A DNA stretch of 41,682 nt from NCBI GenBank assembly GCA_010206225.2, contig VIQU02000033.1:1-41682 (forward strand), in the 5' to 3' direction. Below the pieces are notes generated by a model. That model had not been told where the DNA came from and ran no database searches. It saw only the letters and a list, made by a program, of their open reading frames with translations. Source of the stretch: Lachnospiraceae bacterium MD308 (GTDB taxonomy: Bacteria; Bacillota; Clostridia; Lachnospirales; Lachnospiraceae). Each line of letters begins with the position of its first letter. Positions within the stretch are counted from its first letter, which is position 1. This document shows positions 1 to 41,682 of the stretch, piece by piece. The translations under genes were made by a program, and so were the position numbers.

Positions 1-1
1 A

Positions 2-250
2 GATTTGCTGGCAGTGGATGACTTCGGACTTATGCCGCTTGATTTGGATAAATGCCGGGATTTTTTCGAAGTAATAGATGCAAGGGATGGACGTAAATCT
101 ACAATCCTTATTTCACAGTTTCCAATCAAGTCCTGGTTTGATATGTTTTCAGACGGAACCTATGCAGATGCCTGCCTTGCCCGTATCACTGACAAAAAGC
201 ATTCTTACCGTCTTGAAATGAATGGACGGAGTATGCGTGAGCCAGTGTGA
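2..250 (+). CDS. istB: IS21-family IstB-like ATPase, C-terminal part (5' end outside window)
   Basis: The reading frame is open from the window edge and ends in TGA at 248-250, so only the last 82 or so residues are visible. The motif AVDDFGLMPLD is the Walker B region of the IstB transposition helper ATPase, and further on are the family-typical SQFPIKSWFDMF, YADACLARI and a closing GRSMREPV. IstB works with the IstA transposase of IS21-type elements, loading it at target DNA in an ATP-dependent way. It is the only clear gene here on the plus strand apart from the right-edge one. GC-rich repeats follow directly downstream, as expected near an element end. Confident of family; whether the element is intact cannot be seen. 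Confidence 0.85.
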   Translation, partial: DLLAVDDFGLMPLDLDKCRDFFEVIDARDGRKSTILISQFPIKSWFDMFSDGTYADACLARITDKKHSYRLEMNGRSMREPV

Positions 251-270
251 TAAAGTCGATAAATAGAGAG

Positions 271-354
271 CGGCGCTGATGCGCCGTTGGGAACGGAACA
301 GCTGCGCCGTTGGGAACGGAACAGCTGCGCCGTTCACACGGAACTGCCGTTCCG
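271..354. repeat. GC-rich tandem and inverted repeats at the putative IS21 right end
   Basis: CGGCGC (271-276) and GCGCCG (281-286) form a 6-bp hairpin with loop TGAT. A 23-bp unit beginning GCGCCGTTGGGAACGGAACA occurs at 281-303 and 304-326, with a partial third copy from 327. CGGAAC (339-344) and GTTCCG (349-354) form a further 6-bp inverted repeat. The block is much richer in GC than its surroundings. IS21 elements are known to carry multiple repeated transposase-binding sites near their ends, so this is inferred to be the terminal region of the element that carries istB. Confidence 0.55.
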
Positions 355-420
355 ATTTAGCGTAATCTACACCAAATAATACCGCACTTTTAAAAGAATA
401 ATTATTTGGAGTTTTGAAAA

Positions 421-454
421 ACATCCACTTGACATCATTTTATCAAGTGGATGT
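421..454 (-). terminator. Perfect 12-bp inverted repeat, possible terminator
   Basis: ACATCCACTTGA (421-432) and TCAAGTGGATGT (443-454) pair perfectly around a 10-nt loop. Read leftward, the stem runs straight into a short T run, which fits an intrinsic terminator for leftward transcripts. It is a back-up to the better placed terminator at 748-773, or part of the mobile-element border. The remainder of 455-747 has no gene I can support: the short open frames there have no ribosome binding site or recognisable protein. Confidence 0.45.
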
Positions 455-747
455 ATAAATGAATTATATGCTGCTATATTTTCTTGCTTTCTTTTTTTAT
501 AAAGAATCCGCTCAAAATCAACCACACTTTGCACTAATAATTATACAATATACCACTTATTTCGACAAACTCCACACATCACAACTTGTACTCTAAACAG
601 CATAACCGGATTTTTCTAAAAATTTTACAATCCTCGTGGAGAAACAGCCGCTTACAGATTGGAATGAATCCATCCATCACATGGAACAGCGCTTTAATCC
701 TGTTTCTTCTTATCAAACAGAAAATCAAAAAAGAGCTATATGCCCAC

Positions 748-773
748 AAAAAACAAGGCAGTTGCCTGCCCTG
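748..773 (-). terminator. Intrinsic terminator of the glyceroyl-transfer operon
   Basis: Read leftward, CAGGGCAG pairs with CTGCCTTG (one G-T wobble) around a GCAA tetraloop, followed by six T. On the plus strand the arms are 754-761 and 766-773. It lies about 65 bases past the stop codon of the FkbH-like gene, exactly where the operon that begins at the poly-G promoter should end. Confidence 0.75.
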
Positions 774-838
774 CACATCATAATAAATATTCCTGTTTTC
801 TCAACACATTCATAAATCTACTTGGTTATTCCTCTGCT

Positions 839-2623
839 CTACACCCTGCAATTATATATCTGCATATGTGGCTTTTTCGGATCATAATGGCTTATATCTA
901 ATTCCCACTCTGAATTTTTGTCCTCATCCTCCTTTACTTTGACAAATCCCATCATGCCATAAAAATCTTTTACCATAGAATTTTTCACAGTTGGATAATA
1001 ATATCCGATAATCTTGCTAACACTGTACCTTTGCGCTTCTTCAACAAGAGCATTCATCATTGTATCTTCCATCCCTCTTTTAAGCACGCGGCAGCTCATC
1101 AGCCAAAGCCTTATATGGAATGTATCTTCCGCTTTCTGCACAATAACAACAGTTACAAGACCATTATCCGCAAATTTATCGGTCAATCTTCCGCAAAGGC
1201 ATACATAATCTGATGACTTCTGCATTATTTTAATATCATCTTCTGTGCAGCGAAGCGTTGTCAGATTAAATTGATTAGACTTATTTGTAAGCTGTGCGAT
1301 TCTCTGAATATATACAGGCTTAAAATCATCTATATATGCTGTCATCCGTAAGCTGTCAAGATATTCTCCATAATCTGCAAACGTTGCTTCCGCTTTGCTT
1401 GCCTTAGCCTTCGCATGGTACATGTCCGTTTTCTTTATATCCTCCGCTGATAATGAAGTCACTTCAAAATATCCGCTGTGATCAAGAACCCTAATATAAT
1501 TCTCTGCCGTATCCATTAAGGGGACGGCCACCCCTGGCAATTGTGCGGATACAATCTCCCTCTCTGCCGGATTATCATCTACGAATACAAAACTGTCAAC
1601 TCCAAGTGTTAACTCATCTGCTATTTCTTTTAAATTCTGATCCTTTGGATTCCAGTTTGCTTTTATATCAACAAAATCATCCGGTTTTAGCACTCCATCC
1701 GGATGATTTAATCCCGCAAGCGCATTAGCCATCTCATTTTTTGAATCTATAGCTAATATAACTCCTATATCCTTCAATTTTTTACAGTAACTTTGGAATT
1801 CTGTAAAGACTTGTCCTTTTGAAACTTCCATTCCGATTTTAATACCTTCAATACCGTCATCTCCAACTATACCTCCCCATAGAGTATTGTCCAGGTCAAG
1901 AACAAGTGCTTTCTTATTTTTCCCATAAATCGACTTCACTATATTTGCCACACTTTGGGCTACATACGGTATAGCATCCATACACATAGCACACTTATAC
2001 ATATGCCAGTATAATGAATGATTCCACTCCGAAAGACCATAATCCTGTGAAATATATTCTAAATCATTGATATAAAAATTATGATTATTTTGGGCATATT
2101 CATAAAATTTTTGATTAAGGCGGGAAACATAATTACTCCTTCCTCTATAATCCCAGATATCACGGTTTCCCATTAATCTGTAATTAGGTCTGTCAAAGTT
2201 GTTCTGTATTACCGGACAATGGAATTTTTCTTCAAGTTTCTCCCACATTGCTCTGAACTTTCCATATTCCGATTCAAGCATAGCGTCAACATCATCCATT
2301 GTATCATTTATTTCTGGAAACACATCAATATTTCTCCAACTTGTGTGAACATATATGATATCAGGAGCAAACTGATCCAATCCTTTTGATCCGAACATCG
2401 CATCCTGCCAATATTGACCATATTCAGACTGATAAAATTCCGCATCTATGCCATAATACAACAAAAAAATATTAAGCTGTTCCACCAATTCATTCGTTGT
2501 CGAACCTCCTAATACAGCAATTTTCTTTTTTAACATAGAAGACTGTGCAGATAATTCACGCCTGACTTTAGCCTTTTTTCTATATAATGTTTTTGTATCT
2601 AATGGATAATTAAAATAGTCCAT
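839..2623 (-). CDS. FkbH-like HAD-family protein (glyceryl-ACP forming)
   Basis: The 594-residue product has the FkbH layout: an N-terminal SGNH-like region (about 34-220), a HAD domain with motif VLDLDNTLWGG (Asp243, Asp245) and later FVFVDDNPAERE, and a C-terminal GNAT-like part (about 405-580). FkbH proteins take 1,3-bisphosphoglycerate, dephosphorylate it and load the glyceryl group on an acyl carrier protein as a thioester. A carrier protein gene is two genes upstream in the same operon, which strongly supports this role. The start follows an AGGTGG ribosome site. It is the last gene of the unit that starts at the poly-G promoter. The acceptor sugar is not visible; glyceroylation of an amino sugar in the surface glycan is inferred. 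Confidence 0.85.
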   Translation of the reverse strand: MDYFNYPLDTKTLYRKKAKVRRELSAQSSMLKKKIAVLGGSTTNELVEQLNIFLLYYGIDAEFYQSEYGQYWQDAMFGSKGLDQFAPDIIYVHTSWRNIDVFPEINDTMDDVDAMLESEYGKFRAMWEKLEEKFHCPVIQNNFDRPNYRLMGNRDIWDYRGRSNYVSRLNQKFYEYAQNNHNFYINDLEYISQDYGLSEWNHSLYWHMYKCAMCMDAIPYVAQSVANIVKSIYGKNKKALVLDLDNTLWGGIVGDDGIEGIKIGMEVSKGQVFTEFQSYCKKLKDIGVILAIDSKNEMANALAGLNHPDGVLKPDDFVDIKANWNPKDQNLKEIADELTLGVDSFVFVDDNPAEREIVSAQLPGVAVPLMDTAENYIRVLDHSGYFEVTSLSAEDIKKTDMYHAKAKASKAEATFADYGEYLDSLRMTAYIDDFKPVYIQRIAQLTNKSNQFNLTTLRCTEDDIKIMQKSSDYVCLCGRLTDKFADNGLVTVVIVQKAEDTFHIRLWLMSCRVLKRGMEDTMMNALVEEAQRYSVSKIIGYYYPTVKNSMVKDFYGMMGFVKVKEDEDKNSEWELDISHYDPKKPHMQIYNCRV

Positions 2624-2700
2624 TCCAACACCACCTGTATTTTTTCAAATAAATCCTTTTTAGAATAGTCCATGTTTCATTTGCCTGCATTTTCCCTAAT

Positions 2701-3696
2701 TCAGTTTGGACGATCCTGATCTCCGTCTCCTCTGAACAAAACTATGTTTTCATTAGTAGTACAATAATTTATATCTACATTGCACTGCACATACGGCGAA
2801 AAGTAATTTGGAATGATGTTATTTGTTTCATCTACGCGTTTCCACCCTGCCTTGCGAAGCATTCCTTCCGGAACACCCTTCTCATACATATCAATATATT
2901 CCGCATGTTCTTTATCTAAAAGATTATCTAAAAATGGTGTAATGCATGTCAGGGCTTCTAAATATCCCACACAGTCAACGAATCGGATGACTCTGGCTCC
3001 ATTATATTCCTGAACACGAAGAAAAAATACAGCATTTGTATTCACCCCATCCATCTTTATCCCATAAATCATATACTTGTACATCGGATGACTAAAATAC
3101 CTTCTCTTTAAATAAGAGATACTTTTATAAGGAACTGATTCCTTACTCACATATCTGTCAAAATTAAAATCCTCGGTAAATTCTTCAAATGTATTATATT
3201 TTTTAATTATTGACACATTGTTTACTTCTATGTCTGGTATTTCAGAATCTTCCACCTTTGCTATCTGATATTTAGCAGCCGCATTAAGACGATACCACTG
3301 GTTCATCTTTCCTATTAAAAATTTCATTCGTTTATAAATACCAGCTGTGGTACTAATATTTATACCAGAACAAAATAATGTTTTATGCTTTTCATTTTTT
3401 TGGATGTACATAAGTAATTTCACACCTAAGAAACAATACCCCGGATTAGCTTTCCACATGGCAAGAGCGATATCTTTTTCTGGACCACTATCATAGGATA
3501 TAAAGCCAAGTATTCCCTGTATTGTACCATTTGAATCAACAGCAATAACATAATCAAGCTTATCACTGGTATATTGCCATTCAAATAGCCCAGTTTCTCT
3601 TACAAGAATATGGTCTTTTTTCCACTTGTCATCTATAAATTTTTTTATAGATGGTATATCTTTTGCTGTTGCATATCTAATTTCATACTCTTTCAT
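2701..3696 (-). CDS. GNAT-fold acyltransferase-like protein of the FkbH/ACP module
   Basis: About 331 residues, soluble, with an N-terminal GNAT-like stretch (EIRYATAKDIPSIKKFI, then a GILGFISYD strand) and a second half that looks like a further degenerate GNAT domain. I chose ATG 3696, since GGAG lies 6 bases upstream; ATG 3708 is also possible. It lies between the acyl carrier protein and the FkbH gene. GNAT-type enzymes move acyl groups to amines, so the simplest inference is that it hands the glyceryl group from the carrier to an amino sugar. No catalytic residue can be named with confidence, and the acceptor is unknown. Confidence 0.6.
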   Translation of the reverse strand: MKEYEIRYATAKDIPSIKKFIDDKWKKDHILVRETGLFEWQYTSDKLDYVIAVDSNGTIQGILGFISYDSGPEKDIALAMWKANPGYCFLGVKLLMYIQKNEKHKTLFCSGINISTTAGIYKRMKFLIGKMNQWYRLNAAAKYQIAKVEDSEIPDIEVNNVSIIKKYNTFEEFTEDFNFDRYVSKESVPYKSISYLKRRYFSHPMYKYMIYGIKMDGVNTNAVFFLRVQEYNGARVIRFVDCVGYLEALTCITPFLDNLLDKEHAEYIDMYEKGVPEGMLRKAGWKRVDETNNIIPNYFSPYVQCNVDINYCTTNENIVLFRGDGDQDRPN

Positions 3697-3716
3697 ATCA
3701 ATCTCCATTGTATCTT

Positions 3717-3959
3717 CTATAATCCGCGCAAAATGATAATATCTATCATTGAACCGACATTTTCCATTCCAACCACCTCATCCATGTCAAAACGCATACC
3801 AAATTCATCCTCTATCATCTCAATAAGATTCATCTGCATAAGAGAATCCCATCCTTCAACATCAGATGCGGTAGTCTCAAATCCAATAACTAAATCTTCT
3901 CTATCAAACGCATCTGTAAAAATTTCATTAACTTTACTCAACACTTCTTCCTTTGACAT
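3717..3959 (-). CDS. Acyl carrier protein
   Basis: An 80-residue acidic protein with the 4'-phosphopantetheine attachment motif GWDSLMQMNL (Ser39) followed by the usual IEMIEDEFGMRF helix. Ribosome site AGAGG precedes the ATG. It sits 18 bases after the deacetylase gene and 20 bases before the GNAT-like gene. Location next to an FkbH homologue points to a dedicated carrier for a glyceryl thioester rather than fatty-acid synthesis, since no fatty-acid genes are nearby. It needs a phosphopantetheinyl transferase encoded elsewhere. Confidence 0.9.
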   Translation of the reverse strand: MSKEEVLSKVNEIFTDAFDREDLVIGFETTASDVEGWDSLMQMNLIEMIEDEFGMRFDMDEVVGMENVGSMIDIIILRGL

Positions 3960-3977
3960 AATCTAACCTCTGCTTTC

Positions 3978-4934
3978 CTAATATTTTATGTAATTTTCGC
4001 TTTTCGGCGGGAAATCGTTACAATCCAGACGCGGCAATTCAAGTGCCGAGTCAACACCAATCTCAGCTGCCCGTACTTCTGTAGTAAATCCTGCACATGC
4101 TCCCTGACTCTTAATATACTCAAGCACCTCCTGATTATAATCGCCGTATGGATAATTTGCTGCCCAGCATTTTCTATCGATAAATTCATCCAGAGTCTCT
4201 AATGCCATATCTACATCTTTACGCAGCTGCTCTGGCGATAAGTTTCCCATCCAATAATGATCATAACCATGAAATCCTATAAACATACCATGCCGCTTCA
4301 AAGTTCTGATCTGCTCTTTAGTCATATAAAGTTCATACGCCAGCTTCTCCTCTGAAATACCTACATATTTTTCAAACAAATTACTTGAAATAGTATTCCT
4401 CAGTTTTTCTGGAAGAACCGTCTGGAGCATTCTTTTAACAAATATCGTCTCCTTTGCATCAAAACGATTTGCTACAGCATATTCATGGAACAATTCATCT
4501 GTCGGCGCATAATCGTATTCCATACCGCGGTAATAATCCATTTCTTTTTTTACATCTTCAGTCAGCTTGTTAATATCTGCACTGGCCAATATATAGTGAA
4601 TTTTATTCACATCAAGTAACTGATGTGTTGCAAACGTCTTCCCGGGGATAAAGAATGAACCTTGCACACCATACTCTTCCAATACAGGAAAAGCAAACGT
4701 ATAATTATCCGCATATCCATCATCAAATGTTAATAATAATGACCTGTCCGGGAGTTCATATCTTCCTCCAACTGCAGCAATGACCTGTTCCATCGTTACG
4801 ATATGAAAGTGATTTTTCATAAATTCAATCTGTTGCCGAAAAAGAGACTTATCCAATCCCTTAATATCTGGATATCGGCTATGCATTAAATCCCTTGTAT
4901 AGTGGTACATTGATATGTATAATTTGCAACACAT
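3978..4934 (-). CDS. Polysaccharide deacetylase (NodB/CE4 fold), first gene of the phase-variable operon
   Basis: The 318-residue protein has CE4 motif 1, LLTFDDGYADN (Asp71, Asp72), and motif 2, GFHGYDHYW (His222, His226), the metal-binding His-x3-His pair. No signal peptide or membrane segment is evident, so it probably acts in the cytoplasm on a lipid-linked or nucleotide-linked sugar. CE4 enzymes remove N-acetyl (or similar) groups, leaving a free amine. In this operon that amine could become the acceptor for the glyceryl group from the FkbH/ACP pair. The ATG follows GGGGAGG by about 9 bases. Expression should depend on the poly-G promoter at 4965-4995. Confidence 0.85.
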   Translation of the reverse strand: MCCKLYISMYHYTRDLMHSRYPDIKGLDKSLFRQQIEFMKNHFHIVTMEQVIAAVGGRYELPDRSLLLTFDDGYADNYTFAFPVLEEYGVQGSFFIPGKTFATHQLLDVNKIHYILASADINKLTEDVKKEMDYYRGMEYDYAPTDELFHEYAVANRFDAKETIFVKRMLQTVLPEKLRNTISSNLFEKYVGISEEKLAYELYMTKEQIRTLKRHGMFIGFHGYDHYWMGNLSPEQLRKDVDMALETLDEFIDRKCWAANYPYGDYNQEVLEYIKSQGACAGFTTEVRAAEIGVDSALELPRLDCNDFPPKSENYIKY

Positions 4935-4964
4935 TTCTTCTATCCTCCCCTTTTATCTTTATCC

Positions 4965-4995
4965 ATTTTAACCCCCCCCCCCTATTATTTGTCAA
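4965..4995 (-). promoter_or_regulatory. Phase-variable promoter: poly-G tract between -35 and -10
   Basis: Read leftward: a perfect TTGACA at 4995-4990, then AATAATA, eleven G (4982-4972), one T, and TAAAAT (4970-4965, 5 of 6 matches to TATAAT). The spacer is 19 bp with 11 G; 9 G would give the optimal 17 and 10 G would give 18. The predicted start site is about 4958, leaving a leader of some 24 bases with GGGGAGG before the ATG at 4934. Homopolymer tracts in the promoter spacer are an established phase-variation mechanism in Neisseria. Here strength should change with each base gained or lost. Tract length and spacing are seen directly; switching is inferred. Confidence 0.8.
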
Positions 4996-5010
4996 TATCT
5001 GTCTGCCTAC

Positions 5011-5033
5011 TTTCGTATACACCTTTCGTATAC
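5011..5033. promoter_or_regulatory. Direct repeats TTTCGTATAC upstream of the poly-G promoter
   Basis: TTTCGTATAC occurs at 5011-5020 and again at 5024-5033, a 13-bp period. The pair lies roughly 53 to 75 bases upstream of the predicted start site, where an activator would bind. The two sites are not needed for the terminator further upstream, although that hairpin contains a related sequence. No regulator gene is present in the window. Confidence 0.4.
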
Positions 5034-5120
5034 ATAGTGACAAATGACTGTAATCTCCATTTTTAAGATAAGTTATACTGGTTCAACGGATATGGACAGT
5101 AATTATACATGTCATCACAC

Positions 5121-5160
5121 AAAAAAAGAACGCCCCGTATATACGAAACGTTCTCTTTTT
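5121..5160 (-). terminator. Strong intrinsic terminator ending the long middle operon
   Basis: Read leftward, GAACGTTTCGTA pairs with TACGGGGCGTTC (three G-T wobbles) and a run of seven T follows; arms lie at about 5142-5153 and 5128-5139. The plus-strand reading also ends in T-rich sequence, so it may work in both directions. It separates the GT-C gene from the poly-G promoter and so makes the downstream four-gene unit depend on its own promoter. Confidence 0.8.
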
Positions 5161-5183
5161 GATGTTTTATTGTAAATAAGTAA

Positions 5184-6905
5184 TTATCGTTCCAAAGGAT
5201 ATGCGGCGATAAATCTAAATATATTTTCTCTGGTTAATCCCCCTTCCTCCTGTGCCTTTATCAATGCTTCTGATTCTTCCTTTGTTACAGGAATGAAGGT
5301 AACGTCCTTTGTAACGGATATCCATTCGTTAAATTCGTCTTTATTAAATAGTTCTTTTAATCTGAGTTTTATAAGCGTAACATTATCTATTGGCATATTA
5401 TTAATCAAAAGAATCCCATCCAGATGACGATTATCAGGTGAATAGTTCCAATCCCGCATATTGTATGCGTTTAAATACCATGAATTTTCATTCATATCTC
5501 TCAAGATCAATAAGTCACTCATAAGTCCAAGATAAAATCTGGTTTCCTCTCCTGTTGCAGCAAGCGAATTACCGTTAAACTGATAAAAGGCGCTTGTAAC
5601 AGCTGGATAATTATACAAACATAAAAATGTATCATTATTCATTATATCTTGGTTTTCAGGCACTTCCGCCCTAAAACGCAGCTGTTGGTAATAATCCTCC
5701 TGCCAGTCCAAATACGCTAAATTAAAGTGACCTATCCCGATTGTTATAATGGTAACAAGAATTATATTCCTAATCTCTTTACGGCAAATAATGTGAACCA
5801 GATAATAAAATATAATTGCCGTTCCGATGCCCAGCAACAAAGCATTTCTCCCTCCTGTTCCTGTTGTTGCAAATGCACCCTGAGATCGAATTACGTATGC
5901 AAAAAAACCTGCGTAAAAACAAAATACACCCATTAATAGCATCACAATCAATCTGTCATAATTTCCTTCTTCATTGAATTTGATTGATTCTCTGCGTTTT
6001 TTTCTATAAAAATTCCAAAAGTAACATAAAATCACCATTATTAAAATAATTAAAACTACATAGTTTGACAAAACGTTTATATAATTTAAAACCATTTCTT
6101 TAATTATTGTAAGTGCATAAATCGGAGAACGAAGTAATAGGCTTGGCAATGCTCTCCAATCCACATAATTGTGCCCTCCATAAATCCCATATCCGGGAAA
6201 CAGCATATGTTTTCCAAAATAGAATACAATCGGGGCAAGCAGGAAATCGGCATAACTCAATATTGCCTTAAAGCATTTCTTTATATTATTTCCAACTTCG
6301 CTCCACCTCCACTTCTCTTTCAATCTTTCATAATACAGATATAAAAGTATAAGCAAAGTCATGAGCATAATCGATTCCGTATTAAAAGAGAATACCAATA
6401 CAGATAAGGACAATACTCTCATGATAACAGCCTTTTTCCCTCTTTTTCCCTGCCACAGCGTAACCAGATAAAAAGCAATCCAAAATGCAAACAGCCCAAG
6501 TGAGTATCCATAGCAAATCCATGTTATTCTGACATCATTTATAGGAATCGTAATATACAGCAAAGTAATCCAAAATGCCGTTTGAGCGGAAAACGTATCA
6601 ATCTTCTTCATAATCGCATATACCAGCAATGAACCGACATAAAAATAAAGAAATACTAAAATCCTATACGCTCCATCCGGCAGCAGCCACAATGATGCAT
6701 CGATATATGCCTGCAAAGGCAGACTTGACTGAAGAAAAACTTCTAATAAATAATCCCAGTTCTTATTTATATATCCCCAATCATCCCACCAGAGGCCTGA
6801 TACGAAGAGCAATAATCCCTGCGAGAATATATACACCAATGTAATCCAAAATATATGTTTTGAAGTCTCATTGTTTCTATATTGATCTATCAGTCTTTTT
6901 ATCAT
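5184..6905 (-). CDS. Multispanning GT-C-type glycosyltransferase (ArnT-like role)
   Basis: About 573 residues, with some 10-12 hydrophobic segments, an early loop motif SGLWWDDWGY (Asp41, Asp42) and a soluble C-terminal domain of about 150 residues. An acidic pair in the first outside loop is the catalytic signature of GT-C enzymes, which take a sugar from a polyprenyl-phosphate donor. ATG 6905 is preferred over an upstream TTG because AAAGGCGG lies 8 bases before it. It closes a run of formyltransferase, GT2, deacetylase and SMR-pair genes that together match the parts of the Arn pathway, so it is inferred to transfer the flipped sugar to the surface glycan. Sequence similarity to ArnT proper is not obvious. 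Confidence 0.7.
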   Translation of the reverse strand: MIKRLIDQYRNNETSKHIFWITLVYIFSQGLLLFVSGLWWDDWGYINKNWDYLLEVFLQSSLPLQAYIDASLWLLPDGAYRILVFLYFYVGSLLVYAIMKKIDTFSAQTAFWITLLYITIPINDVRITWICYGYSLGLFAFWIAFYLVTLWQGKRGKKAVIMRVLSLSVLVFSFNTESIMLMTLLILLYLYYERLKEKWRWSEVGNNIKKCFKAILSYADFLLAPIVFYFGKHMLFPGYGIYGGHNYVDWRALPSLLLRSPIYALTIIKEMVLNYINVLSNYVVLIILIMVILCYFWNFYRKKRRESIKFNEEGNYDRLIVMLLMGVFCFYAGFFAYVIRSQGAFATTGTGGRNALLLGIGTAIIFYYLVHIICRKEIRNIILVTIITIGIGHFNLAYLDWQEDYYQQLRFRAEVPENQDIMNNDTFLCLYNYPAVTSAFYQFNGNSLAATGEETRFYLGLMSDLLILRDMNENSWYLNAYNMRDWNYSPDNRHLDGILLINNMPIDNVTLIKLRLKELFNKDEFNEWISVTKDVTFIPVTKEESEALIKAQEEGGLTRENIFRFIAAYPLER

Positions 6906-6927
6906 CTTATCTACCGCCTTTTGAAAA

Positions 6928-7263
6928 TTAAAGAGAGAATACAATTACACCGCATACTATGAGAAGATTTCCGATAACCTTTTTTCCTGTTATCTCTTCA
7001 TCAAAAAATATCCTACCCAAAATCATCACGTAAAAATAAACCAGCGACTCTATTACAACTCCATATTTAAACGGAAGACCTCTATATGCAAGTATCATCA
7101 ATACCATACATACAATCACCAAAGCATAACCTGATATTACATACAAGTTTAAATATTCTCTCAACTCTGTTTTATGCTCAGCATTACTGCTCTTTTTCAG
7201 TAAAACCTGTGAAAAAGCCGAAAGCACTCCAGAAAACACCGCAATCAATACATACTTAATCAT
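6928..7263 (-). CDS. Small multidrug-resistance/EamA-type half transporter (ArnF-like)
   Basis: A 111-residue protein with four hydrophobic helices, including a glycine-containing first helix (VLIAVFSGVLSAFSQVLLKK) and a last helix ending at the C-terminus. The ATG overlaps the end of the previous gene by 8 bases, indicating translational coupling of the two halves. ArnE and ArnF are just such paired four-helix proteins that flip undecaprenyl-phosphate-aminoarabinose. By context this pair is inferred to flip the lipid-linked sugar made by the neighbouring GT2 enzyme. Confidence 0.75.
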   Translation of the reverse strand: MIKYVLIAVFSGVLSAFSQVLLKKSSNAEHKTELREYLNLYVISGYALVIVCMVLMILAYRGLPFKYGVVIESLVYFYVMILGRIFFDEEITGKKVIGNLLIVCGVIVFSL

Positions 7264-7606
7264 CTGCTGACACCACAATCACACCGGCCATAACCAAAAC
7301 AACTCCTATAATATTCAACAATGTGATTTCCTCTTTAAAAATAAGCACCGACCAAACCAAGCCCATCAAAACAGTGCTGCCCTTACTAGACATCGCCATT
7401 GTAAGTGAGAACCTTTTTAGTGCCTGCTGGTAGATAATAGCATAAATTCCTAAAAGCAGGAATTCTAATATAAAAAAAATAAATGTATCCAATACTTTAT
7501 CCTGCACCCCTGCCTGTTTGGCAAATACTGACGACACAGAATATACAGCAAACCCACCATATAATATAATAAAATCTGATATTTTATGCTTCTTTTTTTC
7601 CGTCAT
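7256..7606 (-). CDS. Small multidrug-resistance/EamA-type half transporter (ArnE-like)
   Basis: A 116-residue, four-helix protein with the EamA-like second half STVLMGLVWSVLIFKEEIT followed by a last helix with GVVLVMAGVIVV. The KEE charge cluster after helix 3 is typical of this family and recurs as DEE in its partner gene. It starts inside the end of the formyltransferase gene (23-base overlap) and overlaps the second half transporter. The two are expected to act together as a heterodimer in the membrane. Confidence 0.75.
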   Translation of the reverse strand: MTEKKKHKISDFIILYGGFAVYSVSSVFAKQAGVQDKVLDTFIFFILEFLLLGIYAIIYQQALKRFSLTMAMSSKGSTVLMGLVWSVLIFKEEITLLNIIGVVLVMAGVIVVSADD

Positions 7607-8609
7607 AGGTTATTCCCTTTATTATATCTGTCAGATATTCAACCTGCTTACGCAGCTGATATATTTCTTCATGCAGACAATAGTTTAACCGTATTCTTAT
7701 ACTTTTTAAAATTGCATCCGCATTATATTCTTTCCCATCAATCGTCACTTTGCTAATAGCAATCATTCCGTCACCAGCCGCTATTTCCACCAAATGTCTG
7801 TCCTTATCAACCTTAACCACCTGTCCCGGCACGGCCAGACACGGCATCTCATGGCATTTTTTCTCAGCCTCGTATATATATACCTTAGTTGTGCCGCAAT
7901 AAGTAAACGCTCCCGCAAATGGCCTGCCAGAAGCTCTGATTATTTTCATAATCTCATCACACGGCCATGACCAATCAATAAAACCGTCTATAGGAATCCT
8001 AGGAAAACATCTTAAAGAATCCGCAGCATTTTTACTTTGCCTCTCACCTGCATATCCGCTTTGCTCTATCATATCCAGCGCTTCTCCAAAGAGTTTGGGA
8101 ATAACTTCATTCATATTCGCATAAATTTCAGTTATTGTTGTCCGTTCCTGAATCGGATAATATTTCTTTAATACAATATTCCCCGAATCCAGACTACCGG
8201 GCTCCATAAAATGTATGGATATAGCGTATTGATTTTCTCCGTTCAATATCGCCCAGTTAGGCGTGGCGTTCCCTTTATATCTCGGCAAATCTCCGCAATG
8301 AGCATTGAGTATCCCATATTTAAAACAAGAGCAAACTTCTTCCTTAATAACAGTCATCCAATTAACACTGACTGCTATATCGGCATGAACATCTTTTATT
8401 ATCTCAATAATCTCTGGACTGTTAATTCTTACGTTATTGAAAAACGGTACTCTTAATTTTTCTGCTTTAATCTCAAAATCCATTTCCGTAACATCATATT
8501 CCGGTGCTGCCGGACAAGTACCAATCAATACTATTTCATGTCCAAGACCAATGACTCTTTCAATTGTATCATAAAGCATGCGTGTTCTTCCTAATACAGC
8601 TACCCTCAT
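7584..8609 (-). CDS. Sugar N-formyltransferase
   Basis: The 341-residue protein has the N10-formyl-tetrahydrofolate transferase fold: LNAHCGDLPRYKGN holds the catalytic Asn102 and His104, and GSLDSGNI supplies Asp141. A C-terminal OB-like region follows (about 210-320). The numbering is very close to the formyltransferase domain of ArnA. ATG 8609 overlaps the TGA of the deacetylase gene (ATGA), which points to coupled translation; GAGGGGG lies 7 bases upstream of it. It should put a formyl group on an amino sugar nucleotide. This is the second formyltransferase in the cluster and the one with a complete Asn-His-Asp triad. Confidence 0.85.
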   Translation of the reverse strand: MRVAVLGRTRMLYDTIERVIGLGHEIVLIGTCPAAPEYDVTEMDFEIKAEKLRVPFFNNVRINSPEIIEIIKDVHADIAVSVNWMTVIKEEVCSCFKYGILNAHCGDLPRYKGNATPNWAILNGENQYAISIHFMEPGSLDSGNIVLKKYYPIQERTTITEIYANMNEVIPKLFGEALDMIEQSGYAGERQSKNAADSLRCFPRIPIDGFIDWSWPCDEIMKIIRASGRPFAGAFTYCGTTKVYIYEAEKKCHEMPCLAVPGQVVKVDKDRHLVEIAAGDGMIAISKVTIDGKEYNADAILKSIRIRLNYCLHEEIYQLRKQVEYLTDIIKGITYDGKKEA

Positions 8610-9325
8610 TTCCATTCCCCCTCACAGATCTTTTTAAATTTCCATCCGCTAGACTTTGCAATGGATACCAGATCTAGAAAAAAATCTCTGATACCATAAT
8701 TCTTTTTATTTACAAAAGTTTTCAGCATTTTATAATCTTTAAAATATGGACGTGCATTTTCATATGTTGCAAGCTGATCCGTATTTAAAAATAAATGAAT
8801 GGGATGGAAATTAAAAATTCTTGGCGCTGTAAACTCGTCAGAAAGAAAGAATTCCAAAGTTCTCCGCTCTTTATGAGACAAATAAATATCATCCTCAAAA
8901 ATAAATGGAAGCACAAGCACATTTGGATTTGCCGGCGCCTTATAGGGTCTGATATTAAGACCACTATATGCTGGTATAAGCGTATTTAAATCATATTGAA
9001 TTCCAAGCTCATCGTATTTTGAAACGATAATGCTGCTTGAAGATAACGCATGACTTCTTAGTGTAACAGCTTCAGGCACTATCTTTTTAATGTTTTCCAA
9101 TATATTAATATAACTTTCTTCTATATTATCTCCCATCAATAATCTGTTATAATTTGGATGTATTCCTAATTCAAGATTATCATTCTTTTTACCAAGAACT
9201 TCTGTTCTGTTCGTAACATTGAGCGTACCTTTTAAACGATTGTTCTCTATAATACTCAGGAAATCCTCTAACACTCCATCTATGGCCCAGTCCATATCAA
9301 AAGTCAAAAATATATTTCTACTCAT
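8606..9325 (-). CDS. NodB-fold deacetylase-like protein (ArnD/WbmS-like role)
   Basis: The 239-residue soluble protein begins with LTFDMDWAID (motif 1 Asp pair), then has ELGIHPNYN, LRSHALSSS and FNFHPIHLF, the spaced His motifs of a divergent polysaccharide deacetylase. The layout recalls the WbmS-type proteins of O-antigen clusters. In the Arn pathway ArnD removes the formyl group after the sugar is on undecaprenyl phosphate; this gene is between the GT2 gene (8-base overlap) and a formyltransferase gene, the right place for that job. Deformylation is inferred from context; deacetylation is equally possible from sequence. Confidence 0.7.
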   Translation of the reverse strand: MSRNIFLTFDMDWAIDGVLEDFLSIIENNRLKGTLNVTNRTEVLGKKNDNLELGIHPNYNRLLMGDNIEESYINILENIKKIVPEAVTLRSHALSSSSIIVSKYDELGIQYDLNTLIPAYSGLNIRPYKAPANPNVLVLPFIFEDDIYLSHKERRTLEFFLSDEFTAPRIFNFHPIHLFLNTDQLATYENARPYFKDYKMLKTFVNKKNYGIRDFFLDLVSIAKSSGWKFKKICEGEWK

Positions 9326-10271
9326 TCTTATTAATCTCCTTTATGGACATAACTTCCGACACGATAAATACTGGACGTTTTCTTGCCGCATCATACGCTC
9401 TCCATAAATACTCCGCAATGATGCCTAAAGATATATTCGTAATTCCAAAACCCAATGCCATAATACTTGCCAGTGTCGAATAACCTATCGGAACATCTGG
9501 ATTCAAAATCCTGTTAATTATCGTTACAATTCCCAAAACAAATCCAATAATGAATATAATCACACCCACTATGCTCACAAGCCTGATCGGCATAAATGAA
9601 AATGCTACAAAGGAATCAATAAACAACTTTATCTTCTTCGCCAGTGTCCATTTTGATGTTCCTGTAACTCTTTCCCCATAATCCAGAGAAAGGGTATAAA
9701 ATCGAAACCCGGCATCTACAATCTGCAACATCAGAGAAGAATTGGATTCTATGTTATGGTTAAGCATTTCTTTAATCTTTTTGTTAAAAACGATAGTCGC
9801 CGTTCCTCCTGATGAATAGTTCTTCACTGCATATTTACGCATAAGCCAAGAGTAAGTTTTTGAAAATGCGCGCTCAATCATAGATACTCCCACAGATTTT
9901 TTTTCTACATAAACGACATCATATGTTTCTTTAACTATCTTTTCATATGACATTTGAATAAGCTCTAATGGTTCCTGAAGATCAACAGACAGCCATGTAC
10001 ATATATCATAGGTTGCATGGCATAACCCTGCTCTGACAGCTGCGTGAAATCCAAAATTTCTTGATAATTGTATGAGCTTTACAGAGGGAAGGTGCCGAAA
10101 AAAATATGACTTAATTTTCTTGTCAGTATCATCTACAGAACCGTCATTAACAAACACGATTTCCAAAGGAAAATCTACCGATTTAACATATTCGTCCACT
10201 GTCTTACAAAATCTATCTATTCCATCTGTCTCATTCAAAAAAGGAACTACAACGGAAACTCCTTCCTTCAT
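9318..10271 (-). CDS. GT2 polyprenyl-phosphate glycosyltransferase (ArnC/GtrB-like)
   Basis: The 317-residue protein has a GT-A domain (FVNDGSVDDT, then SRNFGFHAA, then SVDLQEP in place of the usual DLQDP) and two C-terminal transmembrane helices (about 230-258 and 267-295). This is the ArnC/DPM1/GtrB subfamily, which moves a sugar from its nucleotide to undecaprenyl phosphate at the inner face of the membrane. Ribosome site GGGAGG lies 8 bases before the ATG. It is followed by the deacetylase, formyltransferase and SMR-pair genes, as expected for a flip-and-transfer pathway. Confidence 0.88.
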   Translation of the reverse strand: MKEGVSVVVPFLNETDGIDRFCKTVDEYVKSVDFPLEIVFVNDGSVDDTDKKIKSYFFRHLPSVKLIQLSRNFGFHAAVRAGLCHATYDICTWLSVDLQEPLELIQMSYEKIVKETYDVVYVEKKSVGVSMIERAFSKTYSWLMRKYAVKNYSSGGTATIVFNKKIKEMLNHNIESNSSLMLQIVDAGFRFYTLSLDYGERVTGTSKWTLAKKIKLFIDSFVAFSFMPIRLVSIVGVIIFIIGFVLGIVTIINRILNPDVPIGYSTLASIMALGFGITNISLGIIAEYLWRAYDAARKRPVFIVSEVMSIKEINKNE

Positions 10272-10327
10272 CTACCATACCTCCCATGTCCAGAGCATTA
10301 TGCTTCTCTTATTCTGTTCCACAAAAA

Positions 10328-11272
10328 TCAATATGAACCCATCCTATGGCTTAATGACTTAACTTCGTCCATGACACTGATTTCTTTTCCTTCTTTTTCT
10401 ATCTGCTCAAGTACAATTCCAGAATTTTCCCCGCAAACCACGACCACGCTCTTGCTTGCAGTATCAATAATCCCAATCTGTCCCGGACTTCCTTGAATCA
10501 TATGTGGAAAGATTTTTGATTTCCATATAATAATTTTTCTTTTTTTATAGTAGGTAAAAGCACCCGGATATGGCTTTGATTGCGCCCGGATAAAATTATA
10601 TACTTCATTTGCTGTCCTGCTCCAATCTATATTTCCATCTTCTGCAACTCTCATTGACCCATACGAAACTTTTTCTGGCTTCTGTTCCACAGGGCATATC
10701 TTTCCAGACAATATATCTATATAATATTTATCAAAAAATATTGAAATTCTCTCATCTATCTTTCTCAGCACATCATTGACATAATCACTTGTCTCTATCT
10801 TTACCTTCTCCTGATACCATATCTTTCCTGTATCCATTCCCTTATCAATCGCAAAAACTGAAAAACCAGTTTCTTTATCCTCGTTAATAATTGCCCATAC
10901 GACGGGTGCAAATCCTCTATGTGACGGCAATAATGAATTATGTATTCCAATAAACCCGCCGGGAACCTGCCCGATTAATTCCTCTGGAATAATGTAATAC
11001 CATCCCATCACAAAACAAATGTCCGGCTTGTATTTATTCAAAGATTCCGTAAGTGCGTTTTTCCCTGCAAGAATATCTATTGGAATTTTATTCTCATCAC
11101 AAAATTCCTTAATCTGCATCAAGCTGCTCCTCGAATCCGACAAATCGTTTGCCGTTACGCAGCCAATAAGCTTATCTGGGGCAACATGATATATTTTCTT
11201 TAACACCTTTAGTCCTGAATCTTTGCTCCCAATAAATAAAACACGATTGTATACGCAATTAATTTTTTCCAT
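10328..11272 (-). CDS. Formyltransferase-family protein with an altered active-site Asn
   Basis: The 314-residue protein has the formyltransferase core: GIHNSLLPSHRG (His111) and KGMDTGKIW (Asp147), and a C-terminal OB-like domain. The position two before the His, normally Asn, is Gly109; an Asn follows the His instead. It may therefore belong to a separate subfamily or have a changed activity. The start has only a weak ribosome site, and it lies 25 bases after the ATP-grasp gene, which is out of frame here; loss of upstream translation could reduce its expression. The substrate is inferred to be an amino sugar nucleotide. Confidence 0.78.
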   Translation of the reverse strand: MEKINCVYNRVLFIGSKDSGLKVLKKIYHVAPDKLIGCVTANDLSDSRSSLMQIKEFCDENKIPIDILAGKNALTESLNKYKPDICFVMGWYYIIPEELIGQVPGGFIGIHNSLLPSHRGFAPVVWAIINEDKETGFSVFAIDKGMDTGKIWYQEKVKIETSDYVNDVLRKIDERISIFFDKYYIDILSGKICPVEQKPEKVSYGSMRVAEDGNIDWSRTANEVYNFIRAQSKPYPGAFTYYKKRKIIIWKSKIFPHMIQGSPGQIGIIDTASKSVVVVCGENSGIVLEQIEKEGKEISVMDEVKSLSHRMGSY

Positions 11273-11297
11273 CTTATTTCATTTTTAATGGATTCTA

Positions 11298-12384
11298 TTA
11301 CTGCATCTTATATTCTAGCATTTGCATGAAATCTTCACTAATAAATGTCTCGTCCAATCCCCTTGTAATATAACCTTCTCTATATGCAAAGTCCTGTTCT
11401 ATGTTCTCCCCCAGCAAATGATTCCGGATAAGCATGTCCGGCTCATTATACCCAACAATGGCTCTAAGCGAAGATGTCCCGGATATTCTTGGATTAATTT
11501 CAAAAACATACATTTTCTCTTTGTGAAGTCTGCATTGAACATTCAAAGCAGCCGTAGCTCCCAACATCTCCGCAATCTTTCGGCTCGGTTTCGTCACTTC
11601 CGGAAATTTTCCAATAGCCCCCTGCGATATTCCGCTGCTTATTGCCAAAATTTTTCCTAAATCCCGCCGTTCAGTCTTATTCGGAATTTTAATCTTATTA
11701 GACAAACCAGATAGAATGCTCTTCTTCACAGCAATAGAATTCAAATACCTTCCTTTCGAATTTGATATAACTCCTACTGTATATTCACTGCAGGCATCGC
11801 CAATATATTCCTGTGCAGTAAATACGTCATATATTTTTAAAAGATACTTTCCAAAAGTGAAAAGCTCATCTCTATCCTGGGCAATGAATGTATTGACAGA
11901 TCCACCCCCCCCCCCTCGCTGGTTTTAGCACAATCGGGAATATATCTATCCCGCGCATGTCACTCTCACTGCGGATTTCCCAGTGTTTGGGAACATCAAA
12001 TCCATTTTTCTCTAAAAATTCTATTGTTAAATTTTTATCCATGCACACATCTATAACATTTTTAGGATTCAGCGGAACATATATCCCCGCATCTTCAAAC
12101 AGCTTCCTGTTATTACTCAACACCTTCATTTCGGCCTCTGATCCATGGAACAACACTTTCACATCATTCTCCCGGCAGATGCTCAAAATACCGTCTAAAT
12201 ATTGAGGGCTGGATGCTGGCGGAACAATATAAGCCTTGTCAACCTCTTTCAGACCTTTACTGGTTTTGCTCATATCACATCCAATTATTCTATAATCAAG
12301 CGCAGAAAGTTTTAAACACTTTAATATCTGCTCTCCAACACCTCCACCGCCAACACCTGTAATCATCACATTTACTTTGCTCAT
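11298..12384 (-). CDS. ATP-grasp ligase, carbamoyl-phosphate-synthase-like, phase-OFF by poly-G frameshift
   Basis: Translation from ATG 12384 (AAGGAG 8 bases upstream) gives a Rossmann start VNVMITGVGGGGVGEQ and runs to IVLKPAR, then eleven G shift it to a short wrong tail ending at 11872. In the next frame the protein resumes as GSVNTFIAQDRDELFTFGKY and continues to the ATP-grasp metal site VFEINPRISGTSS and a stop at 11298. With ten G the join reads KPARGGGGS, a normal ATP-grasp glycine loop, and the product is 361 residues. ATP-grasp enzymes of this type join a carboxylate to an amine or other nucleophile; ligation of an acyl or amino acid to an amino sugar is inferred. A sequencing length error is possible but three other such tracts argue against it. 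Confidence 0.85.
11905..11915 (-). repeat. Poly-G tract (G11) in the ATP-grasp gene, OFF length
   Basis: Eleven C on the plus strand, eleven G in coding sense, between GCGA and TGGATC. The coding frame needs 10 (or 7 or 13) G; 11 gives a frameshift and early stop. The tract encodes the Gly-rich loop that holds ATP phosphates, so small in-frame length changes would be tolerated. Confidence 0.9.
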
Positions 12385-12388
12385 CAAA

Positions 12389-13060
12389 TCATCTCCTTAA
12401 GAACACATTCCGTACTTTCTTATCAACATCTAAAAAAAACTCATCATTCAAAACCGCAGCATTCATTTTTATCCTCTTCAACTGCAATTGCAATTTCTCT
12501 GTATCAAAAACACAATACCCCGGATTTAACCCTTTATCCCGAGGCAAACCACAGGAACCAACATTTACATACGTAGTCTTTCCTGTCTTTTTCATATACA
12601 TCCGGTGTGTATGTCCCATAAAGATGAAATCGTGATCTGTGTTTTCCCAATTATATTCTGCATTATCTTCATAAAGATAGCCATTCAACGTGTCGAACGG
12701 CGCCCCATGCATAAAAGAAAAGAAGTTTCCTGCCATTTGCAGCGTCAACTCAGAACGCAGACTCTTTAATTCATTTAAAATATATCTATCAACTTCGTCT
12801 TTTTGTTTTTTTAATTTATATATTTTATCTTTTTCATCTTCTATTGGTAACTCACCGACCAACATTGCCTCATGATTGCCTTTTAACACGATTGCATTTC
12901 TTAATTTTAATGCTTTATAAATATACTCTCCGGCTGTCATATATCCGAAAGCATCTCCCAAATAAATGATCTTATCAATCATTTCCCCATCTATATCAGC
13001 TATAATTTTTTCAAAAAAAGGTTTATTTCCATGTGCATCAGATAATATTGCTAATCGCAT
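12389..13060 (-). CDS. Calcineurin-like metallophosphoesterase (YfcE/MJ0936-like)
   Basis: A 223-residue protein with all metallophosphoesterase motifs in order: LSDAHGN (Asp8, His10), YLGDAFG, KGNHEAM, FMHGAP and MGHTHRMY. It is soluble and about the family's usual size. AAAGGA precedes the ATG by 9 bases, and there is a 1-base gap from the SDR gene before it. The presence of a phosphatase between an SDR enzyme and an ATP-grasp enzyme suggests removal of a phosphate from a sugar or acyl phosphate in the same pathway, but no substrate can be named. Confidence 0.85.
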   Translation of the reverse strand: MRLAILSDAHGNKPFFEKIIADIDGEMIDKIIYLGDAFGYMTAGEYIYKALKLRNAIVLKGNHEAMLVGELPIEDEKDKIYKLKKQKDEVDRYILNELKSLRSELTLQMAGNFFSFMHGAPFDTLNGYLYEDNAEYNWENTDHDFIFMGHTHRMYMKKTGKTTYVNVGSCGLPRDKGLNPGYCVFDTEKLQLQLKRIKMNAAVLNDEFFLDVDKKVRNVFLRR

Positions 13061-13061
13061 A

Positions 13062-13958
13062 TCATAATCCTTTCAAATTTCTCTCCATTGACTTCCAAAT
13101 ATCGGCTATAGACTCATCAATACTGTACTTTTGATAAAATCCAAGTATATCCCTTGCATTAGAATTATCATAATCCCAAATCTGATTATCCGAAGTATCT
13201 GAATTCCCTGTATATTTTATATCGGATGAACCGCCTATTACATCTTTGCATTTCCTAGCCAACTCAATATTAGAAATAGTTGTATCTGCTGCAATCAAAT
13301 ATGTCCCTGCAATCTGTTGTTTTCCAAGACAATTTTCTATAACATTCGCAAGATCTCTCACATCCAGATAATTTTGCCTGCGTGATCCTTCTCCATTTAT
13401 TGTAATATCTTCTCCACTCATAACTTTTCGGATAAATAATGGAAGAATCGATTTAACAGGCATCCCTGGACCTATGGGCGATGGTATACGTAGATTAATC
13501 GCTTCGATATTGTACTTATATAACTGGCTTAATATCAATTCTCCAGACAACTTTGTCACATGGTACATTGTAAGAGGTTTTAGAGGGTGTTTTTCACTAA
13601 TAGGATGAAATTCAGGAACCCCAATAACAGGAGCGCTTGAAATATAAAACACCTTTTTTATATTTCTCTCAACTGCCAGATTAAATATTCGCTGTGTACC
13701 CAAACAATTCACTTTTGCAAGTTCCAACACCTGATCCTTGATATCAATACATGCTGCCGCATGAATTATTACGTCTATTTTCTCTGATATGACACTCTCC
13801 GTCAGTTCATCTTTCGCAATGTCCCATTTAACGTATTTACCAACTTTATTTGTCGGAGTACCCTTTGTTCCAATACCAATAACATAATGATTTTTTTTAA
13901 GATTCTCAACTATCGCTCTTCCTACAAAACCATTTGATCCAGTTACCAAAATATTCAT
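13062..13958 (-). CDS. NAD-dependent sugar epimerase/dehydratase (extended SDR)
   Basis: A 298-residue extended SDR with the nucleotide site VTGSNGFVGRAI, the HAAACID strand and the catalytic YHVTK (Tyr132, Lys136). It should epimerise, dehydrate or reduce a nucleotide sugar. AGGAG lies 8 bases before the ATG, and the gene lies 10 bases after the other SDR gene, so they probably act in sequence (for example dehydratase then 4-reductase). The product sugar cannot be told from sequence. Confidence 0.85.
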   Translation of the reverse strand: MNILVTGSNGFVGRAIVENLKKNHYVIGIGTKGTPTNKVGKYVKWDIAKDELTESVISEKIDVIIHAAACIDIKDQVLELAKVNCLGTQRIFNLAVERNIKKVFYISSAPVIGVPEFHPISEKHPLKPLTMYHVTKLSGELILSQLYKYNIEAINLRIPSPIGPGMPVKSILPLFIRKVMSGEDITINGEGSRRQNYLDVRDLANVIENCLGKQQIAGTYLIAADTTISNIELARKCKDVIGGSSDIKYTGNSDTSDNQIWDYDNSNARDILGFYQKYSIDESIADIWKSMERNLKGL

Positions 13959-13968
13959 TTACAGACTC

Positions 13969-14937
13969 CTATATAATCTCATTTTCCATATACCAATCCA
14001 ACGTTTTCCTAATTCCCGTCTCAAAGCTTATTTCCGGCTCAAATCCGAGAACATTCCTTGCCCTGTCAATATTAGCGCAAAGATTTCTTACATCGCTTAT
14101 CCTTTCTTCTTTATGTTCCCATTTTCCATCATACCCCATATAATCACAGATTCCCTGCAGCAACGAATTCATTGTCATATCCTTCCCTGAACCAAGATTT
14201 ATAATCTTTCCGCGGGATTCTTCTTTCTCATAAGCCAGCAACAAGCCTCTTACCGTATCTTTTACATAGATAAAATCTCTTGTCTGCTCTCCGTCTCCGT
14301 TTATTATTGGTCTGCCGCCGTTTTTTATTCTTTTCGCTGTTGCAGGTATGATACCTGCCAACGGTCCCTCCGCATTCTGGCGGGGGCCATAGTTATTAAA
14401 CGGACGTATGATTGATATGTCCAGATCAAGAATTTTTGAAAAGGAATGCACCATCATGTCTGCTGCAGCTTTACCGGCCGCGTACGGTGTAGTTGGATCA
14501 GTCGGATGATTCTCATCCATCGGCGAATACCTTGCCGTTCCGTAAGCCTCCGATGAAGAAGTATGGATAAGTGTTCTATAAGCACCCACTTTAAGCAGTT
14601 CCAGCAAGGTATTGGCAATCTCTACATTTACCATATAAGCGTCAAAGGGGTTAAAAAAAGAATAATTCAACGCAATTGTTGCCATATTAAAAACAACCTC
14701 TATCTGTTCCTTTTCAATGACTGACTGCATTACTCCAAACTGTCTCGCATCATCTCTATAAAGAATAAAGTTATTATATTTCAGCGCTGTTTTAAGATTA
14801 TCCATTTTTCCAAGGAAAAAGTTGTCAACACAGACAACTTTAGCTGCTCCCTCTGCTAACAATTCATCACACAGATGACTCCCTATAAACCCGGCGCCCC
14901 CGGTTACCAGTACATTCTTTCCATTAATTGACGGCAT
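13969..14937 (-). CDS. NAD-dependent sugar 4,6-dehydratase/epimerase (extended SDR)
   Basis: A 322-residue extended SDR: VTGGAGFIGSHL, then HTSSSEAYGTA and the catalytic YAAGK (Tyr152, Lys156). The SSE before the YG recalls the 4,6-dehydratase group (where Asp/Glu residues at this place help remove water) and LegB-like enzymes. ATG 14937 is preferred over GTG 14946, because AGAGG is 8 bases upstream of the ATG. It is 11 bases after an aminotransferase gene, so a 4-keto-6-deoxy sugar followed by transamination is a reasonable inference. Confidence 0.82.
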   Translation of the reverse strand: MPSINGKNVLVTGGAGFIGSHLCDELLAEGAAKVVCVDNFFLGKMDNLKTALKYNNFILYRDDARQFGVMQSVIEKEQIEVVFNMATIALNYSFFNPFDAYMVNVEIANTLLELLKVGAYRTLIHTSSSEAYGTARYSPMDENHPTDPTTPYAAGKAAADMMVHSFSKILDLDISIIRPFNNYGPRQNAEGPLAGIIPATAKRIKNGGRPIINGDGEQTRDFIYVKDTVRGLLLAYEKEESRGKIINLGSGKDMTMNSLLQGICDYMGYDGKWEHKEERISDVRNLCANIDRARNVLGFEPEISFETGIRKTLDWYMENEII

Positions 14938-14948
14938 TTTCTTCACCT

Positions 14949-16172
14949 CTACATCTCATCAATCGTTTTTCTGACAGCGGTTACTATATACTCCTGATCC
15001 TCCTCTGTCATCCCGACATACAATGGCAGAGTAATTGATAAATGATCACATGCATACGCATTAATGTAATCTTCCGGAGTATATCCGAATTTATTGCGGT
15101 AATATCCTAACATGTGAACCGCATGAGTTCCCTGACGTGTAGCAATCCCAACATCCTCAAGCTTCTGAAGTAATCTGTTCCGATATTTTCCGCCCTCCTT
15201 AACTGAATCAAAGCCAAACTTCTTCTCATCTAACATGCATACGTATGACTGATAGGTATGGAAAAAACCGTCAGGTTCAAGCGGTGGTATTAACTCTGGC
15301 AACTTTTCTGAAATAAGCTGATTGTAAACACCCACACTCCTTCTTTTCTGTTCTATGACAAAATCCAGTTTTTCTGCCTGTGCAATACCCATGGCTCCCT
15401 GAACATCTGTCATTCTATAATTATATCCAGCCTCATTAAATTCTGGGAGTAAAAATCCCCCTCTTTTATCTCTTGCATCTGCTGAAACCGTACTTCCATG
15501 CGTTCTGAGTTCTCGCATCCTTTTGGCAAGCACAACATCATCCGTAAGAATCATTCCTCCTTCACCCGTAGTAATCGATTTCCGCGGATGGAAACTGACA
15601 CAGGAAGTGTTTCCAAAAGCCCCCTGATGAATATTGCCGATTTTAGCACCTAATGCGCATGCCGCGTCTTCAATGATTTTAAGCTTATATTCTTCGGCCA
15701 GTTCATTTATCTTTATGATATCGCAGCACAGGCCAAATTCATGAACCGGAACAAATCCCCAAAGCTCATTTCCGGTTTCTTTATTAAACAACTTTCCATC
15801 TTTTTGTTTATATTTTGTTTCAACAATATCTTTCAGTGCATCAACATTAATATTGAATGTCTCTCTGTGAATATCCGCCAATACAGGAGTCGCTCCTGTC
15901 ACTGTCACAGAATTAGCTGTCGCAACAAAAGTGAAGGCCGGAACTATCGCATCCATCCCTGCCGTTAATCCCTGTGCCGCCATAGAAAGATGAAGAGCCG
16001 TTGTACACGAAGTTGTCGCTACTCCCTCTGCAATGCCTTCATGTCTTGCTATTATCTTTTCAAACTCAGTCACTTTAGGACCTTGTGCTACCCATCCGGA
16101 ATCAAGCGAATCAGCAATCAGCTCCTTTTCCTTCTGTGTAAAATAAGGTTTGGTAACCGGATATCTTTTCAT
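14949..16172 (-). CDS. DegT/DnrJ/EryC1 (PLP) sugar aminotransferase
   Basis: The 407-residue protein shows the family's order: TTSCTTALHLS, IIEDAACALGA and the Schiff-base motif SFHPRKSITTGEGG (Lys198). An insertion of some 18 hydrophilic residues (about 119-138) precedes VHEFG. The family makes 3- or 4-amino sugars from keto sugar nucleotides using glutamate. The neighbouring SDR gene could provide the 4-keto substrate, and the next genes (formyltransferases) could acylate the new amine. It overlaps the preceding acetyltransferase gene by 62 bases, with its own AAAGGATGGGAG ribosome region inside that gene. Confidence 0.88.
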   Translation of the reverse strand: MKRYPVTKPYFTQKEKELIADSLDSGWVAQGPKVTEFEKIIARHEGIAEGVATTSCTTALHLSMAAQGLTAGMDAIVPAFTFVATANSVTVTGATPVLADIHRETFNINVDALKDIVETKYKQKDGKLFNKETGNELWGFVPVHEFGLCCDIIKINELAEEYKLKIIEDAACALGAKIGNIHQGAFGNTSCVSFHPRKSITTGEGGMILTDDVVLAKRMRELRTHGSTVSADARDKRGGFLLPEFNEAGYNYRMTDVQGAMGIAQAEKLDFVIEQKRRSVGVYNQLISEKLPELIPPLEPDGFFHTYQSYVCMLDEKKFGFDSVKEGGKYRNRLLQKLEDVGIATRQGTHAVHMLGYYRNKFGYTPEDYINAYACDHLSITLPLYVGMTEEDQEYIVTAVRKTIDEM

Positions 16173-16719
16173 TCTGCTCCCATCCTTTCAGATCATACTT
16201 CTCTCCACATTCTGTACAGATACCATTTTCATCAAGTTTGAATCCGCATTTACATACCCAGCCAATCTGGATCGCTGGATTTCCTACAACCAATGCATGT
16301 GCTGGTACGTCCTTAGTAATTACACTGCCAGCTCCAATCATTGCATACTCGCCTACCGTAATACCGCATCTTATTGTCGCATTAGCGCCAACTGATGCTC
16401 CTTTTTTAACTAACGTCTCTGTGATATGCCAATCTGAATTAAATGCTCTCGGATACATGTCATTCGTAAAAGTCATGGATGGTCCAAGAAACACGTCATC
16501 ATCTATCGTCACACCATGATAAACATTTACATTGTTCTGCACTTTAACCCCGTTTCCAATTTTTACATGCTCATCAATATAAACATTCTTGCTGATAATG
16601 CAATTCTTTCCAATCTCTGCATCATTTCGAATCTGTGCATGGTTCCATACCTTGGTTCCATCACCAATCACAGCATTATCACTCACTTCTGCGCTTTCAT
16701 GAATAAATACACAGTCCAT
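16111..16719 (-). CDS. Hexapeptide-repeat N-acetyltransferase (WlbB/WbpD-like) with zinc-ribbon tail
   Basis: The 202-residue protein has a left-handed beta-helix of hexapeptide repeats (about 10-150) with FLGPSMTFTNDM, as in the WbpD/WlbB acetyltransferases that acetylate the 3-amine of UDP-GlcNAc3NA. After VVGNPAIQIGWV comes a tail with four Cys (156, 158, 168, 171) in CxC and CxxC form, which looks like a small metal ribbon. It directly follows the aminotransferase gene with ATG right after the TAA. With the two genes before it, it forms the Wlb order Gfo/Idh - aminotransferase - acetyltransferase. Confidence 0.85.
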   Translation of the reverse strand: MDCVFIHESAEVSDNAVIGDGTKVWNHAQIRNDAEIGKNCIISKNVYIDEHVKIGNGVKVQNNVNVYHGVTIDDDVFLGPSMTFTNDMYPRAFNSDWHITETLVKKGASVGANATIRCGITVGEYAMIGAGSVITKDVPAHALVVGNPAIQIGWVCKCGFKLDENGICTECGEKYDLKGWEQNEKISGYQTLFYTEGKGADC

Positions 16720-17916
16720 TTATTTGCCCTCATAAAATCTATTAACGGTATCAATTACATACTGAACCTGTTCCCCTGTCATCTCAGGAAAAATCGGCAG
16801 ACATACTGACTGAGACGATATTTCCTCTGCCACCGGCTGACTTACTCCCGGATTCTTACAGTTATATTTATTAAACGCTTTCTGCCTGTGAAGCGGAACC
16901 GTGTAAAACGAACCATTCCCTACTTCATTCTCTGTTAAATAAGCGCATAATTCTTCTTTATAATCAGATCTCACCACAAATTGATGCCAGCATGATTTAA
17001 CATCATCGGAATAAGCTGGTTTTCGAAGTTTACCCGTCAATCCTGCAAGATACATCTTTGCAATTTCCGAACGTCTCCTATTATACTCATCCACATACTT
17101 CAGTTTAACAGACAGAACCGCCGCTTGGATAGCGTCAAGACGTGAATTATAGCCAATCAGATAATTATAATATTTGTATGGATTATACAGTTCTGTTACT
17201 TCTTCTTTCGTGTGAATCTGCTCTTTCACACCTTCCAATAACTCAAGAGCCTCTGCGCCGCCCTGTGCTGCGCCATGCTCTCTGTATGCTCTTACGATAA
17301 CACCAAGGGCATCGCTGTTTGTCGTAACCATACCCCCGTCTCCGGCCCCTCCAAGATTCTTAGTAGGATAAAAAGAAAAACATCCCACATCTCCCAAAGT
17401 CCCTGCTTTTCTGCCTTTATATTCAGCCCCGATCGCCTGGGCAGCATCTTCTATAACTTTAAGATTATGTTTCTTTGCGATAGCCATAATCTTATCCATA
17501 TCACACGGTGCACCAAAAATATGAACCGGCATTATGGCTTTCGTCTTATCGGTAATCGCCTCCTCGATTCTATCCGGATCAATATTATAATCATCTTGTC
17601 TTACATCAACAAATACTGGAACAGCGCCTACAGACGAGATCGCCTCTGCGGACGCAAAAAAAGTGAACGGAGTAGTGATTACTTCGTCCCCTGGCTTTAT
17701 ATTACACGACTTAAGGCCAAGCACAAGAGCATCCGTTCCATTAGAACAGCCTGCCACATGCTTGGCGCTTAAATAATTTTCCATTTGTCTTTCAAAATCA
17801 TTTACATATGCTCCTCCAATATAGCAGCATTTTTCCAGAATATCCAGAATCATCGGCTCAACTTCACCTTTGATTCTCTGGTACTGAAGTTTCAAATCAA
17901 GAAAAGGTACTTGCAT
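16720..17916 (-). CDS. DegT-type sugar 3-aminotransferase (WlbC/WbpE-like)
   Basis: A 398-residue PLP enzyme beginning VPFLDLKLQYQRI, with CSNGTDAL, VIEDAAQAIGA and SFYPTKNLGG (Schiff-base Lys186), then YNYLIGYNSRLDAIQAA. These features match the 3-aminotransferase branch (WlbC/WbpE, QdtB, FdtB). The ATG at 17916 has GGAGG 7 bases upstream. It lies between a Gfo/Idh oxidoreductase and a hexapeptide acetyltransferase, exactly as in the diacetamido-uronic acid pathway. A close relative lies at 34320-35495 in the same window. Confidence 0.88.
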   Translation of the reverse strand: MQVPFLDLKLQYQRIKGEVEPMILDILEKCCYIGGAYVNDFERQMENYLSAKHVAGCSNGTDALVLGLKSCNIKPGDEVITTPFTFFASAEAISSVGAVPVFVDVRQDDYNIDPDRIEEAITDKTKAIMPVHIFGAPCDMDKIMAIAKKHNLKVIEDAAQAIGAEYKGRKAGTLGDVGCFSFYPTKNLGGAGDGGMVTTNSDALGVIVRAYREHGAAQGGAEALELLEGVKEQIHTKEEVTELYNPYKYYNYLIGYNSRLDAIQAAVLSVKLKYVDEYNRRRSEIAKMYLAGLTGKLRKPAYSDDVKSCWHQFVVRSDYKEELCAYLTENEVGNGSFYTVPLHRQKAFNKYNCKNPGVSQPVAEEISSQSVCLPIFPEMTGEQVQYVIDTVNRFYEGK

Positions 17917-17932
17917 GCTTTTATCCTCCGTC

Positions 17933-18916
17933 TCATAATCTCTGCATTTTAGCTCTGTTAGCGACTTCCTCACATATCTTTATTGCATTAATACCGGCAG
18001 CTCCGTCTGTTTTTATAGGAGCACCGTTCACCACAGATTCATAAAACGCTATCAATTCTGCCCTGAGAGGTTCCTCTATCGGTACATACACCCTCTGAAC
18101 CAATCCGTCCTGTACATACGAATTATCTCTGGACAAATCAACGGTAAGATTCGTACTTTTATATATATTCAAAGTCTTCGCAAGTAAATCCGCACAAATA
18201 CAGCTATTAGCAGTATGTACAGTAATCAGTCTCTCCTTATTCTGAGATATTCTGCTTACATTTACAACTGCATGTGCCTGTCCTCCAAAATCCATCAGAC
18301 ATGTTGCAAAATCTGTCTGACCAGATCGGATTGTCTCACCTCTTCCATGAATAGAAGTTAATTTCTTGCCCCCCCCCTCCGTCATTAAAGCGCAAACTAA
18401 ATCAACATCGTGAATCATCAGATCCTCGACTACGCTTGTATCTGTAATATGTCCGCTATTGCTAAACGGGCTGTACCTGTTTGTTTCTATAAAGAAGATT
18501 TCTTCGTCTTTCACCAACTTCTGTAATTCTCTGAACACTGGATTAAATCTCTCAATATGCCCAACCGTAAGCTTTAAGTTTCTTTTCCGAAATACATTTG
18601 TAATCTCTTCTGCGTCTTCACTTGTGGTTGCCAATGGTTTTTCAACTAAGGCATGAACTCCATGCTCTGCGGCAGCTAAAGCAATCTCCTTATGTTTAGA
18701 AGAAGGAACCGCAATTGTTACTGCCTCTACATTCTCCAATAGTCCGTCTATACTTTCAAATGCTTTTACATCATACTTTTCAGCTAAAAACTTCGCCATT
18801 TCGGTATTGGAATCATATAGTCCTACAAAATCAAAACGCTTTTCTTCTGAAAAATTCCTAACATGATTCCTTCCCATATGACCCGTTCCGATAACACCTA
18901 TCTTAAGTGTTTTCAT
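17933..18916 (-). CDS. Gfo/Idh/MocA oxidoreductase (WlbA/WbpB-like) carrying a poly-G tract
   Basis: The 327-residue protein has a Rossmann start IGVIGTGHMGRNHVR and the catalytic VEKPLA (Lys93), followed by LMIHDVDLV. In the Wlb/Wbp pathway this enzyme oxidises C3 of UDP-GlcNAcA so that the next enzyme can add an amine. After LMTE, nine G encode Gly181-183 and lead to KKLTSIHG; the frame is intact (ON) with 9 G. One base more or less would cut off the C-terminal half. AAGGA precedes the ATG by 10 bases. A tract-free relative lies at 33226-34299. Confidence 0.88.
   Translation of the reverse strand: MKTLKIGVIGTGHMGRNHVRNFSEEKRFDFVGLYDSNTEMAKFLAEKYDVKAFESIDGLLENVEAVTIAVPSSKHKEIALAAAEHGVHALVEKPLATTSEDAEEITNVFRKRNLKLTVGHIERFNPVFRELQKLVKDEEIFFIETNRYSPFSNSGHITDTSVVEDLMIHDVDLVCALMTEGGGKKLTSIHGRGETIRSGQTDFATCLMDFGGQAHAVVNVSRISQNKERLITVHTANSCICADLLAKTLNIYKSTNLTVDLSRDNSYVQDGLVQRVYVPIEEPLRAELIAFYESVVNGAPIKTDGAAGINAIKICEEVANRAKMQRL
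18369..18377 (-). repeat. Poly-G tract (G9) in the Gfo/Idh gene, ON length
   Basis: Nine C on the plus strand (nine G in coding sense) running from the last base of a Glu codon through two Gly codons and into a third. It falls in a surface-loop-like segment between MTE and KKLTS. Frame is kept at 9 (also 6 or 12). Confidence 0.85.
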
Positions 18917-19027
18917 CTTTGTTCATCCTTCCCGTGCCTTGTATGCATTTTCTATTTATAATCACCATGTCTTTCTCTCCGACAGTCCAATCTATAGAAT
19001 CAAAACATCTATCTGCACTCTAGAGTC

Positions 19028-20359
19028 TTAATTCCTTATATCAATTGCACCTGCAACATTGATACCAAAAGTATCGCACTGCTGGAGGAATCTGTCAATA
19101 GAATTATACGACGTTTTATTGATTCCAAATACCAAGACTATATTTCCACATTTCTGAGCCTCTTTTAAGTCATTCGGATTCTCATCTATATTTGTCCCTA
19201 CGATAATATTTATATCCTTTTCTGCTAAATTAGCTTTCATCAAATCCATGCAACTTTCTATATTGCAGAGCCTACTTCCCACCAATAATAAACAAATACA
19301 GTTTTTTCCTATTTCTCTGCATAGAAGCTCAATACGACTTTCTAATAGTTCATTTTTCACATTATCGGTCTGTATGAGTAATTCTCCAATATACGGAATT
19401 CCAAAAAGAGATACCATCTCTTCACTGCTTTTTATCTTTCCGTTTAGAATATAATAGCAGGAAACAATGACAGTTGAAACCATTATACATAAAGCCAAAA
19501 TTACACATACCCACTTCCACGGAAATGGCCTTTTCTCCTGTTCATCTTTTGTTACATTATCAGTATTGCCTCTTTCTCGATCTAATACTTCTTTCTCTTC
19601 TCCCTCCAATTGACTTTCCAAATTATTAATCTGCGCTTTTTTTCTATCAAATTCTATCTCGAATGATTTTTGCACTTCTTCAACAGTTTTATCTGCCCCA
19701 ACGTAACTGTTCTCATCCAATAATGAAATCTTATGTTCCCCAATTTTAGGCAGAATATATTGATGATATTCATCGAAAGCTTCCTTAACGGTATTTGTAA
19801 TTCTTTCATTCAAATCAGCATCAGACGTTACAATTTTCACACTCAATATATCATTTTTCGTATCTGGCATCAGCGTATTGCTTCTAGTATATTCTGAAAT
19901 AATCAGCAAATCAGACGGCATAACAACTTCATTTCCAAATTCTGACGTAATCCTTTCTTTTAATTTCCCATCTCTTGCAAATGCCTTATATACGTCAAAA
20001 CTGTCCTTATCTGGATCTGTAATCAAATATTGCAAAACTGTACTATTACATTCGTAAGCATTCAAATTCATATATGCCGAATTATTTTTATAATCTTCCA
20101 TTTCATGTAATTCTTCATATGCATTTAAGATACTGTTGACTTTATACTGCTGATTTTCTGTTAATTGCTCCATCTCAACAGACTGGACTTTTGTATCATT
20201 CTTCTTATAGGTGGATAACAGAACAGAAACACCCGCAATAAAAAGTATGGCAGAAATGCCCGCTACTATCTTCCATTTGAATAATAAAAATTCCAATAGT
20301 CTCCAAATATTAATTCCATTGTTTTCGACTTTCTCCTTATATATTTCACGTGAATACAT
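19028..20359 (-). CDS. Wzz/YveK-like chain-length protein with a degenerate kinase-like tail
   Basis: The 443-residue protein has two membrane helices, about 25-50 (FLLFKWKIVAGISAILFIAG) and about 275-300, with an outside domain containing a coiled-coil stretch (near 225-260) between them: the polysaccharide co-polymerase layout. After the second helix comes a cytoplasmic region of about 140 residues resembling the alpha/beta fold of the CpsD/YwqD tyrosine kinases, but there is no Walker A motif (LLLVGSRLCNIES stands in its place) and no tyrosine-rich tail. It probably sets chain length without being able to bind ATP. The start codon directly abuts the flippase stop codon. Confidence 0.8.
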   Translation of the reverse strand: MYSREIYKEKVENNGINIWRLLEFLLFKWKIVAGISAILFIAGVSVLLSTYKKNDTKVQSVEMEQLTENQQYKVNSILNAYEELHEMEDYKNNSAYMNLNAYECNSTVLQYLITDPDKDSFDVYKAFARDGKLKERITSEFGNEVVMPSDLLIISEYTRSNTLMPDTKNDILSVKIVTSDADLNERITNTVKEAFDEYHQYILPKIGEHKISLLDENSYVGADKTVEEVQKSFEIEFDRKKAQINNLESQLEGEEKEVLDRERGNTDNVTKDEQEKRPFPWKWVCVILALCIMVSTVIVSCYYILNGKIKSSEEMVSLFGIPYIGELLIQTDNVKNELLESRIELLCREIGKNCICLLLVGSRLCNIESCMDLMKANLAEKDINIIVGTNIDENPNDLKEAQKCGNIVLVFGINKTSYNSIDRFLQQCDTFGINVAGAIDIRN

Positions 20360-21901
20360 TTACTCTTCTCCTCCTCGTTTTATTCCTTTAAAAGTTTCAA
20401 ATACTTTTTCAACAATCCACATTACAATTTCAATTTTTAAAACAAAACACAAAATAATGTAACTTATAACTCCTATAAAAACTTCTAAGATAAACATAAA
20501 ATAATTATTTTTAAATATTAGAATCTGATTGTAAAAAAGATATATACCTCCGATAACAAAAATTGATATTACAATTATTTTTATTGTATCCAATAAGTCC
20601 CTTTTTGATAAAATTGCTGCATCTATCTTTTTAACATCTAAAAACATCAATATTACCGCCAAAAATCCAGCTAAACTTGTAGCTAGCGCCAAACCAACAT
20701 AAGAAAGATAACGAATCATAATGATATTGAAAAGGATATTAAATATCACTGCACAAACAGTATTTTTCAAAATCAATTTTTGTTGTTTATTTGCTGCTAA
20801 ACATCTCGTAAGAATTTCCCTGTAACTATAAAATACTAAACCTAATGCATAAAAAGACAAGCATCTTGAAGTCATTAGAGTAGCATTCGCATCAAAAGCT
20901 CCTCTTTGGAATAAAATCTGACATATAGGGTAAGACATCAGAAAGAAAAATCCCGTTAATGGTATCGCCAATATATTAGTAAGCATAATCCCTTTTGAAA
21001 TATATTTCATACCTAACTCATACTTTTTTTTTGCAAAAAACATATTAAGTCTTGGATAACAGACAGACGCAAATATCATTGTAGTCAAACCCATAATTAT
21101 TAATTGTATTTTATTCGAATAATTCAAGGCACTTATAACACCCTCTCCTAATGTGGAAGCCAACAATCGGTCTATTACAGAATTTATCTGATTAGCAAAC
21201 AAACTAAGTCCAAATGGAAAAGCCAAAAAACATATTTCTTTTACTCTTTTATCACTAATATCAATTTTAAATTGATATTTTTGAAGACTTTCTTTCTCTG
21301 CATATACCCATAATACAAATGAAACTATAATTTGACTCAGCAGATATCCTATTATCAAGAAAAAAATATTTCCTTTACCTGCAATAAAAATACTGATTAT
21401 TATTAAAATATTGAAGACAATAAAATCACATATATTCGCGAAAGCAAAATGCTCATAAAAAAGCAAATTTGCCGCTGTCATACTAAATAATGACATAAAT
21501 GGAAAAATAAATGCTATTATCTTTACAAATATATTCGTCAGTTCGAAAGCTTCTTTTGAAAATCCGGGTGCTAACATCTGCGTAATACGTTCACTCATTC
21601 CAAAACAAATTAATGACAATAATACAGACACAAAAAATAAAATCGTCTGTAAATTATTATAAAAATCTTTTCGTTCTGATACATTTTCAATCCGGGAGGC
21701 AATAGGTATATACGACTGCGAAAACCCACTTATAAAAAATGAGAAAATAACACTGGGTAAGGTAATTGCAACTGTATATACATCTACAATATAGGATGTA
21801 CCAAACATATATGCAATCATCATTTCTCTTACAAAGCCCAATAGTTTTGATATTATATTTATAATAAAAATGCCAATAGCTGCCCCCGATAACTTTTTCA
21901 C
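20360..21901 (-). CDS. MurJ/MviN-like lipid-linked oligosaccharide flippase (Wzx role)
   Basis: The 513-residue protein has about 14 hydrophobic helices and the MviN-type beginning KLLGFVREMMIAYMFG, with PIASRIE after helix 2. It starts at GTG, with AAGGAG 5-6 bases upstream. In glycan clusters this family flips the undecaprenyl-linked repeat unit across the membrane. It lies between the Asn-synthase-like gene and the chain-length gene. A run of nine A in coding sense (21024-21032) within FFAKKKYELG keeps frame. Confidence 0.87.
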   Translation of the reverse strand: MKKLSGAAIGIFIINIISKLLGFVREMMIAYMFGTSYIVDVYTVAITLPSVIFSFFISGFSQSYIPIASRIENVSERKDFYNNLQTILFFVSVLLSLICFGMSERITQMLAPGFSKEAFELTNIFVKIIAFIFPFMSLFSMTAANLLFYEHFAFANICDFIVFNILIIISIFIAGKGNIFFLIIGYLLSQIIVSFVLWVYAEKESLQKYQFKIDISDKRVKEICFLAFPFGLSLFANQINSVIDRLLASTLGEGVISALNYSNKIQLIIMGLTTMIFASVCYPRLNMFFAKKKYELGMKYISKGIMLTNILAIPLTGFFFLMSYPICQILFQRGAFDANATLMTSRCLSFYALGLVFYSYREILTRCLAANKQQKLILKNTVCAVIFNILFNIIMIRYLSYVGLALATSLAGFLAVILMFLDVKKIDAAILSKRDLLDTIKIIVISIFVIGGIYLFYNQILIFKNNYFMFILEVFIGVISYIILCFVLKIEIVMWIVEKVFETFKGIKRGGEE

Positions 21902-21914
21902 AATAACTCCTTAC

Positions 21915-23639
21915 TTATTCCTTTATCTTTTTTATCATATAATCGTACAGCAATACCTCTTTCAAAGTTCTTGCTTCATAATTCTTAATAAGCTCTTTTG
22001 CACTAAACCCTTTTATATAGATATTACATAGCTTTTCCTGATAAGTTTGTTTTTCTTTATAATTTTCTTGAACCTCCTTATATCCCTTTTTATCATTCCT
22101 TAAAATATAATATATCCTTCTAAGAAATTTTATTAAAAGTGGATTTCGGATTAATTCACGTATAATATCTTTATAGTATGTAGTTTTTTCCTTATCAGTA
22201 AGTTCTAATGTATTAAGATTTAATGTTTTTACTTTTATATGCGAAAAAAATGGCACATCAAGCAATTCAGGGGCAAAAAATTTAATTCCTTTCATTAAAA
22301 AACGTGAATTTATCTTTTCTTCGAATTTTAATTTTTCTGCCAATTCAACCATTGTTCCATCTCCTAAAAATGGAAAACTGTAAAAAAACTGATTTGCGAA
22401 ATTATTCATTACCGTATCCGCCCTATATCTATATGCGGAATGCAATTTCTGAAAATCGTCCTTATCAAGTCTTTCCGGTGATAATCCTTTATCGATACAA
22501 ATTTCTGTAAACTGACTGATAATAAGAGACCGATATTGTTGGTAGAACGAATAATCATTGTGTAAGGATCGTTGAATATAAAGTTCATCAACAAACTCTT
22601 CCACTGTGTATTGATTCTTTTTCAGATTTTCAATTGACTCAATATTCCTGTATACTTCTCCAAAATATCCAAAACATATAAAATCAACATCTATTACTTC
22701 CTCAAACTGTTTTATTACATTTTTGTTAAATCGATACAATAAACCCAGTTCACCGTATTTCTCTAAAAATAAATCAATATTTGTATTATCAGTTTCACTC
22801 CAATCCATTTTTGTTAATGAAAGACTGCATTTCTGCGCAATTTCTTCCACAATCTTTTCATCCTCTTTTTTCGTAAAAGTATTCGCCGAATTTCCGACAC
22901 CATAATATAAGTTCGGCTTAAATCCCAGTCTAAGCATAATAGCTAGATTTAATCTGGAATCCTGTCCTCCTGTCATGAAAATTCCCGTCTTATCAAAGTA
23001 CCCCCCCCCCTCATAAATTGTATACATTTCTTCCCATATTTTTTCCCTTTTCTTTGTTTTGCTAGTCCGGGTGTGTTCTATCTGCCAATTCTCATCACTG
23101 AAATGAATAATCTGATTTCCTGTTAATCTGTAAATATTTTCAAAAATGGTAGCGTTTCCAATAATTGCGCATTGAAAACATTGTGCAACTACATTTTCTT
23201 CAATCACTTTTGTTTTGTCCAAAATTTTTGCCAAATGATAATATGTGTTAGTTAAAATGATTTTATTATTTTCTAAATAATAATAAATATTATAAGTACT
23301 TCCCGAATCAATAAAGCCAGTAAATTCATTGCCTATCTTGATGCCTATAAAATAACTTCCAACAATCTCACTTTTTGAAAGAGTTTTTTCCTTATAAGCT
23401 TCAAAAATTTTTTCTAATGCCTTTTTCCCCATGTCATGATCATAGAAGAAAGTGCCTGCACCAATAATATAGTCATCACCTTCCGTATAGAAATTTTCAG
23501 AATTCATCCTTATTTTTCGATATACATTAATCTGAAAATCATCCTCTTTTTTTTCAAAATTACTGATATGATTTTTGTTAAAACATTCCACTAATCTTTT
23601 ATAATCAATTTTATCCGAAGCTATTACTATTTTTCCCAT
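21915..23639 (-). CDS. Asparagine-synthase-like amidotransferase without glutaminase Cys, carrying a poly-G tract
   Basis: The 574-residue protein aligns by layout with AsnB-type enzymes: an N-terminal Ntn-like domain (about 1-190) and a synthase domain with the ATP-pyrophosphatase motif MTGGQDSR (Thr223-Ser228). Glutamine-dependent enzymes need Cys as residue 2; here the protein begins MGKIV, so that activity should be missing and ammonia or another amine would be used. Ten G encode Gly211-213 just before the ATP motif and are in frame (ON). In O-antigen clusters such enzymes amidate uronic acids, a fit with the dehydrogenase and Wlb-type genes. The ribosome site is weak. Confidence 0.78.
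   Translation of the reverse strand: MGKIVIASDKIDYKRLVECFNKNHISNFEKKEDDFQINVYRKIRMNSENFYTEGDDYIIGAGTFFYDHDMGKKALEKIFEAYKEKTLSKSEIVGSYFIGIKIGNEFTGFIDSGSTYNIYYYLENNKIILTNTYYHLAKILDKTKVIEENVVAQCFQCAIIGNATIFENIYRLTGNQIIHFSDENWQIEHTRTSKTKKREKIWEEMYTIYEGGGYFDKTGIFMTGGQDSRLNLAIMLRLGFKPNLYYGVGNSANTFTKKEDEKIVEEIAQKCSLSLTKMDWSETDNTNIDLFLEKYGELGLLYRFNKNVIKQFEEVIDVDFICFGYFGEVYRNIESIENLKKNQYTVEEFVDELYIQRSLHNDYSFYQQYRSLIISQFTEICIDKGLSPERLDKDDFQKLHSAYRYRADTVMNNFANQFFYSFPFLGDGTMVELAEKLKFEEKINSRFLMKGIKFFAPELLDVPFFSHIKVKTLNLNTLELTDKEKTTYYKDIIRELIRNPLLIKFLRRIYYILRNDKKGYKEVQENYKEKQTYQEKLCNIYIKGFSAKELIKNYEARTLKEVLLYDYMIKKIKE
23001..23010 (-). repeat. Poly-G tract (G10) in the Asn-synthase-like gene, ON length
   Basis: Ten C on the plus strand (ten G in coding sense): the last base of a Glu codon plus three Gly codons, followed by TAC. 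A change of one or two bases would remove the ATP-binding synthase domain that starts about ten residues later. Confidence 0.88.
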
Positions 23640-23709
23640 ATCATTTCTACATGAAATACATATTTTAAAATTTCATTTTTCCTTTCTTCATATTTTTTAT
23701 TAAAAACAT

Positions 23710-24867
23710 CTAATAAACCTTCCGATTCGTTTCTCTGTTTTTTAATATTCTTATTCCTACTACTAAACCATACCATTGTACTATACCAACAAATATCTTA
23801 TTTGATAACAACGTAACTTCAAAACAATTATAAATCAGTATACCCACCAACACAGCCAACAATAATTTACCCAATTTAGCGTCGATATAAGAAGCAATAG
23901 TTTTCCACAAAACATTCAGATACACAAGAAGACAAATTAGACCTATAAGCCCATTCTGCATAAGCAATTGTATATAAGTATTATGAAATGAGGAAACCGC
24001 ATAACGCTCCAGTTGAGGTAGTACACCGGTTCCCAGACCAACAAAAAAATCGTTTTTTAAACGCGACAATTCTGAACTCCACAAATAAGGCCTTGAAGAA
24101 TCTAAATTCTTGCCGAAAACCTCCATAGAATACTGATTTACCTCATTGTACCATGAAAAATTGTGTATATTAATATATATAGAAATGATAAGAACAAGTG
24201 CAATAACAAAAACCCAATATAACATATTCATTGTTTTCGTTTTAAATCTCACAAAACATAAAAATCCATATACTAACAAAATGAAAATAAAAGTAAAAAG
24301 TGCCGTTCGAGAGTTGGTAATAAATACAAAAAACAATAATGCTATACAACAAATGCCAGAAAATAATATACTCCTGTTTGACTTCATCTCAGATCCGTCC
24401 AAAAATCCTAAAATCAAATAATCAAAATATAAAAAAGTCAAACATGCCGCCAAGGAATTCTTTAAATCAAAAAAATCTTCTCCGCCTCTTATATATTGAT
24501 AACAGAAAAAAACAATTAATAATACAAAAGACAGTTTAAACCATATTGAGAGATTTTCTTTTCCTTTTCTTAAAAGACAATACGACAGCCCCCATATACC
24601 GATCACAGCTATAACAGTCCGTAAAGCCTGCATACCTGGATTTCTTAAAAGTCCAACACATTGCACAACGAATAAAAGTAACAGAGGAAATAACATTTTA
24701 AAAACTTCCAATTCAATTCCTTGCAGTATCATAAAATATACAGAAAAAAATATGCTTAATAATAAAATTACATATTCTAATCCTGCTATCTCCGTAGTTA
24801 CTTTTGCTATCATCATTATCCATATAATCAAGGCTGGATAAAATCTGAAAATCTTATTCATTATCAT
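23710..24867 (-). CDS. O-antigen polymerase/ligase-like membrane protein (Wzy role)
   Basis: The 385-residue protein has about 10-11 hydrophobic segments and one large outside loop (about 240-300) with LSRLKNDFFVGLGTG and SSFHNTYIQLLMQNG, the signature spacing of the Wzy/WaaL family (GxGxG then HNxxLQ-like). It is the first gene of the middle operon; GGAAGAGAG precedes the ATG. It would join repeat units outside the membrane. The locus has a second such protein at 39347-41356, so one may be a ligase or the two may serve different chains. Confidence 0.83.
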   Translation of the reverse strand: MIMNKIFRFYPALIIWIMMIAKVTTEIAGLEYVILLLSIFFSVYFMILQGIELEVFKMLFPLLLLFVVQCVGLLRNPGMQALRTVIAVIGIWGLSYCLLRKGKENLSIWFKLSFVLLIVFFCYQYIRGGEDFFDLKNSLAACLTFLYFDYLILGFLDGSEMKSNRSILFSGICCIALLFFVFITNSRTALFTFIFILLVYGFLCFVRFKTKTMNMLYWVFVIALVLIISIYINIHNFSWYNEVNQYSMEVFGKNLDSSRPYLWSSELSRLKNDFFVGLGTGVLPQLERYAVSSFHNTYIQLLMQNGLIGLICLLVYLNVLWKTIASYIDAKLGKLLLAVLVGILIYNCFEVTLLSNKIFVGIVQWYGLVVGIRILKNRETNRKVY

Positions 24868-24945
24868 GTCTCTCTTCCATAATACATCATTTTTCTCTTC
24901 AAATTACATTCGACAGACATTAAATCTCAAACACAACGAAAACAA

Positions 24946-24969
24946 CGCACTGACTGTGACTTCAGTGCG
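24946..24969 (-). terminator. Leader hairpin: terminator or attenuator before the middle operon
   Basis: CGCACTGA (24946-24953) and TCAGTGCG (24962-24969) form a perfect 8-bp stem around an 8-nt loop; read leftward, the T-rich stretch TTGTTTTCGTTG follows. It lies downstream of the promoter at 25082-25110 and some 80 bases before the first gene, so it can act on read-through from NeuB and also attenuate the new transcript. The T run is imperfect. The rest of the 307-base gap holds no gene I can support. Confidence 0.6.
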
Positions 24970-25081
24970 TCGCATACCCCTATTAATATTGTCCTTCTCT
25001 TCTCTGTCCCTATCATAAAAGTAAAACCTTTCTTTTGTTCCATATATTTTTTATCCTATAGTATCCTTCACATGCTTTTTT

Positions 25082-25110
25082 ATTATACATCTATTGCCTT
25101 GAAAAGTCCA
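25082..25110 (-). promoter_or_regulatory. Candidate promoter of the middle operon
   Basis: Read leftward, TGGACT (25110-25105; 4 of 6 matches) is followed by a 17-bp spacer and a perfect TATAAT (25087-25082). Its start site would be near 25075, giving a leader of some 200 bases that includes the hairpin at 24946-24969. A second, weaker candidate (TTGAGA, 16 bp, TGTAAT) lies below the hairpin near 24903-24930. Confidence 0.6.
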
Positions 25111-25174
25111 TCCCTAAGTTTGTCGCTTCATCTTTTCCTAAACTATAATTCCAGAAAAAGAATGACAGTACAAA

Positions 25175-26188
25175 TTAAATTATAATTCCTTCATCAACAT
25201 GAAACTCTTTTCCAGCGACCCTGCCCAAAACAAAATCCCACTGATCTGCTTTTAGACCAACATCATTTCTTTTTACATACAAATTGTCTGCCGACAAAAT
25301 GTCTCCCTCTTGTATTTCCTTTGCAGCAACGATTCGCTTTGTAACTACTTCTGCAATCTTCTTTTCTTCTTCCGTTGGTCTTTTCACACCGTCTCCAAGA
25401 AAAAACTCCGTGCGCCGGACTGCCTTAACTAATTCAGCAAAATCTGCTGGTTCTGTACTGGCCGCATGATCCGGACCTTCCATACTGCTGTCAAGCGTAA
25501 AATGTTTCTCTATTATTGATGCTCCTAATGCTACTGCAGCCACCGCTACATCTTTTCCCATTGTATGGTCCGAATAACCGACAGTCAGGTGAAAGGCATC
25601 CCGCAGTGTAAGCATTGATTTTAAATTTACATCCTCATATGCGCATGGATAATTAGTTGTACAATGCAGAATAGAAATATCTTTTGCCCCGCCTTTCCGA
25701 AGAGCACTTAAAGAAAGATCCACATCCGCCAGCGAACTCATACCTGTACTCATAATAACTGGTAACTTTTTGCTGCCCATGTACCTTAAAAAGGAAACAT
25801 TTCCTATATCGCCCGAACCGATTTTTATAAATGGAATTCCCAGTTCGATCAGGAAGTCCAGACTTTCTTCTTCATCCGCCGTTGATGAAAAAACAATTCC
25901 GATTTCATCACAATGCCTTTTAATCTTTCTGAAATCATCATATGACAGTTCTAACTTTTTCAACATATCATACTGTGATTCCTGAATGCCTGTATTCGTA
26001 GTCTGATATTCCGCCTGCGCAACATTTCGTGTGATTATCTTTTCCGTTTTCCATGTCTGGAATTTAACAACATCTGCTCCGGCTTCCTTCGCCTTATCAC
26101 ATAATTCCAGAGCCAATTCCAACTTTCCATTATGATTAACGCCTGCTTCCGCTATAATCAGACATCTGTCCCTACTTTTGAATTGCAT
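25175..26188 (-). CDS. neuB: N-acetylneuraminate/legionaminate synthase (NeuB family)
   Basis: The 337-residue protein has the NeuB TIM barrel (IIAEAGVNHNGKLELA, DVVKFQTWKTEKI, IPFIKIGSGD, GYSDHTMG) and a C-terminal antifreeze-like SAF domain (about 280-337). It condenses phosphoenolpyruvate with a 2,4- or N-acetyl-mannosamine-type sugar to make a nonulosonic acid. NeuC, NeuA and a GNAT gene directly precede it. Whether the product is Neu5Ac or a 5,7-diamino acid such as legionaminic acid cannot be read from the enzyme alone; a bacillosamine-type aminotransferase in the same operon makes the second possible. Confidence 0.92.
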   Translation of the reverse strand: MQFKSRDRCLIIAEAGVNHNGKLELALELCDKAKEAGADVVKFQTWKTEKIITRNVAQAEYQTTNTGIQESQYDMLKKLELSYDDFRKIKRHCDEIGIVFSSTADEEESLDFLIELGIPFIKIGSGDIGNVSFLRYMGSKKLPVIMSTGMSSLADVDLSLSALRKGGAKDISILHCTTNYPCAYEDVNLKSMLTLRDAFHLTVGYSDHTMGKDVAVAAVALGASIIEKHFTLDSSMEGPDHAASTEPADFAELVKAVRRTEFFLGDGVKRPTEEEKKIAEVVTKRIVAAKEIQEGDILSADNLYVKRNDVGLKADQWDFVLGRVAGKEFHVDEGIII

Positions 26189-26206
26189 ATCTTATCCCCC
26201 TGTTAT

Positions 26207-26698
26207 CTAATCTAATTTTTTTTCAACGATATACATCTTTACTTCCTTGTCTAATTTGGGAATATACACCATTCTATACTCCTCCGTTACATTAACTCCA
26301 CATGCTTGATACGCTTTTAGTGACGCAATATTATCTTCGCGGATTGCATCTTTCATTTTCCGGTACCCCATCCGTCTCCCCTCGTTAAGCCCCAACGCTA
26401 TTGCCTTTTTTGCGTATCCATATCCTTGATATTTTTGGGAAATAGCTGTTGCGAGTTCAAAGTGCTCTTCTCTAGGAATAATATATATATGCCCTACTTT
26501 CTCTCCGCCACTCTCAACAATATATATTTTTCTTGTTTCTTTTTTTTCTGCATTGTCTACTGCGTTCTTAAAAAAGAAAAACAAATTTTCTCTATCCGGC
26601 TTACTCCCATGTCCAGTCCAATAGACATTCGTTTCTTCACATTTTAATTTATAGAAAAAATCAAAATCATCCAAAGCAGCTTTTCTGATCTTAATCAT
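26207..26698 (-). CDS. GNAT N-acetyltransferase of the nonulosonic acid module
   Basis: A 163-residue GNAT protein (RimJ/PseH type) with IRKAALDDFDFFYKLK at the start, the acetyl-CoA loop QKYQGYGYAKKAI and ENIASLKAYQACG near the end. ATG 26698 is chosen because AAGGAG lies 8 bases upstream; an upstream start would overlap neuA. Its place between neuA and neuB suggests it acetylates an amine of the nonulosonic acid precursor, as PseH or LegH/NeuD-like enzymes do. Confidence 0.82.
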   Translation of the reverse strand: MIKIRKAALDDFDFFYKLKCEETNVYWTGHGSKPDRENLFFFFKNAVDNAEKKETRKIYIVESGGEKVGHIYIIPREEHFELATAISQKYQGYGYAKKAIALGLNEGRRMGYRKMKDAIREDNIASLKAYQACGVNVTEEYRMVYIPKLDKEVKMYIVEKKLD

Positions 26699-26714
26699 AT
26701 TAATCTCTCCTTCT

Positions 26715-27416
26715 TTATATTCTGCCATTGGTATTTTCAATAATTGCTTTCAGCATGATTAAATCTATTTCCTCATCTATATCAATGGAGCGCTCTCTCG
26801 GCATAATATATGCATAACAGTTATCCAGATACAAATTATACTCTGGATTCATGATATTTTTAGCATTTACAAGATATATCGCTCCATTTTCCTGATAATA
26901 TTTTTCCAGATCCTGTCTTCTCATCTGACTGTAAGAAGATTTTGCGTAATCTCCGAGAGACTTATCCTTATCTAATGGAAAACACCATTGAACTGGGTGG
27001 GCTGTTTCCGTTACAGTAACTGCATTACGTACTTTATCTTTGCCGATCATCTTGTATACTCCCCTGATGTCATCAACAGAACGAAGCGGAGAAGTAGGCT
27101 GCAGCACAGCGACATAATCAAATATTTTTCCCATCTTTCTATAATTTTGTAATACTTCTCTTATAACGTCCCATGTTCCCGCAGTATCACCTGAAGTAAA
27201 CTCTGAGCGCAGGAAGGGGACCTCTGCACCGCATCTCCTGGCAATATCTGCATACTTCTCTGAGTCGGTCGATACCATAACAGTCTCGAAACATGCCGCT
27301 TCCAGAGCCGTTTTTATCGTGTAATCAATCAGAGGCCTTCCACATACATCCATGATATTTTTATCTTTTAAGCCTTTTGAGCCACTTCTTGCCGGTATTA
27401 TCGCTATCGTCTTCAT
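26715..27416 (-). CDS. neuA: Acylneuraminate cytidylyltransferase (CMP-nonulosonate synthetase)
   Basis: The 233-residue protein has the CTP-binding motif IPARSGSKGLKDKN (Arg10 to Lys14), VSTDSEKYADIA and LQPTSPLR, all standard for NeuA/LegF/PseF. It activates the nonulosonic acid with CTP for transfer. Its ATG overlaps the TGA of neuC (ATGA), so the two are translationally coupled. Confidence 0.93.
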   Translation of the reverse strand: MKTIAIIPARSGSKGLKDKNIMDVCGRPLIDYTIKTALEAACFETVMVSTDSEKYADIARRCGAEVPFLRSEFTSGDTAGTWDVIREVLQNYRKMGKIFDYVAVLQPTSPLRSVDDIRGVYKMIGKDKVRNAVTVTETAHPVQWCFPLDKDKSLGDYAKSSYSQMRRQDLEKYYQENGAIYLVNAKNIMNPEYNLYLDNCYAYIMPRERSIDIDEEIDLIMLKAIIENTNGRI

Positions 27417-28582
27417 ATCTTGTTGTCCTCAATATCGTAAAATGATTTTTTTAAGTTAATGTCATGATTTATAATATGTCTCTTAATATGGTACAAAATT
27501 TCAGCAGAAGTTTCTCCTGAACCATAAGGATTAACAGCAGCTTTTGCCTGTGACACGATTTCTTCTGACATTGCAAGCTTTATTGCCTTTATGATCTCAT
27601 TCTTTTCTATCCTGCAAGATACAATGCCAGCCGCAAACAGCCGACCTTTCTGCCTGTCCCCTATATTAACTGTCGGAATTCCAAAACACGGTGTCTCTAC
27701 TATTCCGCTCGAGGAATTCCCTATTAACCCTAAAGAATATTTTTGCAATGCAAGATATTCTTCTATACTCAAGGATGAGAACAATTTACAATTATCATGA
27801 TTGCTTACAAACTCTTCTAAATAATCATTGATGATCTTCCCCCCCGAATCCGCATTTGATTTCATAATTACAAACTGAATATCTTTGAATGTATCTAATG
27901 CCATAATCAGTTCCTGAATTTGTCTTTCCGGGCTTAATTCATCCAAAGTGACTGGATGAAATATTACAGAAAAATAGGGTAAATCTGAATTTATCCCAAG
28001 TTTTTTTCTTATAGATTCTTCTGACTTCAGCTCCATTATACGAACATTTTCAACCCCCGGGTCTCCCACATTGAATACCCGCTCTGGCGCCTCACCCAAT
28101 TGTATAATTCTTCTTCTATAGGTTTCACAAGCCGGAAAATGAAGATAGCTCAACTTTGTTATACAATGACGAACTGCATCATCTATCGCTCCCTCTGTCA
28201 CTTCTCCGCCAGAAATGTGAGCTATTGGAGTTTTTGCATTCGCAGCACAATAACAGATCGGAATCAATTCGTAACGGTCGCCTAATACGACTACAAAATC
28301 CAAGTTCAATTTTTCAAATACCCCTGCAAATGCCATAAAATATCTTCCCATTGTCTGCGAAATGGAAGCAGAATCTTTTGAGCATATTTCAACAGGTATT
28401 TTTAACGTAATAGGGAATCTGTCTTTTTCTATATAATGAATCGTAAGTCCATAATCCTCTATTAAGTGGGTACCTGTTACGATTAAATTCAACTCTGTAT
28501 CAGGATCTTCATCTATTCTTTTTATCAGGTTCTTTAATAATCCGTACTCAGCTCTGGTTGTCGTTACAACTCCTATTTTCAT
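27413..28582 (-). CDS. neuC: UDP-N-acetylglucosamine 2-epimerase, hydrolysing (NeuC/LegG family)
   Basis: About 389 residues. It begins KIGVVTTTRAEYGLLKNLI, has VVLGDRYELIP, HISGGEVTEGAIDD and IGNSSSGIVETP, all typical of hydrolysing 2-epimerases that release a free ManNAc-type sugar for NeuB. ATG 28582 is preferred to 28615 because the first 11 residues of the longer form have no family match and GGGGA lies 11 bases before the inner ATG. A run of seven G (27839-27845) encodes SGGK and is in frame; it is too short to be called a switch. Confidence 0.92.
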   Translation of the reverse strand: MKIGVVTTTRAEYGLLKNLIKRIDEDPDTELNLIVTGTHLIEDYGLTIHYIEKDRFPITLKIPVEICSKDSASISQTMGRYFMAFAGVFEKLNLDFVVVLGDRYELIPICYCAANAKTPIAHISGGEVTEGAIDDAVRHCITKLSYLHFPACETYRRRIIQLGEAPERVFNVGDPGVENVRIMELKSEESIRKKLGINSDLPYFSVIFHPVTLDELSPERQIQELIMALDTFKDIQFVIMKSNADSGGKIINDYLEEFVSNHDNCKLFSSLSIEEYLALQKYSLGLIGNSSSGIVETPCFGIPTVNIGDRQKGRLFAAGIVSCRIEKNEIIKAIKLAMSEEIVSQAKAAVNPYGSGETSAEILYHIKRHIINHDINLKKSFYDIEDNKI

Positions 28583-28626
28583 GACAATATCGTCCCCGCT
28601 TTCTGGAAATTTCATTAAAAATAATA

Positions 28627-29694
28627 TTATTCCTCTGGTTTTCTATACTGAATATAATAACTATTATTCATGTCAAATTCAGAATCCACTTCCTGCCGCT
28701 TATATAATAGCTCCTGATATTTTTCCGGCATAAAAATATTTCTGCCGATATAAAATCCTATCCTCCCATTTTTATTAAACTGCTTTTTAAAATGAAAAAG
28801 ACTGTCTTCTATTCCAACTCCGCCGCCAAGATGCAATTCTTTTATTCCTCTTTCTCTTCCCCAATTTGCAGCTTCATAAAGCAAAAGATTCGTAGGTGCA
28901 AAGGTTCTGTATTCAACCAGATTTCCAGACAAATGATAATGCATATACTGTTCATTATAAAAGAAAACAGATGCGGCAACCATTACTCCATCTTTGTAAG
29001 CATAAAAATACTCTGTTTCAAATCCCATATTTTCCTTCATATATTCATAATAGCTTTTAGGAAAATAATAAAATGAACGAGCCCTGTCTCTATCCATGGT
29101 TGTTTCGTAAATATTCATAAATTCATCAATATACTTCCCGCTATCATGTTTAATAACGATATCGTTTTTTATAGCTTTGCGGATAAGATTGCGGTTCTTA
29201 GGATCCATCTGTATCATTAAATCTTCTTGTGTATCTAAATTAATAAAAATAGTATCCTTTATATATGCATTTTCGATTACTTTATCACAAACTAACTGAT
29301 TTTGAAGCAACGGATGGAATCTGACAAATTGAGTAATTATTTTTTTATCTGAAGCCAGCTCATACAACTCTTTTCTAAACTCCTTTTGCTGTACATCTGT
29401 AAGTCTGTCTGCATCTGACAACGGTCCGCCATATCCATATGGCGTATTCCAATCAAAATATTCTCCATGTGACAAACTTCCTTTAAATGCCGTAAAATCA
29501 GCGATATCCTTCTCAACGATCGAATAGCATAAACTGCAGCCATTTCCTTTATAATGTAATAGATATGGTATTCCTACTTCATTTTGCATAAAAGAAACGG
29601 CATATTCGCATGTATAATAAACATCTGTCTTTTTATATGAATCAACTATATTATTCCACTTTGTCTGTTCATCATATCTAATTAACTCAATCAT
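28627..29694 (-). CDS. FemAB/GNAT-like acyl- or aminoacyltransferase
   Basis: The 355-residue soluble protein has two GNAT-like halves; the C-terminal one carries AASVFFYNEQYMHYHLSGN followed by LLLYEAANWGRERGIKELHLGGG, typical of the FemAB/Acetyltransf_6 group. FemAB relatives add amino acids from tRNA to lipid-linked sugars, while glycan-cluster versions are often acyltransferases. Good ribosome site (GAGGG). It lies between an aminotransferase-like gene and neuC, so acylation of an amino sugar is inferred. Confidence 0.72.
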   Translation of the reverse strand: MIELIRYDEQTKWNNIVDSYKKTDVYYTCEYAVSFMQNEVGIPYLLHYKGNGCSLCYSIVEKDIADFTAFKGSLSHGEYFDWNTPYGYGGPLSDADRLTDVQQKEFRKELYELASDKKIITQFVRFHPLLQNQLVCDKVIENAYIKDTIFINLDTQEDLMIQMDPKNRNLIRKAIKNDIVIKHDSGKYIDEFMNIYETTMDRDRARSFYYFPKSYYEYMKENMGFETEYFYAYKDGVMVAASVFFYNEQYMHYHLSGNLVEYRTFAPTNLLLYEAANWGRERGIKELHLGGGVGIEDSLFHFKKQFNKNGRIGFYIGRNIFMPEKYQELLYKRQEVDSEFDMNNSYYIQYRKPEE

Positions 29695-29711
29695 TTACCA
29701 TACCCTCACAT

Positions 29712-30770
29712 TCATACATACTCTTTTGAAAACGCTGACATTCTGTCCGCAATATATAACATGTCCTCTGTGCCATACCGCTGATCAATCGGAATGGACA
29801 ACTCCCTGCCATTATTAAAAACCGCACCTTCAAATTCCTTTAACTCGTCATATAACGGCCAGTGCACTGGACAGTATATATGACTGTCAATGAGATATTT
29901 TCTTAAAGTATCTCTTTTTTCCACGCTCACCATAAAAAATAACGGCACTTGATTTTTCCCATTGCAGGCAACCTGTTTGTACCTTTTATCTGACAACTTT
30001 TCACTTAAAAACAAATAATTATTACGTCTGACTTCAGCAATTTTGTTGATATCCATACATTTAAGAACCTCATAAGACCGTTCTGATATACCAAATGGCT
30101 GTTTTTGTTCATCCAAAAGCTGTTCTGTCTCTGTAAATATCTTTAAAAAAGCACTCTTTTCTATATTCTGTCCCTCCAAATACAAGCCTTTATCGAGCAT
30201 TGCCTTCACCTTTTTATCAGCCCATATGTTTTTTATGCAGCTTTTCAAGGGAATCTTTTTCCTGGAGTATAAAACACCTCCGTCAGACACCGGAAACCAT
30301 TTCCGCAAACTGCAGATACAGTAATCTCCCACAGTTTGTCTTGCACTCAGAAAGCTATGTGTAGTATCTTCCACGATAATAAAATTATTTTCCCTTTTTA
30401 ATTCTAATAATTTCCTGAAATCGTATGCGTCTCCTATATAACCATTAAAGTAATGCAGATACAGAATGTCAATATCACCCGTGCATTTTTCCAAAACATC
30501 TTCCCAGTCGATGCAGAAATTATGGTCTACGTGATAATAGATAACCCTACTTTCCGGGAAGCAATCTCTGACAGACTCACATATATAATCTGGCAGCACG
30601 ATTATTCCAGATGTAATCTCCTCTAATAATGCACGAAGCGCACTTCTTCCGCTATCAAAAAAAGCTGTATTAAACTCTTGAAGATAAGTAAACACATTGT
30701 GTAATACGATACGATCATCATGAAATTTATTATCTATGTGAAACTCGCTGCCGATTTCCCGTTTAAACAT
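29712..30770 (-). CDS. Divergent DegT-like PLP aminotransferase
   Basis: The 352-residue protein keeps the core PLP features: GRSALRALL, IIVEDTTHSFLSA (Asp135) and SLRKWFPVSDGG (Lys157, Schiff base), but lacks the standard sequence elsewhere, including the usual GNGTDAL and GYNxR motifs, and is shorter than the family norm of 370-400. ATG 30770 follows GGGGAG by 7 bases. It may be a true aminotransferase with an unusual substrate. Confidence in the fold is good; function is inferred only from family. Confidence 0.7.
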   Translation of the reverse strand: MFKREIGSEFHIDNKFHDDRIVLHNVFTYLQEFNTAFFDSGRSALRALLEEITSGIIVLPDYICESVRDCFPESRVIYYHVDHNFCIDWEDVLEKCTGDIDILYLHYFNGYIGDAYDFRKLLELKRENNFIIVEDTTHSFLSARQTVGDYCICSLRKWFPVSDGGVLYSRKKIPLKSCIKNIWADKKVKAMLDKGLYLEGQNIEKSAFLKIFTETEQLLDEQKQPFGISERSYEVLKCMDINKIAEVRRNNYLFLSEKLSDKRYKQVACNGKNQVPLFFMVSVEKRDTLRKYLIDSHIYCPVHWPLYDELKEFEGAVFNNGRELSIPIDQRYGTEDMLYIADRMSAFSKEYV

Positions 30771-30821
30771 TTGCTTCTCCCCAAACACCTGACAAGTTAA
30801 ATTTTAGACTGATATTCTTTG

Positions 30822-32060
30822 CTAATCCCGTCCAAACAAATCCCGTGTATATACCTTGAATTTTACATCATCCAGGCATCTGTCATACCTGTTGGCGATA
30901 ATCACCTGACTCTGTTGCTTGAATTGTTCTAAATTATTGATTACCTTACTTCCGAAAAATGTCGTATCATTCTCAAGTGCAGGCTCATAAATAATAACGA
31001 CTGCACCTTTCGCTTTGATTCTTTTCATTACCCCTTGTATCGATGACTGCCTGAAATTGTCTGAATTGGATTTCATAGTAAGGCGGTATACACCAATTAC
31101 AACCTCTTTTTCTTTTGCCAGATCATAAATATACTCATCTTCATAGCCATAATATCCTGCCATCAGAAGCACGCGGTCTGCTATAAATTCTTTTCTGGTC
31201 CTGTTCGACTCAACGATAGCAGACATCATATCCTGCGGCACATTCTCAAAATTGGCCAACAATTGCTTCGTATCCTTTGGCAGGCAATACCCGCCATATC
31301 CAAATGACGGATTATTATAATGGGTACCTACTCTCGGATCAAGGCATACTCCTTCTATAATCTTCTGAGCATCTAATCCTTTCATTTCCGCATAAGTATC
31401 AAGCTCGTTAAAATACGACACACGAAGAGCAAGATATGTATTCGCAAACAGTTTAACAGCCTCTGCTTCTGTAAAACCCATGATCAACGTGTCAATATCT
31501 TCCTTAATCGCGCTTTCTTTCAATAATTCAGCAAATCGATCCGCCGCTTTTGTAAGACGGGCATCATTCATATCCGTACCAACTATAATACGTGAAGGAT
31601 ACAGATTATCATATAATGCTTTTGATTCTCGCAGGAACTCCGGACTGAATAGTATGTTATCGCACTGATATTTATTGCGGATACTTTCTGTATAACCGAC
31701 TGGAACCGTTGACTTAATAACCATAACAGCATCCGGATTGCATTCGATTACCGATTCAATTACATTTTCCACCGCAGATGTTACAAAAAAATTCTTTTTA
31801 GGATCATAATTTGTCGGCACAGCTATCACAACAAAATCTGCTTCTTTATATGCCGTCGCAGCATCTAAGGTCGCAGCAAGCTGCAGATTTTTGTTAAGCA
31901 GATAGTCTTCAATATATTCATCCTGAATCGGAGATTTTTTCTGATTAATCATATTTATTTTTTCTGGAACAATATCCACAGCCGTCACTTGATGATTCTG
32001 TGCCAGTAATGTAGCTATTGATAATCCTACATAACCTGTTCCTGCAACTGCAATCTTCAT
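30822..32060 (-). CDS. UDP-sugar 6-dehydrogenase (Ugd/WbpA type)
   Basis: The 412-residue protein begins [19 protein letters not shown] and has the catalytic [11 protein letters not shown] (Cys259) and [10 protein letters not shown], the marks of nucleotide-sugar dehydrogenases that oxidise C6 twice to a uronic acid. Sequence suggests the UDP-glucose dehydrogenase branch, yet the Wlb-type genes in the middle operon need UDP-GlcNAc uronic acid, so either substrate is possible. AAAGGGGA lies before the ATG. Confidence 0.88.
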
Positions 32061-32078
32061 TATGATTGTCCCCTTTCT

Positions 32079-33218
32079 TTAAATAATTGCTTCATGAAGC
32101 AGTGTGTGAGGTTTTGAAAACATAATATATCCTAATTCTTTCAAATTTCGGTATTCATCCGGTCTGCTCAAATCGTCAATTACAACGTTCCTTTTCAGTA
32201 AATATGCCTGATAAAGCACTGTTGAATATCTCGAAATGACATTACGAGTTTGAGAAATAGAATCCAGAATTGGTACAGACTTGGGATCTTCTCTCTCAAA
32301 ATCTTTCATAATTTCTGCCGTATCTTCATTTTCATATATTGGATGCGGCCTATAAGCTACTATCAGCCCTTGGTCTTTCAAAATTCGCAATTGCTTTGCA
32401 ATCTCCAATAATGTTTCTCTGCTTTCACTCTGAAGATAGTAGGTGTAATCGTATTTAATTTTTAAAACAGGCTGCTCCTTCACTTCCAACGGAACTATCG
32501 TATATTTACTATTATACGCTTTAAGTCTTGAAAACAGCTCAATATAGTACTCATCCCAAACAACACATTCATCATATGAAAAAAAAGCATCCCGTATATA
32601 GAACATCTTTTCACCATGCATAATATCAATATGCTGAACATTATTGCCAGAGCAAAACAAAGTCAAAAAAGATGACGAAAATGAGTATTCATTACATACT
32701 AAAATTGCTTGAGGATGATATCGTTGTATGATATATCTATATTGCGTCATCTTAATCATATTTTTCAGCAAAAAATAAAACGAGAACGGGTACCTGCGCC
32801 AAACCTTTGTAACAAAAAAACTTCTGTCTTTTTTACAGCATAAACATTTTGCCTTTTCTACATTTGTGATTTCTGAATACCTTGATTTCACAACATGGGG
32901 GAGAACACTACTGTTTCCGCTATCAAAAAAGACCGCACTATTTGCAACGCGATTTTCTTTCCTTTCGCATTTTATACATCTAATCAGCCAATAGAAAAAC
33001 ACGGGCATAGAGACAAAATTAATTGCTATTTTGGTAAACAGCGGCATTTCTCTAATCTGGCATAAATATTGAAAATATGACCTTTGAATTTTGTCAGAAG
33101 GTTTACCAAGGTGTTTCAAATACATCTCTTGCTTTAATACATCAATATCAGCCATATCTGTAGAAACACTTAATATACGATATACTGTTTTTTTTAACAA
33201 CTTAACTAAATTTTTCAT
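32079..33218 (-). CDS. Putative GT-B glycosyltransferase with HP and S/T motifs (sialyltransferase-like candidate)
   Basis: The 379-residue protein is not one I can place firmly. Its second half contains VAYRPHPIYENEDT, a short gap, then VISRYSTVLYQAYLL, the His-Pro and Ser/Thr motifs shared by bacterial polysialyl-/sialyltransferases and teichoic-acid-type GT-B enzymes. One hydrophobic segment is near the N-terminus (about 65-85). ATG 33218 follows the previous stop by a few bases; a longer frame from TTG lacks support. As the cluster makes a CMP-nonulosonate, it is the best candidate for its transferase, but this is inference. Confidence 0.55.
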   Translation of the reverse strand: MKNLVKLLKKTVYRILSVSTDMADIDVLKQEMYLKHLGKPSDKIQRSYFQYLCQIREMPLFTKIAINFVSMPVFFYWLIRCIKCERKENRVANSAVFFDSGNSSVLPHVVKSRYSEITNVEKAKCLCCKKDRSFFVTKVWRRYPFSFYFLLKNMIKMTQYRYIIQRYHPQAILVCNEYSFSSSFLTLFCSGNNVQHIDIMHGEKMFYIRDAFFSYDECVVWDEYYIELFSRLKAYNSKYTIVPLEVKEQPVLKIKYDYTYYLQSESRETLLEIAKQLRILKDQGLIVAYRPHPIYENEDTAEIMKDFEREDPKSVPILDSISQTRNVISRYSTVLYQAYLLKRNVVIDDLSRPDEYRNLKELGYIMFSKPHTLLHEAII

Positions 33219-33225
33219 CTGCTTT

Positions 33226-34299
33226 CTAAAATTCTCCTGACATATCAGTACTAGCAAAATTTTTTAGCGGAAGCTTCACTGGCTGACCTGTCTTTTGGCT
33301 TTTATAGATAGCAAGGACCATTTCAAGTGCATTTCTTCCATCTATAGCACTTACATACGGTTCGCGTCCCGTCCTGATTGCATCTACAACGTCTGCAAAC
33401 AGACTTGTATGACCATTGCCGTATACATTGCTTGTTGCTTCCTGCAGATTTTTATTATTTAGATCTGTCTCACGCTGATCAGCAAAATCCCAAACATCAA
33501 TGTTATTACAAGATGTCCCGCCTAACTTGACCGTACCTTTTTCACCAAAAAGATACAATGTTTCTTCAAGATTTTTAGGATATACATTTACAGTTCCTTC
33601 AATAGTCGCAATAGAACCGTTTTTAAATTTCACAACTGCCATTCCGATATCTTCTGCTTCCAAATAATGATGAAACTGCTGACGGGTAGCCCCGTATACC
33701 TCTTCTACTTCCTCTCCCATCATCCATCTCAACAAGTCTATTCCATGAATACATTGATTCATCAATGAACCGCCATCAGAGGCCCATTTTCCCCTCCATG
33801 CAGCCTGATCATAGTAATTCTGATTTCTATTCCAACGAACATGAACACTGCCATGAGACAATTTTCCAAATCTTTTTTCTTCCAATGCTTTTCTCATTTC
33901 TTGTACAGCAAGATTAAAACGATTTTGATGGCATGCCGATACAGCTACTTTTTTTTCATTAGAACACCTAATGATCTCATCCGCATCTTCAATACTCATT
34001 GCAATTGGCTTTTCAATAATTACATTTATTCCATTATTTATACAATATAGCGCAATTTCTGCGTGCACACCGCTGTCCGTTGCAATACTGATTAACTCTA
34101 TATCATTTTCCGTTATCATTTTTTTATAGTCTGTATAGCGTTTAATAGTTTTATCATTTTCAATATTATGTTTCGTAAGAAGCTCTTCCATTGCCGCTGG
34201 AAGAACGTCACACACTGCTACAAACTCTAATCCATTATTCATCGCTGCTTTGATATGGTTAGTAGCTATACGTCCACAACCAATTAATGCATATTTCAT
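33226..34299 (-). CDS. Gfo/Idh/MocA sugar oxidoreductase
   Basis: A 357-residue protein with IGCGRIATNHI, the catalytic IIEKPIA (Lys97) and the QCIHGIDLLRWMMG helix. GGAG precedes ATG 34299. It lies directly after a DegT 3-aminotransferase gene, repeating the oxidoreductase/aminotransferase pairing of 16720-18916, though without a poly-G tract. It likely oxidises a nucleotide sugar at C3 so the aminotransferase can act. The substrate is uncertain. Confidence 0.87.
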   Translation of the reverse strand: MKYALIGCGRIATNHIKAAMNNGLEFVAVCDVLPAAMEELLTKHNIENDKTIKRYTDYKKMITENDIELISIATDSGVHAEIALYCINNGINVIIEKPIAMSIEDADEIIRCSNEKKVAVSACHQNRFNLAVQEMRKALEEKRFGKLSHGSVHVRWNRNQNYYDQAAWRGKWASDGGSLMNQCIHGIDLLRWMMGEEVEEVYGATRQQFHHYLEAEDIGMAVVKFKNGSIATIEGTVNVYPKNLEETLYLFGEKGTVKLGGTSCNNIDVWDFADQRETDLNNKNLQEATSNVYGNGHTSLFADVVDAIRTGREPYVSAIDGRNALEMVLAIYKSQKTGQPVKLPLKNFASTDMSGEF

Positions 34300-34319
34300 C
34301 AATTTATTCTCCTTGTTTT

Positions 34320-35495
34320 TTATTCGCTTTCCAATAAAGCATTTATAATATAGTCTCTTTCTTCATCACGCAATTCTGGAAACACTGGAATTGCAAATGT
34401 CGTTCTACTCAATTCTTCAGTAACTGGCAAATCACCCATTTTGTAACCTAGATCTGCAAAAGCGCCTTGAAGATGCAGGGGAACCGGATAATATGTCCCA
34501 CATGATACCCCTTTATTTTGTAATCTCTTCATAATATCACTTGCATTGTGATGTTTAAGTGCATATATATAATAAGAATGATAACATTCTTCACTTTCAA
34601 AAGGAATGACATAACTGGTATTTTTAAGTGCCGCATTATAAAATGCTGCATTGTTTCTTCGGTTATTAATAAATTCCTCCAAGTGTGTTAATTTTTTGCG
34701 TAATATAGCTGCCTGAATTGCATCTAATCTAGAATTATACCCTATCAAATAATTATAATATTTTGATTCGCCATCGGGCAAGTTCTGGGGTAATTCCTCT
34801 CCTTTCAAGTCATATTCCCTTTTCAAAGTCCAAAGACCATCCCGGCCTGAGCCATGAACTTTCAATGCTCTGCATGCTCGTGCTATATCTTCATTATCTG
34901 TGAGAATCATACCTCCATCGCCGTCACATCCCAGATTCTTTGTCGGGAAAAAAGAAAAGCAAGAAATATCTCCTAATGTATTTTTTCTCTCTCCTTTATA
35001 TCTTGTACCTGCAGACTGCGCGCAATCTGCAACTAAAAACAAATTATGCTTTTTGCAAATTTCTCTCAGAGAATCCATATCTGCGCTATGTCCGTAAAAA
35101 TGAACCGGAAGAATGCACTTCGTTTTTTCAGTAATAGCCTCTTCAACTTTTGATACATCCATACAGTATGTATCTGCACATACATCGACAAATACTGGGG
35201 TTGCGCCGACAGCAGCAATACTTTCCGCCGTTGCGAAAAATGTCCATGAGACGGTAATCACTTCATCGCCCTTTCCTATCCCCAAAGCTCTTAATGCCAA
35301 AATAATAGCATCCGTACCATTCCCACATGAAATACCATATTTTGCGCCCTCATAATCTGCAAATTCATTCTCTATTGCCGAAACTTCCGCACCTCCAATG
35401 TACCTGCCGCTCCGAAGTACCTGTAACACTGCCGTTTCATATTCTTCTGCGTAGGTTCCATGCTGTCTTTGAACATTCATTAATTGAATTTCCAT
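34320..35495 (-). CDS. DegT-type sugar 3-aminotransferase
   Basis: A 391-residue PLP enzyme with CGNGTDAIILAL, LVADCAQSAGT, SFFPTKNLGC (Schiff-base Lys186) and YNYLIGYNSRLDAIQAAIL. The last motif is nearly identical to that in the aminotransferase at 16720-17916, so the two are close relatives. AGGAGG precedes the ATG. It pairs with the downstream Gfo/Idh gene to make a 3-amino sugar. Confidence 0.88.
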   Translation of the reverse strand: MEIQLMNVQRQHGTYAEEYETAVLQVLRSGRYIGGAEVSAIENEFADYEGAKYGISCGNGTDAIILALRALGIGKGDEVITVSWTFFATAESIAAVGATPVFVDVCADTYCMDVSKVEEAITEKTKCILPVHFYGHSADMDSLREICKKHNLFLVADCAQSAGTRYKGERKNTLGDISCFSFFPTKNLGCDGDGGMILTDNEDIARACRALKVHGSGRDGLWTLKREYDLKGEELPQNLPDGESKYYNYLIGYNSRLDAIQAAILRKKLTHLEEFINNRRNNAAFYNAALKNTSYVIPFESEECYHSYYIYALKHHNASDIMKRLQNKGVSCGTYYPVPLHLQGAFADLGYKMGDLPVTEELSRTTFAIPVFPELRDEERDYIINALLESE

Positions 35496-35507
35496 AAATA
35501 AATCCTC

Positions 35508-36449
35508 CTATATTTTATAACCAAGCATTCTTTTGATTCGCGGTTTTAATATCTCTTTGCATTCCCCTAGTAAACTTTGATTCATAACATTATAATTGAT
35601 TACTCTGTCTCCATTAAACTGCCTGAAAAAATTTTCAATACTTTCGACATTGGAACCTTCAAAGTCAAACTGTGCTGATACCGTAGCAGCAAATTGAATC
35701 GCTTCCCACAAAACCAGACTTTGAGCGCCGCTGCTTCTAAACCGGCTATCGCTCCCGCCTAATAGATAATAGCAAATTCGAGAATCATATAATAAAAATG
35801 CGCCGGAATGTATGTTTCCATCGCAATCCTTTGCAATAATAATTTTCCCGTTCCCTCTGTTAACTGCTTTTTCCATAATACGAATAATTAAATTACTATC
35901 TATAGGATTTTTTCTTTTCTGAGCTTCAAATGTTTTATTCAGCAATTCCAATAAGTCTTCAGGTTTGCTGTCTTCTGCTATAGTAGTTTTATTTCTTGCA
36001 GACTTTATATTTTTTTTCACGGTTTTGTTAAAACTTTTATATAACGTATCCATATCCCCTAAATCCCTAAGACGATATGAGAATTCCGGCATATATCTGA
36101 ACCCATGCCATCGGTATGGCAATATATACTCATTTGAGGAATCAAATACCATATTAAATGATTTATACACTGGTAATTGCTCCAACAGCTGATTGATTAT
36201 CTCCTTCTGTTTACTAAGATGCTTATTTCCGTTCTGCTTTTCCCGATACTCGGGAGTAATCCATGGACCTAACGTCTGCGTAAGACTTGGCATCACTATT
36301 TTATTCTTGTCCAGCACATACGGCATTCTTGCCACCACTTTACTATTCTCTGTAACAGTTACTTCCGACCACCTGTCTGTTGCTACTAAGTCTAACCACC
36401 ATGCTTCTTCAAACACACTATTGCTAAAACTAGACTCTTCTTTTGACAT
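35508..36449 (-). CDS. FemAB/GNAT-like acyltransferase
   Basis: The 313-residue soluble protein shows the Acetyltransf_6-type half near the C-terminus: GKIIIAKDCDGNIHSGAFLL, YYLLGGSDSRFRSSGAQ, then FDFEGSNVESIENFFRQF. ATG 36449 has AAAGGG upstream. It is adjacent to the 3-aminotransferase gene, so acylation of the new amine is a good guess; no hexapeptide acetyltransferase accompanies this second oxidoreductase/aminotransferase pair. Confidence 0.72.
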   Translation of the reverse strand: MSKEESSFSNSVFEEAWWLDLVATDRWSEVTVTENSKVVARMPYVLDKNKIVMPSLTQTLGPWITPEYREKQNGNKHLSKQKEIINQLLEQLPVYKSFNMVFDSSNEYILPYRWHGFRYMPEFSYRLRDLGDMDTLYKSFNKTVKKNIKSARNKTTIAEDSKPEDLLELLNKTFEAQKRKNPIDSNLIIRIMEKAVNRGNGKIIIAKDCDGNIHSGAFLLYDSRICYYLLGGSDSRFRSSGAQSLVLWEAIQFAATVSAQFDFEGSNVESIENFFRQFNGDRVINYNVMNQSLLGECKEILKPRIKRMLGYKI

Positions 36450-36503
36450 AATATTATTCCCTTTCAATCCTTCACCTCATATTTACTCAGATATAACACG
36501 AAA

Positions 36504-37256
36504 TTAAAAAAAATGCTTCAAAGTAGCGTTAAACGCATATCCGATAAAATAATACAGACATTGGAAAAAAGGAAGCTTTTCAATTTTCCTGCAATTTTCC
36601 CAATGATTGATAGCAGCTTTCCATTTATCGTTAGAGATAGAAGTCTCAACCTTTCTATAATAAGCAAGGCTCTCATCTAGTCCATAAGCAACATGTCCTT
36701 CTCTCAAAAGCTTTGCCCAAGTCATGGAGTCTAAATCTTTTTTCAAATTTACCATCTTAAAATCATGTCCGATTATATCCAGGTCTAACATGGCTACAGA
36801 TGTTCCGATTACTGTGTTTCTCATATATTGACCATAATTCTGAGACTTTGGCGCATGGACTACTTTATTTTTGCCTTCTCTCATAATTTCATATGCGGAA
36901 AACGTAAAACCATAATGATTTGTAACCATAAAATCAGTATGCTTCTTTAACTTATCCGGTTTCCAGACATCATCAGCATCTAAAAAAGCTAATAACGTAC
37001 CGTGTGCCAATGATATTGCTGTATTCATGGCAACCGCCACTCCAGAATTTTTTTCTAATTTGTGAAGTATGATCCTTCGGTCATTATAACTTTTTACAAT
37101 TTCTACTGTATTATCCTTAGATCCGTCATCAACAATGATAAGCTCCCAATTTTGATATGATTGAGCCAAGACGCTTTCAATGGCCTCACCGATGAATTTT
37201 GCCGCATTATAAGCAGGCGTTATGATAGAGACTAGTCGTTCCTCTTTTTTACTCAT
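36504..37256 (-). CDS. Family 2 glycosyltransferase
   Basis: A 250-residue GT-A enzyme beginning VSIITPAYNAAKFIGEAIES, with IVDDGSKDNT, the metal-binding FLDADDVW and a SMTWAKLLREG acceptor-side segment. This is the EpsE/WfgS-like group found in capsule loci. A short hydrophobic end (FFQCLYYFIGYAFN) may touch the membrane. It should add the second or a later sugar to the lipid-linked unit begun by the adjacent phosphoglycosyltransferase. Confidence 0.87.
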   Translation of the reverse strand: MSKKEERLVSIITPAYNAAKFIGEAIESVLAQSYQNWELIIVDDGSKDNTVEIVKSYNDRRIILHKLEKNSGVAVAMNTAISLAHGTLLAFLDADDVWKPDKLKKHTDFMVTNHYGFTFSAYEIMREGKNKVVHAPKSQNYGQYMRNTVIGTSVAMLDLDIIGHDFKMVNLKKDLDSMTWAKLLREGHVAYGLDESLAYYRKVETSISNDKWKAAINHWENCRKIEKLPFFQCLYYFIGYAFNATLKHFF

Positions 37257-37269
37257 AATATTTTCCTCT

Positions 37270-38013
37270 TTACTCAGTTCTTAATATCTTTTCTGCTTCC
37301 ATGTTTTTTTCAATGAACTCTTCTTGCGTTATATATCCCTCCGACAGCAAATACTCGCCAAAATCTTTGGCTGTAACCGAATCACCGTCGGTTATCCCAT
37401 CTTTGTGAATCACTGCTTTGTCTATCGTTTTTATAATGATATCTAAATCCTTCAGAAAAGAAACATGATTTATATATTCCAGATCATATTTAAATTTCTC
37501 TTCCCAGCTTATTGCATTTCTTCCGCTAACCTGCGCTAGCCCTGATAAACCTGGTTTTGCAGTATGGCGCATTCTCTGGGTTTCCGTCATAAAAACCATA
37601 TCACGTACCAGTTGCGGACGCGGACCAATAATTGTCATCGTTCCATTCAAAATATTAAAAACTTCTGGCAATTCATCAAGCGATGTATACCTTAACCATG
37701 CACCAAATTTTGTCAGGCGTGCTTCATCTGATAATAAAGTTCCTTTCTCATCCCTCTCATCTGTCATCGTACGGAACTTATACATCTTAAAAATATACTC
37801 ACAGCCCGTCTCCGGGTTTATCAGTCCTGGCCGATACTGTGTAAATAATACCGGACTTCCCAGCTTTATTCTGACTAAGATTGCAATTGCTACATATAAC
37901 CAGCTAAAAACAATAAGCACCAGCCCGGAACAAATTACATCTATGATTCTTTTTATTACTTTTTCATAGAACCCCATCTTACGATACAATCTAACATTTT
38001 CCACATTTTTCAT
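37270..38013 (-). CDS. Initiating sugar-1-phosphate transferase (EpsL/PglC/WcaJ family)
   Basis: About 247 residues with one N-terminal re-entrant/transmembrane helix (VICSGLVLIVFSWLYVAIAI) and the catalytic order FKMYKFRTM, LDELPEVFNIL and GPRPQLVRD. These monotopic phosphoglycosyltransferases put the first sugar phosphate on undecaprenyl phosphate. ATG 38013 is chosen, as AGGAG lies upstream, although spacing is long; an ATG at 38073 inside the previous gene has no ribosome site. With the neighbouring EpsN/PglE-like aminotransferase the first sugar may be a bacillosamine derivative. Confidence 0.9.
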   Translation of the reverse strand: MKNVENVRLYRKMGFYEKVIKRIIDVICSGLVLIVFSWLYVAIAILVRIKLGSPVLFTQYRPGLINPETGCEYIFKMYKFRTMTDERDEKGTLLSDEARLTKFGAWLRYTSLDELPEVFNILNGTMTIIGPRPQLVRDMVFMTETQRMRHTAKPGLSGLAQVSGRNAISWEEKFKYDLEYINHVSFLKDLDIIIKTIDKAVIHKDGITDGDSVTAKDFGEYLLSEGYITQEEFIEKNMEAEKILRTE

Positions 38014-38044
38014 AAGTATACAGCTGTCTCCTACAAATAAAGAT

Positions 38045-39307
38045 TTAGCAAAAACAACTCTTAATAATTTCAATAATTATATTCTGCTGCTCTGATGACA
38101 TTTTATTATCACTTGGCAGACAAAGTCCTCTGTCAAAAATATCCTCCCCTGCATCGAATATCCTGCTGTTACAAGAACCTCCTGCAATATACGCATTTGT
38201 ATTTGCTCTTCCACTTCCATTCTTTGTCACAAAATCATGCATTCTGTATATCGGCTGCATATGCATCGGCTTCCATATCGGTCTGCCTTCCACATTAAAT
38301 TTCGCGATCGTTTCCAAGATCTCTGTCGGACAGCTCTTGCCATGTTCTGATATATACAAAGATTCACATTCTCCTCTAACCTGTTTACACATAGCATCAT
38401 CATTAATAATCAGACAGCTTAGCCAATAATTGGGTTCACTATTATCCGCATCATACGGATTCATAAGAACCGGCAGATTTTTAAATCCCTCTTTATATCT
38501 TTCATAGATTGCCTTCTTTTGAGCTATATGCTCGTCCAAATACCCGAACTGCCCCCTGATAACACCCGCGATAACATTGCTCATACGATAATTATATCCA
38601 ACTTCTTCATGTTGATACCATGGTGCATCTTCGCGCGCCTGAGTAGACCACTTTCTGACCTTATTCGCATCCTCCTCATCATCAGTCAAAAACATCCCGC
38701 CGGAAGAACCAGTAATGATTTTATTTCCGTTAAAGGAAATACAATTATATTTTCCAAATGTTCCTGTCTGCCTGCCTTTATAGGTCGCTCCCAAAGACTC
38801 TGCCGCATCCTCAATAATTACAGCTCCGTGTTTATCACAAATCGCTTTTAATTCATCTATTTTCGCCGGAGTGCCGTAAAGATGTACCATAACTACGACT
38901 TTAACCTCTGGATACATCTCAAATGCTTTTTGCAAAGCTTCTGGATCCATATTCCATGTATCATACTCCGTATCAATGAATATCGGGACTCCTCCTTCAT
39001 AAACAACAGGATTCACCGTTGCGCCAAAAGTCAAATCAGAGCAAAACACTTTGTCCCCATGCTTAACTCCCGCCAGTCTTACAGCCATATGTAACGAAGC
39101 TGTTCCTGCTGAAAGAGCGACTGCATATTTACATCCTATTTTTTCACATGCCAAGCGTTCTACTTCATTAATATTTTTCCCTACAGTAGACATCCAATTT
39201 GTTTCATAAGCTTCCTTAACATATTCCATCTCACTTCCGTGCATGGTAGGGCTGCTTAACCATATTTTAGAATCAAAAACTTTAAAATGACTATCCGAAT
39301 TAAACAT
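38045..39307 (-). CDS. DegT-type C4 aminotransferase (EpsN/PglE-like)
   Basis: A 420-residue PLP enzyme beginning KIWLSSPTMHGSEMEYV, with LSAGTASLHMAVRLAG, IIEDAAESLGATYKG and SFNGNKIITGSSGG (Lys196). The GNK-ITGSSGG form is the EpsN/PglE subgroup that makes UDP-4-amino-4,6-dideoxy-GlcNAc on the way to bacillosamine. AGGAG lies 7 bases before ATG 39307. No PglF-type 4,6-dehydratase is in this operon; it may be elsewhere or be supplied by the SDR gene at 13969. Confidence 0.88.
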   Translation of the reverse strand: MFNSDSHFKVFDSKIWLSSPTMHGSEMEYVKEAYETNWMSTVGKNINEVERLACEKIGCKYAVALSAGTASLHMAVRLAGVKHGDKVFCSDLTFGATVNPVVYEGGVPIFIDTEYDTWNMDPEALQKAFEMYPEVKVVVMVHLYGTPAKIDELKAICDKHGAVIIEDAAESLGATYKGRQTGTFGKYNCISFNGNKIITGSSGGMFLTDDEEDANKVRKWSTQAREDAPWYQHEEVGYNYRMSNVIAGVIRGQFGYLDEHIAQKKAIYERYKEGFKNLPVLMNPYDADNSEPNYWLSCLIINDDAMCKQVRGECESLYISEHGKSCPTEILETIAKFNVEGRPIWKPMHMQPIYRMHDFVTKNGSGRANTNAYIAGGSCNSRIFDAGEDIFDRGLCLPSDNKMSSEQQNIIIEIIKSCFC

Positions 39308-39346
39308 ATCTCTTCTCCTATTGTACATAAAAAAATACTTTTCTTT

Positions 39347-41356
39347 TTATTCTTTTAAACTATTGTTATCAAATACACATCCCATCATCAAATACAGCCC
39401 AATCCAAGGCAGCCACACAAATGGCTGCTCTACGTTATCAGCCATAGACATCACGATGGATGACACACAGACATAAAAGGGGACTGCCGCATACGGTACC
39501 TTTTTTTTGCTATATCGAAATGTCCTTATTATTACCATAATCAGCATTATAATGTATGGCGCACTAGCAAAAACCCCATAACGATGAGCGATACCAAGCA
39601 CCGCGTTATGAGGAAGTCTTTTCTTTCCCCACATTTCCGGGTTCTCTTTATGTCCAAACAGATTCATTTCTCTCAAATACGCTTTATAATAATAATCTCT
39701 CCCGGAAAGAATTCCCGATAATGATGCATTATTGAGCTTATGTCCCAATCTGCTGTCTCTGATTTTTTCTTTCAGATCGCCTGCATAAACAATCATACCG
39801 AACTGTCGTTTTGCGATTAGTTCTTCCCCCTCATATGTGATAGAAGTCCCTAAGGACTGCGGTATATGCTTTACTCCCCAATCAATACACATATATGTAG
39901 GAGTCAGCAAAATGAGCCCGCTTATAACAACTAATACTAACTTCTTGCGGCAATGTTCCTTTTTGGTATAATAAGCCATTCTTACAAACCAGATAAATGC
40001 AATTCCCGCTATAGTTAAAAGAGGGCAGAGAGACTGAGATTTTATCATAAAAACGAATGTCACACATCCTTCTGCAATATAAATCAAAAGGTATTTCAGA
40101 TTCACTTCATTTTTAATCGCGTTTTCCAATTCTCCCAAAACGACAGCAAATATAGTTGCCAAATATAGGGCAAATATACTTGGATTTGCAATGATTCCAG
40201 AATATCTTGCATCCGCCGAAACATCCGGTCTGAACAACAGACAAAATATCGTAATCAATACTAAAAAGATATGAACAGCCCGGACAAAATTCTTTATCAT
40301 CCCCTCTGGCTTTTCCATATTATTCCATACAAATATAAAGAAGCCCACTGCAAAAACCATGACATATCCGATAAATCTAAAATACTTCGGAAGAAGAAAA
40401 TCTGATATACATGCAATAATCCACAGGATAAGCCAACTCCATACAAGGCTGTTATTCCAATTTTTTTTCTCAGGTTTTGATTCCACAGACAACATCGTAA
40501 TTATTAATAGCAAAACCAGATAAATAAACGCATGATATTTAAATTTTATATAATAAACTCGAAGTATTTCCACCAATACACTATAAGAAAACATCAAAAC
40601 AAAAAAGGACGTAACTAAATAATTTTTATATTTCTGAAGAAAAAACATCCTTTCTTGAATTTTTTTGAATTGACCAGCAATTATGATATAAATTTCCTGT
40701 AGGGACTCTATCCAACTATAAAACCTAAAAGAAATACCTATTTTACGCCAAATGAACAGCAACGCCCCAGAGAGAAGTATATACAGCAAATAAGTAACAA
40801 AAACGATTTCAAGCGCCTTTTCCCCGTCAAAACATGGTTTTGTTTCTCGCATTTGCATCTTTTCAACATAAAATGAAGTGTCATTTTCCCCGGTTATCTC
40901 TATCGCAATAGTATTAAAGGAATTCTTAGGTAAATATATCAAATTCATTCCTTCATGTAACAGATATGAATTCTTTTCATTTTTTAATATTTCATTATTT
41001 TTCTGTTTTCTAAAATCAATTGTCCATTCAACATCTTTTATACTTAAATTTTTTAATTGGATGCAAAAATATTTATATTGATTTTCATTCTTTTCTATCT
41101 CTATTTGGTACTCAAAAAGGCCGTCATCTAATACCACTTTTCCCGAATTTTCCTGATGTCCTTTTTCCAGAGTAATCGCCGTTTTGTAAACACTATCCCG
41201 TACCTCATATACATCTCCCACATCATATAAACTGGTTATCGATGTGCTGCCGCTCAATATTACAGAACAGGCAATATAAGCAAATACAAAACCGATCAAA
41301 GCCCACGCAAGAATACAAACATACTTTTGAGTTCGAAAAATATCTTTCAATCTCAT
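39347..41356 (-). CDS. Large O-antigen polymerase/ligase-like membrane protein
   Basis: The 669-residue protein has a first helix (about 18-40), a predicted outside beta-rich domain (about 45-175) and then some 11 hydrophobic helices with a large loop (about 520-590) that has LSGILSGRDYYYKAYL and AVLGIAHRYG, similar in pattern to Wzy/WaaL. The outside domain is unusual for Wzy and could bind glycan. ATG 41356 is preferred over 41374, because GAGGTGG lies before it. It is the first gene of the right-hand operon. Confidence 0.72.
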   Translation of the reverse strand: MRLKDIFRTQKYVCILAWALIGFVFAYIACSVILSGSTSITSLYDVGDVYEVRDSVYKTAITLEKGHQENSGKVVLDDGLFEYQIEIEKNENQYKYFCIQLKNLSIKDVEWTIDFRKQKNNEILKNEKNSYLLHEGMNLIYLPKNSFNTIAIEITGENDTSFYVEKMQMRETKPCFDGEKALEIVFVTYLLYILLSGALLFIWRKIGISFRFYSWIESLQEIYIIIAGQFKKIQERMFFLQKYKNYLVTSFFVLMFSYSVLVEILRVYYIKFKYHAFIYLVLLLIITMLSVESKPEKKNWNNSLVWSWLILWIIACISDFLLPKYFRFIGYVMVFAVGFFIFVWNNMEKPEGMIKNFVRAVHIFLVLITIFCLLFRPDVSADARYSGIIANPSIFALYLATIFAVVLGELENAIKNEVNLKYLLIYIAEGCVTFVFMIKSQSLCPLLTIAGIAFIWFVRMAYYTKKEHCRKKLVLVVISGLILLTPTYMCIDWGVKHIPQSLGTSITYEGEELIAKRQFGMIVYAGDLKEKIRDSRLGHKLNNASLSGILSGRDYYYKAYLREMNLFGHKENPEMWGKKRLPHNAVLGIAHRYGVFASAPYIIMLIMVIIRTFRYSKKKVPYAAVPFYVCVSSIVMSMADNVEQPFVWLPWIGLYLMMGCVFDNNSLKE

Positions 41357-41366
41357 ATAATATGAC

Positions 41367-41461
41367 CACCTCATTATACATTAAGAGCGGTCTCGGAAAC
41401 TCTGAAGTATCCATATTTCCGCTCTTTTTTATTGTTTTATTTTTGGGTTTCACCTCATTAT
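41367..41461. repeat. Two direct copies of CACCTCATTAT around a hairpin
   Basis: CACCTCATTAT is found at 41367-41377 and 41451-41461. Between them AAGAGCGG (41383-41390) and CCGCTCTT (41419-41426) can pair, followed on the plus strand by a T run, which looks like a rightward terminator. The left copy contains the ribosome site of the first gene. The promoter of the right-hand operon is not clear here; it may lie in or beyond this gap. Confidence 0.45.
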
Positions 41462-41470
41462 TTCTGCACA

Positions 41471-41494
41471 TTTTTTGAATAAATTTTCAAAAAA
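41471..41494. repeat. AT palindrome at putative mobile-element border
   Basis: TTTTTTGAA (41471-41479) and TTCAAAAAA (41486-41494) pair around TAAATT. It is followed by TTGACA (41498-41503) and GC-rich alternative hairpins (GCCCC 41507-41511 with GGGGC 41519-41523; GGGC 41520-41523 with GCCC 41527-41530) before the right-edge gene, a structure often seen at the start of insertion elements. Confidence 0.4.
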
Positions 41495-41567
41495 GGGTTG
41501 ACAAGCGCCCCAAAATCGGGGGCTTCGCCCTTCGTTAAAAGAAATTCTTTTTTCGGAGGTGCCAACC

Positions 41568-41682
41568 ATGCTGAAACATTGGGATTCCCACGCTGAATAC
41601 CAACATTTTATTTCTGAAGCTGTGGCTTTATTAAATCCTTCACAGCTTAAAAAACTTTATTCCATGTCTGATTCCTGGAACA
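41568..41682 (+). CDS. Unidentified gene start, possible transposase (3' part outside window)
   Basis: A plus-strand frame starts at ATG 41568, with GGAGGT 7 bases upstream, and stays open for 38 codons to the window edge, beginning MLKHWDSHAEYQHF. I do not recognise the family from so little. Its orientation opposite to the glycan genes and the strong hairpins before it suggest an insertion-element transposase, but this is weak inference. Confidence 0.45.
   Translation, partial: MLKHWDSHAEYQHFISEAVALLNPSQLKKLYSMSDSWN

Follow-up and report, generated by a model that had tools for sequence, protein, structure and literature searches.

Poly-G tracts between the -35 and -10 elements of a promoter are described for porA of Neisseria and for tp0126 and tprL of Treponema. 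According to passages in the reports on porA and tp0126, a spacer of 17 nt is optimal and expression drops when the tract changes (PMC7864442, PMC3639595). In Campylobacter, several poly-G tracts lie in glycan-modifying genes; this phasome, as outlined in parts of two reports, covers flagellin, LOS and capsule modification genes (e.g., cj1295) and operates mainly by frameshift (PMC6321876, PMC3068675). In gut bacteria, invertons give heritable on/off control of surface glycans (PMC11892184, PMC11868660), and sections of these two inverton papers discuss phase variation in gut Firmicutes chiefly as DNA inversions.

We found a cluster of four poly-G tracts in one Wzx/Wzy-type glycan locus of Lachnospiraceae bacterium MD308. 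The window, meaning the whole stretch of 41,682 nucleotides that was analysed, contains only four G/C runs longer than 7: G11, G11, G9 and G10 (runs 1 to 4, respectively). All four read as C on the + strand and as G on the minus strand, which is the coding strand; the features given below are on the minus strand. The next-longest G/C run is a single C7 at 27839. A first-order Markov model built on the window after masking of the tracts predicts 0.32 runs of 8 or more, 0.076 of 9 or more and 0.004 of 11 or more, and four runs of 9 or more were seen. An earlier note on this DNA had claimed that these are the only G/C runs longer than 7, that all have G on the coding strand and that four by chance would be very unlikely, and the counts bear it out.

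Long G runs are not common throughout this genome; had they been, the earlier note would have counted its reading as refuted. The 4,352,995 bases contain 14 G/C runs of 8 or more. One, at the very end of contig C91 and after a transposase, was discounted. This leaves 13 internal runs in 4.35 Mb, nine of them outside the window. Observed and expected numbers are 13 and 43 for runs of 8 or more, 11 and 9.9 for 9 or more, 8 and 2.3 for 10 or more, 6 and 0.53 for 11 or more, and 3 and 0.12 for 12 or more, where the expectation comes from a non-random 121-kb sample (the window and ten stretches around other runs, tracts masked). Short runs are below the chance expectation and very long runs are above it. 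The window, with 1% of the DNA, has 4/13 of the internal runs (P 5.6e-6, or ~6e-4 after correction for ~104 windows).

The four tracts are putative switches of two sorts, with run 1 in a promoter spacer and runs 2 to 4 inside genes. Their anatomy is that of simple-sequence contingency loci.

Run 1 (G11, 4972..4982) lies in the 19-nt spacer of a sigma-A-type promoter. The -35 hexamer is TTGACA (4990..4995) and the -10 hexamer is TAAAAT (4965..4970), which is imperfect; both were read from the sequence. A tract of at least 8 between -35 and -10 is one mark of homopolymer phase-variable promoters of the porA/tp0126 type, and run 1 has this mark. Just upstream of the -35 are two direct copies of GTATACGAAAG (5010..5033; + strand starts 5010 and 5023), which are putatively operator-like. 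Folding identified a strong terminator-like hairpin with a U tract at 5118..5162 (-24.8 kcal/mol, z -6.95, 0/200 shuffles as good), which would end the unit that lies upstream of run 1. Simple scans list neither the run-1 promoter nor the hairpin. The general consensus promoter scan around run 1 gave 21 promoter-like sites (20.1 expected, i.e., chance level), and it misses the run-1 promoter because it permits spacers of 16-18 only. The simple terminator scan listed no terminator in 3600-8000, an omission that may come from pairing of the T tract with the A tract in this hairpin. With a spacer of 19 nt, the run-1 promoter is predicted to be weak, and probably would be so in the present assembly.

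The run-1 promoter precedes a probably separate four-gene unit. The start of the first gene, a polysaccharide deacetylase (3978..4934; PF01522, E 6.5e-23), is 30 nt past the -10. It is followed by an acyl carrier protein (3717..3959; PF00550, E 1.2e-7), a 335-aa gene (2701..3708) whose product had no Pfam match at E 10 and no NCBIfam match, and an FkbH-domain protein (839..2623; TIGR01686, E 2e-84; PF21211) that belongs to the FkbH family (TIGR01686, 283.5 bits; cut-off 146.65). The earlier description of run 1 as an acyl-transfer promoter holds for the acyl carrier protein and FkbH genes, and does not fit the first gene. The sole near-identical copy of this operon, in genome G003, stops at the tract in a contig end of 50 G, which is probably an artefact.

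Upstream of the hairpin is a module (5184..11272) that family searches resolve into two EamA proteins, two formyltransferase-like proteins, a GT2 and a 586-aa protein without a family match; we infer that it is a lipid-linked decoration module. The core glycan locus (19028..41374) encodes a MurJ-type flippase, an O-antigen-ligase/Wzy domain, NeuB, a cytidylyltransferase, a UDP-GlcNAc 2-epimerase, a sugar transferase, a GT2 and FemAB-like proteins. Five genomes of the genus were searched with a 19.9-kb part of the locus, and 3/5 gave matches, all of them short (70-91%).

Run 2 (G11, 11905..11915) falls where an ATP-grasp gene encodes its glycine-rich ATP-binding loop, as judged from the sequence and homologues, and the gene is frameshifted there in the present assembly (off state). 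The first part (11872..12387; PF21360, E 3e-15) ends at a stop 30 nt past the run and covers positions 2-160 of 329 of a PRK12767-type profile (E 6e-56; 189.6 bits, under the cut-off of 218). The second part (11298..11744; PF15632, E 1.4e-11) is in another frame, which is open across the tract. The frames of both parts are open together only across the tract. The longest G run is 3-6 in the 29 homologous loci examined. The first part was found in 41/195 genomes (own included), with no close orthologue among them.

Run 3 (G9, 18369..18377) adds three glycine codons, in frame, to a Gfo/Idh/MocA dehydrogenase (17933..18916; PF01408, E 1.5e-31). The homologue in genome G014, 60% identical, has a gap exactly here. 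The protein has the Gfo/Idh/MocA fold (PF01408) and is UDP-GlcNAc 3-dehydrogenase-like (NF040723, E 1.6e-60), scoring 205 bits where the cut-off of that NCBIfam equivalog is 450. It is followed by a DegT-type aminotransferase and a hexapeptide acetyltransferase (16111..17973; PF01041, PF00132). Among 195 genomes, only G014 besides its own had the run-3 gene at E 1e-60 or better.

Run 4 (G10, 23001..23010) is in frame and immediately precedes a GGxDSR motif, placed by sequence and homologue comparison, in a 574-aa protein of a little-known, weakly Asn-synthetase-like family (21915..23639; homologues of 28-30% identity in three genomes). The gene was found in its own genome only among 116 relatives; a search of 392 genomes of the order found it in four others, three with good matches. 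These three homologues are intact, and their longest G runs are 3-4; a tblastn search of plasmids with the protein gave no match. The earlier label, Asn-synthase-like, is borne out weakly: a profile of four sequences of the family found AsnB in the PDB at E 0.02, and one homologue matches GATase_7 at E 0.028. The protein in the window has no Asn-synthase or GATase domain in Pfam or NCBIfam, and we did not file it as a member of the asparagine synthetase family. An AlphaFold model from the one sequence (pLDDT 34.8) was useless and was not used.

Runs 2 to 4 share two features with translational simple-sequence phase-variable genes. They are long homopolymers within genes, absent from the homologues examined (29 loci, one and three, respectively), and other tract lengths give early stops at runs 3 and 4, with run 2 off now. 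The alternative frames reach stops after 8 and 30 nt at run 3 and after 5 and 25 nt at run 4. Any slip at either run would be a knock-out, because the adjacent frames stop within 5-30 nt. Since both runs are in frame, the case for switching at these two comes down to position and rarity.

Based on these results, we consider it likely that the four runs are contingency tracts whose lengths change by slipped-strand copying, that the glycan states are mixed as a result, and that run 1 belongs to a wider group of promoters. Slippage in living cells would change the lengths of all four runs. At runs 2, 3 and 4 it would shift the frame of the ATP-grasp ligase, the UDP-sugar dehydrogenase and the Asn-synthetase-like enzyme, and the present assembly would represent a state with the ATP-grasp off and the other two on. 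Through these effects on expression, the locus would be expected to yield a mixed population of surface glycans. The earlier reading of the locus as a set of glycan switches stands insofar as four tracts are present and cluster non-randomly, as one promoter tract and three coding tracts, with one of the coding tracts in a frameshifted gene. The 16 states claimed with it do not follow. Runs 2 to 4 are in one gene series, where polarity is possible, and loss of the precursor sugar at run 3 could render the other switches irrelevant.

Might the runs be meaningless, growing by slippage or T-to-G change at neutral hotspots, with the split ATP-grasp a dying gene? Where a T follows a G run, T-to-G change is known to have hotspots, according to parts of PMC12344412, and three of the four runs have T directly after them; the run-2 gene is also broken in the only copy seen. 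However, the genome has no excess of runs of 8-9 and does have one of runs of 11 or more, each part of the run-2 gene keeps its own frame open (over 481 and 604 nt), 7/13 runs sit in promoter spacers, and spacer length is constrained in the promoter class (both below). We regard neutral growth as unlikely. Graded tuning in place of switching is quite unlikely, in our view; here tract lengths would set promoter strength on a slow evolutionary scale, with the coding tracts as harmless glycine linkers. Expression of porA is graded with tract length in the part of PMC3639595 that deals with it, and the in-frame runs 3 and 4 fall in regions that homologues do not conserve. Against such tuning are the nearby stops at runs 3 and 4, the loss of frame at run 2, and the scarcity of Gly-Gly-Gly, which occurs in one other place only in the 36 listed genes of the window, with mixed codons.

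Errors of sequencing or assembly, in the run lengths or in the run-2 frameshift, are a very improbable source of the pattern. Contig C91 of this genome and the G003 contig do end in G runs, but all four runs are internal to a single contig in which genes carry on to either side, and their positions, in a promoter spacer and in codons that homologues lack, are unlike random error. Slipped-strand contingency tracts remain our preferred reading.

We found that poly-G spacer promoters are frequent among the long runs of this genome. Seven of the 13 internal runs fit TTGA-(15-20)-TANNNT (chance 0.003 per run, P 6e-15). The promoter of a sugar-binding-protein gene has G9 and a 17-nt spacer. Six orthologous loci were opened and three were readable at the promoter: G001 has G10 and 18 nt, and G002 and G004 have a tract-free TTGAAA-17-TACAAT. 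Four internal runs were considered and set aside: one 8 nt before a start codon that fits a ribosome-binding site better (L033), one without clear context (L035), one in frame in a cobalamin gene (L032), and one that fits the promoter rule yet is near the start of an apparently broken transporter gene (L031).

The promoter class is wider than run 1 and is found in many other genera, mostly before secreted or membrane proteins. The pattern occurred in 15/299 genomes of the family (23 sites; reversed control 0), in 10/393 of the class (15 sites; control 0), in 30/151 of another family (47 sites; control 0) and in 3/6 of the genus (8 distinct sites; control 1). Named genomes contained at least 119 stretches with the pattern. 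Among the matches listed there (123 sites in 119 loci), 97/123 had TTGACA, its last two letters left free in the scan, and 85/123 had TATAAT; an ORF began within 260 nt downstream in 95/97 as compared to 52/113 in the opposite direction. Also among these, N-termini resembling export signals, as scored by a single home-made heuristic, were found in 79/106 proteins as compared to 96/509 other ORFs.

Related species mostly shun the 17-nt spacer. Among the matches listed, with a pattern that permitted spacers of 15-19 only, 9/122 poly-G sites had 17 nt, as compared to 17/26 ordinary promoters. When the spacer was left free (11-31) in the class genomes, 14/15 sites were at 14-20. In a pooled set, which has a few loci in common with the named-genome set and so is not independent of it, 4/54 sites had 17 nt. 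In the present genome 3/7 fitting runs have 17 nt, and the avoidance therefore concerns other genomes only.

Tract lengths in the class differ between orthologues (G9 and G10) and between paralogues or relatives (G9/G10 and G9/G11). Tandem paralogues (L127) differ by one G, and L081 and L108 by two G within shared flanks. Two of five aligned sets of related promoters had no length difference (L082/L161/L174; L116/L133).

The switch mechanism is known in the literature (porA, tp0126), and our literature searches found no description of a class of this breadth. Unlike the case of porA, tp0126 and tprL, the one genome studied here has several such promoters, one of them in a glycan locus, and the class occurs in Clostridia, Bacilli and others before proteins with export-like signals, with 17 nt mostly shunned in related species. 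The Campylobacter phasome differs in phylum; here the locus is of the Wzx/Wzy type, and promoter tracts, run 1 among them, make up about half of the tracts in the genome. In contrast to invertons, the proposed change is one base in a homopolymer and needs no inversion. We give about an even chance to the broader proposal, that poly-G spacer promoters are a widespread and as yet uncatalogued phase-variable class of gut Clostridia, Bacilli and their neighbours, controlling mainly secreted and membrane proteins, 1-2 bases off 17 nt in most assembled genomes and so weak or off, with few fully-on cells as a hedge, and joined here to three coding tracts in one glycan locus. If changes of a single base in such tracts also switch the chemistry of the capsule and many secreted proteins in gut Firmicutes, much of the diversity between their cells, which bears on phages and mucosal antibodies, would be invisible to present methods and yet readable straight from existing metagenome reads. 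Avoidance of 17 nt makes a sharp and testable prediction of which state most cells occupy. The pattern also occurs in a viral collection, in five stretches, three of them identical in sequence.

We found four long G/C runs in the glycan locus of the window, all with G on the minus (coding) strand and C on the plus strand: run 1 (11 G, 4972-4982), run 2 (11 G, 11905-11915), run 3 (9 G, 18369-18377) and run 4 (10 G, 23001-23010). This direct sequence scan reproduced the positions and strand given in the earlier note; the next longest G/C run in the window was one C7. At 36% GC the window is AT-rich, and once the tracts (poly-G runs) are masked a Markov model predicts 0.076 runs of 9 or more in it, so that a chance origin of the four is unlikely, as the note had argued.

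The MD308 genome (4,352,995 bases, 156 contigs) contained 14 G/C runs of 8 or more. One, a G10 run after a transposase gene at the extreme end of a contig (C91; L036), is probably an assembly artefact. This contig-end run was left out and 13 were used. The window, at 1% of the genome, contained four of these 13 (P = 5.6e-6; approximately 6e-4 once corrected for the choice among ~104 windows). Runs of 8 or more were in deficit genome-wide (13 vs 43 expected), and the longest runs were in excess (6 vs 0.53 expected for 11 or more; 3 vs 0.12 for 12 or more).

The locus encodes a MurJ-type flippase, an O-antigen-ligase/Wzy domain protein, an initiating sugar transferase, glycosyltransferases, NeuB, a cytidylyltransferase, a UDP-GlcNAc 2-epimerase, FemAB-like proteins and several DegT aminotransferases, together with a module of paired EamA proteins and formyltransferase-like proteins. 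From this gene content we infer a surface polysaccharide of the Wzx/Wzy type that contains a nonulosonic acid and carries lipid-linked decorations. The host is probably a gut anaerobe, judging by the company its relatives keep. The proposed switch mechanism is of a known kind: poly-G promoters are described in Neisseria and Treponema (PMC7864442, PMC3639595), and Campylobacter glycan genes carry poly-G tracts that shift the reading frame (PMC6321876). For a glycan locus with several putative switches, the mechanism is ordinary and the setting unusual. The suggestion of 16 or more surface glycan states was unsupported, because switches sharing one pathway need not be independent.

Runs 2-4 are within genes. 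Run 2 falls in an ATP-grasp gene, on its glycine-rich loop. The first part of the gene stops 30 nt past the run; the frame of the second part, a different one, opens 9 nt upstream of the run and stays open for 604 nt beyond it. Homologues turned up at 45 places, spread over 41 of 195 genomes (its own included); in the 29 loci examined, the longest G runs within the gene measured 3 to 6. Run 3 forms three glycine codons in a Gfo/Idh/MocA dehydrogenase. A homologue in G014, a comparison genome, has 60% identity and lacks exactly those three codons; besides this and its own genome, the 195 genomes held no homologue at E of 1e-60 or better. Run 4 forms three glycine codons that precede a GGxDSR motif; the protein belongs to a little-known family, and three homologues (28-30% identity) are intact, with G runs of at most 3-4. 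In 36 listed genes, Gly-Gly-Gly was found in only one other place, with mixed codons. A slip in run 3 or 4 would be expected to turn the gene off, since the two alternative frames hit stops after 5-30 nt. Proteins of the run-4 family (window 21915-23639; L291, L292 and L293) are ~590 aa long and share an invariant TGGxDSR motif; no Pfam or NCBIfam family covers them, and their likeness to asparagine synthetase is weak.

Run 1 is flanked on the minus strand by TTGACA and TAAAAT, with a spacer (the distance between the -35 and -10 hexamers) of 19 nt. A polysaccharide deacetylase gene lies 30 nt downstream, followed by genes for an acyl carrier protein, an unassigned product and an FkbH-domain protein. 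FkbH proteins make glyceryl-ACP, and the operon may therefore add a glyceroyl or other acyl decoration. A predicted hairpin with a U tract at ~5118-5162 (-24.8 kcal/mol, z = -6.95), between the operon and the upstream gene, suggests that the operon is probably a separate transcription unit. A simple terminator scan, which requires T after the stem, missed this hairpin, possibly because its T tract pairs with an A tract. A general promoter scan accepting spacers of 16-18 only did not return the run-1 promoter, and found promoter-like sites around run 1 at chance level (21 vs 20.1); the case for this promoter thus rests on its tract class, not on the hexamers alone. Just upstream of the -35, GTATACGAAAG occurs twice as operator-like direct copies (5010-5033, minus strand).

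The run-1 operon is also in G003, of the same genus (96.8-99.5% identity); the neighbouring 19.9 kb of the locus gave only short matches there. The G003 contig (L246) breaks off exactly at the tract, where it ends in 50 G; this end is probably an artefact and gives no comparison of run-1 length. The G003 operon carries an additional ~1.2 kb (L246 4965-6163), placed between positions 3696 and 3732 of the window.

We found that 7 of the 13 genomic runs fit a scripted promoter rule (TTGA, a spacer of 15-20 nt, and TANNNT no more than 3 nt past the run), against a probability of 0.00325 that a simulated run does so (P = 6e-15). Genes behind the rule-fitting runs include those for a sugar-binding lipoprotein, secreted DUF4886 and DUF5050 proteins and an AP2-domain protein. 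The set takes in L031, where a G11 (within 4950-5000), close to the beginning of what looks like a broken ABC-2 transporter gene, also fits the rule, upstream of a HicB-like antitoxin gene. It leaves out L033 (4132-4147), where a G8 precedes the start codon of a LytTR response regulator by 8 nt and would touch the ribosome-binding site.

Poly-G spacer promoters are a broad class with a sharp, testable signature. In pattern searches, 3 of 6 genus genomes carried 8 distinct sites between them, against 1 in the reversed control; with a control of 0 in each case, 15 of 299 family genomes carried 23 sites, 10 of 393 class genomes carried 15, and 30 of 151 genomes from the family of another comparison genome, G570, carried 47. 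With the spacer free over 11-31 nt, 14 of the 15 class-genome sites fell at 14-20 (P = 2e-6). A scan of named genomes gave at least 119 stretches with the pattern; the matches listed include records named Clostridia, Bacilli, Treponema, Helicobacter, Streptococcus suis, Blautia luti and others. Among these listed matches, the -35 was TTGACA at 97 of 123 sites (its last two letters being unconstrained by the pattern) and the -10 TATAAT at 85 of 123. An ORF started within 260 nt downstream at 95 of 97 listed sites, vs 52 of 113 in the opposite direction (Fisher, 9e-19), and by a simple heuristic on N-termini 79 of 106 downstream proteins had an export-signal-like start, vs 96 of 509 other ORFs in the same loci (5e-28). 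Orsi et al. deal with homopolymers in coding genes (PMC2831843), and our literature search, with subscription papers and preprints mostly outside its coverage, found no account of promoters with a poly-G spacer from Clostridia or Bacilli.

Tract promoters avoided the 17-nt spacer, an observation covering L069-L187, L221-L233 and the sites from the family, class and G570-family searches. In the 119 loci, among the matches listed, ordinary TTGACA-TATNAT pairs with no G run peaked, as expected, at 17 nt (17 of 26 within 15-19). In contrast, 9 of 122 listed tract promoters (L069-L187) were at 17 nt, with 25 at 16 and 35 at 18 (Fisher, 6e-10). The avoidance held for listed TTGAC sites with repeats removed (8 of 114 at 17, 22 at 16, 30 at 18) and in a second set from the family, class and G570-family searches, which has a few loci in common with the first (4 of 54 at 17; 1e-7). 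We took as -35 the TTGA nearest to 17 spacing, a bias that could only inflate the count at 17. Because 17 nt is the optimum reported for porA and tp0126 (PMC7864442), we read the avoidance as indicating that most assemblies may show a weak promoter state near the optimum. Alternatively, G-rich spacers might have a changed geometry; however, this alone would not make 17 rarer than 16. Contrary to the avoidance on which the weak-state reading is based, 3 of the 7 rule-fitting runs in the MD308 genome have a 17-nt spacer.

Tract length differed among some relatives. In MD308 the promoter of the sugar-binding lipoprotein combines G9 with a spacer of 17 nt; in G001 it has G10 and 18 nt. The orthologous promoter in G002 and G004 lacks a tract and has a spacer of 17 nt (of six loci opened, three were readable). 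Lengths were equal within the sets L082/L161/L174 and L116/L133, and differed by two G between L081 and L108. Near-identical tandem paralogues in L127 have promoters that are near-identical apart from a one-G difference in the tract. L127, L104, L167 and L142 each hold two poly-G promoters.
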